Shown in pieces: positions 1 through 64,000 of a stretch of DNA of 64,000 bases. Position numbers and translations under genes: made by a program. Origin of the DNA: Spartobacteria bacterium. Lineage in GTDB: Bacteria > Verrucomicrobiota > Verrucomicrobiia > Chthoniobacterales > UBA10450. How positions within the stretch are numbered: position 1 is the first letter of the stretch; each line of letters opens with the position of its first letter. Location: NCBI GenBank assembly GCA_003134785.1, contig PLCN01000003.1, positions 124,001-188,000 of the forward strand. The letters run 5' to 3'. The notes under the pieces were generated by a model. It made no database searches and had not been told where the DNA came from. It saw only the letters and a list, made by a program, of their open reading frames with translations.

Positions 1-282
1 GGGCGTCCCGTTCTTCTGCCGCTGACAAATGTCGGACGCTTCGTTCGCCATGGAGAGGAGGCCTGGGTCTTGCCGAAGATGGACGCGCTGGGCATCGTGG
101 AGACGTTGAAAATGTTCCGCGCCAACGAGGAGTTAGTGAAGCGACTTTCTACGGGCGCTCTTGCTTTTTGCGAGGAGCATTTTAATTGGAACAAGAACGC
201 CGGGAGGCTCGAACGCTTCTACGAGCAAATCCGCGTCCTACAACTCCAGCAACCGAGTGGCAAACCCCCGACGTTTTCTTAA
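1..282 (+). CDS. Glycosyltransferase family 4-like, C-terminal part (5' cut by window edge)
   Basis: The reading frame is open from the first base to a TAA at 280-282 and gives about 93 residues. The opening GRPVLLPLTNVGRFVRHGEE resembles the end of the GT-B donor-binding domain of group 1 glycosyltransferases, where a conserved 'G.PV.....G....v.hg..G' stretch precedes a helical tail. The rest (ALGIVETLKMFRANEELVKR and the EEHFNWNKNAGRLERFYEQI region) matches the usual helical C-terminus. Such enzymes transfer sugars to envelope polysaccharides or lipids at the cytoplasmic membrane. A methyltransferase follows 7 bp downstream, so a polysaccharide or lipid modification locus may lie to the left. 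The donor and acceptor cannot be read from this fragment. Confidence 0.6.
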   Translation, partial: GRPVLLPLTNVGRFVRHGEEAWVLPKMDALGIVETLKMFRANEELVKRLSTGALAFCEEHFNWNKNAGRLERFYEQIRVLQLQQPSGKPPTFS

Positions 283-289
283 TGAACCC

Positions 290-1063
290 GTGACCGCGAC
301 CGCGGCGGAAATCGTCACGCGCTATCGCTCGGCAAATCGGGAGCCGGAAACGAGCTACGCCACGGTGCGCGATTATTGCGAAAGCGTGGATCATCTGCCG
401 CAGATCACTGGCCTGGATGGGGATTTGAAAAACGTGCAGCGTCCGTGGGCGGTGAAAGCCCTGCTTCGCTCCGTGCCGCCCCCTGCTCGCCTTCTCGAAA
501 TTGGCGGCGGCGAACCGATCGTCAGCGGATTCCTGAACGAACTTGGTTACGACGTCACGCTGATCGATCCCTACGACGGCTTTGGAAACGGGCCGACGGA
601 ATATGAAATCTACGCCGAAGCGTTTCCGAATGTGAAAATCGTCCGCGGATATCTCGAGCCGCAGATGCAAGCTTTCGCGCCTGGCTCGTTCAACGCGATT
701 TTTTCTGTCTCCGTTCTCGAGCACCTCCCTTTGGAAGCGGCGACCGGTGTCTTTCGGGCGATCCGGGAATTTCTCGCGCCGGGCGGCGCGTCGATTCATT
801 GCTTCGATTTCGTGCTGCAAGGCATCGCCGAGGAGTACGACCTAACGAGCGCTCGTCATCTTCTGGCCCAACAGGCTCAATTGCAGAATCATCCGGGCGA
901 AACGGGCTTCGATGAATTGTTGGATCGACTAAAAACGGACGTCGAAACTTTCTTCCTTTCGCCGCAGGGTCACCACCATTGGCGCGGCGGATTGCCTTAC
1001 GAGAAATTTCCGTTTCGAAAGGTCGTGTCTCTCCAATCGATCGCGTTTCGGCCCCGACGCTGA
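290..1063 (+). CDS. Class I SAM-dependent methyltransferase
   Basis: The product is about 257 residues with a Rossmann methyltransferase core. Motif I is LLEIGGGEPIVSGFLNELGY (a G-x-G-x-G type SAM loop), followed by the acidic strand end DVTLIDPYDG. A later FNAIFSVSVLEHLPLEA segment matches the 'D.i.s..vlEHl.d' motif IV/V of Methyltransf_11/23 enzymes. The frame is open further upstream, but a GTG at 290 lies just past the upstream stop (282) and avoids a long overlap, so it is preferred. No clear Shine-Dalgarno sequence is seen. Co-orientation with the glycosyltransferase fragment suggests a role in glycan or lipid modification. The substrate is unknown. Confidence 0.7.
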   Translation: MTATAAEIVTRYRSANREPETSYATVRDYCESVDHLPQITGLDGDLKNVQRPWAVKALLRSVPPPARLLEIGGGEPIVSGFLNELGYDVTLIDPYDGFGNGPTEYEIYAEAFPNVKIVRGYLEPQMQAFAPGSFNAIFSVSVLEHLPLEAATGVFRAIREFLAPGGASIHCFDFVLQGIAEEYDLTSARHLLAQQAQLQNHPGETGFDELLDRLKTDVETFFLSPQGHHHWRGGLPYEKFPFRKVVSLQSIAFRPRR

Positions 1064-1114
1064 AGCACTCGGCTCGACAGAGCCGTCGCTGCATGCCACA
1101 ACCGCCCTGGAAGC

Positions 1115-1142
1115 TTGACAGTCCTAGGCCGACTTCTAATTT
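1115..1142 (+). promoter_or_regulatory. Sigma-70-like promoter of sdhCAB
   Basis: A perfect TTGACA at 1115-1120 is followed after 16 bp by TAATTT at 1137-1142. Transcription would start near 1149, leaving a leader of about 34 nt before the GTG of sdhC at 1183. The region lies in the only gap upstream of the sdh operon. Confidence 0.5.
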
Positions 1143-1182
1143 CAGCTATTGAGCGGCCGCGCGCCGGATTCTTGCCAAAAAT

Positions 1183-1878
1183 GTGACCGCGTTTTCTTCA
1201 TTTTATCGCTCGTCCGTGGGCAAAAAAATGATCGTGGCCGTCACCGGCGTCGTGTTGATCGCTTTCGTGGTCGGACACCTCCTCGGAAATTTGCAGATTT
1301 TTCTCGGGCCCGACTGGGTGAACAGCTACGCGGAACATCTTCGCGCTCTCGGTCCCCTGCTCTGGGCCATCAGGGCTTTTCTTCTCGTGAGCGTTCTCTT
1401 GCACATCTTCTACACCATCAGTCTGGCGATCGAGAATCGCCGCGCGCGGCCGGTGCAGTACGAAAGAAAAGACAACGTCAAAGCGACCTTTGCCTCGCGT
1501 TACATGGCGATGAGCGGACTGATCGTCCTGGCTTTTATTCTTTATCACCTGGCGCACTTTACCGTCCGCGTCACGGACCCCCGGTTCCTGCTGCTCAAGG
1601 CCGATCCGCTCAATCGCTACGACGTTTATTCCATGATGGTCTACGGTTTTCAGAACATTTTCGTCTCGGCCTTTTACATTATCGGAATGTTTTTGCTGGC
1701 GCTCCACTTGAGCCACGGGACTTCAAGTTTCTTCCAATCGTTAGGCCTGAACGATAAGAAGCTGACGCCGCGACTTGCGCTGGCGGGCCGCATCTTTGCG
1801 TGGTTAATCTTTGTCGGTTACACCTCGATTCCCATCGCTGTCCTGTTTCATCTCGTGAAACCGGCGCAAGAATTATGA
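1183..1878 (+). CDS. sdhC: Succinate dehydrogenase cytochrome b subunit
   Basis: This 231-residue integral membrane protein has about five hydrophobic segments: roughly residues 15-35, 60-80, 105-125, 155-178 and 203-225. Its N-terminus [20 protein letters not shown] is typical of the single-subunit cytochrome b558-type SdhC family that carries both hemes. It would anchor SdhAB to the inner membrane and pass electrons to quinone. Histidines lie in [21 protein letters not shown] and LALHLSHG, suitable as heme ligands. The start is GTG at 1183; an overlapping ATG two bases earlier hits a stop at once. The stop overlaps the sdhA start (ATGA at 1875-1878), indicating translational coupling. No separate sdhD is seen, as expected for this family. 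Confidence 0.9.
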
Positions 1879-3800
1879 TCGGAACTCTGGACTCTCGAAT
1901 TCCGTCCGGGCCGCTCGCGCAAAAATGGGCGACTCATAAGGACCACGCCCGTCTGGTGAGCCCGAACAATCGCCGAAAGTTCCAGGTTATCGTGGTGGGC
2001 AGCGGTCTTGCCGGCGGAGCGGCCGCGGCCACGCTGGGCGAGCTGGGCTACAACGTGAAATGTTTTTGTTATCAGGACAGCCCGCGCCGGGCGCATAGCA
2101 TCGCCGCCCAGGGCGGAATCAATGCCGCCAAGAATTATCAGAACGACGGCGACAGTGTCTTCCGCTTGTTTTACGACACGATCAAAGGCGGTGATTTCCG
2201 GTCGCGTGAAGCAAATGTTTATCGCCTTGCGGAAGTCAGCAATCTGATCATCGACCACTGCGTGGAACAAGGTGTTCCCTTCGCGCGCGAGTACGGCGGC
2301 TTGCTCGCGAACCGATCGTTCGGCGGCGCCCAGGTCTCGCGCACGTTTTACGCGCGCGGGCAAACGGGGCAGCAACTCCTCCTCGGCGCCTATCAGGCCC
2401 TCTGCCGGCAGATCGCTGCCGGTACCGTCGCGATGTTTCCGCAGACGGAGATGCTCGACCTCGTCCTCGTGGACGGACATGCGAAAGGAATCATCACCCG
2501 CAGCCTGGTCACGGGAAAAATTGCAGCGCACGCGGCGGACGCGGTCGTGCTTGCGACCGGCGGTTACGGGAATGTTTTTTATCTTTCGACGAACGCGCGC
2601 GGCTGCAACGTCACCGCCACCTATCGCGCATATAAGAAGGGGGCCCTCTTTGCCAATCCTTGTTTCACCCAGATTCATCCGACTTGCATTCCAGTGAGCG
2701 GACAAAACCAGTCGAAGCTGACCCTTATGTCTGAATCGCTTCGCAACGATGGCCGCGTCTGGGTTCCGAAAAAAGCGGGCGACAAGCGCTCACCGAAACA
2801 GATTCCGGAAGAAGAACGCGATTATTATCTCGAGCGAAAATATCCGAGCTTTGGGAATCTGGCGCCGCGCGACATCTCTTCTCGCGCCGCGAAGGAAGTC
2901 TGCGATGAAGGGCGCGGCGTGGGCGAAAGCGGGCGCGGTGTTTACCTCGACTTCGCGGACGCGATTAATCGCGTTGGAGAACAAACGATTCGCGAACGCT
3001 ACGGAAATCTTTTTCACATCTACGAAAAAATCACCGGCGAAAATGCTTATGAGCGGCCGATGCGGATCTATCCCGCGGTCCATTACACCATGGGTGGATT
3101 GTGGGTGGACTACAATTTAATGAGCAACATCCCGGGACTGCACGTCATCGGCGAAGCGAATTTTTCTGACCACGGCGCAAACCGGCTCGGCGCCAGCGCG
3201 CTCATGCAAGGCCTGGCTGACGGATACTTCGTCCTGCCTTACACGCTTCCGGTTTATCTCGCCGGCCAGATCGGGAAGCGGCCCCCGACCGATCACCAGG
3301 AATTTTGCAAGGCGGAGGACGAAGTGCGCGCCCGCACCACGAAGCTGCTTTCAATCAATGGGAGCCGCTCGGTGGATTCATTCCATCGCGAGCTGGGCTT
3401 TCTTCTTTGGGACAAATGTGGAATGGCGCGAAACACGCGCGGGCTGCGTGAGGCCCTCACTTGGATCCCGGAAATGCGGGAACAATTCTGGCGTGATGTG
3501 CGTGTTCCCGGAATAGGAAAAGAATTCAATCAGTCCCTGGAAAGGGCCGGCCGCGTCGCGGATTTCCTCGAATTCGCCGAGCTCATGTGCATCGATGCTC
3601 TGACCCGCGACGAATCCTGCGGCGGACATTTTCGCGAGGAACATCAAACGCCCGATGGCGAGGCCTTGCGGGACGACGAACATTTCGCGGATGTCTTCGC
3701 CTGGGAATACCAGGGTAATGGGTCGATCGCCGCTCCGAAGTTGCATCGTGAGCCGCTCGTCTTCGAAACCGTTGAGCTGACACAGAGGAGCTACAAGTGA
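1875..3800 (+). CDS. sdhA: Succinate dehydrogenase flavoprotein subunit
   Basis: The 641-residue product is the FAD-containing catalytic subunit that oxidises succinate to fumarate in the TCA cycle. The N-terminal dinucleotide-binding loop [20 protein letters not shown] starts near residue 40. [14 protein letters not shown] contains the histidine (about residue 74) expected to bind FAD covalently. [18 protein letters not shown]-like [14 protein letters not shown] and the C-terminal [14 protein letters not shown] segment match the substrate and FAD regions of the family. The ATG at 1875 overlaps the sdhC stop and gives a normal N-terminus; an open extension to 1800 lies inside sdhC and is not used. 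The 3' end overlaps sdhB by 4 bp (GTGA). Confidence 0.95.
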
Positions 3801-4552
3801 AGTTCAAACTCAAAGTCTGGCGCCAAAAAACGGCGACGGCCCCGGGCAAGCTGGTCGAATACCAAGCGAAGGACGTTTCCCCCAACACCTCGTTTCTCGA
3901 GATGCTCGACGTCGTTAACGAAGGACTGGTCGCTCAGGGCAAGGAGCCAATCGCGTTCGATTCCGATTGCCGTGAAGGCATCTGCGGAACCTGCTCGCTG
4001 ACAATTAATGGCGAAGCACACGGGCCCGATCATCCGGGCGCGGCCTGCGAAGTTTACATGCGGAGATTCAAGGACGGTGAAACGATCGTGGTCGAGCCGT
4101 TCCGCGCCAAACCGTTTCCGTTGATCAAAGATCTGGTGGTCGATCGAAGCGCGCTCGATCGGATTGTGCAGGCGGGCGGTTTTATCGCGGCGCGTGCCGG
4201 GTCCGCGCCGGAAGCGAATTCGATTCTGGTCCCGAAACACGAGGCCGATCGTTCGATGGAAGCGGCCGCTTGCATTGGATGCGGAGCGTGCGCAGCGGCG
4301 TGTCCGAATGCTTCCGCGATGCTGTTCACGGCAGCAAAGGTTTCGCATCTTGCCTTCCTGCCTCAAGGGCAACCGGAGCGGACCACCCGCGTCTTGAAGA
4401 TGGTGACCGCGATGGATGCGGAGGGATTCGGCAATTGCACGAACACTTACGAATGCGAGGCGGTTTGTCCTGCTTCGATCAGCGCGAGTCTCATCGCGAA
4501 ATTGAATCGCGAGTATGCGATCGCCAGTTTGAAGAGGAGAGCGGGCGAGTAG
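3797..4552 (+). CDS. sdhB: Succinate dehydrogenase iron-sulfur subunit
   Basis: This 251-residue protein carries electrons from FAD in SdhA to the membrane quinone site. The N-terminal plant-type ferredoxin domain has the 2Fe-2S motif [17 protein letters not shown] with a later cysteine in [10 protein letters not shown]. The C-terminal helical domain holds [14 protein letters not shown] (4Fe-4S) and [12 protein letters not shown] (3Fe-4S and remaining ligands). The length fits the Bacteroides/Verrucomicrobia-type SdhB. The GTG start at 3797 overlaps the sdhA stop and is preceded by a good GAGGAG ribosome site at 3785-3790, which supports this start. It closes the sdhCAB operon, followed by a palindrome-rich gap. 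Confidence 0.95.
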
Positions 4553-4585
4553 CGCACGCATCTCGGGTGTGAAGGTGGTGTCTCC

Positions 4586-4742
4586 TTTGCTTGGGGAGCG
4601 CAGGCTGCCAGCCTGCAGGTCTCGGCAGCTTGCCGAGACCAATCGCACGACACCAGGCGTTGAAAATGACGTATGACGCCGCCAAGTGTAGCCGGCAAGT
4701 TGCCGGCTACGGCAGGCTGCCAGCCTGCGCTCCCCAAGCAAA
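4586..4742. repeat. Cluster of REP-like palindromes inside a long inverted repeat
   Basis: Positions 4586-4616 and 4712-4742 are about 31-bp inverted copies of each other (a TTTGCTTGGGGAGCG arm plus the inner palindrome with arms GCAGGCTG and CAGCCTGC). Between them are two further palindromes: 4618-4640 (arms GGTCTCGGCA and TGCCGAGACC) and 4688-4710 (arms GTAGCCGGCAA and TTGCCGGCTAC). The cluster lies between the convergent sdhB and ispE genes, so it could end transcription from both sides. It also looks like mobile REP-type elements. Smaller similar repeats occur at 23541, 24694, 29688 and 31545. Confidence 0.7.
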
Positions 4743-4776
4743 GTAGACGCCAAAACCAACACGCGAGACGCGTGCG

Positions 4777-5610
4777 CTACCCAGTCTCGCAAACACGCGT
4801 CCACAATGTGGCATCGACATCATCGCGGGCGCGCGCGGCTAATTTTTCTGCAGCTGCGTCCTTGCGCATAACCGCAAAAACCGTTGAACCGGAGCCCGAC
4901 ATCAACGCAGCGCCGACTTCCGGCTGACTGCATAACCAGGTCTTCAGATATCCGAGCAGAATAAATTTTTCGAACACCGGCCGTTCGAGGTCATTCACGA
5001 AGCGGACGCCCGAAAATTTCTGCAGCGCGTAACTCACTCCGGGTAGCTCTCGGGAGTTCTTCCACCTTTCGTAAGCCCATGGAGTCGGCACGCCGAAGTC
5101 CGGTTTCAACAATAAGACGGTGAAAGTTCCGGGAAGGGTTGTCGGTTGAACAAGTTCGCCGCCTCCGCGGCAAATCGCGGCGGAGCCAACGATGAAGAAG
5201 GGAACGTCGGATCCAACCTGGGCGGCGAGTTTGAAGAGATCGTTTTGTTCGAGGCGCGTTCCGAAAAGTTCGTTTAACCCGAGCAGCGTAGTCGCGGCAT
5301 CACTGCTTCCCCCGCCCAAGCCGGCGCCGTGCGGAATATTTTTCACCAATGTGATCTTGAGGCCCGTGGCGATCCTAGTGGCCTTCTGAAAAAGCCTGGC
5401 CGCTCGCACGACGAGATTATCTTCGCCACCCGGCAGCGCGGGATCGTCGCAAGAAAATTGAATGGCTTCGTGGTCGGAATTCCGTTCGATGGTCAAACTG
5501 TCCGCGAGCGAAATCGGCGCCATCAGCGTTTCGATTTCATGGAATCCATCTTCGCGCCGGCCCTTGATCTCAAACGAAAGATTGATCTTCGCCGGTGCAT
5601 AAAGCTGCAT
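4777..5610 (-). CDS. ispE: 4-diphosphocytidyl-2-C-methyl-D-erythritol kinase
   Basis: This GHMP-family kinase of about 277 residues phosphorylates CDP-methylerythritol in the MEP route to isoprenoids. The N-terminus MQLYAPAKINLSFEI is the classic IspE start, with the AKINL segment forming part of the substrate site. The ATP loop is IPHGAGLGGGSSDAATTL, and the C-terminal GALMSGSGSTVFAV is the third GHMP motif. The start is placed at the M of MQLYAPAK (5610); a start six residues earlier at 5628 is also open. It is divergent from pyrF, with 37 bp between the starts. A polyprenyl synthase lies about 2 kb away, but on the other strand. Confidence 0.92.
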   Translation of the reverse strand: MQLYAPAKINLSFEIKGRREDGFHEIETLMAPISLADSLTIERNSDHEAIQFSCDDPALPGGEDNLVVRAARLFQKATRIATGLKITLVKNIPHGAGLGGGSSDAATTLLGLNELFGTRLEQNDLFKLAAQVGSDVPFFIVGSAAICRGGGELVQPTTLPGTFTVLLLKPDFGVPTPWAYERWKNSRELPGVSYALQKFSGVRFVNDLERPVFEKFILLGYLKTWLCSQPEVGAALMSGSGSTVFAVMRKDAAAEKLAARARDDVDATLWTRVCETG

Positions 5611-5647
5611 ATCTTTATCTCTCCACAAAATTTCTCGGAATTACAGA

Positions 5648-6358
5648 ATGAAGTCGTCTTCACCCACGGTCAGCACGCGCGGCCGGCTGATTGTGGCTCT
5701 CGATTTTCCGAACCAGGCGAAAGCGCTCACTCTGGTTTCCGTCTTATCCGGCGCTGTTTCCACTTACAAAATCGGACTACAACTCTACACCGCTGCGGGC
5801 CCGGAAATCGTTCGCGCGGTCGCCGCGACGGGCGCCAACATTTTCCTCGATCTCAAACTCCACGATATTCCGAGCACCGTTGCCAAAGCCGTCGCGGCGG
5901 CGGGCGAGCTCGGCGTGCAGATGTTGACGGTTCATCTGAGCGGCGGGCGCTCGATGCTCGAGGCAGCAGTCGAAGCAAAGCTCCCTCACCTCACTCTGCT
6001 CGGGGTAACGGTTTTGACGAGCGCGACCGAGGAAACACTTCGCGAAACGGGCGTTGTCTCCGCGCTCGATGCGCAGGTCATCCGGCTGGGAGAGCTCGGC
6101 AAGAAATCCGGGATCGGCGGTTTGATTACCAGCCCGCACGAGGTCGGGCTTCTGCGAGAACGGCTCGGCGATGAAATCATGTTGGTCACACCCGGCGTTC
6201 GACCAACCTGGGCGGCGGCGGACGATCAAAAACGATTCACGACTCCGCACGAAGCGCTGGAGAGCGGCGCCGATTATCTCGTGATCGGACGGGCGATCAC
6301 AGCCGCAGCGGATCCTCGCGCCGCCATGGAGCGTCTGCTCGACGAGATCGCTGACTGA
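5648..6358 (+). CDS. pyrF: Orotidine 5'-phosphate decarboxylase
   Basis: The 236-residue TIM-barrel enzyme makes UMP from OMP in pyrimidine synthesis. The catalytic array is visible in IFLDLKLHDIPSTVAKAV (the D-x-K-x-x-D motif). The phosphate-binding end is VTPGVRPTWAAADDQKR followed by GADYLVIGRAITAAADP. The N-terminal RLIVALDFPN strand is also typical. The length fits the short bacterial class I form. The next gene starts 17 bp downstream on the same strand, so the two may be co-transcribed. Confidence 0.93.
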   Translation: MKSSSPTVSTRGRLIVALDFPNQAKALTLVSVLSGAVSTYKIGLQLYTAAGPEIVRAVAATGANIFLDLKLHDIPSTVAKAVAAAGELGVQMLTVHLSGGRSMLEAAVEAKLPHLTLLGVTVLTSATEETLRETGVVSALDAQVIRLGELGKKSGIGGLITSPHEVGLLRERLGDEIMLVTPGVRPTWAAADDQKRFTTPHEALESGADYLVIGRAITAAADPRAAMERLLDEIAD

Positions 6359-6375
6359 ATTTCGGAAGGGCGATC

Positions 6376-7035
6376 ATGCTCGACCAGTTGGCGGTCTATG
6401 ACGATACCGAGCCGCGCGCCGCGGCCCTCAACATGGCGGTGGACGAAGCGTTGCTCGAGACTTCCCCCTCCCCCGCGCTTCGCTTTTACCGCTGGCGAAG
6501 TCCCGCGCTTTCATTCGGTTATTTCGGATCTTTCGCCGATGTCGCGGACCAGCGCGACGAACGGGAAATTGTGCGTCGCTGGACTGGAGGTGGAGTCGTT
6601 CCGCACGGAGAGGATCGCACCTATTCGGTCATTATTCCGGCAGGGCATTTGTTTTTCGCACACTCCTCGCTCGAAATTTATTCGGAGCTGCACGATGTGA
6701 TTCGACGAGCGCTAACGGCAAATGGAATCGAAGCCACGCTCGCGGGTTCGGTAGCGCCGAAGGTTTCGGAAGATTGTTTTGCCAACGCGGTGCGAGCGGA
6801 CGTGCTGAGTGCAGGACGAAAGGTCGCCGGCGCGGCTCATCGACGTTCCCGCGCCGGACTGCTCCATCAAGGCAGCATCCAACTGCCAGGATTGCCGGCA
6901 AAGTTTAACGAGGATTTTGCCAAAGCGCTTTGCGATCGTTTCCAGCGCAGAACTCTGTCGCCAGAATTGATCGACCGCGCCCGCACGATCGCGCAAATGA
7001 AGTATGCAAAGGCCGAGTGGCTGATGCGCCGGTAA
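6376..7035 (+). CDS. Lipoate-protein ligase A-like protein (BPL/LplA/LipB fold)
   Basis: The product has 219 residues and the lipoyl/biotin ligase catalytic fold. The glycine-rich acyl-adenylate loop is VRRWTGGGVVPHGEDRTYSV. The lysine-containing motif is GRKVAGAAHRRSRAGLLHQG, where K is the residue expected to contact the lipoyl-AMP. It should attach lipoate, or transfer octanoate, to E2 or GcvH proteins in the cytoplasm. It is shorter than E. coli LplA (about 337 residues) and lacks the extra C-terminal domain, so it could be an LplA-catalytic-only ligase or an LipM/LipL-type octanoyltransferase. Sequence alone does not decide between these. Confidence 0.75.
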   Translation: MLDQLAVYDDTEPRAAALNMAVDEALLETSPSPALRFYRWRSPALSFGYFGSFADVADQRDEREIVRRWTGGGVVPHGEDRTYSVIIPAGHLFFAHSSLEIYSELHDVIRRALTANGIEATLAGSVAPKVSEDCFANAVRADVLSAGRKVAGAAHRRSRAGLLHQGSIQLPGLPAKFNEDFAKALCDRFQRRTLSPELIDRARTIAQMKYAKAEWLMRR

Positions 7036-7085
7036 GAACCTTCCCCGGCCTGAAGGCAGGCCGGCTCCAATCATTGCCAGTTGTT

Positions 7086-7114
7086 TTGACAGGCAGAGGC
7101 CGTCCTCCTATCCT
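7086..7114 (+). promoter_or_regulatory. Sigma-70-like promoter giving a leaderless transcript
   Basis: TTGACA at 7086-7091, a 17-bp spacer, then TATCCT at 7109-7114. Only 6 nt separate the -10 hexamer from the GTG start at 7121, so the usual start site would fall on or next to the start codon. Confidence 0.5.
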
Positions 7115-7120
7115 GCGTTT

Positions 7121-8146
7121 GTGGAAGTTTTCGCTCACTCGCGCGCGCCATCAGCGTCCCCAGATCGAGCTTTGGCGCGAGTGACGCTCGGCGTCCAAAT
7201 GCATTTGGAAGAAGTCGAAGCGCGCATCGCACAGCAAGCCGCCGAATTCGATCCCGCGGTGGAGGGTTACGTCACCTACGCGATCGGCGGCCGCGGCAAA
7301 CGGTTGCGGCCGCTCATGGCGTTACTGAGCGGAGGCGCCAGCGGCGGAATCACGCCAGCGCACGTGGATCTCGCGGTGATCGTCGAGTTGATCCACATCG
7401 CCACACTCGTGCACGACGACATCATGGATGAAGCCGAACGCCGCCGAGCGCAGCCGACCGTGAACGCGCGCTGGGGAAATTCCCTGAGCGTTCTCCTGGG
7501 CGATTGCCTCTTCGCCCAAGCGTTGAATCTTTCCACCAATTTCGACAACACGGATGTTTGCCGCACGATCGCCCGGGCCGCGCGCGAGGTTTGTTCCGGC
7601 GAAATAATCCAGACGCAGCGCCGCTTCGATCTCCATCTCGGAATCGCGGATTATCTGCGGATTATCGAAATGAAAACCGGCTCGCTCTTTGCGGCCGCGG
7701 CTGAGTTGGGGGCCGTCCTCAATGGCGCCGACGCGGAGACGACACGCGCGCTGAAAGATTTTGGGCGGAAGATTGGCGCCGCCTATCAAATTTACGACGA
7801 TTGCCTCGATATTGCCGGGAATGAAACCGAGATCGGAAAAACACTCGGGACCGATTTGCGACATGGGAAGCTTACGCTGCCGGTCCTGATGTTGCTCGGC
7901 TCCGCGCCGGCGGCGGAACGGGAGCGATACTGCGAGCTGATCCTCGAGGAGAAATCCAGCGCGATCACGAAGCTGCTGAAAATGGATTCGCCCAATGGCG
8001 CGTTGAAGGCGTCCGTCGATGCGGGTGAAGAATTGATTCGCGATGCCCAACGGGAAATCGAGGGGCTTCCGCAAAATCAATATACCGATTCGCTTTTCCA
8101 GTTCGGCGATGCGCTCAGGGAATTGCTCGATCAATTTCGTGTCTGA
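7121..8146 (+). CDS. Trans-isoprenyl diphosphate synthase (octaprenyl/solanesyl type)
   Basis: The 341-residue all-helical prenyltransferase condenses IPP units to make a long polyprenyl diphosphate, probably for menaquinone or ubiquinone side chains. The first aspartate-rich motif lies in LVHDDIMDEAERRRAQPT and the second in YQIYDDCLDIAGNETEIGKT. GGRGKRLRPL is the IPP-binding segment. The DDxxD-with-two-spacers pattern and the lack of a bulky aromatic just before it suggest a long-chain enzyme. Chain length cannot be fixed by eye. The GTG at 7121 sits 6 nt after a strong promoter; a start closer to MHLEEVEARI (residue 27) is also possible. Confidence 0.88.
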   Translation: MEVFAHSRAPSASPDRALARVTLGVQMHLEEVEARIAQQAAEFDPAVEGYVTYAIGGRGKRLRPLMALLSGGASGGITPAHVDLAVIVELIHIATLVHDDIMDEAERRRAQPTVNARWGNSLSVLLGDCLFAQALNLSTNFDNTDVCRTIARAAREVCSGEIIQTQRRFDLHLGIADYLRIIEMKTGSLFAAAAELGAVLNGADAETTRALKDFGRKIGAAYQIYDDCLDIAGNETEIGKTLGTDLRHGKLTLPVLMLLGSAPAAERERYCELILEEKSSAITKLLKMDSPNGALKASVDAGEELIRDAQREIEGLPQNQYTDSLFQFGDALRELLDQFRV

Positions 8147-8188
8147 TCCGGAAGGTGGGAGCGACCTCAGCGTCGCAACTGCGAGCGG

Positions 8189-8914
8189 ATGAAGGCAAGC
8201 GATCACGGCACCAAGGCCGCTTCCACATTAAAGATCCGCGAGATGCCGCGAGATGAGCGGCCGCGTGAAAAACTTCTCGGGCGCGGAGCCGCGGCGCTGA
8301 CGGATCCGGAGTTGATCGCAATTTTGCTTCGCACTGGTCTGCCAGGCGCGAACGCCGTCGATGTCGCGCGACAGTTGCTCGAGCGATACGGTTCTCTGTC
8401 GGGCTTGAGCCGGTGCACGGTGAAAGAAATCGCATCGATTCGCGGCATCGGGGAAGCGAAGGCGATCCAGCTCGTGGCCGCTTTCGGTCTCGGCCAGCGT
8501 CTGGCGAATGAGCGTTTGTCGCGGCAAAAGCTCGATTCGCCGGAACTGGTCCATGACTTGGTCGCCGCGGAGATGCGAACGCTACACAAGGAATCGCTTC
8601 GCGTGATTCTACTCGATACTCGCTATCATTTGTTGCGGATGGAGGAGGTTTCGCTGGGCAGCGTAAATGAGAGCATCGCGCATCCGCGCGATGTGTTCCG
8701 GCCGGCGGTGATCTCTTCTGCCTATGCGGTGATCGTGGTTCACAATCATCCTTCCGGCGACCCTTCCCCCAGCCAGTCCGATCACAGTCTAACGAGACGT
8801 TTAGTCGAAGCGGCGGAGCTGCTTCAGATCAAGCTGCTCGATCACATCATCATCGGCGCGCCGGCCGAGGGTCGGTCTCCGTATTTCAGTTTCAAGGAAG
8901 CTGGCGTGCTATGA
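8189..8914 (+). CDS. radC: RadC-family JAB1/MPN-domain protein
   Basis: The product has 241 residues. The N-terminal helix-hairpin-helix part (residues about 60-95, SIRGIGEAKAIQLVAAFGLG) is followed by a RadC/JAMM metalloprotease-like domain. The metal motif is VVHNHPSGDPSPSQSD, with an upstream glutamate in RMEEVSLGSVNES. This is a complete JAMM site, E...HxHx(7)SxxD. The biological role of RadC is uncertain; earlier links to DNA repair are not well supported. The 3' end overlaps lpxA by 4 bp (ATGA), so the two genes are translationally coupled. Confidence 0.9.
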   Translation: MKASDHGTKAASTLKIREMPRDERPREKLLGRGAAALTDPELIAILLRTGLPGANAVDVARQLLERYGSLSGLSRCTVKEIASIRGIGEAKAIQLVAAFGLGQRLANERLSRQKLDSPELVHDLVAAEMRTLHKESLRVILLDTRYHLLRMEEVSLGSVNESIAHPRDVFRPAVISSAYAVIVVHNHPSGDPSPSQSDHSLTRRLVEAAELLQIKLLDHIIIGAPAEGRSPYFSFKEAGVL

Positions 8915-9699
8915 AAATTCACCAGACAGCGATCGTGGACGCAGCGGCGCAAATCGGCGTTGACGTGGAAGTCGGCGCCTATTCCATCATCGGCGCAGGC
9001 GCGATCATCGGAGAGAAGTGCGTGATCCAATCCCACGTGGTGATCGAAGGCGCGGTAAAAATGGGCGCCGGAAATTTTATCGGTCACGGCGCGATCATCG
9101 GAAGCACGCCGCAGGATCTAGGATTCAAGGGCGAGATTAAGAGCGGAATTGATATCGGGGAAGGCAACGTGATTCGGGAGCATTGCACCATTCATCGCGG
9201 TGCCACGGAAGGGAGCGCGACGGTTATTGGTGACCGGAATTTTCTCATGGTCGGCGCTCACCTCGGACATGATTGCCGGATCGGGAACGGCGTGGTGATC
9301 GCAAACAATTCGCTGCTCGCCGGGCATGTTCGCATCGATGACGGCGTCTTTGTTGGTGGCGGCTCGCGCTTTCACCAGCATATCCGGCTCGGACGACTTG
9401 TGATGGCCGAGGGGCGGTTCACGAAAAATCTGCCGCCGTTCTTGATTGCGGCGAAGAACCAGGTTTTTGGCATTAACACTCTCGGGTTACGGCGCGCGGG
9501 TTTGAGTCCTGCTGAACGCGATGAAATCAAGAAAGCGTTCAAACTTCTTTATAAGAGCGGATTGAATACAAAGCAGGCTTTGGAGAAAGCGGCGGATTCG
9601 GAATTCGGTGAGGTCGGGCGCGAATTTTTTGACTTCGTGGCCGAGGCGGGGAAGCGCGGGATTGTTTCGTACAGCGCGAACCCAGAGGGGGAAGATTAG
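8911..9699 (+). CDS. lpxA: UDP-N-acetylglucosamine acyltransferase
   Basis: This 262-residue left-handed beta-helix protein would attach the first acyl chain to UDP-GlcNAc, the first step of lipid A synthesis in the cytoplasm. Hexapeptide repeats fill residues 1-185 (for example VDVEVGAYSIIGAGAIIGEK). The segment NFLMVGAHLGHDCRIGNGVV holds the catalytic histidine in its usual place. A helical C-terminal tail (AERDEIKKAFKLLYKSGLNT) is typical of LpxA. The family's 'QDLKF.GE' loop appears as PQDLGFKGEIKSG. No lpxD, lpxB or fabZ lies nearby. It implies that the organism makes lipopolysaccharide. Confidence 0.87.
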   Translation: MKIHQTAIVDAAAQIGVDVEVGAYSIIGAGAIIGEKCVIQSHVVIEGAVKMGAGNFIGHGAIIGSTPQDLGFKGEIKSGIDIGEGNVIREHCTIHRGATEGSATVIGDRNFLMVGAHLGHDCRIGNGVVIANNSLLAGHVRIDDGVFVGGGSRFHQHIRLGRLVMAEGRFTKNLPPFLIAAKNQVFGINTLGLRRAGLSPAERDEIKKAFKLLYKSGLNTKQALEKAADSEFGEVGREFFDFVAEAGKRGIVSYSANPEGED

Positions 9700-9701
9700 G
9701 G

Positions 9702-10376
9702 TTAAGGAGCGGCGGCTAACGCCAGGAACGCCAGCATGCGGCCGGTGCGGCCTTTTTCGGCGCGATAGGAGTAGTAGCGATTCAGATCGCACGCGGTGCA
9801 AACGCCGGAATCATATAACGCGGTCACACCGGCAGCTCGGCATTGCCGCACAATCTCGTCGGCGAAATCTATTTCGTAACGCGGCGGCCGAATGCACGGA
9901 CTGAGTTGCACGATGAGGTCCGAAACGCGTGAACCAAAATGGTCGGCCATCGACTTGATGGCGTTCGGGACGATGCCAATCTCCGTGCCTTTCTTGCCCG
10001 AATGCACCAGACCTATCGCATTGCGGACGGGATCGGCCAGATAAACGGCGCAGCAGTCGGCGACATAAATACCGAGACAAACGCCGCGCTGATTTGTGAT
10101 CAGGCCATCACAACTCTCGAAACATTCGTTTGCCGCGGTCGCCGCATCGACCAGCGCAACGCGATTTCCGTGCACCTGCTGCGCGGTAATGAACTGCGCG
10201 TCACCGAGTCCATTTTGCTTTCGGATTTCCCGATGGACGCCGTCCAGTCGGGCGAGCGCCTCCATCTTATCGTGCGACAGCTCGATATCAGCGGCACGCA
10301 GCGTGAAACCGTGAATGACGTCTGGCAGCACGTCGAGCGCTGGGAATCGTTCAGCCGGAAGCTGACCCGCGCTCAC
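9702..10376 (-). CDS. pgeF: Peptidoglycan editing factor / laccase-domain protein (YfiH family)
   Basis: The 224-residue protein belongs to the DUF152/YfiH family, which in E. coli removes misincorporated L-serine from peptidoglycan precursors; related members act as purine nucleoside phosphorylases or laccases. The three metal-site motifs are visible: AQQVHGNRVALVD (His), VADCCAVYLADP (Cys) and GLVHSGKKGTEIGIV (His). The C-terminal CTACDLNRYYSYRAEKGRTG matches the family's closing motif. Its start overlaps the tolC-like stop by 4 bp, so it is probably translated from the same message. It runs convergent to lpxA with a gap of two bases. Confidence 0.85.
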   Translation of the reverse strand: MSAGQLPAERFPALDVLPDVIHGFTLRAADIELSHDKMEALARLDGVHREIRKQNGLGDAQFITAQQVHGNRVALVDAATAANECFESCDGLITNQRGVCLGIYVADCCAVYLADPVRNAIGLVHSGKKGTEIGIVPNAIKSMADHFGSRVSDLIVQLSPCIRPPRYEIDFADEIVRQCRAAGVTALYDSGVCTACDLNRYYSYRAEKGRTGRMLAFLALAAAP

Positions 10377-11950
10377 TTACCGGATGTCGTGCGAGTGGAG
10401 CGCCTGGTCTCGACCGGTGTTCGGATTCCCGCCTGGTTCAATTGGAGCGGTGTCGGTTTCGGCGCCGGTGACGGCACAGCGTCAGTCTTCAACTTGCCGC
10501 GAGTGCCGGGCTCATCGAGTTCGTTCGAATACGTCACCTCGGTCGCGGTGACACGATCGAATTCCGCCAGAGCGGTGCTGTAATTGTAGAGCGCTTGCAG
10601 CCGGTTCGATTGCGCCTGTGTGACCTGAACCCGGGAATCGAGAACTTCCAGCTGGGTCCCAGCGCCCGCGCTCAAGCGCGCACTCGCCAAACGCAGAGCT
10701 TCCTCGGCCTGCCCCACACTTTGCTCCGTCGCACGAACAAGCTCAGCGCTTTGCTTCAGGTTTGAATCCGCTTGCTGGACTTCCAGCTCAACCTGCCGGC
10801 CGGCGTCGTCGTAGGTGATTTGCGCCTCGCGGAGAACAGCCGTCGCCTGTTTGACGCGGCCGTAGGTCGCGCCCCAATCCCAAATGGCCCAGGTGCCGGT
10901 CGCTCCAAAAATGTAGCCGCTGCTGACATCGCGTGGATTATCGCTCAAGGCGGAGCTGCGCACTTCAGTTCCGGCCGTGGCGTTGATCTGCGGGAAATAT
11001 CCGGCGCGCGCGACCCGCACCTGTTCGGCGTCACTGAGCATGATCGCTTTTTGCTGTTTCAAAAACGGCCGCCGCTCCTTGGCCAGCACGATCGCCTGGT
11101 CAAGCGGCATGCGCCGGGGATGATATTGCAATTCTCCCACCGCTTCCAACGGGGGGGAGTCGCCCCGATTCGGATTAAAATCGAGCCCGAGCGTTTTCGC
11201 GAGCTGGAGTTGTGAGATGCGATAATTGTTCTGCGCCAAGATGAGATTTGGATATTGGTTCGAAAGCGCGACCTGGGCCTGGAGAACATTGAAACGCGGC
11301 ACCGTGCCGGCCTCGAAACGATTCTGCTGATCCTGGAGCTGGCTTTGCAGAAGCTTGACCGATTCTTCCTGCACGCCAATGAGCGCGCGGTTGAGGAGAA
11401 TTTGGTAGAATTGCTGACGCACCGTGGAGACGAGCTGGTCGATGACATTCCGGAAACCGTAATAACTCGAGTCTCTGGTGAAGTCCGCGGAGCGGATGGA
11501 CGCAATGATCCTGCCGCCGGCGAAGATCACTTGCGTCGCCTCTATCTGGACGTTGTAGGAGCGCTCAACGCCGGCAAAGTTAAAATTGCTTGTCCCGACC
11601 GGGGTGGTGCCTGGTGTCGGAGTAGCCAAGACCTCAGAAGATCCGCCATGGTTCACCTGCAGATGCGGATCCGTGTCCTGAAACGTGCCGGTCGAACCGA
11701 TCTGCGGCAACGCTCCCGCGCGCATCTCAATATAAAGGCCTTTCGTCCGCTCGATCTCTTCGCGTGCGCGCCGGATATCGGCATTCCGCTGGAGCGCGGT
11801 CAGAATCGCATCATTCAAGGTGAACCGCGGGATGGCGGAAGTCGTGCGACGCAAATCCACCGAGGTGTCGCTGCCGGCGAAGAGCGCGCCGAACGGCACC
11901 AGTGCGGCCAGGATGAAAAGGAGCAGGGCGTAACAGAAAAATTTTCGCAT
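10373..11950 (-). CDS. TolC-family outer-membrane efflux protein
   Basis: The product is about 525 residues from the M of MRKFFCYALLLFILAALVPF, which is a clear signal peptide. An upstream ATG at 12040 is in frame, but would put 30 hydrophilic residues before the signal. Two OEP repeats follow: FTLNDAILTALQRNADIRRA (about residue 42) and a second with LEAVGELQYHPRRMPLDQAI. Long coiled coils fit the periplasmic tunnel, for example RATEQSVGQAEEALRLASAR. It should form a trimeric channel for export or efflux. The inner-membrane and adaptor partners are not in this window. The MarR-type regulator gene lies about 180 bp upstream on the same strand and could control it. Confidence 0.88.
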   Translation of the reverse strand: MRKFFCYALLLFILAALVPFGALFAGSDTSVDLRRTTSAIPRFTLNDAILTALQRNADIRRAREEIERTKGLYIEMRAGALPQIGSTGTFQDTDPHLQVNHGGSSEVLATPTPGTTPVGTSNFNFAGVERSYNVQIEATQVIFAGGRIIASIRSADFTRDSSYYGFRNVIDQLVSTVRQQFYQILLNRALIGVQEESVKLLQSQLQDQQNRFEAGTVPRFNVLQAQVALSNQYPNLILAQNNYRISQLQLAKTLGLDFNPNRGDSPPLEAVGELQYHPRRMPLDQAIVLAKERRPFLKQQKAIMLSDAEQVRVARAGYFPQINATAGTEVRSSALSDNPRDVSSGYIFGATGTWAIWDWGATYGRVKQATAVLREAQITYDDAGRQVELEVQQADSNLKQSAELVRATEQSVGQAEEALRLASARLSAGAGTQLEVLDSRVQVTQAQSNRLQALYNYSTALAEFDRVTATEVTYSNELDEPGTRGKLKTDAVPSPAPKPTPLQLNQAGIRTPVETRRSTRTTSGK

Positions 11951-12129
11951 GGAAGAGAGAAGCGGAACGAAAGAGATGGGTTTCGGAGAGACGCGATCGC
12001 GAGCTTTGGCGCTGTGTGCTATGCAATCTGCGTGCCGCATTCGATCATTCTAACTTAAACTGCTGCCGAATAGCTGCTTAAGAATTTGAGGTTGATTGTG
12101 CGCCCGGCCCATTGTTCCCGCGTTCGGGA

Positions 12130-12723
12130 TCAGCGCGTTCCATTTTCGAAACGCCGCGACGCCAACAGGTCGCGTCGCGATTTACTGCGCAGCGGCGGGT
12201 CGTCGTTGGTCTGGCAGTAATCGTGAATCTTAGTGTAGATCTGGAGCCAGGCTTTTTGCTCCGGGGCCGTGAGGTGGGCCATCACCTTCATCAAATTGCC
12301 CACCATTTCTCCGCGGATCCGTCGGACCAGCGCCGAGCCCTTTTCAGTGATGCAGACCATGACCTTGCGCCGATCTTCGCGCGCGCTCGAGCGCACGACG
12401 TAATCGAGATTTTCCAGCCGGGCGACCAAACCGCTCGCGGCCGCCGTGGTGTGTCCCATCTTCCGCGCAATCGCCGACATGGTCAGGATCTCTTTGTGGT
12501 CGAGCGCGGCGAGGAGAAAAAATTGCGGGAAAGAGACGTTGCCCGGCGCGAGTTCTTTGCAGAGATGCAGGACGAAGCACCGCTGCATTTCTAAAATGAT
12601 GTGCGAGAGCCGTTCCGCATCGGCGCGGAATTGGGCAGTGCCATTCAAACTGAGGCTGCGGGCGGTGTTCAACGCGCATAAGCTAAAATGCGTGCGAAGA
12701 GTGTCAACCGGTTGCGGCGACAA
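12130..12723 (-). CDS. MarR-family winged-helix transcriptional regulator
   Basis: The product has up to 197 residues. The winged helix-turn-helix lies at about residues 75-130: LTMSAIARKMGHTTAAASGL, then VARLENLDYVVRSSAREDRRKVMVCITEKG, which has the conserved 'D.R...v.lT..G' wing. Flanking helices (HIILEMQRCFVLHLCKEL and the C-terminal part) would form the dimer interface. MarR proteins repress efflux or stress genes and release DNA on binding small molecules. It follows moeA by 7 bp and precedes the tolC-like gene on the same strand, so regulation of that channel is plausible but inferred. The true start could be up to 30 residues internal. Confidence 0.8.
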   Translation of the reverse strand: MSPQPVDTLRTHFSLCALNTARSLSLNGTAQFRADAERLSHIILEMQRCFVLHLCKELAPGNVSFPQFFLLAALDHKEILTMSAIARKMGHTTAAASGLVARLENLDYVVRSSAREDRRKVMVCITEKGSALVRRIRGEMVGNLMKVMAHLTAPEQKAWLQIYTKIHDYCQTNDDPPLRSKSRRDLLASRRFENGTR

Positions 12724-12730
12724 AGAAGAT

Positions 12731-13936
12731 TCAATCGAGCGCCAGGGCGGAAACCGTGGCGCCGCTCGAAAGCGTTTCGCCGGGCGCGACTCGAAGAAGC
12801 GCCTTCGCGCGGCTCAAGCCGTAGAGCGCATGTGATTCCTGACGGCCGACCACCGTGAATTTTCCCTGCACTACGCGACCGCGCACGTAATGAGGACGGT
12901 CGCCTGGGTTTTGGAGATCTTCGGCGAGCTGCACATCGTATTTCCGCAGCGGAAGCTCGTCCGCGCCGGCGCCCATTAGGCGAAGAATCGCGGGCCGCAC
13001 GAACAGCAAGAACGTTACGAAAGCCGAGACCGGATTTCCAGGCAGCCCAAAAATCGCGCACTTGCCGGCGCGACCGAAGAGAAACGGCTTGCCCGGTTTC
13101 ACGGAGACGCGCCACAAGTCGGTCTGCGCGCCCACAGCGTTCAACGCAGGCTTCACCAAATCACGTGCGCCGACCGAGACGCCGCCGACGATGATAAGGA
13201 TATCGTTTTCAAGCCCGCGGCGGAGCGCGGCTTCGATCGATTGCGCTTCGTCATCCGAGTGCTCCACCGCCGCGACGGAAGCTCCCCATTTTTCGCAGAG
13301 CGCCTGGAGAAGGGTCGAATTGCTTTCATAGATTTGTCCTGGGCCGAGCGATCCACCGGGTGCGACCAGTTCGTCTCCCGTGCTGATGATCGCGGTCCGC
13401 GCTTCACCGCCCACTTCGATTTCCGCCAACCCTTGGGATGCCAGCAACGCTAGTGTTTGCGGCCGGATCCGCTCGCCCGCCCCGAGGATCTTCTGCCCCT
13501 CGCTCAGATCCGATCCACGACGACGTATGAATTCTCCGGGCTCAACCTTGGTGTTGATGAAAATTTCCGCGCCTTCGCGCCGCACGTCTTCTTGCATGAC
13601 GACCGCGTCCGCGCCCGCAGGCAGTGGTGCGCCCGTAAAAATGCGGAGCGCTTCACCAGGTCCAATCCGCAGCCTTCGATCAAGGCCAGCCGGTTGCTCG
13701 CCGATGACGCGCTGGCTTTTCCCAGCCTCGCAGGAACTGGCGACGATCGCATAACCATCCATGGCCGAGTTATCGAAAACGGGCAGCGCGACCCCTGCGA
13801 AAATGTCTCGGGCAGAAAACCTCTCCCGAGCCTGAGCCAAAGGCACGCGGCGCGAACCAAGCGGTTTCACGCTCTCAAGGATATGGGCGAGCGCCTCGTC
13901 TTCCGTGATCACACGATGTCTCTGTATCGCCTTCAA
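12731..13936 (-). CDS. moeA: Molybdopterin molybdenumtransferase
   Basis: The 401-residue enzyme inserts molybdate into adenylated molybdopterin, the last step of basic Mo-cofactor synthesis. Family motifs are all present: LPVFDNSAMDGYAIV near residue 52, FTGAPLPAGADAVVMQED, AIISTGDELV, IIVGGVSVGARDLVKPAL and KPGKPFLFGRAGKCAIFGLP followed by GNPVSAF. The C-terminal domain IV ends normally. It implies molybdoenzymes in the organism, although no other mo genes are seen here. It lies upstream of the marR gene in a probable two-gene operon, and its 5' end is divergent from tRNA-Ser. Confidence 0.93.
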   Translation of the reverse strand: MKAIQRHRVITEDEALAHILESVKPLGSRRVPLAQARERFSARDIFAGVALPVFDNSAMDGYAIVASSCEAGKSQRVIGEQPAGLDRRLRIGPGEALRIFTGAPLPAGADAVVMQEDVRREGAEIFINTKVEPGEFIRRRGSDLSEGQKILGAGERIRPQTLALLASQGLAEIEVGGEARTAIISTGDELVAPGGSLGPGQIYESNSTLLQALCEKWGASVAAVEHSDDEAQSIEAALRRGLENDILIIVGGVSVGARDLVKPALNAVGAQTDLWRVSVKPGKPFLFGRAGKCAIFGLPGNPVSAFVTFLLFVRPAILRLMGAGADELPLRKYDVQLAEDLQNPGDRPHYVRGRVVQGKFTVVGRQESHALYGLSRAKALLRVAPGETLSSGATVSALALD

Positions 13937-14024
13937 TCACCGACGACAACTATTCCTGAACGCCTCGCTCACGGCCCGGCACGGTTGACGAGCCTCCACC
14001 GCGCCCATATTCTCGCACTCTGTT

Positions 14025-14115
14025 GGTGAGGTGGCTGAGTGGTCGAAAGCAGCGCTTTGCTAAAGCGCCGTACTCCAAAAGGGTACCGAGGGTTCGAATC
14101 CCTCCCTCACCGCCA
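14025..14115 (+). tRNA. tRNA-Ser (anticodon GCU)
   Basis: The 91-nt gene has a GGTGAGG/CCTCACC acceptor pair, a D-arm, and an anticodon stem GCGCT/AGCGC with loop TTGCTAA (anticodon GCT at 14059-14061). There is a long variable arm (TACTCC.AAAA.GGGTA region), as expected for a class II serine tRNA, and the T-arm GAGGGTTCGAATCCCTC. The discriminator G at 14112 is followed by an encoded CCA at 14113-14115. It decodes AGC/AGU codons. Confidence 0.95.
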
Positions 14116-14208
14116 GCCTCTCATCCGCGCTGGGACGACGTCGCAATGAAATAACCACGTCGCCAACGAGCGCTTGAGCAGCGCGGCGAAAATGATGATG
14201 ATGGTCAC

Positions 14209-16923
14209 TTGCCGATTCCTGATCCCACTTCTTCCGATCCGACAATGCCGCTATCTTCCGCGGGCGTTCGCGTCATCGCGGGTTATGAAATCCAAGGTGA
14301 GCTCGGCCGCGGTGGAATGGGCGTGGTTTACCGCGCGTGGCAGAGAAAGCTGAATCGGATCGTCGCCCTGAAAATGCTGACCGGCTATTACGGGTCGCCG
14401 GAGTTGAAACGGTTTTTCGCTGAAGCGGAAACAGCGGCGAATCTGCAGCACACAAATATCGTCCACGTTTACGATGTGGGAGAACACGAGGGCGCTCCAT
14501 TTTTCGCAATGGAATTTGTGGAAGGCGGTTCGCTCGCGGACCGTTTGCGCACGGGAATTTTGCCGGCTCGCGAAACGGCGCAGTTGTTAATCAGCGTCGC
14601 GCGCGCCCTCGATTTCGCGCACAAGCACAACGTCGTTCACCGGGACATGAAACCGGCCAATGTCCTGCTCGATCCGCAGGGCGTGCCGAAGGTGACCGAT
14701 TTCGGCATCGCGAAACGACTGACCGCTGCCAGTGCCCTGACGCTTTCCGGCGCGGTCATCGGAACGCCGGTTTACATGGCGCCGGAACAGGCGCGCGGCG
14801 CCAGCCGGGACGTTGGCGCCGCCGCGGATATTTATTCGCTCGGCGCGATCCTCTACGAAATGCTCGCCGGCCGTCCGCCGTTTTTGCCGGATGAAAGTGA
14901 GACCTCCATCATGGTCCGCGTGGTTAGTGAAAATCCGGTCTCGCCCGCGTGGCATCGGCCGGGAGTTCCCCGCGATCTCGAAACTATTTGCCTCAAATGT
15001 CTCGCGAAGGAACCGGGAGGGCGTTACTCGAGCGCCGCGGCCTTCGCGGATGATCTGCAAAAATTTCTCGACGACCAACCGATACTCACGCGGCGGTCTT
15101 CGCGGATGTTCCGCTACGAGCGACGGAAATTGCCTGTCTTGCTCATCGTCACCGCGATCATCGTTGCCGGCTTCTTTCTTTTCCCCTACGTGCGATCGAG
15201 GTTTTCGGGACCTTCCTCATCGAGTTCGTCAGCGGAGGTGCCAGCCGCTCCCGATAAATCGATCGCGGTGCTGCCGTTCGAGAATCTGAGCGCGAACCAG
15301 GAGAACTCATTCTTCGCTGACGGCGTGCAGGACGAAATCCTGACCGACCTTGCGAAGGTCGCCGATTTGAAGGTCATCAGCCGCACCAGCGTGATGCAAT
15401 ACAAGACCACCGCCACGCGCAATTTGCCGGAGATTGCGCAAGCACTAAAAGTCGCGCACGTGCTCGTGGGCAGCGTGCAGCGCGAGAACAATCGCGTGCG
15501 CGTCACCGCTCAGTTGATCGATGCTCGCACCGACGCGCATTTGTGGGCGGAGCATTACGATCGCCCCCTGGACGATGTCTTCGCCATCCAAAGCGAGATC
15601 GCCAAAACCATTGTCGAACAGTTACGCGCGAAACTATCGCCGGGTGAAAAAGCGGCGATCGAACAGCCGCCCACGATCAATCTGGAAGCTTACGATCTTT
15701 ACAATCAGGCGAAGGCGATCATCGCCACCAGCGCTTCTGGAACGGGCTTCGGAGACAGGCTTGCCCACGCGGAGCATTTGCTCGACGAAGCAGTAGCGAA
15801 GGATCCGAAGTTCCTTTTCGCCTATTGCGATTTGGCTGGGGTGCACGACTTCGCCTATTTCAGCGGGGTCGACCATACGCCGGCGCGGCTGGCCCTGGCC
15901 GAAAAAGCGGTGCAAAGCGCTTTGCGTTTGCGACCCGACAGCGGCGAGGCGCACCTGGCTCAGGCGCAACATTTGTATCAAGGTTATCTCGAATACGATC
16001 GGGCCCTCGCTGAACTCATCATCGCAAGCCGGACTTTGCCGAACGATCCGCGCGTTTTCGAGTTGAGCGGTTATATTATCCGGCGACAGGGACGGCAGGA
16101 GGAAGGTTTGCGAAAACTGGAACGCGCACTCGAGCTGGACCCACGCAACTTCGGCACGCTTCAACAAATCGCGCTAAGCAACGAAGCTCTGCGGCATTAT
16201 CCCGAAATGGTCGCCATCCTGGACCGGGAGCTCGCGATCGTTCCAGACAACGTCGACACCAAGATATCGCGCGCTCAGGCGTATCTCGACTGGCAGGCGG
16301 ACACGCGCCCGTTGCACTCCACGATTGAGGAGCTTCTCGCGCAGCAACCAACGGCCGCCGCCACCTTCGCCGACAATTGGTTTTACCTGGCTTTATGCGA
16401 GCGTGATTTCGTTGCCGCCGGTCGCGCGTTGGCCGCTTTGGGGGACCATACGTACGGACCCGACGCTATTCTTTTCAGTCCCAAGTTTGGCGAAGGCTTC
16501 GTGGCTCGGCTGCGAGGAGACTTGGCTGGCGCCCAAGCCGCTTTTACCGCCGCCCGGGCCCAGCAGGAAAAAGTGATCGCGGCGCAAGGCGATTATGCAC
16601 CGGCGCTCATCGTTCTGGGCCTGATCGACGCCGGGCTCGGCCGAAAAGAAGATGCATTGCGGGAGGGGCGACGCGCAGTTGAAGTCCTGCCGGTCGAGCG
16701 CGATGCGCTCAACGGCGTTCGCGTTCGGGAATTTCTCGCCATCATTTACGCTTGGACAGGCGAAAAGGATCTCGCGTGTGAGTTATTGACCACCGTTACG
16801 AAGTTTCCAGCATCGGCGAGTTACGGCCAGCTGCGTTTGCATCCGTACTGGGACGCGCTTCGTAACGATCCCCGCTTCGAAAAAATCGTTGTATCCTTCG
16901 CTCCGAATGGAGCGAAGCGGTGA
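14209..16923 (+). CDS. Membrane Ser/Thr protein kinase with TolB/FlgO-like and TPR domains
   Basis: The product has 904 residues. A Hanks-type kinase covers about residues 25-290: P-loop ELGRGGMGVVYRAW, VALK lysine near 55, VVHRDMKPANVLL near 143, DFG near 164 and MAPEQA near 190. A basic stretch and one transmembrane helix (about 308-327, LPVLLIVTAIIVAGFFLFPY) follow. Next comes a TolB/FlgO-like domain starting SIAVLPFENLSANQENSFFA (350-480), then TPR-like repeats to the end. This order is common in large soil-bacterial kinases and adenylate cyclases. The listed start is TTG; the ATG at 14245 (MPLSSAGVRV) is a good alternative. It lacks the sigma partner of the three kinases further right and differs from them in domain order. 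Confidence 0.85.
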   Translation: MPIPDPTSSDPTMPLSSAGVRVIAGYEIQGELGRGGMGVVYRAWQRKLNRIVALKMLTGYYGSPELKRFFAEAETAANLQHTNIVHVYDVGEHEGAPFFAMEFVEGGSLADRLRTGILPARETAQLLISVARALDFAHKHNVVHRDMKPANVLLDPQGVPKVTDFGIAKRLTAASALTLSGAVIGTPVYMAPEQARGASRDVGAAADIYSLGAILYEMLAGRPPFLPDESETSIMVRVVSENPVSPAWHRPGVPRDLETICLKCLAKEPGGRYSSAAAFADDLQKFLDDQPILTRRSSRMFRYERRKLPVLLIVTAIIVAGFFLFPYVRSRFSGPSSSSSSAEVPAAPDKSIAVLPFENLSANQENSFFADGVQDEILTDLAKVADLKVISRTSVMQYKTTATRNLPEIAQALKVAHVLVGSVQRENNRVRVTAQLIDARTDAHLWAEHYDRPLDDVFAIQSEIAKTIVEQLRAKLSPGEKAAIEQPPTINLEAYDLYNQAKAIIATSASGTGFGDRLAHAEHLLDEAVAKDPKFLFAYCDLAGVHDFAYFSGVDHTPARLALAEKAVQSALRLRPDSGEAHLAQAQHLYQGYLEYDRALAELIIASRTLPNDPRVFELSGYIIRRQGRQEEGLRKLERALELDPRNFGTLQQIALSNEALRHYPEMVAILDRELAIVPDNVDTKISRAQAYLDWQADTRPLHSTIEELLAQQPTAAATFADNWFYLALCERDFVAAGRALAALGDHTYGPDAILFSPKFGEGFVARLRGDLAGAQAAFTAARAQQEKVIAAQGDYAPALIVLGLIDAGLGRKEDALREGRRAVEVLPVERDALNGVRVREFLAIIYAWTGEKDLACELLTTVTKFPASASYGQLRLHPYWDALRNDPRFEKIVVSFAPNGAKR

Positions 16924-17043
16924 TTCTGACCTGCGAGATTACTGGCAACTGGAGTCTACGCGCCCTCGGGCCGTTGCGGATTCGTCTCCGACCTCGTTCC
17001 TACGAACTGAACCCAAGCCGTCTCCAAATCTGCCGCCTAGCTC

Positions 17044-17340
17044 TTACCGAAAACGATCGGGCGGCGTGGCGGTTTCTTCGGGCTTTTCCGTTTCCGTCCG
17101 CGCGGGTTCTGTCCGTTCGGTTTTGGCCTTTTTCTTTGAGGACTTTTTCGAATCCCGCTTCTTCTTTTCCTTGGAATTGTTTTCGTCATCCAGTTGGAGC
17201 CGGCGATCCAGGTTGCTTCCGGTTTGCCGCGGCAATAAGACCGCCTCCTCGTTTCTTCGTCTTTGTGCCTCGGACGCGCATCCGACTTCTGCCAGGGCAA
17301 GACAAACGACGATCAAGAAAGCAAACAAGCGGTTGTTCAT
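17044..17340 (-). CDS. Small secreted, highly charged protein, possible lipoprotein
   Basis: This 98-residue protein starts with MNNRLFAFLIVVCLALAEVG followed by Cys21. That is a signal peptide with a cysteine where a lipobox would end, though the -3 residue is a glutamate and makes the lipobox weak. The mature part is very rich in Lys, Glu, Arg and Thr (KEKKKRDSKKSSKKKAKTER), so it is probably disordered. The start was chosen at the signal peptide; a much longer open frame upstream runs antisense through the L,D-transpeptidase and is not believed. It has no recognisable domain. It is divergent from the transpeptidase gene, so a cell-wall role is only a guess from context. Confidence 0.5.
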   Translation of the reverse strand: MNNRLFAFLIVVCLALAEVGCASEAQRRRNEEAVLLPRQTGSNLDRRLQLDDENNSKEKKKRDSKKSSKKKAKTERTEPARTETEKPEETATPPDRFR

Positions 17341-17466
17341 ATGAAATCCTCTGCCCGAGAGGGAATCAGACTCTGCGCGCGCGGGCAAGAATAACCGGAC
17401 GCCCACGTCGTTTTTCGGCGGCTGCGCCCAATCTTTGAGGTTGAACGCCCAAGTGCCCGCATTACT

Positions 17467-18060
17467 ATGCGCATCCTTATGACCGGCCTCTCTCTTTTTC
17501 GAAGCGCGCTTGCCCTTTCCGTGGTCGCGCTCTGCGCGAGCTGCGCGGAAATGGAAACGCCGAACCAGCCTACTGCGAACGCTCCAGTGGTCGCTCCTAC
17601 TCCGCCGCCCGGCTATTGGAATGGAGACGGAATCCCGGGATCGCCGAAAATCGTCGTCAATATCACGGCCCAGCGCGCCTATTTCTTCAAAGGAAAACAG
17701 CTCGTCGGCGAATCGACTGTCTCCACCGGCAAGCCCGGCTTCTCGACTCCGCCGGGCCACTATCAGGTGCTCGTGAAGGACAAGGATCACGTCTCGTCTG
17801 TGTTCGGCGATTACGTGGACGATTTGGGCAACGTCGCGAAATCGAATATCGACTCCCGAAAAGATGCGCGGCCGCGGGGCACGCATTTCGACGGCGCGCG
17901 CATGCCCTACGCCATGTTTTTCCGGGGCGGCTACGCCATGCATCAAGGTTACGTTCCGCCGTATGCGGCCTCGCACGGTTGTATCCGCGTGCCGCAGGGA
18001 ATGGCCGACCGCTTCTTTGATGCCGCATCGGTGGGAACGCCCGTCATCGTGAAGGAGTAA
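17467..18060 (+). CDS. L,D-transpeptidase (YkuD domain) lipoprotein
   Basis: The 197-residue precursor has a lipoprotein signal ending in ALCASC (Cys26), followed by a proline-rich linker. The YkuD catalytic domain spans about residues 58-195: KIVVNITAQRAYFFKGKQLV opens it and YAASHGCIRVPQG carries the conserved H-x(n)-SHGCIR(V) site with the nucleophilic cysteine. An upstream histidine lies in YAMHQGYVPP. Such enzymes form 3-3 cross-links in peptidoglycan or attach proteins to it. Placement is periplasmic, anchored to a membrane by the lipid. The spacing to neighbours suggests a single-gene unit. Confidence 0.88.
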   Translation: MRILMTGLSLFRSALALSVVALCASCAEMETPNQPTANAPVVAPTPPPGYWNGDGIPGSPKIVVNITAQRAYFFKGKQLVGESTVSTGKPGFSTPPGHYQVLVKDKDHVSSVFGDYVDDLGNVAKSNIDSRKDARPRGTHFDGARMPYAMFFRGGYAMHQGYVPPYAASHGCIRVPQGMADRFFDAASVGTPVIVKE

Positions 18061-18151
18061 ATCACTCCTCTCTTCCTGCTCCCAATCATTCTTTAGCCGC
18101 GGGCGCTCGGTCCCCGCGACCTAAGGGAACGTGCCGAACTGATCCCTGCGA

Positions 18152-18490
18152 CTAACCGGGCGGCCACGCCAAGGCGCGTTTCCCGAGCACGTGCAGGTGC
18201 AGATGCGGAACGCTCTCGCCCGCGTCGGGTCCGCTGTTGATCACGACGCGATAGCCCGAAGTCAGCAGGTCCAGCTTTTCGGCCACCGTGCGCGACGCGA
18301 GAAGCAGCTTTCCAAGCAACGCCTCATCGGCCGGCGTTGCATCCGCCAGTCTCGGCACCACGCGCTTTGGCACAATCAACACATGCACCGGCGCCTGTGG
18401 ATTCACATCACGAAACGCCAGCACATCGGCATCTTCCCAGACGATATCGGCGGGAATTTCGCGCCGGACGATTTTTTCGAAAATGGTCAC
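18152..18490 (-). CDS. HIT-family nucleotide-binding protein (HinT-like)
   Basis: The 112-residue protein opens with MTIFEKIVRREIPADIVWED, the hallmark N-terminus of HinT-type purine nucleoside phosphoramidases. The catalytic triad is in SVPHLHLHVLGKRALAWPPG (H-x-H-x-H-x-x). The length matches the family. It would hydrolyse AMP-lysine or similar AMP-N bonds in the cytoplasm; the natural substrate is not certain. It lies 28 bp downstream of the next minus-strand gene and may be part of the nrdR transcript. Confidence 0.9.
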   Translation of the reverse strand: MTIFEKIVRREIPADIVWEDADVLAFRDVNPQAPVHVLIVPKRVVPRLADATPADEALLGKLLLASRTVAEKLDLLTSGYRVVINSGPDAGESVPHLHLHVLGKRALAWPPG

Positions 18491-18518
18491 GACGTTTTCC
18501 GGCGGCCTCCCGCGCCGT

Positions 18519-19103
18519 TCAGCGGATGAAGCAGCGCAGATGATCGAGCTCCGAAGTCGACGCCAGCCGCTCGCGCACGAAACAGATCACTTCCTCGCGC
18601 AACGTGTCGCAGGTGCGCGTCCATGTCTTCGCGCCGCGGAGATGTTTTACGCATGCTTGTAGATCGCAAAGATGGAGACTGTCGGCGCGAGCGCTCACGA
18701 GCGCGCTGATCCGTTTCTCCAAACCATCAAAAAACGCGAGCTCATATCCGGCGCCCGCTTCCTGCGCAATCTCCAGCAGCGAAAACGAAACCGGCGGAGG
18801 CGAAGGCACGAAGTACGGAACGATCTCCTTGTAACCGATCACCTTCAGCACATAGCGCACGGTTTGCGAAAGCTGATCGAACGGGACGATCGACTCGTCG
18901 TTTCGCAGCCGCAAATAAAACGCGATGCTTTCCGTGACGTGATCCGTCAGCCACCATTTCGGGTAGCCGGCGTCGTCCGCCGCGCGCGTGATCGCCGCGT
19001 GCAGCCACGCCTGGTCGAACTCGAACAACTGACCCGAATCGCAACGCAAATAAGGAAATTCTTCTTTAAACGCGACCATGTGTTTCGACTTTCGTTTCGG
19101 CAT
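18519..19103 (-). CDS. Conserved hypothetical protein downstream of nrdR
   Basis: The product is about 194 residues from MPKRKSKHMVAFKEEFPYLR. No known domain was recognised. The pattern is that of a soluble alpha-helical protein with no signal peptide. It contains FEFDQAWLHAAITRAADDAG, a tryptophan-rich stretch PKWWLTDHVTESIAFYLRLR and, near the end, two cysteines in SLHLCDLQACVKHL and one in RTCDTLREEVICFV. The WWLTDHVTESIA segment, with PFDQLSQTVRYVLKVIGY following, recalls proteins encoded beside ribonucleotide reductase regulators in related bacteria, but this link is from context only. The start is inside the end of nrdR (38-bp overlap); an upstream in-frame start at 19136 is also open. 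Confidence 0.65.
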   Translation of the reverse strand: MPKRKSKHMVAFKEEFPYLRCDSGQLFEFDQAWLHAAITRAADDAGYPKWWLTDHVTESIAFYLRLRNDESIVPFDQLSQTVRYVLKVIGYKEIVPYFVPSPPPVSFSLLEIAQEAGAGYELAFFDGLEKRISALVSARADSLHLCDLQACVKHLRGAKTWTRTCDTLREEVICFVRERLASTSELDHLRCFIR

Positions 19104-19635
19104 CCCGCACTCCAGCCCCGACCGGATGCGATCCACCTTGCGCTAATTCCGACTCAAATAATTCGCGCTGGAGGGCGTTCGGTTTGATCCGACGGCCGAG
19201 CGCCTGGATGGCATCGACAAATTGATCGGCGTCCTCGAAACGGCGATGGACCGACGCATATCGCAAATACGCCACCTCATCGATCTCACGCAATTTCTCC
19301 AGCACCTTCGTCCCGATCGTCGCCGAAGAAACTTCGCGGCCGCTCGTCTCCAGCTCGTGCACGATTTCGTCCACCGCAGTCTCGAGCGTGACGAGACTGA
19401 TCGAGCGTTTCTCGCAAGCTTTGGCCAGGCTGTTCACGAGTTTGCGGCGATCAAACGGTTCATGCGTGCGATCGCGCTTGATGACGCGCAGATCGGAGCG
19501 CTCGATTTGCTCGTAAGTGGTGAACCGGTACGCGCACTGTAAACAAACGCGGCGGCGGCGGATGCTGGAACTATCACGAGACTGGCGGGAGTCGATGACT
19601 TTGTCGTCACGAAAGCCGCACTTGGGACAACGCAT
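19066..19635 (-). CDS. nrdR: Transcriptional repressor NrdR
   Basis: The 189-residue regulator represses ribonucleotide reductase genes in response to the dATP/ATP ratio. The zinc ribbon is at the very N-terminus: MRCPKCGFRDDKVIDSRQSR with a second pair in RVCLQCAYRFTTYE. The ATP-cone follows from RVIKRDRTHEPFDRRKLVNS to about residue 145. The last 40 residues (from KPNALQRELFESELAQGG) are a longer tail than the usual 150-residue NrdR and overlap the next gene, so the tail may be partly lineage-specific. No nrd structural genes are in the window. Confidence 0.93.
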   Translation of the reverse strand: MRCPKCGFRDDKVIDSRQSRDSSSIRRRRVCLQCAYRFTTYEQIERSDLRVIKRDRTHEPFDRRKLVNSLAKACEKRSISLVTLETAVDEIVHELETSGREVSSATIGTKVLEKLREIDEVAYLRYASVHRRFEDADQFVDAIQALGRRIKPNALQRELFESELAQGGSHPVGAGVRDAETKVETHGRV

Positions 19636-19857
19636 AGTGTCGGCGGAGTAAGTAACACACCATAAGTTGTGGCGTCAACGCTTTGCGCGAGAAAAATTAT
19701 TTTCTATTTTCCTTTAGCGGCAGTCTATGACCGCCGACGATTTCCGCGCGATTCATTGCGGCAGCAAATCGAGAAGCGGCAGAATGTGTTGTCTGGTGAT
19801 TCTGCACTTCGATTTTTTCCTCGACAGCTGTCAGCGGATGTGAAAAGCGCCGAGTGA

Positions 19858-20222
19858 ATGCACGAGAGCTTTTTTCATGAATTCGTCGGCCACCGGGTTC
19901 GCGGCGGATTCACGATCGTCCGGCTTGAAGTCGCGGATGCGCTCTTGGCCGACGCGCTCGGGCGAGAGGCCGTCGCGCGCACTTACATCATCGGATCGCA
20001 ATTCTTTGTCACCATCCGTTCTGGCCTCTCGGACAAGGAACTTTCAGTTACGATCTATCACGAGATTCTCGAAGCGGCGACGGTCGCTTCGATCGATCCA
20101 CCCGAAGGAGTGCGAAATTTCAACGAAATGCATTCGAACGCGCGGCTTACCAAGCGCACGAACAATTCGGGAGAGTCTCCCTGGAGAAACCTGATCGCAT
20201 GTTGCAATTCTACGGGTTCTGA
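19858..20222 (+). pseudogene. Hypothetical gene with an apparent -1 frameshift
   Basis: Translation from 19858 gives MHESFFHEFVGHRVRGGFTI and a continuous sensible sequence to about PPEGVRNFNE (near 20125). After that the same frame becomes low-quality, while another frame continues as AFERAAYQAHEQFGRVSLEK and ends FYGF-stop at 20220-20222. The composition of the second part (helical, charged) suits the first, so a one-base loss near 20127 is the simplest reading. The true length would be about 121 residues. No domain was recognised. The upstream TGA ends exactly before the ATG. It is either a genuine frameshift mutation or a sequencing or assembly error. Confidence 0.5.
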
Positions 20223-20235
20223 TGACAATCAAGTT

Positions 20236-20433
20236 GTGGCCAAACGCGACGCTATCCAGATCGAACTGGTTAAACTCCCCGGGGGCGAGCGACTGCTGCG
20301 CCTGGCCGAGCCCATGTCAGGCCTCGCGTTGGAGCGAAAACTGGATGCGACTCGATCGGTGCATGAGCAAAAGGAGCAGCTCCTCGACGTTTTCGAAATC
20401 GCTCTTAAGCGCGCCGCATTAACGGTCGCGTAA
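20236..20433 (+). CDS. Small hypothetical protein
   Basis: A GTG at 20236 opens a 65-residue frame: MAKRDAIQIELVKLPGGERL, then LRLAEPMSGLALERKLDATR and a charged helical tail with KEQLLDVFEIALKRAA. It reads as a small folded protein rather than noise. Its start lies 13 bp after the end of the frameshifted gene and the two probably form one unit. An ATG at 20222 overlaps that stop but is in a different frame that gives nonsense, so a second indel near the start cannot be excluded. No family was recognised. Confidence 0.45.
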   Translation: MAKRDAIQIELVKLPGGERLLRLAEPMSGLALERKLDATRSVHEQKEQLLDVFEIALKRAALTVA

Positions 20434-20439
20434 AATCAT

Positions 20440-20524
20440 CACCGTCGCCGGCACGGCGCGACGAAGAGCGTGCCCACCGACCTTTTTTCGAAATGAATTT
20501 CGGGAGCAGGTCGGTTTTGCCACC
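20440..20524 (-). pseudogene. Orphaned extra C-terminal repeat of topoisomerase III
   Basis: Just beyond the topB stop and in the same frame, after three in-frame stops, the minus strand reads GKTDLLPKFISKKGR. That is close to the topB repeat segment GKTDLIKGFISKKGR about 150 residues upstream. It degrades after this into low-similarity sequence. It looks like the remains of a further C-terminal repeat cut off by nonsense mutations. Confidence 0.55.
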
Positions 20525-20569
20525 GTAACCAATTTTTGAGTCCGCTCTTTCGGACTAAATTCAGAGAAC

Positions 20570-23350
20570 TCAGCGCGGGGGAAACTCGAACTCGGCTTTG
20601 TCCTTTTTCTGCGAGAGGACAAGATGCGCTCCGAATTTGTTGCCGCGTTTCGAAACGAAATCTTCGATCAGCGGCGACCTTCCTTCACTCAGAAGCTCTT
20701 TTACCTCCTCGGGAGTGATGTCGTGCTCGCACAATTTTTTCGAGAGCTTAAAGACCTGTCGATTGTCCTGATCGGGCTTGCGCACATAGTAGGCATCGTC
20801 CATTTCGACCAGCTCGCCGCCGTGCGTCTTGCTTTCCCCAATGACTTTCGCTTTCGAGAGATCGGCTTTCGCGCGCGCTTTGCGCTCGACCGGCTTGCCA
20901 TCCTTGCCGGTTTTCGCGGCGCGCGGCGGAAATTCCCAGCGGATCTTCGCATCGGCACGCACGAGAAAAGCATCGAACGGGCGTCCTTTTTTGGAAATGA
21001 ATCCCTTGATCAGATCGGTCTTGCCTTGTTCGACCAGCCGCACTGCTTGTTCACGTGGGACTTCCTTCTTACACATAAGGCGCGGCACGCGAAGAGCCTG
21101 CTTCCATTCGCCGTTTTCACGCTCGCGCAACACGTAGCTCGAGCCGACTTCGCATAATTCCGCACCGGTCGCGGGGTCGGTCCAAAATGATTCGACCGAG
21201 CCAAGATCGACTCCGTCGCCAAAATCGTATTCGGCTTTCCATTTCCCCGTCGTCTCGTCCTTCACCAGTTTGAGAGTGGCGGCGAAGCTGGCCCGGGTTT
21301 TGTTCGAAATGAAACCGTCGAGTGGACCGATGGCGCCTTTCTCGACCAGCTCGCGAATTTCGTTCTCCTCCATTTTGCGGCCGCCAATGACCTTGTAGAT
21401 CATGAACTCGCCGTCCTGCGACTTATAGCCGCGCAACGTTTCGCGCAGCGGCTTGCCGTCGGTCGGGGAAAGGATGTCGGTCTCGCGCGCGACGGAATCG
21501 TCTTCCTCGAAACCTTTCACGCGCTCCACGATGCCTTTCGTTTCGGCCACGATCTCGGCCATGAATTTCTCTCGCGGGAATTTCCCGTGCTCCATCAAAC
21601 GCAACTGATGTTCCCATTCCCCGGTCATCGCCGGACTTGTTAGGTCGGATGCTTTCACGGCTTCGAGAAATTGGATGAGCTGCTCGGCTTTCGCGGTCGG
21701 GACGAGTTCGCGCTGCTGCCGATCCATGTATTTCTGGTAGATCAAGCCATCGATCGTATCGGCGCGCGTGGCGGGCGTGCCGAGGCCGCGCTCTTTCATC
21801 GCTTCGGAAGACTCTTCGTCTTCTACCAGTTTCCCCGCCGTTTCCATCGCGGAGAGTAGGGTCGCTTCAGTGTAACGCGGCGGCGGCTTCGTCGTCTCCG
21901 CGTGCAAGGTGGCTTCGACTGTCTTCGCCTGATTCTTGTCTTCCGCGCTCAACGGCGGCAACGCCTTACCCGAGTCGTCATCAACCGTGCTCTTGCCGTA
22001 AACTTCCAGCCATCCGGCGGCAGTGAGCACTTTCCCTTCGGTTTTGAATTTGTGCGCAGCGATCTGACTGACGCGCGTGGTGATATCGAATTCTGCCGCG
22101 GGAAAAAAGACGGCGACGAAACGTCGCGCGACCATGTCGTAAATCTTCCCTTCCGCCTCATCCAGGTTCTTCGCTTCCGACGCGGTGGGAATAATGGCGA
22201 AGTGGTCGCTGATCTGCGCGTTGTTGAAGATGCGTTTGTTAGGCCGAACCCAGTTTTGCGCGAGCACTTTCTCCGCGTGCGACTGGAGGGAACCGGAAAG
22301 ATTGCCCAGCGTTTGCTTCACCACCGAGAGGTAGTCCTCCGGCAGCGCGCGCGAATCGGTGCGCGGGTAGGTCAGCATCTTGTGCCGCTCGTAAAGGGCC
22401 TGCGCAATTTGCAGAGTCCGCTTGGCCGAAAACCCGAACCGGCCATTGGCCTCGCGTTGCAGAGTAGTCAGATCGTAAAGGCGGGGGGCGATCTGCGAGC
22501 TGGCTTTTCTTTCTTCAGACACGCTCGCGAGCGGATGACCCTGGCACGCCGCAACCACCGCTTCCGCCGCTGCCTGATCCCACATGCGGTCGATGCGATC
22601 GTGCTCTTCGTCGTTCTTTTTGAAATTTTCTCGCTGATAGACGCCCTCGTATTCGCCCTTCGCGATTCCGAATTTCGCCGTCACGCGCCAATAGCCGCGC
22701 GGTTTGAAATTCCGGATTTCCAATTCACGCGCGTAAACGATCGCGAGCGTCGGCGTCTGCACCCGACCGACCGAGGCGACGTTGCCGGCGCGCGAACCGA
22801 ACATGCGTTTGGTGATCGCGCGCGTGCCGTTGATGCCGATGAGCCAGTCACTCTCGCTGCGCGAACGGGCGGCGTCGGCGAGCCCCTGCATTTCCGCGCC
22901 GTCGCGCAGTTTGCCGAAGCCGTCGCGAATGGCTTGCGGCGTCATCGATTGCAGCCAGAGGCGTTTCACTGGGTGCTTGTTCTTCGCCAACTGCGTGAGG
23001 TAAGTAAAAATCAGTTCGCCCTCGCGGCCGGCATCGCAGGCATTCACGACTTCCGTAATGTCTTTGCGTGCGAGAAGCTTTTTCAACTGCGCGAATTTGT
23101 CCTTGGAACTTTCGCTCGGCTTGAGCTCGAATTTCTCGGGAATGATGGGCAGCGTTTCGAGCCGCCAGAAGCCATACTTTTTCTTATCGATGTCCTCCGG
23201 CATCTGCAGTTCCACGACGTGCCCGACGGCGGAAGAGATGACGTATTGGTCGTTCTCGAAGTGGTCCCCTTTTTTCGGAACCTTGCCAAGCGCGCGAGCG
23301 AGGTCGGCGGCGACGCTGGGTTTCTCGGCGATGATGAGCGATTTGGACAT
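20570..23350 (-). CDS. topB: DNA topoisomerase III (type IA) with extended C-terminal repeats
   Basis: The 926-residue enzyme relaxes or decatenates DNA by breaking one strand. The Toprim domain starts at MSKSLIIAEKPSVAADLARA, with acidic residues in NACDAGREGELIF near 106. The catalytic tyrosine is Y328 in KMLTYPRTDSRALPEDY. SVGRVQTPTLAIV and ERGLGTPATRADTI are further family blocks. After residue about 610, the tail consists of several Toprim_Crpt-type repeats (segments such as LIKGFISKKGRPFDAFL and LIEDFVSKRGNKFGAHL) instead of zinc fingers. Its length exceeds the roughly 650-residue E. coli TopB because of these repeats. Part of the tail is duplicated at 58904-59340. Confidence 0.93.
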   Translation of the reverse strand: MSKSLIIAEKPSVAADLARALGKVPKKGDHFENDQYVISSAVGHVVELQMPEDIDKKKYGFWRLETLPIIPEKFELKPSESSKDKFAQLKKLLARKDITEVVNACDAGREGELIFTYLTQLAKNKHPVKRLWLQSMTPQAIRDGFGKLRDGAEMQGLADAARSRSESDWLIGINGTRAITKRMFGSRAGNVASVGRVQTPTLAIVYARELEIRNFKPRGYWRVTAKFGIAKGEYEGVYQRENFKKNDEEHDRIDRMWDQAAAEAVVAACQGHPLASVSEERKASSQIAPRLYDLTTLQREANGRFGFSAKRTLQIAQALYERHKMLTYPRTDSRALPEDYLSVVKQTLGNLSGSLQSHAEKVLAQNWVRPNKRIFNNAQISDHFAIIPTASEAKNLDEAEGKIYDMVARRFVAVFFPAAEFDITTRVSQIAAHKFKTEGKVLTAAGWLEVYGKSTVDDDSGKALPPLSAEDKNQAKTVEATLHAETTKPPPRYTEATLLSAMETAGKLVEDEESSEAMKERGLGTPATRADTIDGLIYQKYMDRQQRELVPTAKAEQLIQFLEAVKASDLTSPAMTGEWEHQLRLMEHGKFPREKFMAEIVAETKGIVERVKGFEEDDSVARETDILSPTDGKPLRETLRGYKSQDGEFMIYKVIGGRKMEENEIRELVEKGAIGPLDGFISNKTRASFAATLKLVKDETTGKWKAEYDFGDGVDLGSVESFWTDPATGAELCEVGSSYVLRERENGEWKQALRVPRLMCKKEVPREQAVRLVEQGKTDLIKGFISKKGRPFDAFLVRADAKIRWEFPPRAAKTGKDGKPVERKARAKADLSKAKVIGESKTHGGELVEMDDAYYVRKPDQDNRQVFKLSKKLCEHDITPEEVKELLSEGRSPLIEDFVSKRGNKFGAHLVLSQKKDKAEFEFPPR

Positions 23351-23411
23351 TTTTCTGCGGTGAGGAAAGCGCGGCGCCTTGAAAAAACCAGCGGGGCGTT
23401 AAGGAGGCGCG

Positions 23412-23518
23412 TCCGCCAGAGTCGCGAAGTGTTTTTCGGGCGACTGTTTCACCAGCCGCTTTAGCTCAAGGCGGCAGGAGGGTAGAAGAGACCGTCTCGC
23501 TTGGCAAATCGGATTTCA
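23412..23518 (-). pseudogene. Degraded copy of the dprA 3' end
   Basis: About 105 bp here align with the 3' end of the intact dprA (about 24737-24840). Exact shared stretches include TTTCACCAGCCGCTTTAGCT, and AAGAGAC and TCGGATTT recur in order. It corresponds to the last 30 or so residues of DprA, the winged-helix region. Similarity stops at both ends. The alcohol dehydrogenase gene lies between this relic and the intact copy. Confidence 0.65.
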
Positions 23519-23540
23519 CGGGACGGCTCCCCACGCGCGC

Positions 23541-23628
23541 TTCTGTAGCCGCCGCCTTGTGGGCGGCGCGGGAGAGGGTTTGCGGCCGCCAGCAATAAAG
23601 CGCTTCGCGTAGCGAAGCGGCTACAGAA
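23541..23628. repeat. Inverted-repeat element overlapping the ADH stop codon
   Basis: TTCTGTAGCCGC at 23541-23552 is the reverse complement of GCGGCTACAGAA at 23617-23628. The right part (23600-23626) contains a hairpin with arms CGCTTCGC/GCGAAGCG and is repeated, with one mismatch, at 24694-24720. The TAG stop of the alcohol dehydrogenase lies inside it (CTA at 23621-23623). Confidence 0.65.
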
Positions 23629-24649
23629 GAATCACGACGCGGACGTCGTCGCCGAATTTTTCGAGGCGATCTAAGACGCCGTTCACGGCTTCAGCCTCAA
23701 GTGGAACCGTGCGGACAATGCCGTGCGACAAATCAAGTTTCCCCGTGCGCACCAACTCCAGGAGCAACGGAATCTCACTCGCCAGATGATCCGATACGCC
23801 GATGATCTCCGCTTCCTTGTTCACGATCTCCGAGTATGACGCGACTTCGAAAGTTTCCTGGGTGAGGCCGACGAGCGCGGCCCGACCGAGAATCCCTAAC
23901 GACTTCACGGCTTGATGCATGGTGAGCGGCAGACCGATCAATTCCAGCGCGACATCCACGCCACGTCCATGCGTCAATTCCTGAAGCTGCTCCACGGGAT
24001 TGCCGGCAGCGGGGTTCACTGAAATCGCGCCGAACTGCTCCGCGAGCTCGAGCTTGCGCGGATTGATGTCAACAGCGAACACGTTCGCCGCGCCAAAATG
24101 CCTGGCCAATTGCACCGCCGAAATACCCAGGCCACCGACGCCGAAGATCGCGACCGTTTCTGCGGCGCGCAGCCGGACTTTGTTCAACGCATGCAGCGAG
24201 GTGGCGGACGAGCACATCAAAATCGCGCCCTGCTCGAATGGAATTTCGGCCGGTAAGCGAAAGACGCTGCGCTCGGGCACCACGATGAATTCCGCGTAGC
24301 CGCCGTCGCGATGTTTTCCGATCATTTGGACGGCGGTGCAAAACTGTTCGGTGCCGGCCTTGCAGAAAGCGCACTGACCGCAGGTCACCAGGTAATGCAC
24401 GCAAACGCGATCACCTGTGGCGAAACCGGCAACCTCCGCGCCCGTTTCCTCCACCACCCCGGCGATCTCATGGCCAAGCGTCAGCGGCAGATGCGCGACC
24501 GGAGAAACTCCCGCGCGGTAGTGCGCGTCTGAATGACAAATGCCCGCGCCTTTTACGCGAATCAAAACATCGCCCGCACCGACCGGCGGAATTTCGATCT
24601 CTTCTTCCTTCAGAGGCGAACCGGGCTTAATCAGACGAACGGCTCTCAT
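23621..24649 (-). CDS. Zinc-dependent medium-chain alcohol dehydrogenase
   Basis: The 342-residue protein is a member of the MDR superfamily. The catalytic zinc ligands are in GICHSDAHYRAG (Cys) and LTLGHEIAGVVEE (His-Glu). The structural zinc cluster is CGQCAFCKAGTEQFC. The Rossmann loop is VAIFGVGGLGISAVQLARHF, followed by the acidic strand end AVDINPRKLEL, which suggests NAD rather than NADP. It should oxidise an alcohol or reduce an aldehyde; the substrate is unknown. It is flanked by direct copies of a 27-bp palindromic repeat and by a broken copy of the dprA 3' end, which suggests that it was inserted into, or duplicated within, this operon. Confidence 0.88.
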   Translation of the reverse strand: MRAVRLIKPGSPLKEEEIEIPPVGAGDVLIRVKGAGICHSDAHYRAGVSPVAHLPLTLGHEIAGVVEETGAEVAGFATGDRVCVHYLVTCGQCAFCKAGTEQFCTAVQMIGKHRDGGYAEFIVVPERSVFRLPAEIPFEQGAILMCSSATSLHALNKVRLRAAETVAIFGVGGLGISAVQLARHFGAANVFAVDINPRKLELAEQFGAISVNPAAGNPVEQLQELTHGRGVDVALELIGLPLTMHQAVKSLGILGRAALVGLTQETFEVASYSEIVNKEAEIIGVSDHLASEIPLLLELVRTGKLDLSHGIVRTVPLEAEAVNGVLDRLEKFGDDVRVVILL

Positions 24650-24693
24650 GTGGATGATTGAAAACGGGTATATCCGCGGCCCGGCTTGATCCC

Positions 24694-24720
24694 GCGCTTC
24701 GCATAGCGAAGCGGCTACAG
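24694..24720. repeat. 27-bp palindromic repeat, direct copy of 23600-23626
   Basis: The sequence has arms CGCTTCGC and GCGAAGCG around a TA centre, then GCTACAG. It differs from 23600-23626 by one base. The two copies bracket the alcohol dehydrogenase gene in the same orientation. Confidence 0.7.
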
Positions 24721-24732
24721 CCCGAACGTTGT

Positions 24733-25833
24733 TTACGCCAGCTTCACGAAATATTTCCCGGGCAGTTGTTTCACCAGCCGCTTTAGCTCCAGGCGCAACA
24801 AACTGGAAGAGACGGTCCCGCTCGGCAATTCGGATTTTGTCGCGATGTCGTCGATCGACGTTTCGGTTGCCTTGATAGCATCGTAGACGCGCCGCTCATC
24901 GTCGGTCAGCTCAGGCAGAGCGCGCACAGCCGCCTCGGGCGACGGCTTCGTTTCCGGCAGCAGGATCTGCAAATCATCGAGAAGATCGTTCGCATCCATG
25001 ACGAGCTTGGCACCCTGCTGGATCAGGCGGTTCGATCCTTGCGCGCTCGGCGCATTGATGTGACCTGGCACGGCGTAAACCGAGCGGCCTTGCTCGAGCG
25101 CTTGCGCGACGGTGATCAGCGCGCCGCTGTTGAGGCCCGCTTCAACCACGAGCAGGCCGTGGCTCCAGCCGCTGATGATTCGGTTCCGCATCGGAAACGT
25201 TTGGCGGTCGGGTTCGATCTCCATCGAGAACTCAGAAACGATCGCGCCGTTGCCGCTGCGAATTTTTTCTGCGAGCGCGGCGTTCTCCGGCGGATAAAGC
25301 TTCGATAAACCGGAGCCGATGACAGCCACCGTTCGTCCTTTCGCCGCGAGCGCGCCTTGATGCGCCGCGGTGTCGATCCCGCGCGCCAACCCGCTGATGA
25401 CCGTGAGACCCGCGTAGGCAAGCTGGTAGGAAAGCTTTTTGGCCGACTCCATTCCGTAATGCGTCGTACGCCGCGAACCGATGACAGCGATGGCGTGTTG
25501 ATCGCGCTCGGTCAGTTCGCCCCAAACGTAGAGAACGATCGGCGGCGCATGGATCTCGCGCAGCTGACGCGGATAGAACGGCGATTCAGCGGTAATAACG
25601 TTCGCGCCAAATTCGCGGATGCGTTCAAGCTCCGCCGGCAGGTCGACGATGGTTTCCCAACGGACAATTTGATCTGCGACGTCGTTGCCAATTCCTTCGA
25701 TTGCGCGCAAAGCATCCCGCTTTGCCGCAAGAACACGATCGGGCGTTTCAAAAACTTCCAGGAGCTTCCGCAACCGAACCGGCCCCATGGTGGGAAGCAT
25801 GTTCGGAGCAATGCAAGCTTCGGTGGGGGTCAT
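24733..25833 (-). CDS. dprA: DNA-processing protein DprA (Smf)
   Basis: The 366-residue protein loads RecA onto incoming single-stranded DNA during natural transformation. An N-terminal helix-hairpin-helix-like part (AIEGIGNDVADQIVRW, about 43-60) is followed by the Rossmann-like DprA domain: HAIAVIGSRRTTHYG, TVISGLARGIDTAAHQGALA, TVAVIGSGLSKLYPPEN, FPMRNRIISGWSHGLLVVEA and YAVPGHINAPSAQGSNRLIQ. A C-terminal winged helix covers about 310-366 (SIDDIATKSELPSGTVSSSL). Its ATG overlaps the PIN-domain stop by 4 bp, so it is co-translated with the upstream genes. Presence of dprA suggests, but does not prove, competence. Confidence 0.94.
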   Translation of the reverse strand: MTPTEACIAPNMLPTMGPVRLRKLLEVFETPDRVLAAKRDALRAIEGIGNDVADQIVRWETIVDLPAELERIREFGANVITAESPFYPRQLREIHAPPIVLYVWGELTERDQHAIAVIGSRRTTHYGMESAKKLSYQLAYAGLTVISGLARGIDTAAHQGALAAKGRTVAVIGSGLSKLYPPENAALAEKIRSGNGAIVSEFSMEIEPDRQTFPMRNRIISGWSHGLLVVEAGLNSGALITVAQALEQGRSVYAVPGHINAPSAQGSNRLIQQGAKLVMDANDLLDDLQILLPETKPSPEAAVRALPELTDDERRVYDAIKATETSIDDIATKSELPSGTVSSSLLRLELKRLVKQLPGKYFVKLA

Positions 25834-26249
25834 TTTTGTCTCGCAAACTGAAGTAGGAAATTGCGCGGTGTTAGGACAGGAATGACCGAGCCACGATAAT
25901 CGCCAATGTTTCGAGTGACGATGAACTCGGCGTCGATGGAAATGGCGGCCGCCACCTGGAGCGCATTTTCAAAATCGTTCATCCGCATGGTCAGCGCGTG
26001 GCGCACGCTTTCAGTGCCACCGCTCGCGACTATTGCGAACTCGAGTAGATGCCCCAAAAACAAACGCGCAAAAGAACTCGAGCGCGCTGCACCCAATAAA
26101 TAAAAAAGGTTCGACATTGTGTGCCAGGCCACCGCGGCCGTTTGCGGCGCGTGCTGACACCACTCGATCAAAGCGCGACTGTTTGGACCGAAATCCGGTC
26201 GAGCCAACGCTACGTCCATGAGGACGTCGGTATCCAGCAGCACTTTCAA
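25830..26249 (-). CDS. PIN-domain ribonuclease toxin (VapC-like)
   Basis: The 139-residue protein has a PIN fold. It starts MKVLLDTDVLMDVALARPDF with the first acidic residues. The middle has MRMNDFENALQVAAAISIDA, and the late acidic motif is FIVTRNIGDYRGSVIPVLTP. It would cleave RNA when free from its antitoxin. The overlap with the upstream antitoxin (ATGA at 26246-26249) and the overlap with dprA make it part of one polycistron. The PIN_3-like pattern (D-x-D near the start, TRN.xDY near the end) fits a chromosomal VapC-type toxin. Its target RNA is unknown. Confidence 0.82.
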   Translation of the reverse strand: MKVLLDTDVLMDVALARPDFGPNSRALIEWCQHAPQTAAVAWHTMSNLFYLLGAARSSSFARLFLGHLLEFAIVASGGTESVRHALTMRMNDFENALQVAAAISIDAEFIVTRNIGDYRGSVIPVLTPRNFLLQFARQK

Positions 26250-26473
26250 CGATTGTGAACGTACTTGCGCAGGAGATGCGTCAGCCGCGGATCTTTGGGA
26301 TCGGCCCGCGGAACTTTGAACTTGCCGTACCAGCGATCGGTGAACGACTCGCCGCCGAGCCGTCGAAATTGGTCTTCCACGATTTGCGATAAGGAGGTGC
26401 CATTGCGCCGGGCGAATTTCTTTGCCTCAACGATCGCGCTTCGCTCCACCGTTAACGTAAGTTTTTCCTTCAC
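26246..26473 (-). CDS. Antitoxin of the PIN toxin, ribbon-helix-helix type (DUF6364-like)
   Basis: The 75-residue protein begins MKEKLTLTVERSAIVEAKKF followed by ARRNGTSLSQIVEDQFRRLG. The short beta strand plus two helices is the ribbon-helix-helix DNA-binding pattern. The C-terminal 35 residues (RWYGKFKVPRADPKDPRLTH) would wrap the toxin. Antitoxins of this type repress their own operon together with the toxin. It sits between ssb and the toxin gene. Confidence 0.78.
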   Translation of the reverse strand: MKEKLTLTVERSAIVEAKKFARRNGTSLSQIVEDQFRRLGGESFTDRWYGKFKVPRADPKDPRLTHLLRKYVHNR

Positions 26474-26530
26474 GACACGTGCAGAATAGAATCCGCACGT
26501 GTGCCCGTCAAGCGCGTCGCTCTCGTCGGA

Positions 26531-26989
26531 TCAAAAAGGAATCTCGTCGTCGTCGGGGGCTGAGGGGGCTGCTTTCGGAGGCGGCGCGGATTTGCTGGAA
26601 CGCGGTGCGCTGGAACTCTCCTCGTCTCCGCCCCCGCCACCACCTCCGCCGCCCGGCCGGCTGCCAATGAGTTGAAGTCCTTCGCCCACGACTTTTAGTT
26701 TGCTCCGCTTTTGTCCGGACTGTTTGTCGTCCCAGGTGTCGAGTTGAAGTCGTCCCTCGATAAAGACGGGGCGTCCTTTTTTTAAATACTCGCCGGCGAT
26801 TTCGGCGGTCCGTCCCCACAAGGTGATGTCGACGAAAGTCGTTTCCTCGCGTTTCTCGCCGTTCTCGGCGGTGTAAACGCGATTGACCGCCATGCCCAAT
26901 TCCGTGACGGCTGTTCCCTTGGGGGTGTAGCGGACCTCCGGGTCGCGCGTGAGGTTTCCGAGCAGGATGACTTTATTGAAACTGGCCAT
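26531..26989 (-). CDS. ssb: Single-stranded DNA-binding protein
   Basis: The 152-residue protein has an N-terminal OB fold (about 1-110), starting MASFNKVILLGNLTRDPEVR. The middle segments TAEIAGEYLKKGRPVFIEGR and LQLDTWDDKQSGQKRSKLKV are typical. A glycine-rich linker (about 112-130) precedes the acidic tip DDDEIPF, which recruits other replication and repair proteins. The length and architecture are those of a replicative SSB. It is encoded 18 bp after rpsF, the common rpsF-ssb arrangement, although rpsR and rplI are absent. Confidence 0.96.
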   Translation of the reverse strand: MASFNKVILLGNLTRDPEVRYTPKGTAVTELGMAVNRVYTAENGEKREETTFVDITLWGRTAEIAGEYLKKGRPVFIEGRLQLDTWDDKQSGQKRSKLKVVGEGLQLIGSRPGGGGGGGGGDEESSSAPRSSKSAPPPKAAPSAPDDDEIPF

Positions 26990-27007
26990 GCCGCTCTTGT
27001 AGCGGAA

Positions 27008-27337
27008 TTACTTGGCCTCGGCCAACTTTTTCGGGGCCCGCTCGACTTTCGGACGAAGCTTCAGGTAGCTCTGGCGATAAACTTCCGGGTCGAGTTTGAA
27101 CTTCGAGCGCAGCTTGGTGATGAGTTGCGGGTCGGCGTGAAAAATAAAGTTCACGTAGAAGCCGGCGTCGAGTTTGCCCGCGACGTAGGAAAACGGGCGG
27201 CGATCCATTTTCTGGACCTGCTCGATTTCCGCGCCTTCTTTTTGAAACTCGGCCTCGAGACGATCGACGACGTCTTTCACGGTATCATCCCGGCCCTGGG
27301 TATCGAGCACGAGCAACGCTTCGTAACGGTTCTTCAT
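27008..27337 (-). CDS. rpsF: 30S ribosomal protein S6
   Basis: The 109-residue protein has the S6 fold. MKNRYEALLVLDTQGRDDTV starts it, followed by VDRLEAEFQKEGAEIEQVQK and DRRPFSYVAGKLDAGFYVNF, with a basic tail. Its ATG overlaps the pth stop (ATGA at 27334-27337). It binds S18 and 16S rRNA in the small-subunit platform. rpsR is not adjacent. Confidence 0.95.
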   Translation of the reverse strand: MKNRYEALLVLDTQGRDDTVKDVVDRLEAEFQKEGAEIEQVQKMDRRPFSYVAGKLDAGFYVNFIFHADPQLITKLRSKFKLDPEVYRQSYLKLRPKVERAPKKLAEAK

Positions 27338-27915
27338 GATTCTGGAATTTTGTTGAAAAGGTTCATCGCGGAAAGCACGCCTTTGTCAATCGCGCATTTC
27401 ACCGCGTCCGCCGCGCGCGCGATCGTTTTTTCGACCGCTGGCCGCTCTTCTTCAAAGAAACGGCTGAGGACATAATCGACCGAACCCTCACTCGGCGCAG
27501 CGCCGATTCCAACACGCAACCGGGGAATGGCCTCGGTTCCGAAATGCACGATAATTGATTCGAGTCCGTTATGACCTCCTGCGCCGCCTTCGGGGCGAAT
27601 GCGCAACCGGCCCAGTTCGAGCGCGAAATCATCCAGCACGACGAGGATTTCGGCGGGCTCGATTTTGTAGAAATTGGCGACGGCGGAAAGCGGTTCACCG
27701 CTGCGATTCATGTAGCTCGCCGGCTTAACGAGAATCGCTTGCTCGCCTTTCGCCCAAAGAGCGTGCCAGCCTTTCGAGTGCTGCCAGGTGAGCCCCCACT
27801 CTAACGCGAGCGAATCGACCACGTTGAATCCGACGTTATGGCGCGTGCGTTCGTATTCCGCGCCCGGATTACCCAGCCCGGCAATCAGTCGAATTCGTGG
27901 AGCTGTTTCGTCCAC
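27334..27915 (-). CDS. pth: Peptidyl-tRNA hydrolase
   Basis: The 193-residue enzyme frees tRNA from stalled peptidyl-tRNA. RLIAGLGNPGAEYERTRHNV contains the catalytic histidine region. VKPASYMNRSGEPLSAVANF and the loop RPEGGAGGHNGLESII are conserved. VVLDDFALELGRLR holds the aspartate that supports the histidine. The length is normal. It lies 42 bp after rplY, as in many bacterial prs-rplY-pth operons. Confidence 0.95.
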   Translation of the reverse strand: MDETAPRIRLIAGLGNPGAEYERTRHNVGFNVVDSLALEWGLTWQHSKGWHALWAKGEQAILVKPASYMNRSGEPLSAVANFYKIEPAEILVVLDDFALELGRLRIRPEGGAGGHNGLESIIVHFGTEAIPRLRVGIGAAPSEGSVDYVLSRFFEEERPAVEKTIARAADAVKCAIDKGVLSAMNLFNKIPES

Positions 27916-27957
27916 ATCCGCTCAATCCAAAATCCGAAATCCAAATTCCAAAATGGA

Positions 27958-28659
27958 CTACTTCTTCTGTTCCTTGTCCTTGGGCGCTGCTTTTTCCTTC
28001 GCGCCTGAAGCCGCTGCTGCTTCCGGCTCTTCCTTCTTCTCGCGAATCACTTCGGGTCCCGTCGGTGCTTCCACCGCGGCGGCGACCGGTTCCTCTTCAA
28101 CCGTCGGCGCGAGGACTGAGAACGCCGTGAGATCGGGTTGGACTCTCGTGGTCACGCCGGATGGCAATTGAATTTCCCGCACGTGAATGGCATCGCCAAT
28201 GTTGAGCGCGGAAACATCCACCGTGATGAGATCGGGCAGATCGCGCGGCAGACACTCGATCGCTAGTGAGCGAAGGTTTTGTTCGAGGAGGCCGCCCATG
28301 TTTTTCACGCCGTTTGCGATTCCGGTCGGCTCGAGCGGGACATCCGCCTCGATCACTTCATCCATGGACACGGCATGGAAATCGATGTGCAGAATCGCGC
28401 CACCCAGCGGCGCATGTTGCACCTCCTGCACCAGAGCCAGGCGGCTTTTCCCCGCGATCTCAAGTTCCACCAAAATATTTTCTCCCGCCGCATGGCTGAG
28501 CACGGCGTTGATCTCGCGCTTGGAGACTTGCAACGTCTCCGGCTTATCCTTCGCGCCGTAAATAACCGCCGGCACCGAGCCGGCCGCCTTGAGTTTTCGC
28601 ACCGCGGAACGCCCGATGGCCGTCCGCCGTTCCGCCGTAAGTTTTACTTGCTTAGCCAT
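27958..28659 (-). CDS. rplY: 50S ribosomal protein L25 / general stress protein Ctc
   Basis: The 233-residue protein is the long, two-domain TL5/Ctc form that binds 5S rRNA. The N-terminal L25 domain starts VKLTAERRTAIGRSAVRKLK, and the second beta domain follows (GGAILHIDFHAVSMDEVIEA). The last 50 residues are an Ala/Glu/Lys-rich tail (EPEAAAASGAKEKAAPKDKE), probably disordered. It lies 9 bp downstream of prs and clearly shares a transcript. Confidence 0.95.
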   Translation of the reverse strand: MAKQVKLTAERRTAIGRSAVRKLKAAGSVPAVIYGAKDKPETLQVSKREINAVLSHAAGENILVELEIAGKSRLALVQEVQHAPLGGAILHIDFHAVSMDEVIEADVPLEPTGIANGVKNMGGLLEQNLRSLAIECLPRDLPDLITVDVSALNIGDAIHVREIQLPSGVTTRVQPDLTAFSVLAPTVEEEPVAAAVEAPTGPEVIREKKEEPEAAAASGAKEKAAPKDKEQKK

Positions 28660-28668
28660 GTTCGAGTT

Positions 28669-29634
28669 CTATTTGCCGCTGCCGTTATCGATCTTGAACA
28701 GCGAAGAAACGGATTCGTCGTTGTGAATTCGCTTCATGCCTTCACCGAGAAGCTCGGAGACGCAAAGCACGTGGGTTTTAAATCCCTCCACCGTGCGCAC
28801 GGGCGTGCTGTTCGTGGTTATTAATTCCTCGATCTGGGAGTTTTGCAACCGGGGAATCGCGGCATCGACCAGGACGGCATGGGCGACGCCCGCGTAAATG
28901 TTCAAGGCACCGCGCTCTTTCAGGACGTTGGCTGCGGAGGTAAGCGTGCCCGCCGTCTCGGTCAGGTCGTCCACCAGGAGGACATCGCAATCATCCACTT
29001 CGCCGATGACATAAAGCGCTTTCGTTTCGGTCGCGCTTTTCCGCTGCTTGGCCACGATCGCGAGATTGGCGCCGAGCGCCTGCGAATAGGCGGAAGCCAT
29101 TTTCAATCCACCCACGTCCGGGGAAACGACTACTGTCTTGCGGGTCAGGCGCGTTCGCAGGTACTTGAGCAGAACCGGCATGGAATAAAGATGATCCACC
29201 GGGATATCGAAAAATCCCTGCACCTGCTGCGCGTGCAGATCCATCGTGAGCACGCGACTGACACCAGCCGCATAAAGAAGATTCGCCACCAGCTTCGCCG
29301 TGATCGGCACGCGCGGCTGATCTTTGCGGTCCTGCCGCGCGTATCCGAAAAATGGGATGACCGCCGTGATGCGATCGGCGCTGGCGCGGCGGGCCGCATC
29401 CACCATGATGAGCAATTCCATCAAATGCTGGTTGGTCGGCGGACACGTCGGTTGAATAATGAACACGTCCCGGCCGCGAATATTTTCCTCGATCTTGACG
29501 TAAGTTTCGCCATCCGGAAACGAGCTAATGGTCGCAGCTCCCAGCGGCACGCCGATGTTGTCACAAATGCGTTGAGCCAGCTCGCGATTAGCGGAGCCGC
29601 TGAAGACCTTCATCTCGGGTTGAAGTGCGAACAT
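28669..29634 (-). CDS. prs: Ribose-phosphate pyrophosphokinase
   Basis: The 321-residue enzyme makes PRPP from ribose 5-phosphate and ATP for nucleotide, His and Trp synthesis. The family signature MKVFSGSANRELAQRICDNI begins at residue 8, and the true start could be that M (29613). FFGYARQDRKDQPRVPITAK is the ATP/metal-binding block. The flexible loop lysine lies in VAKQRKSATETKA. The ribose-phosphate loop is VLLVDDLTETAGTLTSAANV, slightly changed from the usual DDMxDTAGT. It opens the prs-rplY-pth-rpsF-ssb run. Confidence 0.95.
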   Translation of the reverse strand: MFALQPEMKVFSGSANRELAQRICDNIGVPLGAATISSFPDGETYVKIEENIRGRDVFIIQPTCPPTNQHLMELLIMVDAARRASADRITAVIPFFGYARQDRKDQPRVPITAKLVANLLYAAGVSRVLTMDLHAQQVQGFFDIPVDHLYSMPVLLKYLRTRLTRKTVVVSPDVGGLKMASAYSQALGANLAIVAKQRKSATETKALYVIGEVDDCDVLLVDDLTETAGTLTSAANVLKERGALNIYAGVAHAVLVDAAIPRLQNSQIEELITTNSTPVRTVEGFKTHVLCVSELLGEGMKRIHNDESVSSLFKIDNGSGK

Positions 29635-29687
29635 GATTTCGGGCGGGCGCTAACATTGGCGCGCCCTGCCTCCATTGGCAATCGCGG

Positions 29688-29746
29688 ATGTAGAGGCGCT
29701 TGTGCCACGCGCCTAGCCAAAACAACAGGCGCTTGGCACTCTACAT
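29688..29746. repeat. REP-like inverted repeat upstream of prs
   Basis: ATGTAGAG at 29688-29695 pairs with CTCTACAT at 29739-29746. Internal parts (AGGCGCTTG.GCC / AGGCGCTTGGC) also form imperfect stems. It lies between prs and the next minus-strand gene and may act as a terminator for that gene. Confidence 0.5.
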
Positions 29747-29772
29747 TTTCAACCTTGAGCGCTGTCGTCGCC

Positions 29773-30057
29773 TTACTTCTGAAACGACGCGCGCAGTTTT
29801 TCTTTCTTCGTCTCCGCGTCTTCCTGCAAACGGCGGATGTCGATCGTCAGTTGCTTCTGGAGCGTCTCGGCCTCTTCAGCGTTCCCCGCAGTCTGCGCCT
29901 TGCTGATCTGGTCTTTGAGAAACAGCTCTTTCTCCGCGATGCGCGCCTTGAAGGTGGAATCGATTTCCGCAATCTGCTGCTTTTGCTCGTCCGTGAGCGC
30001 AACGCTCGGCGCCTTTTTCTCCAGCCGTTCCATCGCCAGTTCGTAAGCCGATTTCAT
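29773..30057 (-). CDS. Small coiled-coil hypothetical protein
   Basis: This 94-residue protein starts MKSAYELAMERLEKKAPSVA and is almost wholly helical, with charged heptad-like patterns (KQQIAEIDSTFKARIAEKEL and LQKQLTIDIRRLQEDAETKK). There is no signal peptide. The chosen start is the M of MKSAYELAMERL; the frame is open for 32 more residues of unlikely composition. Such short basic-acidic coiled coils are widespread in Verrucomicrobia, but no function is known. It is divergent from the HAD phosphatase gene. Confidence 0.65.
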   Translation of the reverse strand: MKSAYELAMERLEKKAPSVALTDEQKQQIAEIDSTFKARIAEKELFLKDQISKAQTAGNAEEAETLQKQLTIDIRRLQEDAETKKEKLRASFQK

Positions 30058-30172
30058 CGTCAGATTCAGTGTAACGCGTCTGTTCCGAGAAGCCAAGCAA
30101 AGCGAACCTGTCCGCCGAAGCCAGGCGAAGGCGGATTGCGGTTGCGAAATCAAACCCTAAGTTATCGTCCCG

Positions 30173-30961
30173 ATGCCCGCCAAAATCCGCCTCCTCAGCA
30201 CCGATTTCGACGGCACCCTGGTCGCGCACGGCGCCGACCCTGTGCTCGATCGCGGCTGCATGGAATACATCGAGGAACTGCAACAGAATGGCGTCATCTG
30301 GACGATCAACACCGGCCGTTCTGTGGACCTCCTCGAATCGGGCCTGACCGATTTCGAATTTCCGATCCATCCCGATTTCATCCTAACGAGCGAGCGCGAT
30401 GTCTTCCGCCCCTCCTCGAATGGCGGTAGATGGGAACCGTACGGCGATTGGAACGAGCGGGTCGCGCGCGAACACGCCGAGCTTTTTCATTCGGCGGAAT
30501 CGGTCCTCGCTGAAGTGGTCGATTTCGTGAATCAGAAAACCAAGGCGCGTTTGCTCTATCACAGTGCGGGTCTGGAGGGGCTCGTCGCCGAGAACGAAGA
30601 CGAGTTGGACCGCGTCACCAAATTCATCGATCGAGCGCGGGAGAAGCAGCCGAAGTTTCATTACCAGCGCAACACCGTTTACCTGCGGTTCTGTCACGCC
30701 GATTACCACAAAGGTGCGGCGCTGGCCGAGTTATCGCGTTTGCTCGAAATCCCGCGCGAAGAAATTTTTGCCGCGGGCGATCACCATAACGACATCTCGA
30801 TGCTCGACGGCCGTTTCGCGCAATATCCCGCCTGTCCCGCGAATGCGATACCGGAGGTGAAGGAAGCCGTCACCTCCGCGGGAGGATATGTCGCGTCGAA
30901 AGCATGCGGCGCCGGCGTGCACGAAGCGCTGCGCCATTTCGCAGAATTCTTAACCGCGTAA
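30173..30961 (+). CDS. HAD-superfamily hydrolase (Cof/sucrose-phosphatase-like)
   Basis: The 262-residue protein carries the HAD nucleophile motif LLSTDFDGTLVAHGADP near the N-terminus. Motif II is VIWTINTGRSVDLLES. Motif IV is IFAAGDHHNDISMLDGRFAQ, where GDxxND is typical of type IIB Cof-like phosphatases. A Lys in YHKGAALAELSRLL serves as motif III. It should be a cytoplasmic, Mg-dependent phosphatase of sugars or nucleotides; the substrate is unknown. Confidence 0.85.
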   Translation: MPAKIRLLSTDFDGTLVAHGADPVLDRGCMEYIEELQQNGVIWTINTGRSVDLLESGLTDFEFPIHPDFILTSERDVFRPSSNGGRWEPYGDWNERVAREHAELFHSAESVLAEVVDFVNQKTKARLLYHSAGLEGLVAENEDELDRVTKFIDRAREKQPKFHYQRNTVYLRFCHADYHKGAALAELSRLLEIPREEIFAAGDHHNDISMLDGRFAQYPACPANAIPEVKEAVTSAGGYVASKACGAGVHEALRHFAEFLTA

Positions 30962-30988
30962 TCCGCGGTTCAAGTCTGTTTGGAGCGG

Positions 30989-31498
30989 CTACAATTTTAG
31001 CCGCGGTTCTTCCGCCAGAATCTCGTCGAGCGCGGGCCATTGCACCGCGCTATCCATGTCGCGGAAGGCGTGCAAATAAACCGCCACCGTTTCCGCCGGA
31101 TATTTCTCCAGCAGCAACGAGACTGCTCTCGCAATTTTTTCTTTTGGCGGCGCGGAAGGAAGTTGTTCCACCGTCCCGTCCTCTTCGTGTTTGATTTCCA
31201 TCCCGTCGAGAAAATCGCAAAGCATCTGTTTGTTCGCGCCGAGCAGCCACGCCTGCAGAAGATGACTCGCGAGCGCATCGCTCACAGCGCGGCCGAGCGC
31301 GGATTGCATCCATGGGAAACGCTCGAGCGGCGGTTTCCGCTCGATAAACACACCTCGCAAATTCCGCTGGTTCGCGAGTCCCTGAATCGCCGCCTTGTAG
31401 ACCGGCTTTTGTTCTTTGTGCAGGAACGTAAAAATCTGCGCGGCGAGCGCGGGCGACATGCGTTGGAAAATTTCGTGCGATCTCATCCTTCGGCGCAC
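30989..31498 (-). CDS. Hypothetical protein, alpha-helical
   Basis: The product has up to 169 residues; the start may be the M at residue 5 (31486, MRSHEIFQRMSPALAAQIFT). It looks soluble and helical, with no signal peptide. Notable parts are FLHKEQKPVYKAAIQGLANQ, DALASHLLQAWLLGANKQML and VSLLLEKYPAETVAVYLHAF. No known domain was recognised. It is convergent with the HAD hydrolase (27-bp gap) and lies just downstream of a membrane-protein gene on the same strand. Confidence 0.65.
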   Translation of the reverse strand: MRRRMRSHEIFQRMSPALAAQIFTFLHKEQKPVYKAAIQGLANQRNLRGVFIERKPPLERFPWMQSALGRAVSDALASHLLQAWLLGANKQMLCDFLDGMEIKHEEDGTVEQLPSAPPKEKIARAVSLLLEKYPAETVAVYLHAFRDMDSAVQWPALDEILAEEPRLKL

Positions 31499-31544
31499 AC
31501 GATGACATCTTCCGCGCTTTCGTCCACCAAGCGGTCGACACTAG

Positions 31545-31603
31545 TTGTAGGGCGTCTGTGTCAGACGCCCAGGAAAGCGGCGCTTCACAGAAACGCCCTA
31601 CAA
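31545..31603. repeat. REP-like inverted repeat at the end of the membrane-protein gene
   Basis: TTGTAGGGCGT at 31545-31555 is the exact reverse complement of ACGCCCTACAA at 31593-31603. An inner stem (GGCGTCTG / CAGACGCC) is also present. The stop codon of the neighbouring membrane-protein gene (CTA at 31598-31600) is inside the right arm. It probably works as a terminator or REP-type element. Confidence 0.65.
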
Positions 31604-32341
31604 ATTGGCAGTCGACAATGCGGGCGGAGCGTCTGCTTCAATCTTCCCCGCGAATCGATTCGTCATGTAAGTAAGGAGCAGCACCCAAAAGCTGAGCGCG
31701 ATGCTGAAGAGTGGGAACTGCAAGGCGAAGGGCAGCGAATAAATGATGGCCATGAGCGGCGCCCACACCGCCCACGTTGCGAGCAACGTCGGGACGATCT
31801 TGTCGCGATAGTGACCCCAGGTCAGCGCGCGGCGGACCGATTTCCAGGAGAAGCCTTCGTTCTTCCATTCGTAAACCAGCACTTCGGCCGGCGCGGCGAA
31901 GAAGGGATTGTAGCCGAGCTGGTCCACAAGAATCTTTGCGGTCACAACAGGGACGGTCACCACGTCGCCGAACCAAATGTCGTTCATTCGATACATCAGA
32001 TCGACGAGGATCCCGTCGATGGCCCAGGTCGGAATGGTAAAGGCAAGGTTGCGGAGGTTTTGCGCGCGCGGCCGGCCTCGCTGGAAAAAGACGATCACGA
32101 ACAGCTCGGGCACGATTGCACCGGCGAGGATCGCGGCGATAACGACGAAGACGAGGCAGTGCTCTTCTTTGTAATGCGCCAGGCGATTGAGAAAATCCGC
32201 GCACGCGGGGCTCAAGTAATACGAAATCAAGATGACCAGCATCGCGCCTTGAAGGATGAAGGCCGGAATGGCGTTGGCCTTGGCTGCCTCCCAGCCGATC
32301 GCGAGCGAAGTGCGATCCGTGTTGTGCGAGGCGATCACCAT
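31598..32341 (-). CDS. Membrane protein resembling the Mpv17/PMP22 family
   Basis: The 247-residue protein has about five hydrophobic segments (near residues 25-45, 63-85, 98-118, 185-205 and 208-230). AKILVDQLGYNPFFAAPAEV recalls the 'K...DQ....P' core of the eukaryotic peroxisomal/mitochondrial Mpv17/PMP22 family. The second half, YRDKIVPTLLATWAVWAPLM followed by a short loop and SIALSFWVLLLTYMTNRFAG, resembles its 'W.vWP..q..nF...P......v.....W...LS' signature. This assignment rests on a motif pattern seen by eye and needs a profile search. No signal peptide. Function unknown. Confidence 0.5.
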   Translation of the reverse strand: MVIASHNTDRTSLAIGWEAAKANAIPAFILQGAMLVILISYYLSPACADFLNRLAHYKEEHCLVFVVIAAILAGAIVPELFVIVFFQRGRPRAQNLRNLAFTIPTWAIDGILVDLMYRMNDIWFGDVVTVPVVTAKILVDQLGYNPFFAAPAEVLVYEWKNEGFSWKSVRRALTWGHYRDKIVPTLLATWAVWAPLMAIIYSLPFALQFPLFSIALSFWVLLLTYMTNRFAGKIEADAPPALSTANL

Positions 32342-32499
32342 CGCCGCAAGCTGCCGCGTGGACTTGGGCTGGCAAGTCGAATTGCAGGCTGAATCGAATC
32401 CTCACACGGAGTCCACCACGGACACAAAGGGAATTCGCAGATCTATCTCCTCGATTCGTTGTGACCTTCGTGTCCTTTGTGCGAGATCCTCTTCGCGCT

Positions 32500-32528
32500 T
32501 TGAAGGAATTCCGCGCGTGGGGTAACCT
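32500..32528 (+). promoter_or_regulatory. Candidate rlmN promoter
   Basis: TTGAAG at 32500-32505, a 17-bp spacer, then TAACCT at 32523-32528. It is a weak match, but it again places the start codon only 5 nt after the -10 element. Confidence 0.35.
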
Positions 32529-32533
32529 CCCTC

Positions 32534-33625
32534 ATGCAGAAGCCCGGCAAACCTTCGATTCAATCTCTTCTCCTGGAAGAGATCACCGCGGACCTCGCCG
32601 CGCGGAACGAGCGTCCCTATCGCGCGAAACAGATCGTGGATTGGATCTACCAGAAACGCGTCACGTCCTTCGATGCGATGAGCGATCTCCCTCTGGAGTT
32701 AAGGAAGCACCTCGCCGAAGCATTCCACTTTCACCAGCTCGACACCGTTCGCGTTCTCGGCTCGAAGGATACGACCCGGAAGTTTTTGTTCAGGCTCGCG
32801 GATGGCAATCTCATCGAGTCCGTCCTCATCCCCGCCTCCCCTTCACTCTACGGCGCGACCTCGGATCGGCGCACCATCTGCGTCTCCACCCAGGTCGGTT
32901 GCGCTTACGGTTGCAAATTTTGCGCGAGCGGCCTTGACGGCTTTTCTCGCAATCTCGACGCCAGCGAAATCGTGCAGCAACTGCTCGAGGTAGAAAAGGC
33001 GAGCGGCGAAAGGATCGACAACGTCGTCTTCATGGGCATGGGCGAGCCGCTGGCCAACTTCGCCAATGTCGTCCGCGCCATCCGAATCATCAACGCGCCT
33101 TGGGGCATGGAAATCGGCGCACGCCACATCACGGTCTCGACCAGCGGCCTCGCGCCCCAGATCAGGAAGCTGGCGGACGAACCACTCCAAAGCCGGCTCG
33201 CCATCTCCCTTCATGGCGCAACTGACGAGGTGCGAAACCAGATCATGCCTGTGAACCGCAAGTATGACCTAACGAGTCTGCTCAGCGCCTGCGATTATTA
33301 CGCGAGCCACAAGAAGCAACGGATCTACTTCGAGTACATCCTGATCGCTGGAGTTAACGACGCCGAAGAGCAGGCGCACTTGCTGGCCGGTCACGCCAGG
33401 CGGTTAAGTGCCAAGGTGAATCTCATCCCCTATAACACGGTGGAAGGTCTCGAATGGTCCCGCCCATCACGCGCAAGGCAGGAACGGTTCCTATCCATCC
33501 TGCGCGAGCATGGGACCGTGGCCACATTGCGCCGCGAAAAAGGCCACGACATCGACGCAGCCTGCGGACAGTTGCGCTTGCAGGCGAAGCGCAAAAACGA
33601 GACCGCAACCACGATGGTTAGCTAA
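32534..33625 (+). CDS. rlmN: Dual-specificity 23S rRNA/tRNA (adenine-C2) methyltransferase
   Basis: The 363-residue radical-SAM enzyme methylates C2 of A2503 in 23S rRNA, and of A37 in some tRNAs. The iron-sulfur motif is VGCAYGCKFCASG (C-x3-C-x2-C). FMGMGEPLANFANVVRAIRI, ITVSTSGLAPQIRKLADEPL and LAISLHGATDEVRNQIMPVN are family blocks. A catalytic cysteine near the end lies in DIDAACGQL. Starts at ATG 32534. It is convergent with the first giant gene with only 8 bp between the stops. Confidence 0.96.
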   Translation: MQKPGKPSIQSLLLEEITADLAARNERPYRAKQIVDWIYQKRVTSFDAMSDLPLELRKHLAEAFHFHQLDTVRVLGSKDTTRKFLFRLADGNLIESVLIPASPSLYGATSDRRTICVSTQVGCAYGCKFCASGLDGFSRNLDASEIVQQLLEVEKASGERIDNVVFMGMGEPLANFANVVRAIRIINAPWGMEIGARHITVSTSGLAPQIRKLADEPLQSRLAISLHGATDEVRNQIMPVNRKYDLTSLLSACDYYASHKKQRIYFEYILIAGVNDAEEQAHLLAGHARRLSAKVNLIPYNTVEGLEWSRPSRARQERFLSILREHGTVATLRREKGHDIDAACGQLRLQAKRKNETATTMVS

Positions 33626-33633
33626 CAGGAGTT

Positions 33634-36600
33634 TTATTGCAGATTATAGGCTTCGACTAATCCAATGCCCGTGGTGTTGTTCTTACCCCGAACGACGGCA
33701 GTGTATGCACCCGGAACAAGCGTCGCGAGAATCGCTGGTTCGCGGTCGTTTCCCGGTGGGATCGTCGTTGCCGTGATCTCGTTCTCCTGCGTTTCGCGCC
33801 AGTTGTCGTTGCTGATCGAGCTGCCGTTGGCATCATGCAATTCCAGCATGGGATCGTCCAACGCACCTTGCACACCAAAGGTCGTCAAGGTGGGACCTAT
33901 CGCGCGAACCAGAATCGTCGCCGGTTCGGTTCCGCCGATAATGAAACCGCCGATCATCACGTTATCGCCGGTGTCGATGAAGCCGCGCGTCGAAATGTTC
34001 GCCAACTTCGCCGCTGAGCTGGAGTCGAGGTCATAGACTTCAGCCAGACCTATACCCGTCTCGCCGTGCGCCCCTTTTACGATAGCGGTGTAGTTACCCG
34101 GGGTTAGGGTAGCGACAATCACCGACTCGCGGGGATCGCCGGGCGCAAAGCCGTTCGGAATCTGGCTGACGTCGCCGTCCTGCCAGTTATCGTTCGTCAC
34201 AACGCTGCCATCGGGCTGGTGCAATTCCAGCAAGGGATCGGAGAGCGTTCCGGAAATGCCAACATTCGAGAGCGACGGCCCTATCCCGCGGATCAGCACC
34301 TTCTTGCTCGAGCCGCTGGAACCTTTGACAATGAAACCGGCAATCAAAACATTGTCGCCGCTCAGCACTTTCATCCTGGTGGAAATGTTCAGCGGTTGGC
34401 CACTCGTTGGCTGGATAAGATTCGGGTTGATGGTAGCCGTTGCGCCATCGCTGCCAAAGCTCAATTGCGCATTGGAGCTGACGGAAGAGAAAGAGCCGCT
34501 CACAGACGTGTAGCCTAAGGGACTGAAGGTGTCGGCGGAATCAGGCGTGTAACCATTGATGGTTCGCACATCAAGCTTGCCATTGAGCGTAGCGTTGCCA
34601 GTGACTTGGAGCTGGTCGTACTGTGTCGGAGCTGGTCCGCCATTCTCGATAATCAGGGTACCTTGCGCGCCCTGCGTGTAATCGCCTGAAATGGTGATCG
34701 AGCCCGCGGAATGTCCGGGGGAGATGAAGCCACCATTATTAGTAACGTTTCCGTAGATAACACCCGTGCCGGATAAAACACCGCCCTGGAGCGATACCGG
34801 CGCGACCAGGACGATGTTAGTAAGATCGGTCTCACCGCTAGCTTGAACAAACCCGGTGGGCGCTGCGGTAGCGGTGGCATCCGATAAACGAGACGAAGAA
34901 CTACTTCCTTCCGCCGCCGAGCCTGGAATTATGATACCAGCCCCGTGCTCGCTGATCAGGCTCGCACCATCCTCTCCTATGAGACTTCCGCCGTCATTTG
35001 AAATCACGCTGGCGCCATCGCTATTGATCAGGCTGGCGCCGTCGTGACCGATCAAAGTGCCGCCGTCATGACTGACAATCCCCGCACCGTCCTGACTGGT
35101 GATACTTCCGCCGTCGTGGCCCACGAACCCCGCGCCGTCACTGTTAATGATCTTGCCGTGATTTTCAAAACTACTCGCGACGACTACTCGCGAATGTTCC
35201 ACCGCGCGCGGGTTAGCCGGCGGAGGTTGCGGCGGCCGCGGTGGCACACTCGGCCGGTGAAAGACCCAGTTGCCGAAGTTCCTGATCGCAGTCAAGACAC
35301 CATCAAGGAATCCGTAAGGCTGCATCCCCGGGGACCCAACGCTTTGTTTTCCAATCACACTACCATTACTTTTCGGAAGCGGAACCAAGCTGCCGCGACC
35401 GGCCAATTTGAACGTGCCGAGGTTCACCAACGCGCCGCTTACGGGCACGTCACTATCGGAATCGATCACGAGCGTTCCATCAGGTCCTACGATGGCGGTG
35501 AGGTTTCTTAGCTGTCCCCCGGTGATGGAAAAATGTCCTGTGACGTCTAGTTGTCCCCCGGCTCCGCTGATCGAACCGCCGTTGAGGGAGACAGCGTAGA
35601 CCAACACATCTTGCGTAATGGAAGCGCTCGCCGATCCTACAATCGCGAAATCGTTCGGGCCGGGCACGCCGTTGTTTCCCAGTCCATCGCTCCAGTTGTT
35701 TGCATCGTTCCAGTTCCCAGAGCCAGTCATGGTGAGCACTCTGCCTCCGGAAGGCGCTATCCGGATGTAGACGGCATCAGCATAACCAATGATGCCGAGA
35801 TCGTCCCTGGCAAAGGCCTTGATGATGTGATCGCCGGCGACGTTTGTCGTGTATTGCGTTATAATACTCGTCGCGCCATTCTCGGCGTGGTCGAGCACAG
35901 CTCCGTCGTAAATGACACCAACCGTCTTGATTTGGCGACTGTTCGAAGTGGATGCTTGGGCGCCAAACCTTAACGTGCCTAGTGAAACAACAAACGGGTG
36001 ATCGGGATCGAGCCCGGACCCGCTACCAGCTTCAGGTAACGGAGGGAGAACGTCAACGTGAGGCGGATCGCCCACCGCTACACCAGTCACACCAATCGCA
36101 TTAGAAAGGCTGTCGATGTGGCCTGACGCAGTCGCGACGGCGCGGAAGTAGACGGCATCGCCTGGAGGATAGCTGTTCGAGTCGAGATAGAACTGCGTCG
36201 GGTCGGAGTAAGGCAGCATGTGCCCGGAATTGCCGTCGCTTAGGTCCGCCCAGCTCGCTTCAATATGCGGTGTGGTTGTAGCTTGAATGCGCAGAACGAT
36301 ACCGGCAGGAGGCGAAGTTTCCGTTACTCTGAATTTGATGGCCGCGCCCGTTCCGGTCGTTCCCAGGTAAAGGGTCGTGGGACCGAGATGTGGTGTGCTC
36401 GCTGCCAGATCGAATGGGCCCACATTATTGGAGATACTGTCCGGGTAACCTGGGGCTGAAGAAAGAGCGCGAAAATAGACGCCATTCTGCAAAGGGTAGT
36501 TGGTGGAGTTAAGAACAAACTCTTTCGCAGTCTTATCCAGCGTCATGTAACCGTTGCTCCCATTAGGCAGATCGTTCCAACTACTTTCGGTTCCAGGTGT

Positions 36601-37581
36601 CGTCGTCGCCTGGACGCGCACGATGAGATCGGCCGGCGCCCCGGCTTGTAGCGCCTCGAAACGCAGAATGTTGTCTACTATGTTGGCTGTAGGTGAATCC
36701 CTTTCGTTCACCATGAAGACCGTCGTGGAGAGGCCGCCATGCGGCGGCGGCGTGGGCGACGGTGCGGGCGCGTGTGGAGGACCTCCGCATATTCCCTCAC
36801 TGCCAGCATTGTAGACCGTTTGAATTTCTGTTGAGGACAAGGCGCGGCTGAAAATTTGGACTTCATCTTCGATGCCCTGAAAGCGGTCTCCAGCGGACAC
36901 GCGGGCGCCCAAGTACACATCGACGTCGGTCTTTGGCGTGAATACACCCAAATCCATCGGGCCACTGGCCACGACTCCATTGATATATAATGTGGCAACG
37001 CCATTCGTCCCGTCCGAGGTATCGTAGGTCAGGGCAACGTGCTGGATAACGTTTATGTTGATGGTCCCGTTGTCGGATACGATGAAGTGGTTATTTCCAG
37101 TTGTATCGACCAAGTTAACGAAGAGCTGGTCCGACCCGCTTACCCACATGTGGACGCCATACGGACCATGTGGGGCGCTGTACTCGACAATTGGGCTACC
37201 ACTTGACGAATTGGACGTAGGAACGATCCATGCCTCAATGGTCAACCCGTGGCCCGCGCCCACATTGAGACTAGTTGAGGCAGGGACGAAAACATAAGAC
37301 GAAGATGTCCCGTCCAGATTAAATCCCTGGCCAACTTCCCCTCTCGAAAACGTCACTCCGCTTTGCAGCGTTCCGTTATTTCCGCCCAAAACGTCGTTCG
37401 CGTTTCCTTCGCCCGCCCACCACGCAACCATTCCTGGAGGCGCTGTTGTGCACGTCGCTGCTGTGCTCGCGGCAAGGTAGTTAGTCTTAGGTGTCGCGAT
37501 CGCAAACGCCCGTTGGTCGGCATGCAGGCCAGCAGCCATGAGCATCGACGCTAGAATTGGCAAAAACAGTTTGGCTTTCAT
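33634..37581 (-). CDS. Giant secreted protein 1: LamG head, octapeptide array, doubled C-terminal domain
   Basis: The precursor is about 1315 residues, from the signal peptide MKAKLFLPILASMLMAAGLH. A LamG/concanavalin-like domain spans about 35-240 (starts near PPGMVAWWAGEGNANDVLGG and ends near VQIFSRALSSTEIQTVYNAG). Then come two related beta domains ('VRVQATTTPGTESSW' type) and an Ig-like stretch. A 'GNWNDANNWSDG' domain with shelf-like repeats and the octapeptide array (about 809-882) follow. Next is a beta-helix 'GDYTQGAQGTLIIENGGPAP' segment of autotransporter-passenger type. The last 250 residues hold two copies of a domain with 'VLIRGIGPSL' and 'ILVRAIGPTL', ending VEAYNLQ. No beta-barrel or sortase motif is seen. 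It is divergent from sigma/kinase unit 1. Confidence 0.85.
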   Translation of the reverse strand: MKAKLFLPILASMLMAAGLHADQRAFAIATPKTNYLAASTAATCTTAPPGMVAWWAGEGNANDVLGGNNGTLQSGVTFSRGEVGQGFNLDGTSSSYVFVPASTSLNVGAGHGLTIEAWIVPTSNSSSGSPIVEYSAPHGPYGVHMWVSGSDQLFVNLVDTTGNNHFIVSDNGTININVIQHVALTYDTSDGTNGVATLYINGVVASGPMDLGVFTPKTDVDVYLGARVSAGDRFQGIEDEVQIFSRALSSTEIQTVYNAGSEGICGGPPHAPAPSPTPPPHGGLSTTVFMVNERDSPTANIVDNILRFEALQAGAPADLIVRVQATTTPGTESSWNDLPNGSNGYMTLDKTAKEFVLNSTNYPLQNGVYFRALSSAPGYPDSISNNVGPFDLAASTPHLGPTTLYLGTTGTGAAIKFRVTETSPPAGIVLRIQATTTPHIEASWADLSDGNSGHMLPYSDPTQFYLDSNSYPPGDAVYFRAVATASGHIDSLSNAIGVTGVAVGDPPHVDVLPPLPEAGSGSGLDPDHPFVVSLGTLRFGAQASTSNSRQIKTVGVIYDGAVLDHAENGATSIITQYTTNVAGDHIIKAFARDDLGIIGYADAVYIRIAPSGGRVLTMTGSGNWNDANNWSDGLGNNGVPGPNDFAIVGSASASITQDVLVYAVSLNGGSISGAGGQLDVTGHFSITGGQLRNLTAIVGPDGTLVIDSDSDVPVSGALVNLGTFKLAGRGSLVPLPKSNGSVIGKQSVGSPGMQPYGFLDGVLTAIRNFGNWVFHRPSVPPRPPQPPPANPRAVEHSRVVVASSFENHGKIINSDGAGFVGHDGGSITSQDGAGIVSHDGGTLIGHDGASLINSDGASVISNDGGSLIGEDGASLISEHGAGIIIPGSAAEGSSSSSRLSDATATAAPTGFVQASGETDLTNIVLVAPVSLQGGVLSGTGVIYGNVTNNGGFISPGHSAGSITISGDYTQGAQGTLIIENGGPAPTQYDQLQVTGNATLNGKLDVRTINGYTPDSADTFSPLGYTSVSGSFSSVSSNAQLSFGSDGATATINPNLIQPTSGQPLNISTRMKVLSGDNVLIAGFIVKGSSGSSKKVLIRGIGPSLSNVGISGTLSDPLLELHQPDGSVVTNDNWQDGDVSQIPNGFAPGDPRESVIVATLTPGNYTAIVKGAHGETGIGLAEVYDLDSSSAAKLANISTRGFIDTGDNVMIGGFIIGGTEPATILVRAIGPTLTTFGVQGALDDPMLELHDANGSSISNDNWRETQENEITATTIPPGNDREPAILATLVPGAYTAVVRGKNNTTGIGLVEAYNLQ
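34935..35155 (-). repeat. In-frame 24-bp repeat array, giant protein 1
   Basis: About nine octapeptide units of the form x-D-G-(G/A)-x-(L/I/V)-(I/V)-x, such as SHDGGTLIGHDGASLI and SNDGGSLIGEDGASLI. On DNA this is a 24-bp period with no spacers. The units differ mainly at the first and last position. Confidence 0.8.
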
Positions 37582-37670
37582 AGAGGTCTTTCGCGAGTTG
37601 AGTGCATTTACCCAGCAACGCGACAAAACCGGATAAAACAGACCAGAAAAGTTTGAGATTTTTTCGACGC

Positions 37671-37699
37671 TCGACGTTTTCGCCGGATCGGAGTAAAAT
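37671..37699 (+). promoter_or_regulatory. Promoter of sigma/kinase unit 1, leaderless-type
   Basis: TCGACG at 37671-37676, a 17-bp spacer and TAAAAT at 37694-37699. The ATG of the sigma gene lies 6 nt later (37706). The same TAAAAT-to-ATG distance is seen at unit 2. Confidence 0.4.
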
Positions 37700-37705
37700 T
37701 TGGCA

Positions 37706-38311
37706 ATGGGAGCGGGGGCTATGGCGGCAGAGGATTCGCAGGCATTTCACGCCGGCCTCATCGCCGATTTGGCGTCATCAGCGTCTGAAGCCGAGATTGC
37801 TTCCTTACGGACAATGTTGCCGGCAGTGTATGATGAACTTCGCCGGGTTGCAGCGGGTTTTCTGCGAGACGAACGCCCCGGTCACACTCTCCAGCCGACG
37901 GCGCTCGTGCACGAGGCTTATCTGCGCATGGCAGATCAGCGGCAGCCGACCTGGCAAAACCGCGCGCATTTGCTCGGAATCTTCGCGCGGATGATGCGCC
38001 GAATTCTGCTCGATCACGCCGGCGCTCGTACCGCCGCCAAGCGCGGCGGCAAAGACGCCGTGCGCATCACACTTGACGATGCCCTGCAAGTTTACGAGCA
38101 GCACGATCTCAACCTGCTCGACGTGGAAGAAGCACTGCGCCGCCTGGAGCGTATCGATCCCACGCAAGCCAAGATTGTTGAGATGCGTTTTTTCGGAGGC
38201 TTGACCATCGAAGAAATCGGCAAGGTCCTTGATATCTCTCCCACGACCGTAAAACGCGAATGGGCGATAGCGAAGCGGTGGCTTCAGCGTGAACTAACGG
38301 CCGGCGCCTAG
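37706..38311 (+). CDS. ECF-type RNA polymerase sigma factor, TIGR02999-like (unit 1)
   Basis: The product is about 201 residues. Sigma region 2 runs from MLPAVYDELRRVAAGFLRDE to ILLDHAGARTAAKRGG, with LQPTALVHEAYLRM at its centre, a signature of the TIGR02999 ECF family. Region 4 is at IDPTQAKIVEMRFFGGLTIE followed by IGKVLDISPTTVKREWAIAK, the helix-turn-helix for the -35 element. It would direct RNA polymerase to a small regulon. No anti-sigma gene is nearby; instead a Ser/Thr kinase gene starts 4 bp downstream, so kinase control is likely. Alternative starts are TTG 37700 and ATG 37724. Confidence 0.9.
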   Translation: MGAGAMAAEDSQAFHAGLIADLASSASEAEIASLRTMLPAVYDELRRVAAGFLRDERPGHTLQPTALVHEAYLRMADQRQPTWQNRAHLLGIFARMMRRILLDHAGARTAAKRGGKDAVRITLDDALQVYEQHDLNLLDVEEALRRLERIDPTQAKIVEMRFFGGLTIEEIGKVLDISPTTVKREWAIAKRWLQRELTAGA

Positions 38312-38315
38312 CACT

Positions 38316-41051
38316 GTGCTAAGGAGTAAGACAGAGCAGCTATCCGCGGAACGCTGGCAGGAGGTCAAAGCGATCGTCGCCGCCGCGTTGGAGGAAAAGA
38401 CTCCAGCGGCGCGAGCTAGTCTTGTCGCGCAACGTTGCAACAATGACGCGGCGCTTTTGCGCGAAGTGGAATCGCTTCTCGCCCAAACCACCGGAACCCT
38501 GGAGGACTTCGTGGAACGAGCGAGCGCGCCCTTGCGGCGCGACCTGCCGCCGGTGGGTCCAGGTTATCGCATGGGTGCGTATGCCGTTATCCGTGAGTTA
38601 GGCCGTGGTGGAATGGGCGCCGTTTATCTGGCGGAGCGAGCGGACGGAGAGTTCGAAAAACAGGTTGCCATCAAACTTCTGAAGCGAGGGACCGACACCG
38701 ACGAGGTGCTGCGGCGGTTTCGTGCGGAGCGCGAGATCCTCGCGCGCCTCGAGCATCCTTTCATCGCCCGCCTTTTCGACGGCGGAACAAGCGAGGACGG
38801 CCTGCCTTATTTCGTCATGGAATATGTCGCCGGCTCGCCGGTGACAGAGTTTTGCGCCGCGAACGCGCTTTCACTCGGGGACCGGCTCCGCCTTTTCCTG
38901 AAGATCTGCGCCGCCGTCCAGTTCGCGCACCAGAATCTTGTGGTCCACCGGGATCTAAAACCGGCTAACATTCTTATCACGGGCCAGGGCGAACCCAAGC
39001 TGCTCGATTTCGGCATCGCGAAACTGCTCGCGCCAGGTGGTGGCAACCTGAGCCTTACTATCTCCGAGCAGCAGCGCCTGACACCGGCATACGCGTCGCC
39101 CGAACAAGTGCGCGGCGAGCAGATTACCACCGTCAGTGATGTTTATTCGTTAGGTTCGCTTCTCTACGAACTGCTCACCGGAAAAAATGCCCACAATTTT
39201 TCGACTCTGCATCCGTCACCCACCGAGTTACAACGCGTAGTAGGCGAACAAGTGCCACAGCGTCCGAGTGCAGCGGCCAGCGATGCATTCACCCGCCGCC
39301 AGCTGTGCGGAGACCTCGACAACATCATTCTCAAGGCGCTACGCAAGGAGCCTGCGCGCCGCTACTCCAGTGCTGGTTCGTTCGCGGAGGACGTTCACCG
39401 GCACCTCGAGAATCTTCCAGTGCGGGCAAGCAAGGACACCATCGCGTATCGCACTTCAAAGTTCATTCAACGTAACAAACTCGGCATGGCGGCCGCCGCG
39501 CTCGTTGCCTTGGCCTTGATTGCTGGAAGCATCACGACTGCCTGGCAGGCACATCAGGCGCGCCTCGAGAAAGCAAAGGCCGAAGAGCGATTCAGCCAGG
39601 TTCGCAGGCTCGCTCACTCGCTTCTATTTGATTATCATGACGCGATCGCGGCTCTACCTGGATCAACCGCGACGCGCCAGAGGTTAGTTAAGGACGGCCT
39701 GGAATATCTCGACAACTTGGCGAAGGAGGCGGGCAACGATCGGGGTCTGCTGCGCGAGCTAGCGGACGCTTATGAGAAGGTTGCCGCGGTCCAGGGCGGC
39801 GCCGCCATCTCGAAGCGCGGCGCTTTGCTTTCATCGTCTAACCTGGGCGACACCCCAGGTGCTACGGCGAGTTTGGGGAAAGCTCTCGCCATCCGCGAAA
39901 AACTAAGCGCCTTGGAGCCGGGCAATCGGGATATCCGAAACGAGCTGGCATTTTGCTATGCAACCCTGGCTGGCAACTATTTGCTCTCCGGCCCTCCCGA
40001 GAAAGTGATCGATTACACCCATAAATCGATTCCTTTGCTTGAATCGTTGCTGGCCGGGGAACCATCGAACGAAGAGCTTCAATACAGGTTATCGCTGGTT
40101 TATCTCGAATTGGCCAAGGCCCTGGGCGGTTCCGGCGTCGCCAACCTTGGGGATACAAAGGGTGCCTTGGAATACATGGATAAGTCTCGGGTTCTTTTGG
40201 AGCGATTAACCACACAGTTCCCGGCCAACCTTGACTATCAGCTCCTGCTCGGAACCATCCACAACATGCTCGGTTTTTTGCTTTTCACGGAGGGCAAACA
40301 GAACGATGAGTTGCAAGAATATTTGAAGGCTGTTGAGATCGACCGCGCCCTGGTCCAGGCGGACCCGGGCAACACCGCCTATCGGCGAGAGTTGGCGGTG
40401 CAACTGGGGAACGCCGGCTCGACCATGGTTCGGCTCGGCGACAAAGCCGGTGCGCTTCAACGGGCGAAAGAGGCGCTGTCAATCTACGAATCGCTAGCGG
40501 CCGCAGACCTAAATGATGCCAGCATTCGCCGCAATCTGGCTGTGGGGTATCGAAACGTTGCCATGGCCTTGGGAGCGTCCGATCCCGCGGGAGCGCTGGA
40601 TAATTTTCGCAAAGCGCTCCAAATTTTCGCTGAACTCAATGACAAAGATCCAAATAATGCCGACCTTCGACGCCAATGGGCCGTCGTTTATCTCTACCGC
40701 AGCCGCTTCCAATTCGAGATCAAGGAATTGAGCGACGCGGCTAACAGCGCGCTTGAAGGCATCAAAATCGAGCAGGCACTTGTCACGACCTCACCCACGA
40801 ACGCGAGTGCCCGGAACACTCTAGCGCAACTGTACCTGCAGGCTGGGAAAACTCATGCAACGCAGGCATCCACGATCACGAGCGCCGGCAGTCAACTAAC
40901 CGAAGAATGGCGCGCAGCGAAAGAAGCGTATCAGAAGAGCCTCGCCATTTATCAGGACATGAAAAGCAAAGGAACGCTCAGCGCCTCCGACGCCACCAAA
41001 CCGGATGAGATCGCCCGTGACATCGCGAATTGCGATCAAGCTTTGCGGTAA
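38316..41051 (+). CDS. Membrane Ser/Thr kinase with external TPR tail (unit 1)
   Basis: The 911-residue protein has an N-terminal helical module (about 1-75, WQEVKAIVAAALEEKTPAAR), then a Hanks kinase at about 88-365: LGRGGMGAVYLAERADGEFE, VAIK lysine near 120, VVHRDLKPANIL near 211, LLDFGIAKLL near 231 and YASPEQ near 260. A transmembrane helix (about 389-409, GMAAAALVALALIAGSITTA) is followed by about 490 residues of TPR-like helices. The TPR tail should be periplasmic and act as the sensor. The GTG start lies 4 bp after the sigma-factor stop. It has all catalytic residues, so it is predicted active and likely to phosphorylate its sigma factor. Confidence 0.9.
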   Translation: MLRSKTEQLSAERWQEVKAIVAAALEEKTPAARASLVAQRCNNDAALLREVESLLAQTTGTLEDFVERASAPLRRDLPPVGPGYRMGAYAVIRELGRGGMGAVYLAERADGEFEKQVAIKLLKRGTDTDEVLRRFRAEREILARLEHPFIARLFDGGTSEDGLPYFVMEYVAGSPVTEFCAANALSLGDRLRLFLKICAAVQFAHQNLVVHRDLKPANILITGQGEPKLLDFGIAKLLAPGGGNLSLTISEQQRLTPAYASPEQVRGEQITTVSDVYSLGSLLYELLTGKNAHNFSTLHPSPTELQRVVGEQVPQRPSAAASDAFTRRQLCGDLDNIILKALRKEPARRYSSAGSFAEDVHRHLENLPVRASKDTIAYRTSKFIQRNKLGMAAAALVALALIAGSITTAWQAHQARLEKAKAEERFSQVRRLAHSLLFDYHDAIAALPGSTATRQRLVKDGLEYLDNLAKEAGNDRGLLRELADAYEKVAAVQGGAAISKRGALLSSSNLGDTPGATASLGKALAIREKLSALEPGNRDIRNELAFCYATLAGNYLLSGPPEKVIDYTHKSIPLLESLLAGEPSNEELQYRLSLVYLELAKALGGSGVANLGDTKGALEYMDKSRVLLERLTTQFPANLDYQLLLGTIHNMLGFLLFTEGKQNDELQEYLKAVEIDRALVQADPGNTAYRRELAVQLGNAGSTMVRLGDKAGALQRAKEALSIYESLAAADLNDASIRRNLAVGYRNVAMALGASDPAGALDNFRKALQIFAELNDKDPNNADLRRQWAVVYLYRSRFQFEIKELSDAANSALEGIKIEQALVTTSPTNASARNTLAQLYLQAGKTHATQASTITSAGSQLTEEWRAAKEAYQKSLAIYQDMKSKGTLSASDATKPDEIARDIANCDQALR

Positions 41052-41099
41052 GCAATTTGGGGCTTGGATGTGTCTCGTGATCTCAGCTACCGCGCAACC

Positions 41100-44000
41100 T
41101 TATTGCAGATTGTAGGCTTCGACGACGGCGATGCCGGTCGTGTCGTTCTTACCACGAACGACGGCCGTATAATTCCCGGGTGCGAGTGTGGCCAGAATCG
41201 CTGCTTCGTTATCATCGCTCGGCGGAATGGTAGTCGCCTGGATTTCACTCTCCTGGGTGCTACGCCAGCCTTCATTGCTGATGACGCTGCCATTCGAATC
41301 GTGCAGCTCGAGAGTCGTGGCCTGTAACGCGCCTTGCAGGCCGAACTGAGTGAGCGAAGGGCCTATCGCCCGAACCAATATCTTTGCCGGCTCAGTCCCG
41401 CCAATGATGAAACCGCCGATCATGACGTTATCACCTGTGTTCACAAAGCCGCGCGTGGCTATGTTAGCCAGCTTCGCTGTCGACGCAGTGTCGAAGTCAT
41501 AGACTTCCACGAGGCCAACACCCGTCTCGCCGTGCGCGCCCTTTAAGATCGCAGTGTAGGCTCCCGGTGCCAAGGTCGTGTAGATGACTGATTCGAGATC
41601 ATTGCTCGGCGCGAACCCAGGAGGGATGTCTGCCGCGTTTGGAGCTTGTTTCCAGTTGTCGTTCGTTACGACACTCCCATCTGGATTATGTAGCTCGAGG
41701 AACGGATCTGAAATGGTGCCAGACACGCCGAAGTTAGCTAACGAAGGTCCTATGCCCCGAATCAATACCTTCTTAGTTGAACCAGCTGGCCCAGTGATAA
41801 TGAAACCAGCGATAAGAACATTGTCGCCGCTCTGGATCTGAAGACGCGTCGCAATGTTGAGTGGCTGGCCGGTCGACGGTTGAGGCTTCGTGATGTCCAC
41901 CGAACTGACCAGTCCAGTCGCGTTCAACGTCACCTGCGCGTTTGAACTTACTGCCGCGAACGTGCCGCTGACCGCACCGTAGCCGATTGGGTTAAACGTA
42001 TCTGCGCTACTCGGTTGGTAGCCATTGATCGTCCGCACATCGAGGTTGCCGCCCAAGGTCGCTGTGCCTCCGACCTGTAGTTGGTCGAATTGATTCGGAT
42101 TCGGGCCGCCATTCTCGATGATCAACGTGCCTTGCGTGCCTTGCGTGTAGTTCCCCGTCACCGCAACCAGACCCGCGGAATGCCCTGGCGCAATATAGCC
42201 GCCGTTCACTGTCAGATCTCCAGCGATAACACCGGAGCCGCTCAGCACGCCGCCATTAACCGTCACCGGCCCGGTTATCCTGATCAAGTTCATGTCAGTC
42301 TCGCCAGCTGTTTGGATGAACCCGGACGCGGCTGTTGCTGCCTTCACCTTGCCCGAACTATCAGCGGCCGTACCGCCACTGACGTCAAAATTGCCGCCAC
42401 CTTGAGCGACAAGATTGCCGCCACCTTGAGCGACAAGGCTCCCGCCGTCGTTTGAGATGACACCTCCCCCATGCTCCGAGATGAGAGTACCGCCATCCTG
42501 CGTAATGAGGCTCCCGCCATCTTGCGTAATAAGCCCGCCACCGTCCTGGCTGATCAGACCCGGTATACCGGAGGCGAGAATGCTTCCGGTGTTAGCCAGC
42601 GTAGCAGTGGAGATAGTTTGGTCGGTCGGCGCCAGCCCGAGAGATAGTCCAGCCTTTAAAAGTGGCATTTGAAAGTTGGTAGTCCCCTGGTTTAGAAAAT
42701 ATACCAAACCAGCGATCCCTCCGCTCCCATGCATTTGCCAGTTGCCGTAATTATAAACATCCCCGTAGAACGGAAAATCAACGTCATTGATCATGTTGAC
42801 TGTCGCCGTGCTCGGAATTTCCAAGATCAACCCTCCTTCGATTCCCCCTCCACTAATAGTCAGAAGGTGATCGACCTTAAGAGAGCCTTTGACATCCCTG
42901 ATATGGCCACCGCTGATGATGAGCGAGCCGACTTCGACCTTATCATCAGCATCGATTAAGACTGTCAAGGAACTTATGATCGCTACATCTGAGGGCCCGG
43001 GAACCCCGTTACCACCCTGACTACCGCTCCAGGCGGTCGGATCGCTCCAGTTCTTGCCGTCGCCGATAAGCGTGTAGGTATTGCCGCCAGTCGAAGCTTG
43101 TTGAACGCCGGTCTTACCAGTCACACTGCTTGCTTTGCTTGAAACAGCATTCGCCGGTTCCACCAGGACGTAGATTGCACCTGTCGCCGCTCGGCCGGTT
43201 GCGCCAAGGTCATCGATCGCCACCGCCTCTATAATATGAAGACCCGATACGCTCGTCACGTAGTCAATAGATATGTGTGTGAGATCGCTTACCTGCTTGA
43301 TTGCCCCGCCATCGAACAGAACACTCAAGGCATGGACCTGCCGATTGCTGAAGGCATCTACAGCGATTGGGAGGCTCACGGAGCCATTCGCGTCCAAAAA
43401 TACGACGATCGGATGGTTCACGTCCTGACCAGAAGTCCCGCCTGCCCCTGTAGGTGACGCGAAGGCCACTGTGGGCGGGGTATCGCTGAGAAAGTCATAA
43501 GCCCCGATGATGTTGGAGATGCTATCGACGCTGCCCGCCGCAGTGGCAACAGCCCGGAAGTAGACGGCAGTCCCTGCCGGATAGTTATTCATCAGCAGAA
43601 CGAATTGTTCCGGATCGGTGGTTTGAGTCATCTGCCCAGAGCCACTCGTCAGATCAGTCCAGCTCGCCTCGCTTCCCGGAGTCGTCGACGTTTGCACTCT
43701 CAAAGCTATACCGGATGGAGCAGGCGTCTCTGTAGCTCTGAAGTCCAGATCCGCCCGAATGCCATTGGCGACGAGCCGAAGGATGGTCTGTCCAGGAGGA
43801 GCAAGATTCGTCGTGAGATTGAATGGCCCGACGGCGGTGGAAATGCTGTCCGGATAACCCGGCGCAGCCGAAATCGCGCGAAAGTAGACACCGCCACTTA
43901 AAGGATAGTTGGCTGATGTTAGGACGAATTGCTGGCTGGAGGAATCATAAGCCATGAATCCATTAGTTCCATTCGGCAGTGGTTGCCAGCTCGATGCATC

Positions 44001-46394
44001 GTTAGGCGTAGTAGTCACCTGAACGCGCACGTTAAGACCTGCTGGCGTCCCGCTTTGCTGGGCAAGGAATGCGAGTGGCGTGCCGTTTACAATAGTCCCG
44101 CCCGAATAATAGCCGTCCACCGCGAAGTAAGTGTCCGAAAGGCCGCCATGAGCGGGCACGGGCGGCGGCGGGCGGGTTCCGTTCAGCAACACGGAAACGG
44201 TTCCGTCTGGCTCGTTCGTCACGAATAGCTGACGTGACGTGCTATTGAACGCCATGCCGGCAGGGGTAGTGCCGACGGAGATCTCGCCAAGATATGAGTA
44301 ATTGTTAGCAGCGCTATAGACGGTGACCCAGCCAGGGAACCCGCTTTGATCGCCATTGTCGAGGACGTAGACGGTGTTCGAGACTTCATCGACCGCGACG
44401 CTTTGGACGGCATCCCCTCCGGTATTCGACGAGATATTACTGATCGTTTGGGAAGTGTTCGTCGCGCCATCGATCACGGTAAAGCTATTGTCCACCGAAC
44501 CTGCGGCCGTGTTCGCCACGTAAATTTTGTTGCGCTTCTGGTCGACTGCCATCGGCACCGGTTCCGCTCCTGACGTGATTGATGATGCCAACACACTGTA
44601 GCTGTCCCCGTCCAACACGGTAACACCGCTATAAAGAATGCCAACGTAGATGCGGCCGGTCGCTGGATTAGCTACCATGCCAAAGATGTTGTTGGGTAAC
44701 GCGGCGGTGGCAACTAGCGAGTTACTATCGAGCCCGTACACATACATCGTCCCTGCTGTCGCAATGAGCAGGTGACGGCGCGTGTCATCCACAGCTAGCG
44801 CGTAAATGTCAGAGCTTCCGACAGATATGGTCGTGATTAACGCGTTGGTCGATCCGTCCAAGACATCGACGACAGAAGCCCGGGTTCCATCGACAGGATC
44901 GATCACCACGCGCGGCAGGTAGATCCGATTCACTGCTTCGCTAACGGCGATCAATAGTGGATTCGTGGGTACGGGCTTTACAGCTACACGTCCACTGACT
45001 GAGTCGCTAGCTCCATCAATGACCACCAGCTCGGGCGCCTGAGCATCTATAACATAGGTCCGGTTTGTTTGCCTGTTCACTGCGACTGCTCCGGGGTGAT
45101 AGCCGACCGTAAGCGTCGCGAGTGAGCCATCGTTCACATTCAATAGGCCGACCTGGTTCACCAGGTCGAAGTGGCAGCTCGGGCAACTGTAGTCGCCGTA
45201 ATCAAGCAGGTAAATCCGGCTACTGTTGGTGCTATCGATTGCCAACTTGCCCGCGCCTTGCGGGAAACTTCCCACAACAGCAAGGCTCGTCGCGGAAAAT
45301 GCAGTGATCGTCCCGTTTGTATTGTATGGAGTCGGTGTTCCGAGGTAGACTTTTCCTCCTGCCGCATCCACCGCGATCGAGTTTGCTCCAGAAGGTACGC
45401 CAGCAGTTGTCGAAGTGACGATCGCGCCGCTGCCGTCGAAAACGATGAGTTGAGTGGTTACATTCTGACCGGGCGCCTGACCATCTACTTGCCCTACCGC
45501 GTAGATCTGCCCATTTGCGCTGTCATAAGCCGCGTCAGCCGCGTAAAAATTGGGGATCGGTAGCGTCGTCAACGAATCGTTCGAGCTATCAATCAAGACG
45601 ACCGGGCCATAGGGAAACGCCAACATTTTGTTCGAGGCGGGGATCGCCACAATCAGATTGGCGCCATTCCCATTCGGCATTGGCCCAATCGTTGTTATGA
45701 CGTTATGATTCGGGCCGTCGACGACGGCAATGGTGCCGTACTTATCGCTGATGTAAACTTTGTGATTTACTGGATTTACGCCTATCCCGGATACAACCGG
45801 CTGGGTGATTGGCAAAGTGACGGCGGTATTCGGGTCGATCGTGTCGGTAGCACCATCGATCGTAAGCAAGATCTCTTGCTGAGTGCTTTCGTAGCCACGG
45901 GTGCCAATTAAGTACGCCTTATTACCGCCCGCCGTTGTACTGTCATCCGCCGCGATTCCATACGGGTTGATCGTCGTCTGTCGTATCCCGGTCACGAACG
46001 AACCAGTGGCGGTATTAATGAGCGCGATGCCAAGCGACGCTCCAGCGGCGCCCATCGCATAGAGCTTGTGCGTCGTCTGGTTCAACGCGAACTGCGTGGG
46101 CCCATATGTGCCCCCGCCGGGCGACAGCTCAATCGTGCTGATCAACGATGTGCCAGGCGGCGTCGCCGCGCGCAGCGATAATAATGAGCCGGTCAACGCC
46201 GCCACGACTAGACAGATGGCTGCACATTTTGCACGAGGGAACGACGTCGCCTCCCCAATGCGTGAGACTGCACTCGCTTGGTACGATTGAGGCCTGGGCG
46301 AGTTCGAGTGGCAACGTCTCGCGCTTTGCGCGGTCTTTAACCCGAACAATGCGACAGCCGGTGCGACCACGGTAATTGCGCTTGGGAGTTTCAT
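41100..46394 (-). CDS. Giant secreted protein 2: beta-propeller head, octapeptide array, doubled C-terminal domain
   Basis: The product is about 1764 residues. The start is placed at MKLPSAITVVAPAVALFGLK (46394), because the longer frame to 46559 would run into the divergent sigma gene. A 45-residue basic N-terminal extension precedes a second hydrophobic segment CAAICLVVAALTGSLLSLRA that resembles a signal. Residues about 75-740 are YVTN/YncE-like propeller repeats, for example NRTYVIDAQAPELVVIDGAS. Then follow AQQSGTPAGLNVRVQVTTTP-type beta domains, an Ig-like part, a 'GKNWSDPTAWSGSQ' domain, the octad array (about 1275-1340), a beta-helix region and two C-terminal RAIGPSL domains ending VEAYNLQ. 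It is a close paralogue of giant protein 3. Confidence 0.85.
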   Translation of the reverse strand: MKLPSAITVVAPAVALFGLKTAQSARRCHSNSPRPQSYQASAVSRIGEATSFPRAKCAAICLVVAALTGSLLSLRAATPPGTSLISTIELSPGGGTYGPTQFALNQTTHKLYAMGAAGASLGIALINTATGSFVTGIRQTTINPYGIAADDSTTAGGNKAYLIGTRGYESTQQEILLTIDGATDTIDPNTAVTLPITQPVVSGIGVNPVNHKVYISDKYGTIAVVDGPNHNVITTIGPMPNGNGANLIVAIPASNKMLAFPYGPVVLIDSSNDSLTTLPIPNFYAADAAYDSANGQIYAVGQVDGQAPGQNVTTQLIVFDGSGAIVTSTTAGVPSGANSIAVDAAGGKVYLGTPTPYNTNGTITAFSATSLAVVGSFPQGAGKLAIDSTNSSRIYLLDYGDYSCPSCHFDLVNQVGLLNVNDGSLATLTVGYHPGAVAVNRQTNRTYVIDAQAPELVVIDGASDSVSGRVAVKPVPTNPLLIAVSEAVNRIYLPRVVIDPVDGTRASVVDVLDGSTNALITTISVGSSDIYALAVDDTRRHLLIATAGTMYVYGLDSNSLVATAALPNNIFGMVANPATGRIYVGILYSGVTVLDGDSYSVLASSITSGAEPVPMAVDQKRNKIYVANTAAGSVDNSFTVIDGATNTSQTISNISSNTGGDAVQSVAVDEVSNTVYVLDNGDQSGFPGWVTVYSAANNYSYLGEISVGTTPAGMAFNSTSRQLFVTNEPDGTVSVLLNGTRPPPPVPAHGGLSDTYFAVDGYYSGGTIVNGTPLAFLAQQSGTPAGLNVRVQVTTTPNDASSWQPLPNGTNGFMAYDSSSQQFVLTSANYPLSGGVYFRAISAAPGYPDSISTAVGPFNLTTNLAPPGQTILRLVANGIRADLDFRATETPAPSGIALRVQTSTTPGSEASWTDLTSGSGQMTQTTDPEQFVLLMNNYPAGTAVYFRAVATAAGSVDSISNIIGAYDFLSDTPPTVAFASPTGAGGTSGQDVNHPIVVFLDANGSVSLPIAVDAFSNRQVHALSVLFDGGAIKQVSDLTHISIDYVTSVSGLHIIEAVAIDDLGATGRAATGAIYVLVEPANAVSSKASSVTGKTGVQQASTGGNTYTLIGDGKNWSDPTAWSGSQGGNGVPGPSDVAIISSLTVLIDADDKVEVGSLIISGGHIRDVKGSLKVDHLLTISGGGIEGGLILEIPSTATVNMINDVDFPFYGDVYNYGNWQMHGSGGIAGLVYFLNQGTTNFQMPLLKAGLSLGLAPTDQTISTATLANTGSILASGIPGLISQDGGGLITQDGGSLITQDGGTLISEHGGGVISNDGGSLVAQGGGNLVAQGGGNFDVSGGTAADSSGKVKAATAASGFIQTAGETDMNLIRITGPVTVNGGVLSGSGVIAGDLTVNGGYIAPGHSAGLVAVTGNYTQGTQGTLIIENGGPNPNQFDQLQVGGTATLGGNLDVRTINGYQPSSADTFNPIGYGAVSGTFAAVSSNAQVTLNATGLVSSVDITKPQPSTGQPLNIATRLQIQSGDNVLIAGFIITGPAGSTKKVLIRGIGPSLANFGVSGTISDPFLELHNPDGSVVTNDNWKQAPNAADIPPGFAPSNDLESVIYTTLAPGAYTAILKGAHGETGVGLVEVYDFDTASTAKLANIATRGFVNTGDNVMIGGFIIGGTEPAKILVRAIGPSLTQFGLQGALQATTLELHDSNGSVISNEGWRSTQESEIQATTIPPSDDNEAAILATLAPGNYTAVVRGKNDTTGIAVVEAYNLQ
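42375..42570 (-). repeat. In-frame 24-bp repeat array, giant protein 2
   Basis: About eight octads, for instance SQDGGGLITQDGGSLI, TQDGGTLISEHGGGVI, SNDGGSLVAQGGGNLV and a last GGGNFDV. Two adjacent 24-bp units (42395-42442) are nearly identical in DNA, which suggests recent unit duplication. Confidence 0.8.
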
Positions 46395-46477
46395 AATTTG
46401 AATCTCTGCTCTTTGTCTGATGAACGCGGGAAACCGGCGCGAAAAGTCCCAAAAAAAATTTGCAAATTTTTGCTGAC

Positions 46478-46506
46478 TGGACTCTATCGCTGGAAACGCG
46501 TAAAAT
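46478..46506 (+). promoter_or_regulatory. Promoter of sigma/kinase unit 2, leaderless-type
   Basis: TGGACT at 46478-46483, a 17-bp spacer and TAAAAT at 46501-46506, with the ATG 6 nt downstream at 46513. The -10 element and distance match unit 1 exactly, while the spacer sequences differ. Confidence 0.45.
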
Positions 46507-46512
46507 CCCGGG

Positions 46513-47097
46513 ATGCCAGCCGCCTCTTCTCTCGCTCCAGATTTCATCGATGAACTCACATCGACGCTCTCTGAAGCAGACGCGGAAACGCTTCGCGGGA
46601 TGTTACCGGCGGTTTACCACGAGCTGCGCCGGCTGGCCGCCGGCTTCCTCCGGGATGAGCGTTCGGACCACACACTTCAGCCGACCGCGCTGGTGCACGA
46701 GGCTTATCTGCGAATCGCCGATCAGCGCCAATCGACCTGGCACAATCGCGCCCAACTGCTCGGCATTTTCGCGCGAATGATGCGGCGCGTCCTGATCGAT
46801 CGTGCCAACGCCCGTCTTGCCGCAAAACGCGGAGGCAAAGAGGTGGTCCGAATCACCCTGGACGATTCCCTGGAGATCTCCGATCGACACGAGCTGAATT
46901 TGGTCGACGTGGATGAAGCCTTGCGTCGCCTGGAAACTTTCGCTCCAGAACAAGCAAAGATCGTTGAGATGCGGTTCTTCGGCGGCTTGACGATCGAGGA
47001 GATCGCGAAAGCCTTGGAGATTTCCCGGATGAGCGTAAACCGGAGATGGGCGGTTGCGAAGCGCTGGCTAAAGCGGGAATTGTCGGAAGCGACTTAG
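46513..47097 (+). CDS. ECF-type sigma factor, TIGR02999-like (unit 2)
   Basis: The 194-residue protein is a paralogue of the unit 1 factor. Region 2 includes MLPAVYHELRRLAAGFLRDE and LQPTALVHEAYLRIADQRQS. Region 4 is EQAKIVEMRFFGGLTIEEIA with a helix-turn-helix ending SRMSVNRRWAVAKRWLKREL. The recognition helix differs from unit 1 (SRMSVNRRWA against SPTTVKREWA), so the two may bind different -35 sequences. The stop is 4 bp before the kinase start. There is no adjacent anti-sigma factor. Confidence 0.9.
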   Translation: MPAASSLAPDFIDELTSTLSEADAETLRGMLPAVYHELRRLAAGFLRDERSDHTLQPTALVHEAYLRIADQRQSTWHNRAQLLGIFARMMRRVLIDRANARLAAKRGGKEVVRITLDDSLEISDRHELNLVDVDEALRRLETFAPEQAKIVEMRFFGGLTIEEIAKALEISRMSVNRRWAVAKRWLKRELSEAT

Positions 47098-47101
47098 GGC
47101 G

Positions 47102-49870
47102 GTGAAATCGGATAATAACACTCAGTTGTCAGTAGAACGGTGGGAGCAAGTTAACGAGATCGTCGCCGACGCGCTCGAACAAAAGTCGCCCATCGCACGC
47201 GCGGCTCTGGTCGCGGAACGATGTGGTAATGACACGGAGCTTCTCCGCGAAGTAAAATCGCTGCTCGAGCAACCGACCGACTCACTCGAAAACTTTGCCG
47301 AGAGTACTACGGAGTCGCTTCGCCGGGAAATGTCGATCCTGGCGCCAGGCCGGCGCATCGGCGCCTACGCGATTGTGCGCGAACTGGGTCGCGGTGGAAT
47401 GGGCGCGGTTTACCTGGCTCAACGGGCAGATGGAGCGTTTGAAAAGCAAGTCGCGATTAAAGTTCTGAAGCGCGGTACCGATACCGATGAGGTGCTGCGG
47501 CGTTTTCAAAGCGAACGCAAAATCCTGGCGCGCCTCAACCATCCAAATATTGCCCGGCTACTGGATGCCGGCACGACGGACGACGGGCTGCCTTACTTCG
47601 TGATGGACTACGTCGATGGTAAACCGATCACGAAATATGCCAACGAACATCGGTCATCGGTAACGCAACGGCTCAATCTTTTTCGAGCAGTCTGCTCTGC
47701 GGTAAGCTACGCGCACCAGAACCTTATCATCCATCGCGATCTGAAACCGAGCAATGTGCTGGTGACGAACGAGGGCGAAGTGAAGCTGCTGGACTTTGGC
47801 ATCGCGAAGCTGGTGCAAGAGGCGGAGGCGGAGGCCGAGCAGCAGCGGGTAACTGTCACCCTGCTTCGCGTCATGACCCCCGAGTACGCCAGTCCCGAGC
47901 AAGTCAAAGGCGAGCCGGTCACGACCGTAAGCGATGTCTATTCGTTAGGCGTCTTCCTTTACGAGCTGTTGACTGGCGAACGGCCTTACAAGCTCAAGCG
48001 CCGAACGCCGGCTGAAATCACCAAGACTATCTGCGAACAGGAACCGGAACGACCGAGCACGGCTGTAAAAGAGCGAGATTCGAGATTCGTCCGATTCACG
48101 ATTCACGATTCACGATCTTTACGCGGCGACCTCGACAACATCGTCTTGAAAGCGCTGCGGAAAGTACCTGAGCGTCGCTACCTGTCTGTCGACCAGTTGT
48201 CCGACGACATTCGCCGCCATCTTGAAGGTCTGCCGGTTCGCGCCCGCAAGGACACGTTTTCCTATCGGGCGTCAAAATTCATCCAGTCTCACAAGCTCGG
48301 CGTGGCGGCCGCCGGTCTCGTCGCGTTAGCACTTGTCGGAGGCAGCATCACGACCTCATGGCAAGCGCATCAAGCGCGTCTGGAAAAAGCGTTGGCTGAC
48401 CAACGCTTTAACGACGTGCGAGAGCTGGCCCACTCGCTCCTCTTCGATTATCACGACGAAATAGCCGCGCTTCCGGGTTCAATGAAAGTGCGCGAAAGAC
48501 TGGTCAAGGACTCGCTCCAATACCTGGATCGTTTAGCCAAGCAGCCGGGCAATGACATCGCCTTGTTACGTGAAATTGGCTGGGCTTATCAGCGAGTCGG
48601 AGAGATTCAAGGTGCCGGCATGACGTCCAAAAGTGGTGGGACCGTATCCTTTGCCAACTTTGGGAACACTCAGGCTTCTTTAACCAGTCTGCAAAAGGCA
48701 TTATCCATACGACAGAGACTGACCGAACTGGAGCCAGCGAAGACGGATTTCCAAGAGGAGTACACTACTAACTTGGTTCGTTTGGGCGAGCTAAGTATAA
48801 CCCTCGGCAAGCCGCGCGCCGCAGTCGATTATTTTCGCAAAGGGCTAACCATTTGCGAAAAGCTGGTTAACTCTGATCCATCAAGCAGATCGCTGCGGAC
48901 AAAACTCTATAGCATTTATTTTGTCATCGGCAGAGTGCTTGGGATGCCAGCCGTGCCGAACCTTGGCGATACGCGGGGTGCTTTGGAGAACCTTCAGAAA
49001 GCAGTAAGCGGCAACGAAGCTCTGGCGGCCGAAGACCCGGCTACTCCAAAGTATCGGCAAGTGCTGGCCGCTGATTACAGCAATCTGGCTCAGGTCCAAG
49101 CCGCCGATGGTCTTCATGAAGAAGCCGTGCAAAACTATCGTAAGGCTTTGTCTCTGGATGAAGACTTGGTTAAACAAAACCCCACGAACTCGTTTTATCG
49201 TCGCGAGCTCGCCGTTGCTAACGGAAATCTTGGTAACGCTTTGCTTGCCTTGAATGACACAAAAGGCGCTCTGGAGAGTTGTCGTCAAGCCGTTGTTCTT
49301 AGTGAAGCCTTGGTCGCCGCTGATCCGGCAGATGCTTATGTCCGCAGAGATTCAGCCGTGGCATACCGTGATCTCGCGGTCGCGCTTGCGGCGAACAGCG
49401 ATCGCACCGGGGCGCGGACCAATTTTGAAAAGGCCCTGCCGATTTTTCGCGAATTGGCGGCGAAAGACCCAACGAATGCCTTTGTCAAGCAGCAACAGAC
49501 TCAAGCTTATCTGAAGTTCAGCACGTTCTTGTCCGATAACAGCGATATCCAGAAGTCGATCGAAAACGCTGGCGAAGCGGCCACGATTGCAGAATCGCTA
49601 ATCAAGATAGACGCTGCCAACGCAGGGGCGCAGACCCTACTCGCCTCAGCCTACTATCAGATTGGCAAGTACAACGCGAGCCTGGCAGGTACACCAGGAA
49701 CTGCCATTGACCAACAACGGCAGCGTTGGTTGGAGGCGAGGACCTGGTATCAAAAGAGCCTGGGAATCTGGCAGGATATGAAGAGTAAGGCAACGCTCAG
49801 TGCGGCCAATGCCACTAAGCCGGATGAGATCGCGCGCGAGATCGCAAAGTGCGATGCGGCGCTGAGATAA
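47102..49870 (+). CDS. Membrane Ser/Thr kinase with external TPR tail (unit 2)
   Basis: This 922-residue paralogue of the unit 1 kinase has the same order: N-terminal helical module, kinase (LGRGGMGAVYLAQRADGAFE; Lys near 120; IIHRDLKPSNVL near 210; LLDFGIAKLV near 230), a TM helix (about 398-418) and TPRs. It contains an insertion after RPSTAVKERD (about residues 322-338, DSRFVRFTIHDSRSL) not present in units 1 or 3, encoded by heptanucleotide repeats. The start is GTG at 47102. The TPR region differs from unit 1 far more than the kinase region does, consistent with a variable sensor on a conserved output. Confidence 0.9.
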   Translation: MKSDNNTQLSVERWEQVNEIVADALEQKSPIARAALVAERCGNDTELLREVKSLLEQPTDSLENFAESTTESLRREMSILAPGRRIGAYAIVRELGRGGMGAVYLAQRADGAFEKQVAIKVLKRGTDTDEVLRRFQSERKILARLNHPNIARLLDAGTTDDGLPYFVMDYVDGKPITKYANEHRSSVTQRLNLFRAVCSAVSYAHQNLIIHRDLKPSNVLVTNEGEVKLLDFGIAKLVQEAEAEAEQQRVTVTLLRVMTPEYASPEQVKGEPVTTVSDVYSLGVFLYELLTGERPYKLKRRTPAEITKTICEQEPERPSTAVKERDSRFVRFTIHDSRSLRGDLDNIVLKALRKVPERRYLSVDQLSDDIRRHLEGLPVRARKDTFSYRASKFIQSHKLGVAAAGLVALALVGGSITTSWQAHQARLEKALADQRFNDVRELAHSLLFDYHDEIAALPGSMKVRERLVKDSLQYLDRLAKQPGNDIALLREIGWAYQRVGEIQGAGMTSKSGGTVSFANFGNTQASLTSLQKALSIRQRLTELEPAKTDFQEEYTTNLVRLGELSITLGKPRAAVDYFRKGLTICEKLVNSDPSSRSLRTKLYSIYFVIGRVLGMPAVPNLGDTRGALENLQKAVSGNEALAAEDPATPKYRQVLAADYSNLAQVQAADGLHEEAVQNYRKALSLDEDLVKQNPTNSFYRRELAVANGNLGNALLALNDTKGALESCRQAVVLSEALVAADPADAYVRRDSAVAYRDLAVALAANSDRTGARTNFEKALPIFRELAAKDPTNAFVKQQQTQAYLKFSTFLSDNSDIQKSIENAGEAATIAESLIKIDAANAGAQTLLASAYYQIGKYNASLAGTPGTAIDQQRQRWLEARTWYQKSLGIWQDMKSKATLSAANATKPDEIAREIAKCDAALR
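48075..48116 (+). repeat. Heptanucleotide repeats inside the kinase 2 gene
   Basis: GAGATTC occurs twice at 48075-48088. After 4 bp, GATTCAC occurs three times at 48093-48113 plus a partial GAT. The period of 7 is not a multiple of three, so a change in copy number would shift the reading frame of the kinase. Confidence 0.75.
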
Positions 49871-49903
49871 CTTCTGAAATACTGTCGTCAGTCCCCGCTG
49901 CTC

Positions 49904-52900
49904 TTATTGCAGATTGTATGCTTCGACGACGGCGATGCCGGTGGTGTCGTTCTTACCACGAACGACGGCGGTATAATTCCCGGGAGCGAGTGTCGCCAGG
50001 ATCGCGGCTTCGTTATCGTTGCTCGGCGGAATGGTCGTCGCTTGGATTTCACTCTCCTGGGTGGTACGCCAGCCTTCGTTACTGATCACGCCGCCGTTCG
50101 AATCGTGCAGCTCGAGAGTCGTGGCCTGTAACGCACCTTGCAGGCCAAACTGAGTGAGCGAAGGGCCTATCGCCCGAACCAATATCTTTGCCGGCTCAGT
50201 CCCCCCGACAATGAAACCTCCGATCATGACGTTATCGCCCGTATTCACAAACCCACGGGTAGCTATGTTCGATAGCTTGGCGGTCGAGGCCGTGTCGAAA
50301 TCATAAACTTCCGCCAGACCTATGCCGAATTCGTCGTGAGCGCCCTTTACGATCGCGGTGTAGGCTCCGGGTGACAAGGTCGTGTAGATGGCCGATTCAA
50401 GATTATTACCCGGCGCGAACCCGGCCGGGATGTCTGCCGCATTAGACGCTTCCTGCCAGTTGTCGTTAGTTACCACACTTCCATCCGGGTTATGCAGCTC
50501 CAGGAAAGGATCAGGAATTGTTCCGGCAACACCGAAATTCGCAAGGGATGGACCTATGCCTCGAATGAGCACCTTCTTACTCGATCCAATCGGCCCCGTG
50601 ATGATGAAACCGGCGATAAGAACGTTGTCGCCGCTTTGGATCTGAAGACGCGTAGCGATGTTTAGCGGCTGGCCGTTCGTCGGGTTAGGCTTGGTGGGAT
50701 CGATCGACGTCAGCAAACCGGTCGCGTTCACAGTAACTTGCGCATTCGAGCTCACCGAGCCGAAGGTCCCGCTGACCGAACCGGCGCCTAGTGGACTGAA
50801 GGTATCAGCAACGTCAGGTGTGTAACCGTTGATCGTCTTTATGTCGAGTTTGCCGCCGAGGCTGGCAACGCCGCCAACTTGGAGCTGATCAAACTGGCCC
50901 CCGCCTGGCCCGCCTCTTTTGACGATCGTGGTTCCATTCGCCCCTTGAGTGAAGTTACCGCTCACCGCCAGGCGACCCGGAAATGAAGAACCACCTGGCG
51001 AGATGTAACCGCCGTTGTTCGTCAGATCACCTTGAATGATTCCGGTGCCGCTAAGGACGCCGCCGTTAAGCGTTACCGGACCAACAATCGTACACGCGCT
51101 CGGGTTGGTCTCACCACCGTTTTGCGTATAGCCCGGAGCAGCAGCCACAGTTGCCGTCTTCATCCTGGCCGTCCCCTGTAAATTACCGGCGCCGGACGCG
51201 ACAATGCCTATGCCGTGGTCGCTTAGGACGGTGGCGCCATCATTTGCGACGACACTGGCGCCATCATTTGCGACGACACTGCCGCCATCATTTGAGATAA
51301 CACCTCCTCCATGCTCCGAAATGATACTACCGCCGTCATGGGAAATGAGAGTAGCTCCATCGTTACCGATCAAGCTCGAGCCGTCGTTACCGATCAACGC
51401 CGTCAGCGTGCCGGTCATAAGCCCGTTGCCTGTCACCGAAGCCGCCTGCAGGATTCGGAGTGCGGCCGCCGGATCGGTTGCAGCGTTGAGCGGGATTTGC
51501 AGCGGCGTCAGCCAGTTAATCGTCCCGTTGTTTTCGATCTGATCCGCTCCGGTGAGGCCGGCGCTGCCATGCACATTAAGCGTGCCAAAGATGAGAAGCT
51601 CACCGCCGAAATTCACATCCTGCGGATTCAGTAGGTTGGCGGTGCCGAAGATGTCCAGGACCGAGTTCTGAAAACTGCCGCCGAGGAGCGTGATCGTTCC
51701 ATACACGTCGAATACGCCGGGGCCAATGATGACGCCGCCCACACCGAGGGTGACGGAGCCAGCGACGACGTCATTGCTACACCGGATCGTGGACGAGCCG
51801 ATGATTGCCAGATCGTTCTCGCCCGGCACGCCCGGATTACCGTTCTCGTCGCTCCAAGTGCTTGGAGTGTACCATTCGCCGCCTGAGTTAGCGACGGTGT
51901 AGGTGTGGCCCGCCGGTGTGGCAGCCGCAGCATCAGCACCTGTTGCACGCTCCGCTTTGGCTGTACTTTGGGAAGGAATAACGCGAACGTAGATAGCTCC
52001 GCTGCCTGCCCGGGCTCTGGCGCCAAGATCGTTGATAGCCACGGCTTCATAAACGTGGTCACCGACGGTGGGCGTAAAATAGGCGATGTAAACGGCGTTC
52101 GGATCCGAACTGCCAGGGTACTCAGTCACCGTCGCCCCATTGACTTGAAGTTGGACTGTCTTTAGGGCGCGCGCACTTTGCACCGTCGCGGCAAAGGCTC
52201 CGCTGTCTACCGCCACAATAATGGGATGGTCCGAATCATGGCCATCTCCGCTTCCGGACAATGGATTAGCGGTCGTAACAGTGACGACCGGAGGAACCAG
52301 GCCGGTAATATCGAACGGCCCCATGATATTCGAAATGCTATCCAGATATCCCGAGGCGCTAGCGATGGCGCGGAAGCAGACGCCCTGAGTCGTTGGGTAG
52401 TTATTGAACAGAAGAAGGAAGTGCTTCGGGTTCTTCGGGTTGGTGCTCTGCGTCATATAGGAATTACCGTTGCTCAGGTCGTTCCAGCTAGCTTCATCAC
52501 CGGGCGCTGTGCTGGCCTGCACCCGCACCGACATGCCGGCCACCGTTGCTGATTCAGTCGCGCGGAAATAAAAGTCAGCAATCGTGCCATTGCCGGTGAA
52601 ATTCAGACTGGTCGAGCCGATCTGCGCTTTAGCGCTCGTGAGATTGAATGGCCCGACGACATTCGAAATGCTGTCCGGATAAGCTGGCGCACTCGAAATC
52701 GCGCGGAAGGAGACGCCGCCACTTAAAGGATAGCTGGACGACGTCAGGACGAATTGCAGGTTCGAAACGTCATACACCATTGATCCACCAGTTCCATTCG
52801 GCAAATCGGCCCAGCTCGATGGATCGTTAGGCGTAGTACTGGCCTGAACGCGGACGCTAAGACCTGCTGGCGTCCCGCTTTGCTGGGCAAGGAACGCGAG

Positions 52901-55198
52901 TGGCGTGCCATTGACAACGGTCCCTCCTGAGGGATAGCCATCCACGCTGAAGTAAGTGTCCGAAAGGCCCCCATGAGCGGGCACCGGCGGCGGTAAGCGA
53001 GTTCCGTTTAGGAGAACGGAAACGGTGCCGTCATTCTCGTTTGTCACGAAGAGCTGACGTGAAGTGCTATTGAATGCCATGCCGGCGGGGGCGGTGCCGA
53101 CGGAGATTTCGCCAAGATATGAATAATTGTTGGCAGCGCTATATACGGTGACCCAGCCCGGGAACCCGCTTCCATCGGCATTGTCGAGGACATAGACAGT
53201 GTTCGAGACTTCATCGACCGCGACGGCCCCGACGGCATCTCCTCCCGTATTCGACGAGATGTTGTCGATCGTTTGCGAGCCGTTCGTCGCGCCGTCGATC
53301 ACGGTGAAGCTATTGGCCACCGAACCCGCTGCTGTGTTCGCCACGTAAATCTTGTTGTGCTTCTGGTCGACCGCCGTGGGTACCGGGCCCGCACCCGATT
53401 CGACCGATGCTGCCACCACATTATAGCTGTCCCCGTCCAAGACCGTGACGTGACCGCCACCGTCCAGGATGCCAAGGTAGATGCGACCTGTCGCTGGATT
53501 AGCAACCATGCCGAAAACACTGCCGGTAAGCGCAGCGGTCGCAACGAGCGCATTACTATCGAGTCCGTAAACATACATTGTTCCTTGAGTTGCAACAAGC
53601 AGGTGACGACGCGTGTCATCCACCGCCACCGCGTAGATGTAAGGACTCCCTACGGAGATGGTCGTGATTAACGCGTTGGTCGATCCGTCCAGGACATCGA
53701 CGACAGACGCCCGACTTCCATCGACAGGATCGATCACCACGCGCGGGAGGTAAACTCGATTGACTGCTTCGCTAACGGCGATCAGCCTTGCGTACGACTG
53801 GCCAAAATAGCCGACACCATTGACTGCGGGCTGCACCGTTACACGCGCACTGACTGAGTCGGTAGCTCCATCAATGACCAACAGCTCCGGCGCCTGAGCA
53901 TCTGCGACATAGGTGCGGTTTGTTTGCCTGTTAACTGCGACTGTTCCGGGTTGATAGCCGATGGTAATCTTCGCAAGCGAGCCGTCGTTCACATTCAAGA
54001 CGCCGACCTGGTTCAGCAACTCGAAGCGTGCGCCATTCGAACTGTAATCGAGCAGGTAAATCCGGCTGCTGTTGGTGCTATCGATTGCCAACTTGGCCGC
54101 GCCTTGCGTGAAACTTCCCACAACAGCAAGGCTCGTCGCGGAAATCACAGTGATCGTCCCGTTAGTATTGTATGGAGTAGGTGTTCCGACATAGACCTTT
54201 CCCCCTGCCGCATCCACCGCGATCGATTTTGCTCCGGAAGGTACGCCGGCAGTTGTCGAAGCGACGATCGCGCCGCTGCCGTCGAAAACGATGAGTTGAG
54301 TGGTTCCGTTCTTATCTTGCCCGACCGCGTAGATCCGCCCATTTGCGCTGTCATAGGCCGCGTCAGCCGCGTAGAAAGTGGGGATCGGTAGTGTCGTCAA
54401 CGAATCGTTCGAGCTATCAATCAAGACGACCGGGCCAAAAGGAAAAGCCAACATTTTGTTCGAAGCGGGGATCGCCACAATCAGATTGGCGCCATTTCCA
54501 GACGGCATCTGAATCGTTTTCATGACGCTATGATTCGGGCCGTCGACGACGGCAACAGTGCCGTAATAATCGCTGACGTAGACTTTGTGATTCACTGGAT
54601 TTACCCCTATCCCTGCATTGCCGTCCGGCTGCGAAATTGGCAATGGTACGGCGGTATTCGGATCGATGGTATCCGTAGCGCCGTCGCCGGTTACCAGGAC
54701 CAGGCGTTGAGTGGAGCTATAACCAACTTCGCTTACGTAGTACACTTTGTTGCCCCCGGCTGTTGTGCTGTCGTCCACAGCCATCCCATAAGGGACCAAT
54801 AAACCTCCGTCAGAGGTCACGGTATTCTTTGGGTCCCGGATCCCGGTGACGAACGAACCGGTAGCAGTATTAATTACTGCGGCAGCGCAGGGCTGCAGAT
54901 TAACAAGGTGGGGTGCGAGCGTATAGAGCTTGTGCGTCGCCTGATTAACTCCGAACTGCCCCGGCGAATACGCGCTCCCGCCGGGGGACAGCTCAATCGT
55001 GCTGATCAACGACGTGCCAGGCGGCGTGGCCGCGCGCAGCGATGACGGTGAGCCGATCAACCCCGCCGCGGCTAAACAGAGCGCCGCCCATTTTGCAGCC
55101 TGGAACAAGGTCGCGTCCCCCCAAATGCGACGGGAAATGAATCTGAAATGTCGGAAGCGCGCCGTAGGGTCGGCAAGAATTGCGATCGGTGTTTTCAT
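49904..55198 (-). CDS. Giant secreted protein 3: beta-propeller head, octapeptide array, doubled C-terminal domain
   Basis: The product is 1764 residues, the same length as giant protein 2, with long stretches of near-identity. It starts MKTPIAILADPTARFRHFRF; a basic extension of about 35 residues precedes the hydrophobic signal WAALCLAAAGLIGSPSSLRA. Residues about 55-738 are YVTN-like propeller repeats. Then come AQQSGTPAGLSVRVQASTTP-type domains, an Ig-like domain, a 'GGEWYTPSTWSDENG' segment, the octad array (about 1266-1334), 'GNFTQGANGTTIVKRGGPGG' beta-helix and two RAIGPSL domains, ending VEAYNLQ. Most divergence from giant 2 lies in the middle. It is divergent from sigma/kinase unit 3, with 33 bp to the end of kinase 2. 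Confidence 0.85.
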   Translation of the reverse strand: MKTPIAILADPTARFRHFRFISRRIWGDATLFQAAKWAALCLAAAGLIGSPSSLRAATPPGTSLISTIELSPGGSAYSPGQFGVNQATHKLYTLAPHLVNLQPCAAAVINTATGSFVTGIRDPKNTVTSDGGLLVPYGMAVDDSTTAGGNKVYYVSEVGYSSTQRLVLVTGDGATDTIDPNTAVPLPISQPDGNAGIGVNPVNHKVYVSDYYGTVAVVDGPNHSVMKTIQMPSGNGANLIVAIPASNKMLAFPFGPVVLIDSSNDSLTTLPIPTFYAADAAYDSANGRIYAVGQDKNGTTQLIVFDGSGAIVASTTAGVPSGAKSIAVDAAGGKVYVGTPTPYNTNGTITVISATSLAVVGSFTQGAAKLAIDSTNSSRIYLLDYSSNGARFELLNQVGVLNVNDGSLAKITIGYQPGTVAVNRQTNRTYVADAQAPELLVIDGATDSVSARVTVQPAVNGVGYFGQSYARLIAVSEAVNRVYLPRVVIDPVDGSRASVVDVLDGSTNALITTISVGSPYIYAVAVDDTRRHLLVATQGTMYVYGLDSNALVATAALTGSVFGMVANPATGRIYLGILDGGGHVTVLDGDSYNVVAASVESGAGPVPTAVDQKHNKIYVANTAAGSVANSFTVIDGATNGSQTIDNISSNTGGDAVGAVAVDEVSNTVYVLDNADGSGFPGWVTVYSAANNYSYLGEISVGTAPAGMAFNSTSRQLFVTNENDGTVSVLLNGTRLPPPVPAHGGLSDTYFSVDGYPSGGTVVNGTPLAFLAQQSGTPAGLSVRVQASTTPNDPSSWADLPNGTGGSMVYDVSNLQFVLTSSSYPLSGGVSFRAISSAPAYPDSISNVVGPFNLTSAKAQIGSTSLNFTGNGTIADFYFRATESATVAGMSVRVQASTAPGDEASWNDLSNGNSYMTQSTNPKNPKHFLLLFNNYPTTQGVCFRAIASASGYLDSISNIMGPFDITGLVPPVVTVTTANPLSGSGDGHDSDHPIIVAVDSGAFAATVQSARALKTVQLQVNGATVTEYPGSSDPNAVYIAYFTPTVGDHVYEAVAINDLGARARAGSGAIYVRVIPSQSTAKAERATGADAAAATPAGHTYTVANSGGEWYTPSTWSDENGNPGVPGENDLAIIGSSTIRCSNDVVAGSVTLGVGGVIIGPGVFDVYGTITLLGGSFQNSVLDIFGTANLLNPQDVNFGGELLIFGTLNVHGSAGLTGADQIENNGTINWLTPLQIPLNAATDPAAALRILQAASVTGNGLMTGTLTALIGNDGSSLIGNDGATLISHDGGSIISEHGGGVISNDGGSVVANDGASVVANDGATVLSDHGIGIVASGAGNLQGTARMKTATVAAAPGYTQNGGETNPSACTIVGPVTLNGGVLSGTGIIQGDLTNNGGYISPGGSSFPGRLAVSGNFTQGANGTTIVKRGGPGGGQFDQLQVGGVASLGGKLDIKTINGYTPDVADTFSPLGAGSVSGTFGSVSSNAQVTVNATGLLTSIDPTKPNPTNGQPLNIATRLQIQSGDNVLIAGFIITGPIGSSKKVLIRGIGPSLANFGVAGTIPDPFLELHNPDGSVVTNDNWQEASNAADIPAGFAPGNNLESAIYTTLSPGAYTAIVKGAHDEFGIGLAEVYDFDTASTAKLSNIATRGFVNTGDNVMIGGFIVGGTEPAKILVRAIGPSLTQFGLQGALQATTLELHDSNGGVISNEGWRTTQESEIQATTIPPSNDNEAAILATLAPGNYTAVVRGKNDTTGIAVVEAYNLQ
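51195..51400 (-). repeat. In-frame 24-bp repeat array, giant protein 3
   Basis: About eight octads: GNDGSSLIGNDGATLI, SHDGGSIISEHGGGVI, SNDGGSVVANDGASVV and ANDGATVLSDHGIGIV. The order of variant units differs from giant protein 2, although EHGGGVISNDGG is shared. Confidence 0.8.
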
Positions 55199-55313
55199 TG
55201 GTCTGACCCGCTATTTGCTATTTGTTTTGGAGTTGTGTCGCCGCGCCGTCATGGCGGGAAAGACAACGCGTCCTAATACTTGTCGCAGCGAAGGAGCCCG
55301 GATCGGGCTAAGA

Positions 55314-55319
55314 TAAAAT
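55314..55319 (+). promoter_or_regulatory. Candidate -10 element of unit 3
   Basis: TAAAAT lies 9 nt before the GTG at 55329. No good -35 hexamer is seen at 16-18 bp upstream, unlike units 1 and 2. Confidence 0.25.
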
Positions 55320-55328
55320 ATAATAAAT

Positions 55329-56015
55329 GTGACTTCCTCGACACAAAGGCGCCCCGGCGTATGGTTCCGGATGCCACCTTCCGGTGAGCCTCGTCCCCGA
55401 GGCCTGGACTCGGCTGTGTCCAGGGGCGATTCAGCGCAAGGGTCCGAGGCAGCAGAGACTTTCGCTGCGCTGGCCGAAGATCTTTTCCCCGCGGGCGTCG
55501 ACACGACAGCCCTGAATGAGGCTTTGCCGGGAATGTATGAGGAGTTGCGAGGGCTGGCGGCTGGCTATCTCCGTCACGAACGGCCGGATCACACGCTGCA
55601 ACCGACCGCGCTTGTCCACGAATCCTATTTGCGCCTGGTCAGGCAGCACGCGGTCGATTGGAAAGATCGCCTCCAGTTTCTTTCCATCGCCGCGCGAATG
55701 ATGCGGCGGATCCTTTCGAATTACGCTACGGCGCGCGGCGCCACGAAACGCGGAAGCGGCGAGCCGCTGTTGCAACTGGACGCAGCTTTGGATTTCTACG
55801 ACCGGGAAGCTTTGAGCATTGCCGCGGTCGATGAGGCCTTGCGCGGCCTCGAAGCGATGGACGCTCGGCAGGCGCAGATCGTGGAGCTTCGCTTTTTTGG
55901 CGGCCTGACAATCGTAGAAACCGCGGAAGTCATGCACCTTTCGCAGGGCACGGTGAAGCAAGAGTGGAATACCGCGCGACTCTGGCTGCAACGTGAAATA
56001 TCCACGGAGACGTGA
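55329..56015 (+). CDS. ECF-type sigma factor, TIGR02999-like (unit 3)
   Basis: The 228-residue protein has an N-terminal extension of about 45 residues compared with units 1 and 2; starts at GTG 55329 or ATG 55371 (MPPSGEPRPRGLDSAVSRGD) are possible. Region 2: MYEELRGLAAGYLRHERPDH and LQPTALVHESYLRLVRQHAV. Region 4: ARQAQIVELRFFGGLTIVET with HLSQGTVKQEWNTARLWLQR. The recognition helix differs from both other units. The kinase gene starts 54 bp downstream, a wider gap than the 4 bp in units 1 and 2. The factor is more divergent overall, so unit 3 is probably the oldest copy or of separate origin. Confidence 0.88.
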   Translation: MTSSTQRRPGVWFRMPPSGEPRPRGLDSAVSRGDSAQGSEAAETFAALAEDLFPAGVDTTALNEALPGMYEELRGLAAGYLRHERPDHTLQPTALVHESYLRLVRQHAVDWKDRLQFLSIAARMMRRILSNYATARGATKRGSGEPLLQLDAALDFYDREALSIAAVDEALRGLEAMDARQAQIVELRFFGGLTIVETAEVMHLSQGTVKQEWNTARLWLQREISTET

Positions 56016-56069
56016 TCGACGATTGTCGCTCGCGATTACGCATTCGAGCATGAGTAGCCGCGTTGTGTC

Positions 56070-58457
56070 ATGACGCCAGACCGTTGGCAGCAGGTAAAGC
56101 AGACCCTGGCGAGTGCGCTCGAAAGAGAGGATGCCGGCGAGCGCGCATTGTTTCTTGCCGCCGTTTGCGCGGATGACCCCTCATTGCGACGCGAAGTAGA
56201 ATCACTGCTCGAGCAACCATCGGATAGATTCGACTACTGCGCGGACATCGGCGGGCTCGCTCACCAAGGACAAGCCGACGCGGCGAATTCCGGACGGCGC
56301 ATCGGAGCTTACGAACTTGTGCGGGAGCTCGGCCGCGGCGGTATGGGAACAGTTTGGCTAGCGAAACGCGCCGATCAGCACTTCGAGAAGCTTGTTGCTA
56401 TCAAACTCCTGAAGCGTGGGACGGATACGGACGAAGTCCTGCGCCGCTTTCATTCGGAGCGCCAGATTCTGGCGCGCCTCGAACATCCGAACATTGCGCG
56501 ACTGCTCGACGGCGGCACGACAGACGGCGGACTGCCGTATTTCGTTATGGAATTCGTCGAAGGCACGCGGCTGACGGACTTCGTTCGCGAGCGGCAGCTC
56601 TCCATTGTCGATCGCGTCCAATTGTTCCTGAAAATCTGCGCGGCGGTGCAATTCGCTCATCAAAATCTCGTAGTTCATCGCGACCTCAAACCGGGCAATA
56701 TTCTCGTCACCGCCGAAGGCGAACCCAAATTGCTCGACTTCGGGATTGCGAAGCTGCTCGCGCCCGGGGACGAGCCTTGGGAAATGACCATGATAGGTCG
56801 TGAGCGGCTCACTCCCGGTTATGCGTCGCCCGAGCAGGTGCGCGGCGAACCGGTGACGACAATGAGCGATGTCTACGCGCTCGGCGCGCTGCTCTACGAA
56901 ACGCTCACGGAGCAGCCGTCTCATCGATTTCCCAGCTCGCCCCCAACTCCGACCCAGATTTTGCGTGTCGTTTGTCATGAGGAACCTATGCGGCCCAGCC
57001 TCGCCGCCAAACAACCGGAAATGCGCCGCCATCTTCGTGGCGATCTGGACACCATAATCCTGCGCGCACTCTCGAAAGCTCCGCAACGCCGTTACCTCGG
57101 CGCGGGAAATCTCGCGGAAGATCTCAAACGTTATCTCGACGGCCGCCCTGTGCATGCCCGCCGAGACACGGCAGGTTATCGCACGGTCAAGTTTGTCGGT
57201 CGCAATAAAACTGCAGTCGCGGCAGCCGCCCTGGTTCTCGCGGCGTTGATCGGCGGCACGGCCAGTACCCTCTGGGAGGCGCGCCGGGCCGAGCGACGAT
57301 TTCAAGATGTCCGTCGTCTCGCCGATTCGTTTCTGTTTGAATTCGACGATGCCATCGCGAACCTTCCGGGCGCGACACCGGCTCGGCATCTGATTGTTGG
57401 TCGAGCGCTGCAATACCTCAACAGCCTTACTCAGGAGGCCGGTCACGACCGGACGTTGCAGCTCGAACTCGCCCAAGCCTACCTGAAAGTCGGGGATGTT
57501 CAGGGCAAACCCTACACGGCAAACCTGGGCGACACGGCCGGTGCGATCAGCAGTTACGAAAAGGCCGTTCGGATCGCGGCGCCTTTATCAGCGCGAGAAC
57601 ACGGCTCCGCGTCCACGGCAGCACGACGCATCGCCTCCCAGGCATACGAAAATCTCGGCCTCGTCCAGTGTCGCTTGAGTCAGTTGGAAAGCGCGTCGCA
57701 AAATTATCGCCTGGCCTTGCAACTCGGAGAGAATCTTTTAGTTGATGATCCCACTCACGCGGAAGAATGGCAGCGACTGATCGCAAGCTGCCAGCTCGGC
57801 TTGGGCGACGCGATCATGGCTGGCAATCACATCCGAGAAGATGTTGCGGTGTATCGTGCGGCGCTGGCGCACTACCGCGAGGCGCTGCCCATTTGCGAGC
57901 GACTCGTTGCCTCCGCGCCCACCAGTGAGCCAGATGCCTACCGGTTGATGCAAACCTGCTCACGGATCGCCGCCATGCTTACGGAAATCGGCGCCGCCAC
58001 CCATGATGCCGGGACCTTTGCAGAGGCATTTGCATTTCACCAGCGGACGCTGGCCCTCACCGAAGCCCCCTTCCGGGCAGAGCCCGAAAGCTTTCCGCGC
58101 CGGCGCGACTTTGCCGGCGAACTGGTGATGACGGCGTACGCCCACGTTCTGGCGGATGACGACCTAACGAACGCGGCGACCAATTGTCAGCGCGGCCTGG
58201 AAATCGCGCAGGCGCTCGCGAAGGCCGACCCAAGCAATGTTGAGGCGCGGCAGGACCTGAGCCTGGCCTACTACGTCACAGCACGTCTTATGCAGAAACA
58301 GGGCGATGCCAGGCGCGCCGCCGCGAATTACGATCAGTCCATTGCCATTCTCGAATCATTAACTGCGGCGCATCCCGACAACGTCGAGGCCGCTTCCGAC
58401 CTCGTGCGTGCCAGGAAAGGATTAACTGAGCTTAGACGCGCCGAGGCCGCACCTTAA
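56070..58457 (+). CDS. Membrane Ser/Thr kinase with external TPR tail (unit 3)
   Basis: The 795-residue protein has the same plan as units 1 and 2: a short N-terminal module (TPDRWQQVKQTLASALERED), kinase with LGRGGMGTVWLAKRADQHFE, Lys near 112, VVHRDLKPGNILV near 202, LLDFGIAKLLA near 222 and YASPEQV, then a TM helix near 382-402 and TPR-like repeats. The C-terminal part is over 100 residues shorter and divergent. All catalytic residues are present. The ATG at 56070 gives a compact N-terminus. It is convergent with the remnant of a fourth giant gene. Confidence 0.88.
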   Translation: MTPDRWQQVKQTLASALEREDAGERALFLAAVCADDPSLRREVESLLEQPSDRFDYCADIGGLAHQGQADAANSGRRIGAYELVRELGRGGMGTVWLAKRADQHFEKLVAIKLLKRGTDTDEVLRRFHSERQILARLEHPNIARLLDGGTTDGGLPYFVMEFVEGTRLTDFVRERQLSIVDRVQLFLKICAAVQFAHQNLVVHRDLKPGNILVTAEGEPKLLDFGIAKLLAPGDEPWEMTMIGRERLTPGYASPEQVRGEPVTTMSDVYALGALLYETLTEQPSHRFPSSPPTPTQILRVVCHEEPMRPSLAAKQPEMRRHLRGDLDTIILRALSKAPQRRYLGAGNLAEDLKRYLDGRPVHARRDTAGYRTVKFVGRNKTAVAAAALVLAALIGGTASTLWEARRAERRFQDVRRLADSFLFEFDDAIANLPGATPARHLIVGRALQYLNSLTQEAGHDRTLQLELAQAYLKVGDVQGKPYTANLGDTAGAISSYEKAVRIAAPLSAREHGSASTAARRIASQAYENLGLVQCRLSQLESASQNYRLALQLGENLLVDDPTHAEEWQRLIASCQLGLGDAIMAGNHIREDVAVYRAALAHYREALPICERLVASAPTSEPDAYRLMQTCSRIAAMLTEIGAATHDAGTFAEAFAFHQRTLALTEAPFRAEPESFPRRRDFAGELVMTAYAHVLADDDLTNAATNCQRGLEIAQALAKADPSNVEARQDLSLAYYVTARLMQKQGDARRAAANYDQSIAILESLTAAHPDNVEAASDLVRARKGLTELRRAEAAP

Positions 58458-58540
58458 GAAGCAATTCGCTTAGTGTTACGGAGTTGACCTCAACACGTCG
58501 CAAAAGCGCCCACTTATCATTATGCATTTGCTCTTAGAAG

Positions 58541-58599
58541 GCCCACCGCCGGTATCGGAGTCGTCCAAATAGGTCGATACCTCTCCCGAGTAGGTGGGC
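58541..58599. terminator. Nested inverted repeat after kinase 3
   Basis: The outer stem is GCCCACC (58541-58547) with GGTGGGC (58593-58599). The inner stem is GGTATCG (58551-58557) with CGATACC (58575-58581). A short pyrimidine run TTCTTATT follows. It lies between the convergent kinase 3 and giant-4 stub and may stop transcription, or be a folded RNA. Confidence 0.35.
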
Positions 58600-58602
58600 T
58601 TC

Positions 58603-58903
58603 TTATTGGAGGTTATAGGCTTCGACGACGGCGATGCCGGTGGTGTCGTTCTTACCACGAACGACGGCGGTATAATTCCCGGGTGCGAGTGTGGCCAGGA
58701 TCGCTGCTTCGTTAAGCATCGCTCGGCGGAATGGTCGTCGCTTGGATTTCACTTTCCTGGGTGCTACGCCAGCCTTCGTTGCTGATCACACTGCCGTTCG
58801 AATCGTGCAGTTCGAGAGTCGTAGCCTGTAACGCGCCTTGGAGGCCGAACTGAGTGAGCGAAGGACCTATCGCTCGAACCAATATCTTGGCCGGTTCAGT
58901 CCC
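58603..58903 (-). pseudogene. 3' stub of a fourth giant secreted protein
   Basis: This 301-bp stretch matches the last 100 codons of giant proteins 2 and 3 (ILVRAIGPSLTQFGLQGALQ, then TLELHDSNGSVISNEGWRST and the VEAYNLQ end, TAA at 58603-58605). The reading frame is broken once near 58713, where AGCAT replaces the TCAT found in the intact copies (one extra base). Homology ends abruptly at about 58903, inside the codons for 'GGTEPAK', at the junction with topB sequence. It is not expressible as it stands. Confidence 0.85.
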
Positions 58904-59340
58904 GCGCGAAAAAGCAGCGCGGCTGGTCGAACAAGCAAGACCGATTTGATCAAGGGATTCATTTCCAAAAAAGGGCGTCCCTTCGATGCCTTTCTCGTGC
59001 GCGCCGATGCGAAGATTCGCTGGGAATTTCCGCCGCGCGCCGCCAAAACGGGCAAGGATGGCAAGCCGGTCGAGCGCAAAGCCCGCGCGAAAGCCGATCT
59101 TTCGAAAGCGAAAGTGATTGGCGAAAGCAAAACGCACGGCGGCGAGCTGGTCGAAACGGAAGACGCTTACTACGTGCGCAAACCCGATCAAGACAATCGG
59201 CAGGTCTTCAAGCTCTCGAGGAAACTATGCGAGCACGACATCACGCCGGAAGAGGTGAAGGAACTTCTGAGCGAAGGCAGATCGCCGCTCATTGAAGATT
59301 TCGTTTCGAAACGCGGCAACAAAATCGGCGGCATTCTTGC
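58904..59340 (+). pseudogene. Fragment of a topB gene (C-terminal repeats)
   Basis: About 435 bp correspond to topB codons from the KTDLIKGFISKKGRPFDAFL segment to FVSKRGNK, i.e. minus-strand positions about 21046 to 20628 of the intact gene. Protein identity is very high (LSKAKVIGESKTHGGELVE is exact) but many codons differ at the third position. One base is missing near 58938 (AACAAGCAAG against AACAAGGCAAG). It has no start and no catalytic domain. It lies head-to-tail with the giant-4 stub and reads in the opposite direction. Confidence 0.85.
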
Positions 59341-59507
59341 CCAATTGTCCACCGTGGCCCCTATCCCCGCCTCGCGATGCGTGCCTTTCCCTATCGCCGT
59401 GGAGTTACCTGGAGCGTTAGGACTCCTTGCGCGATGATCCACATCTTGCCAAACTCAATCAGAGACGCAACGCAACCGAATGATGTTAGGTTCGAGGCCT
59501 TTTCCTT

Positions 59508-60533
59508 ATGAGTAACTCAATGATTGATCCAAAGTTTCCGTTAATCGACCTGCACCGGCACCTTGATGGGAGCGTGCGATTGGCGACGATCCTCGACTTG
59601 GGCAAACGCCACGGCGTCAAACTTCCGGGAGCTACCGTGGAAGAATTGCGGCCGCATGTGGAGGTGACGGAACCACAACCGGGTTTGATGGCCTTCATCG
59701 CGAAAATGCTTTGGACGACCCGCGTGCTAGGCGACGGCGAGGCCTGCCGGCGGATTGCCCGGGAGAATGTCGAAGACGCGAAAAGGGAAGGCATCGATTA
59801 TCTCGAACTTCGTTTCAGTCCGTGGTTCATAGCGGAGCCGCATGGACTCGATCCGGTTGACGTGATCGCCGGTGTTGTCGAAGGCATCGCGGAAGGGACG
59901 CAGGCCACCGGGGTGAAGGTGAAGCTGATCGGAATTCTGAGCCGCACCTACGGCGCGGAGATTGCGCGCAAGGAACTTGAGGCCCTGCTCACCCATCGCG
60001 AGCATTTCGTCGCGCTCGATCTGGCGGGCGACGAAGCGAATTTTCCCGCGCCGCTTTTCGTCGAGCATTTTGCCCGCGGCCGTGACGCAGGATGGCGCAT
60101 CACCGTGCACGCGGGTGAAGCGGGAGGATCACAAAGCGTTTGGGACGCGATCCGGCTTTTGGGCGCGGAACGGATCGGTCACGGCACGCGCGCGATCGAA
60201 GACCCGGCGCTGGTCGATTATCTCGCGGAGAATCGCATCCCGATTGAAACGAACCTAACGAGTAATGTGCACACCAGCACTGTGCCTGATTTGCCCAGCC
60301 ATCCCTTGCGCGAGATGCTCGCTCGCGGCCTCCTCGCCTCCATCAACACCGACGATCCCGGCGTCAGTGCCATCGATTTGCCGCACGAGTTTGAAATCGC
60401 CGCGCCCGCCGCCGGCCTCTCTCGAGAACAAATTCGGCAAGCGCAGATTAATGCGCTCGAGACCGCCTTTCTATCGGTGGAAGAGAAGGCGACCTTGCGA
60501 ACAAAGCGCGAAACAATTCAGCCCGCTAGCTGA
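59508..60533 (+). CDS. add: Adenosine deaminase
   Basis: The 341-residue TIM-barrel enzyme deaminates adenosine to inosine in purine salvage. The metal-binding start is FPLIDLHRHLDGSVRLAT (H-x-H). RITVHAGEAGGSQSVWDAIR holds the catalytic Glu and His, RIGHGTRAIED the next His, and SINTDDPGVSAIDL the metal-binding and catalytic aspartates. TNLTSNVHTSTVPDLPSHPL is a typical block. The ATG at 59508 is used; a second at 59523 (MIDPKFPL) is possible. It stands alone, between fragment DNA and the restriction-modification relic. Confidence 0.93.
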   Translation: MSNSMIDPKFPLIDLHRHLDGSVRLATILDLGKRHGVKLPGATVEELRPHVEVTEPQPGLMAFIAKMLWTTRVLGDGEACRRIARENVEDAKREGIDYLELRFSPWFIAEPHGLDPVDVIAGVVEGIAEGTQATGVKVKLIGILSRTYGAEIARKELEALLTHREHFVALDLAGDEANFPAPLFVEHFARGRDAGWRITVHAGEAGGSQSVWDAIRLLGAERIGHGTRAIEDPALVDYLAENRIPIETNLTSNVHTSTVPDLPSHPLREMLARGLLASINTDDPGVSAIDLPHEFEIAAPAAGLSREQIRQAQINALETAFLSVEEKATLRTKRETIQPAS

Positions 60534-60952
60534 ACGGCATTATCCTTTTCGGCGGCAATTGGACCAGGAGGTCCGCGATTCTACCTTCGAGTTGGTCTTC
60601 ATGCATAATATCCGCCGGCTTGCGCAGGCGATCAGCCTCTTATGCCAGCGACAGCGCCCGCAACAGGAATCACCGCTCTTGTGTTTCATCCTGCTTTGTT
60701 CGACTTGCGGTAAAATAGCCCCGATTTAGGACGGCTGTTTGCAGACTATTTCAGCACCCTTTGTCGATCATCAGAACGTGACGCCGATAACGGCGAGCAT
60801 GGAATTCGATCCAAATGAACGGCTCGGACAACCGCCGCGTTATATACCAGAGGACGCTCTGTCGAAGCTTGGCTGGTAAGGTCAGGGCGTGAGCGATGAA
60901 TTGCTCTGCCAAGCCATTAGGATTTTCGGAATTCCAGCTACCGTTCAGCTCC
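60534..60952. other. Stretch without a supported gene
   Basis: No convincing gene is seen. A 46-codon open frame from TTG 60739 to a stop at 60877-60879 and an ATG-less minus-strand frame of about 70 codons over the same area were considered and not accepted. The stretch begins just after adenosine deaminase and ends exactly where the restriction-enzyme frame breaks off, so part of it is probably foreign DNA joined at that breakpoint. Confidence 0.4.
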
Positions 60953-61429
60953 TTAACGATCTGAAGTTTGGCACAGCACCGACGATGCGAGCAGAGCGGC
61001 TGACTTTTCCCTCTCGGTCGGAGCCCGCTTTTCGACGATCCATGGAAATCGGTAGGGATCGATCGTCTGTTGGATGACGCTAAAAACCTTGCGCAACTTC
61101 GCGTTGTCCCGGCTGAGAACGCCAGGCGCGAGCGTTGGGACTTCCGCGAGTTCCTTCAAATCGTCGTCCGAGATCGGAGGGCCCGACAAGTAACGCAATG
61201 CTTCGCCAAGGTTCAACTTGTAGGCTGATGCGAGCGCCGCATCGGAAATAGTGTTGGGAGCCAACTGGCCCAGTTCCTTGAATAGAGCGACAAACCTCGC
61301 GTTAGACTTGGTGAACTGCTCTTTCCATGCCTCAGTTGGGGCAAGCCTTTCGATCCGAAAGGCAGCCGAGGATTTTGCTGCGTCGGCGGCAAGCTGCTTC
61401 TCTGTCCAACGCGGGGTCGCCTTGCTCAT
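60953..61429 (-). pseudogene. N-terminal fragment of a XamI/SalI-like type II restriction endonuclease
   Basis: The 158-residue frame starts MSKATPRWTEKQLAADAAKS and overlaps the methyltransferase stop by 4 bp (ATGA), the usual arrangement of a restriction gene after its methylase. The visible part (YLSGPPISDDDLKELAEVPT and IDPYRFPWIVEKRAPTEREK) resembles the N-terminal half of the RE_XamI family. Those enzymes are roughly twice as long, and the PD-(D/E)xK catalytic half is expected further on; here the frame ends after LCQTSDR. The enzyme is therefore probably inactive. The family call is by eye and moderate. Confidence 0.5.
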
Positions 61430-62928
61430 GCGCCCTCTAAGATCGTTGTCTCAGCGGGGAATGGAATATCCATTGCGTCTCCTGGTTCAAACTTAACCAT
61501 TCCGCCGCCATAGGTTCGGCCGCTAGTGACGCGAACGTTTTGGTTCAGCCATGCAATCAACCTGTCCTGGGCAGCGATGGTAATCGCGCGGATCGGCGTC
61601 AAGCTGTGAGCGATATTGATGATGCGGGCATCACACGCATTCCGAGCGAAGCTGGGCGGACGCCGCCCCATGTAGCTCATCCCAATCGGCGGAGGAGACT
61701 TAAGTCCAACCCTCCACCAAGGTTTCCGGTGCTTCGCAATGTAAGACTCCGCTGCTCCCGCCATCTTTGCCACCTCGAGAAAAGCATCGACATTCTTCCG
61801 CTCAGCCGTGGACAACTCACCCAAATCTACGGGGAGGTCGATCACTCGACGCAGGTTAGACGCGTTACGCAAAAGACCTTTCGCACTGATGATTTCCATG
61901 GCATCGGTGACGCACGGAAACAAATAGCGCTGCGGAATCAGTCGTTCAGTTTCCCTGGTGGCAATCCAGACCTCATTGCATCCTGTTACTTGCCCGCGGC
62001 TTACTCGGAAATAATCGCCGAGAACGGGCTGAACTCCTAGACGCGGTGGCACCGCGTGCCCATATCCCGGCCATTTTGGAAGGGCGAGTAATTGTTCTCT
62101 TCTTATCACGAACTGCGGTTTCACGGATCGCAGCGCAAGATCGCAGACATTCACCTCGTCCTTCGCGCCGATGGACCACGTCACGATCACTGACGTGGTA
62201 AGCGCATCATGAAAGATGCGTTCGCCAGGATGGACGCGAATCAAGGTTTCCCCGCCCATAAGGCAAAAGAGCCCACGCATACTTTGACCGTAGTTTGTCT
62301 CCATCCATTCCGCGGCGGAAACAAAGCAGCCAACATCGCCCGGCTTCGAAAGCAGATACGACTTGAGATAAAAGTAGACATGCAAACCTGCAAGCTGGCT
62401 ATGCGGCAGTCGAAGTCGCGCCATTTCACTTGAGTACCAAGCTTTATCCCGCGGCGAGATGTCGTGATGGCGAACATACGGCGGGTTACCCACAAATGCG
62501 GTCACTCCATCAAGCGGAGGCAGCGTGATAGAAAGGTAGTCGGCGCAGAGGACCTGAATCTTAACGCCCGTTGCTTGCGCGTTGATTCGAATAGCTTCGG
62601 CCAGCGCGGGATCCTTTTCGACGGCGATGACCGTAGCTCGTGGCCAACGTAGGGCTGCTCGCAACGCATAGCGCCCCGTGCCGGCGCCAGCATCGACAAT
62701 GCGGGCGGGAGCACACGTCGCGGCGATCTGGTCAAGTTGCAGGTCGATCAGCCAAGGTGGCGTGAACGTCGCGCCGTGAGCGCGACGGTCGCCGGGAGAT
62801 ACCGAGCCGCTGAAGAACTCCCCGAGCGGATCCCCTCCGCGAAGAACTTGAGGGAAGAAGTCCTGAATTTCCGCAATCGGTGCGCCTCGGCCCAGTTTGG
62901 TCATTGCCTCGGAAATGCGGCGTGTCAT
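61426..62928 (-). CDS. Type II N6-adenine DNA methyltransferase (XamI/SalI-like)
   Basis: The 500-residue enzyme has a SAM-binding domain with RIVDAGAGTGRYALRAALRW (motif I) and the adenine-specific catalytic motif FVGNPPYVRHHD (NPPY, motif IV). The N-terminal GATFTPPWLIDLQLDQIAAT precedes motif I, as in gamma-class N6-adenine methylases. The second half is a target-recognition region (LGDYFRVSRGQVTGCNEVWI). The neighbour's resemblance to XamI suggests recognition of GTCGAC, but this is inferred. With its nuclease truncated, it would act as an orphan methylase. Codon use and the more AT-rich DNA around 61-62.9 kb differ slightly from the flanks, consistent with transfer. Confidence 0.85.
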   Translation of the reverse strand: MTRRISEAMTKLGRGAPIAEIQDFFPQVLRGGDPLGEFFSGSVSPGDRRAHGATFTPPWLIDLQLDQIAATCAPARIVDAGAGTGRYALRAALRWPRATVIAVEKDPALAEAIRINAQATGVKIQVLCADYLSITLPPLDGVTAFVGNPPYVRHHDISPRDKAWYSSEMARLRLPHSQLAGLHVYFYLKSYLLSKPGDVGCFVSAAEWMETNYGQSMRGLFCLMGGETLIRVHPGERIFHDALTTSVIVTWSIGAKDEVNVCDLALRSVKPQFVIRREQLLALPKWPGYGHAVPPRLGVQPVLGDYFRVSRGQVTGCNEVWIATRETERLIPQRYLFPCVTDAMEIISAKGLLRNASNLRRVIDLPVDLGELSTAERKNVDAFLEVAKMAGAAESYIAKHRKPWWRVGLKSPPPIGMSYMGRRPPSFARNACDARIINIAHSLTPIRAITIAAQDRLIAWLNQNVRVTSGRTYGGGMVKFEPGDAMDIPFPAETTILEGA

Positions 62929-63154
62929 TCGATGCTCTTAGTCTTCGCGCTCACGAGGAAAAATGCGAGCGCTTTTGCCGGAGATACGCGCGGCACTCCA
63001 GCGCGGAAGCTTTGGGGGCTTTGCCATCCGAGCGAATCATAGAAGTCCGCCGAAATGCGTCAACATCCTGTTAAGCATTCGTGACGAATTGTGAGGAGAT
63101 CCAGACACCCGAACTTTTTTTTGCGCGGGTGCGGAAGCTGGCCTAGATCAAAGT

Positions 63155-63817
63155 ATGTCCGGGTACGAGCACGAGCCCGATCGAGTCTGGGATGAATACG
63201 AGTGGGAACGTTTTCTCCAGCAGCAGGATCATAAGACGGAGAAATACATGGAGCTGCTCGAGAAGTATCTCGATCATCCGCAGCGCGATCAAATCATCGC
63301 GCGCGAGATGGGGTGGACGCAGTTGCTCAATGGCGACTCGTGGCGCGATGAGGTGGACGCGTTGCTCGCGGAAGAATCGAGCGGAGTCGGCGGCGAGTCC
63401 TCAGTCGGGGAGGATGAAGCGCCGCCGGTTGATGGCTTTGAGGATCATGCGCTGTATCGGGCCGCTTTCGCACTGACGGTTTGGATCGACCAGCTTTTCG
63501 ACGAACAGCCTGCGCTCCAAAATGAGCCGGCGGCGGTGAAGCTAGCGACGCATTCCGCGCTCGCGAGCGCGAAGCTGGCGGCGGCCTTAAGCGATGACGA
63601 CGTGGACGAAATCGGAATGACGATCGCGTATCTCAAGCGCGCGCTGAAAGCGATCACGGTGTCGATGGACGCCGGCGCGCAATTGCTCGCGGAAACGCTC
63701 ATTACGCCTCGGCAGCACGAAGTTCTTCAGCATCGCCTCTTCGAGGTGCGCGATGGAATCATCACCCTCATGGGACAGTATCGGGGCGAGTGGCTCCGGC
63801 GCTTCGGGAGCCTCTGA
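63155..63817 (+). CDS. Hypothetical protein, acidic and helical
   Basis: The 220-residue protein starts MSGYEHEPDRVWDEYEWERF and is acidic at the N-terminus, with an alpha-helical remainder. It has no signal peptide or membrane segment. Recognisable segments are LQQQDHKTEKYMELLEKYLD, LYRAAFALTVWIDQLFDEQP and IAYLKRALKAITVSMDAGAQ. It ends GQYRGEWLRRFGSL. No known family was recognised. A sigma factor gene starts 38 bp downstream, but the link is unproven. The ATG at 63155 follows a weak TAGATC by 5 nt. Confidence 0.65.
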   Translation: MSGYEHEPDRVWDEYEWERFLQQQDHKTEKYMELLEKYLDHPQRDQIIAREMGWTQLLNGDSWRDEVDALLAEESSGVGGESSVGEDEAPPVDGFEDHALYRAAFALTVWIDQLFDEQPALQNEPAAVKLATHSALASAKLAAALSDDDVDEIGMTIAYLKRALKAITVSMDAGAQLLAETLITPRQHEVLQHRLFEVRDGIITLMGQYRGEWLRRFGSL

Positions 63818-63854
63818 GCGCGATTGAATGAAATAGCCGCTTCTCCGTCCAATT

Positions 63855-64000
63855 ATGCATACGGAAGCGACTCCGGCTCAGGCCGATGTCTCGGAACTCG
63901 ATCTGGTAAAACAATGCCAGGCCGGCGACACCGAAGCATTCGACCAACTGGTCGGCCGTTACCGCAACCGAGTTTTTGGCATGATCTACAACATGGTTCA
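63855..64000 (+). CDS. ECF-type sigma factor, RpoE-like (3' cut by window edge)
   Basis: The first 48 codons are visible: MHTEATPAQADVSELDLVKQ, then CQAGDTEAFDQLVGRYRNRV and FGMIYNMV at the edge. This is the classic opening of ECF sigma region 2 ('D..Lv.....gd..AF..Lv..Y...v'). It is of the standard RpoE type, unlike the three TIGR02999-like factors. The rest lies outside the window. Confidence 0.85.
   Translation, partial: MHTEATPAQADVSELDLVKQCQAGDTEAFDQLVGRYRNRVFGMIYNMV

Follow-up and report, generated by a model that had tools for sequence, protein, structure and literature searches.

Gene content of the array

The 64-kb stretch of DNA analyzed here (the window), from contig C10 of the 4.39-Mb genome of a soil Verrucomicrobiota bacterium, contains three consecutive units, each comprising a gene for a giant exported protein on the minus strand and, divergent from it on the plus strand, genes for an ECF sigma factor and a TPR-containing Ser/Thr kinase (Table 1). 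The original prediction, that the same three-gene set occurs three times in a row, is borne out in gene order, orientation and domain content. It had also stated that no anti-sigma gene is present, and none was seen inside or beside the units, which consist of sigma, kinase and giant only; an FecR-type anti-sigma factor or regulator was likewise not found between or beside them. The starts assigned to sigmas 1 and 2 (37706 and 46513) stand, but that of sigma 3 (55329) is revised below. At the right edge of the array, the remnant of a fourth giant gene is abutted by an inverted partial copy, 447 bp long (58898–59342), of a topoisomerase gene located at 20570–23350; it matches the C-terminal part of that gene with 89% DNA identity.

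Table 1. Genes, promoters and domains of the three units, in window coordinates
Feature	Coordinates	Strand	Description
Giant exported protein 1	33634–37581	-	1315 aa; laminin-G-like at the N-terminus, followed by an Ig-like/beta stalk containing DGG repeats and a C-terminal tandem beta-sandwich domain that ends in VEAYNLQ
Putative ECF promoter of giant 1	37617–37644	-	GGTCTGTTT-N9-TTGTCGCGTT; -10 box ends ~36 nt upstream of ATG
Sigma-70-like promoter of sigma 1	37671–37699	+	TCGACG-17-TAAAAT; 6 nt upstream of ATG 37706
ECF sigma 1	37706–38311	+	TIGR02999/PF07638; region 2.2 is HTLQPTALVHE
Membrane Ser/Thr kinase 1	38316–41051	+	911 aa; N-terminal extension, kinase domain, TM 389–407, TPR tail; top PDB match 9EED (PknS)
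Giant exported protein 2	41100–46394	-	1764 aa; YncE-like beta-propeller followed by stalk and C-terminal domain
C-terminal domain of giant 2	41103–41888	-	Modeled as two beta-sandwich repeats, pLDDT 91.4; weak likeness to ColG s3a–s3b collagen-binding pair
Putative ECF promoter of giant 2	46423–46450	-	GGGACTTTT-N9-TTCCCGCGTT
Sigma-70-like promoter of sigma 2	46478–46506	+	TGGACT-17-TAAAAT; 6 nt upstream of ATG
ECF sigma 2	46513–47097	+	TIGR02999; 72% identity to sigma 1
Membrane TPR Ser/Thr kinase 2	47102–49870	+	922 aa; TM 399–417
Giant exported protein 3	49904–55198	-	1764 aa; 67% identity to giant 2; YncE-like beta-propeller
Putative ECF promoter of giant 3	55283–55310	-	GAGCC class with one-base shift, TAGCCCGAT-N9-TTCGCTGCGA; weaker case, from by-eye comparison with clade members
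Sigma-70-like promoter of sigma 3	55338–55365	+	TCGACA-16-TATGGT; 5 nt upstream of ATG 55371
ECF sigma 3, corrected start	55371–56015	+	TIGR02999; 49–51% identity to sigmas 1 and 2
Membrane TPR Ser/Thr kinase 3	56070–58457	+	795 aa; TM 383–401
3' remnant of fourth giant gene	58603–58905	-	92.7% DNA identity to 3' end of giant 2

Giant exported proteins

About 1040 C-terminal residues are common to all three giants, preceded by a laminin-G-like head in giant 1 and by YncE-like beta-propellers in giants 2 and 3. An N-terminal hydrophobic segment was flagged by a simple hydropathy scan in giant 2 only and was recognized by eye in giants 1 and 3. The proteins would be located at the cell surface. 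The C-terminal 260 residues were modeled with high confidence as two beta-sandwich repeats (Table 1), and no NCBIfam or Pfam model matches this domain. Foldseek gave a low-TM likeness to a collagen-binding-type beta-sandwich pair (TM 0.29–0.32), not strong enough for a binding function to be assigned. The stalk model is of low confidence (pLDDT 69) and matches generic Ig/FnIII-like folds only, and the stalk family was found again in orthologous units of other genomes. The stalks of giants 1–3 carry eight-residue DGG repeats (e.g., ITQDGGSL; residues ~1337–1395 of giant 2), modeled as short regular strands, again at low confidence.

The C-terminal domain is encoded by ~104 genes in the 4.39-Mb genome, and the VEAYNLQ end by itself is not diagnostic of the cassette. 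One contig (C2:2397–57150) holds a run of ~17 genes with the domain, all on the minus strand and none with an ECF promoter.

Sigma factors and their adjacent kinases

Sigmas 1, 2 and 3 score 195.6, 182.4 and 167.6 bits against TIGR02999 (cut-off 126 bits), and their matches to PF07638, PF08281/PF04545 and TIGR02999 define two-domain ECF sigmas composed of regions 2 and 4. Region 2.2 contains QPTA in all three, with the DAED charges absent, and the threonine of this QxTA motif is near-invariant among relatives. In kinases 1–3, the VAIK, HRDLKP.N and DFG motifs are intact and the kinase domain is followed by a single hydrophobic segment and a TPR tail, an architecture from which the C-terminal TPR part would be extracytoplasmic. 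The top PDB match of kinase 1, PknS (9EED; 214 bits, compared with 154 for PknB), covers the N-terminal extension as well. The features of PknS/PknT-like kinases, namely an N-terminal extension, complete kinase motifs, one TM segment and a TPR part, are therefore all present, with the membrane orientation predicted.

The sigmas of group ECF43 lack DAED and carry a phosphorylated threonine (PMC8999054, PMC8103513), and PknS phosphorylates the sigma EcfK of Xanthomonas citri at the matching threonine (PMC13147305). Judged by features, the units here share the ECF43 traits that were compared: a two-domain sigma, an adjacent Hanks-type kinase, QxTA without DAED and no anti-sigma. TIGR02999 membership is not equivalent to formal assignment to ECF43. 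The original prediction had placed each sigma under the control of its kinase, a reading that fits the replacement of DAED by QxTA, the top structural match to PknS and the kinase adjacency, which is seen at 3/3 sigmas in the window and at 75/86 loci overall. Each sigma would accordingly be activated through phosphorylation by its own kinase. As EcfK T51A is still functional in X. citri, where linker sites matter (PMC13147305), the QPTA threonine may not be the sole switch. One sigma in the same genome (contig C20) has QSAA and yet retains both a kinase and a divergent giant, which counts against the proposed scheme.

The kinase could instead act on another target, with the sigma controlled otherwise, for example by transcription or by an unlinked anti-sigma. 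We regard this as improbable: an adjacent kinase is absent at 11 of 86 TIGR02999 loci, and at more in other phyla, but sigmas and kinases co-vary strongly (r 0.36–0.77, 0/1000 permutations), the motif of the sigmas is the uncharged QxTA, and PknS (9EED), the nearest kinase with a solved structure, phosphorylates the ECF sigma encoded beside it. The corresponding co-variation of sigma with the giant C-terminal domain is weak (0.06–0.26), and together the two comparisons identify the sigma–kinase pair as the stable core of the unit and the giant as its exchanged part.

Promoters of the sigma genes

When the three divergent regions were scanned with the standard consensus, each yielded a single sigma-70-like promoter (0.1 expected in shuffles). 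These promoters end 5 or 6 nt upstream of the sigma ATG, and several orthologues are arranged alike. In unit 3, the promoter falls within the longer reading frame that begins at GTG 55329 and lies 5 nt from ATG 55371, as in units 1 and 2, so that the latter is the more likely start of sigma 3. This arrangement suggests that the housekeeping sigma transcribes the sigma–kinase pair, with control exerted after translation; the sigma–kinase transcripts are probably leaderless, or nearly so.

Putative promoters facing the giant genes

A de novo search for a two-box motif, run on the divergent regions of 77 relatives and excluding this genome, found G.CCG.TTT and TT.CCGC.T separated by a 9–10-nt spacer (log-likelihood 308, against 112–134 in six dinucleotide shuffles). 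The -10 box lies at a median of 27 nt from the start of the divergent gene, and the -35 box is unlike the classical ECF AAC box. Applied to the 104 regions upstream of genes with the giants' C-terminal domain in this genome, the motif gave eight matches at a score ≥11, where 0.3 would be expected and the reverse strand gave none. Of these eight, four face a TIGR02999 sigma, one (C3:161837) lies in the cluster of a sigma and three are elsewhere. A single large regulon of many such genes was rejected, the promoter preceding only ~10 of 104.

The two-box site sits in a divergent region common to both genes, ECF autoregulation is frequent (~55% by prediction, PMC8103513), and a run on the opposite strand reached a log-likelihood of 292 with a motif that recovered part of the site, so that log-likelihood does not decide direction; the site might then be an autoregulatory promoter of the sigma–kinase operon, with the giants as mere neighbors. 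Direction was assigned instead from giant genes without a facing sigma and from the distance to the giant start. Sites in the same orientation precede such genes at C3:5867, C3:161837 and C12:74732, behind co-directional genes or gene fragments, and the location of C3:161837 and C3:5867 behind co-directional genes indicates that the promoter points at the giant-type gene. Together with the position of the -10 box, the absence of reverse-strand matches at a score ≥9 and the sigma-70-like promoters that the sigmas already possess 5–6 nt before their ATG, this makes autoregulation a very unlikely function of the site.

The boxes vary by sigma clade (GTCCG, GGCCC, GGCGG, GCGCG, GATCA, GAGCC and GGTCT), and their similarity follows sigma identity in a Mantel comparison with r = 0.58 over all pairs and 0.23 among those <60% identical (0/2000 permutations), the permutations being uncorrected for phylogeny and neighboring DNA serving as the control: among pairs <60% identical, the next 18 nt downstream gave r 0.007 and the spacer 0.07. 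The promoter classes were handled separately, as a strict pattern of one class (GTCCGTTT..CCGCATT) matched only two sites genome-wide. The class 1/2 pattern has exactly two occurrences across the 4.4-Mb genome, one upstream of giant 1 and one upstream of giant 2; having been designed from these same sites, it speaks for the absence of further targets and is not an independent discovery. Allowing one mismatch, additional matches were at control level. The promoter of giant 3 was missed by the trained matrix (best match there 3.7) and was found by eye against clade members; the GAGCC-class site is present in altered form in its orthologue in a same-genus genome (G004).

The proposal that each sigma drives expression of its own giant is thus probable: in most divergent regions a conserved two-box promoter faces the giant, and it co-varies with the sigma, and on these sequence comparisons each sigma probably acts on the giant gene opposite. 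A single redundant regulon, in which sigmas 1–3 cross-activate all giants and the coats are not separately controlled, appears unlikely, though it deserves more weight than autoregulation. In its favor, identity between sigmas 1 and 2 reaches 72% and their promoters have a common TTnnCGCGTT -10 region, so that units 1 and 2 may cross-talk. Against it, the -35 boxes of these promoters differ (GGTCTG in promoter 1, GGGACT in promoter 2), promoter 3 belongs to another class, and the boxes track sigma clade family-wide.

Conservation of the unit

The genome encodes nine TIGR02999 sigmas, each of which is followed immediately by a kinase gene and faces a divergent gene for a large exported protein. 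In eight of the nine, the divergent gene carries the giants' C-terminal domain, against roughly 2% per sigma expected for a chance neighbor (our estimate from ~104 genes in 4.39 Mb), so the giant beside the sigma is not a chance association. In the ninth unit, that of the QSAA sigma on contig C20 (C20:58500–78499, local positions 5476–13286), the divergent gene encodes an HYR-domain protein of 1350 aa, and regulation may differ from that of the other units; its kinase tail is, by eye, WD40-like rather than TPR. Comparison of coordinates placed no gene with the giants' C-terminal domain within reach of five weaker ECF matches in the genome.

Relatives of the same genus mostly retain the neighborhood of sigma, kinase and giant that the original prediction proposed to search for, with a divergent gene of the giant type at 24 of the 31 loci with enough flank. 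Such a gene is found at 8/38 loci in other genera of the family and at 0/8 in other families of the order. At the family loci without it, the divergent gene is often exported-looking, with a PEP-CTERM-like or dockerin-like end (by eye), which suggests that the module works with more than one protein-sorting system across genera. Proteins with ends of these kinds face the sigma at loci of other genera (L024, L025, L034, L050, L065; L037, L057, L060, L063, L066).

Origin of the array

The original prediction attributed the array to expansion by tandem duplication. Three units with identical gene order, giants 2 and 3 that share 83% DNA identity over 3 kb, and the remnant of a fourth giant could be read as a recent duplication of the whole cassette, and yet the sigma tree contradicts this for units 2 and 3. 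All three sigmas belong to a single clade of that tree (100/100), on separate branches with orthologues in other genomes; sigma 3, only 49–51% identical to the others, represents a lineage separate from that of sigmas 1 and 2 (72% identical to each other), and orthologues of each lineage are found in other genera. That several genomes have orthologues of sigmas 1 and 2 also disfavors a very recent split of these two. In G020, a genome of another genus, one contig carries a sigma 1/2-type and a sigma 3-type gene side by side (L070/L151), from which we conclude that the array is old. G004 has an array of units related to 1 and 3 plus another, with unit 2 at a contig end. Finally, the 67% identity between giants 2 and 3 far exceeds that of sigma 3 to either other sigma, which points to later exchange of giants between units. 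A recent duplication therefore has little to recommend it, and the history of the array is one of gain, loss and giant exchange, of which the remnant at 58603–58905 is a trace.

Proposed mechanism and relation to known systems

Gene order and its conservation, the promoters, the co-variation of promoter with sigma and the QxTA motif provide the computed support for a self-contained module, in which kinase acts on sigma, sigma on a private promoter and the promoter on the facing giant. We consider this scheme likely as a whole. The sigma–kinase pair would probably be made continuously from its sigma-70-type promoter, with the sigma inactive as made, neutral QPTA replacing the DAED charges needed to hold core RNA polymerase. 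The membrane kinase would use its periplasmic TPR part to detect a signal from the envelope or from outside the cell and would phosphorylate the sigma, most likely at the QPTA threonine. The active sigma would then read its own variant of the private promoter on the opposite strand (a G....TTT box, a spacer of 9–10 and a TT..CGC.TT box), switching on the neighboring giant with its binding head, beta stalk and C-terminal tandem beta-sandwich.

For the kinase–sigma switch itself, the mechanism appears by analogy to be already known, of the EcfK/PknS and EcfP/PknT type. The EcfP/PknT pair of Vibrio, cited in the original prediction, is a valid parallel, but EcfK/PknS of X. citri, with its periplasmic TPR part, is closest in kinase architecture. 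EcfK–PknS (ECF43) likewise consists of an ECF sigma beside a Hanks-type kinase that bears an N-terminal extension, a single TM segment and a periplasmic TPR tail, lacks an anti-sigma, and includes the kinase that is the top PDB match here (9EED). It differs in driving a type VI secretion system, not one divergent giant, in its motif (QATE in EcfK, QPTA here) and in that no array of units is reported for it in the literature found, compared with three here. EcfP–PknT of Vibrio parahaemolyticus (ECF43) is similar, by description, in having an uncharged STTA/QxTA in place of DAED and a kinase-activated sigma, but it controls a polymyxin-resistance regulon.

FecI-type sigmas work with an FecR-type regulator and a TonB-dependent transducer. 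The units resemble FecI/FecR surface signaling in pairing one ECF sigma with one adjacent outer-surface protein gene; unlike in FecI/FecR, the regulator and the transducer are absent and a kinase stands in their stead. TIGR02999 sigma–kinase pairs are common in Acidobacteria and Planctomycetes, and phosphorylation is predicted from gene neighborhood for the STPK-linked groups ECF59, 61, 62 and 217 of Planctomycetes and for the TIGR02999 sigmas of Acidobacteria, as it is here; in those phyla, unlike here, a conserved giant-facing promoter was mostly not found. ECF groups other than ECF43 tend to retain the negative charges of region 2.2 (PMC8999054).

The new element is the repeated dedication of a switch to the giant exported protein that it faces, by way of a matched promoter. 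We found no earlier description of this arrangement; a search of the open-access literature returned no paper on these cassettes in Verrucomicrobiota. Few kinase-activated ECF sigmas have experimental proof in the literature found (EcfK, EcfP and one from Hyphomonas), and here one genome holds up to nine copies of the scheme, each with a concrete candidate target gene and promoter. The units form a natural set of differing sigma–promoter pairs in which kinase–sigma–promoter specificity becomes testable, and they provide a first handle on the regulation of large exported proteins in the mostly uncultured soil Verrucomicrobiota. Whether the scheme extends to soil Verrucomicrobiota generally we judge to be an even question: parallel, mutually insulated kinase–sigma switches with their own promoter codes and usually one target, the facing exported giant, might provide a separately inducible surface repertoire, with heads (lectin-like, YncE, Kelch or SBBP propellers, PATR, HYR, Ig-like) swapped between stable pairs.

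The sensor parts of the kinases vary as well, with FlgO/TolB-like and TPR parts combined, in place of TPR alone, at loci L013 (10428–13376) and L014 (4046–6631), as judged by eye. In the window itself, a 904-aa Ser/Thr kinase with FlgO-like and TPR parts is encoded at 14209–16923 on the plus strand, without a sigma neighbor.
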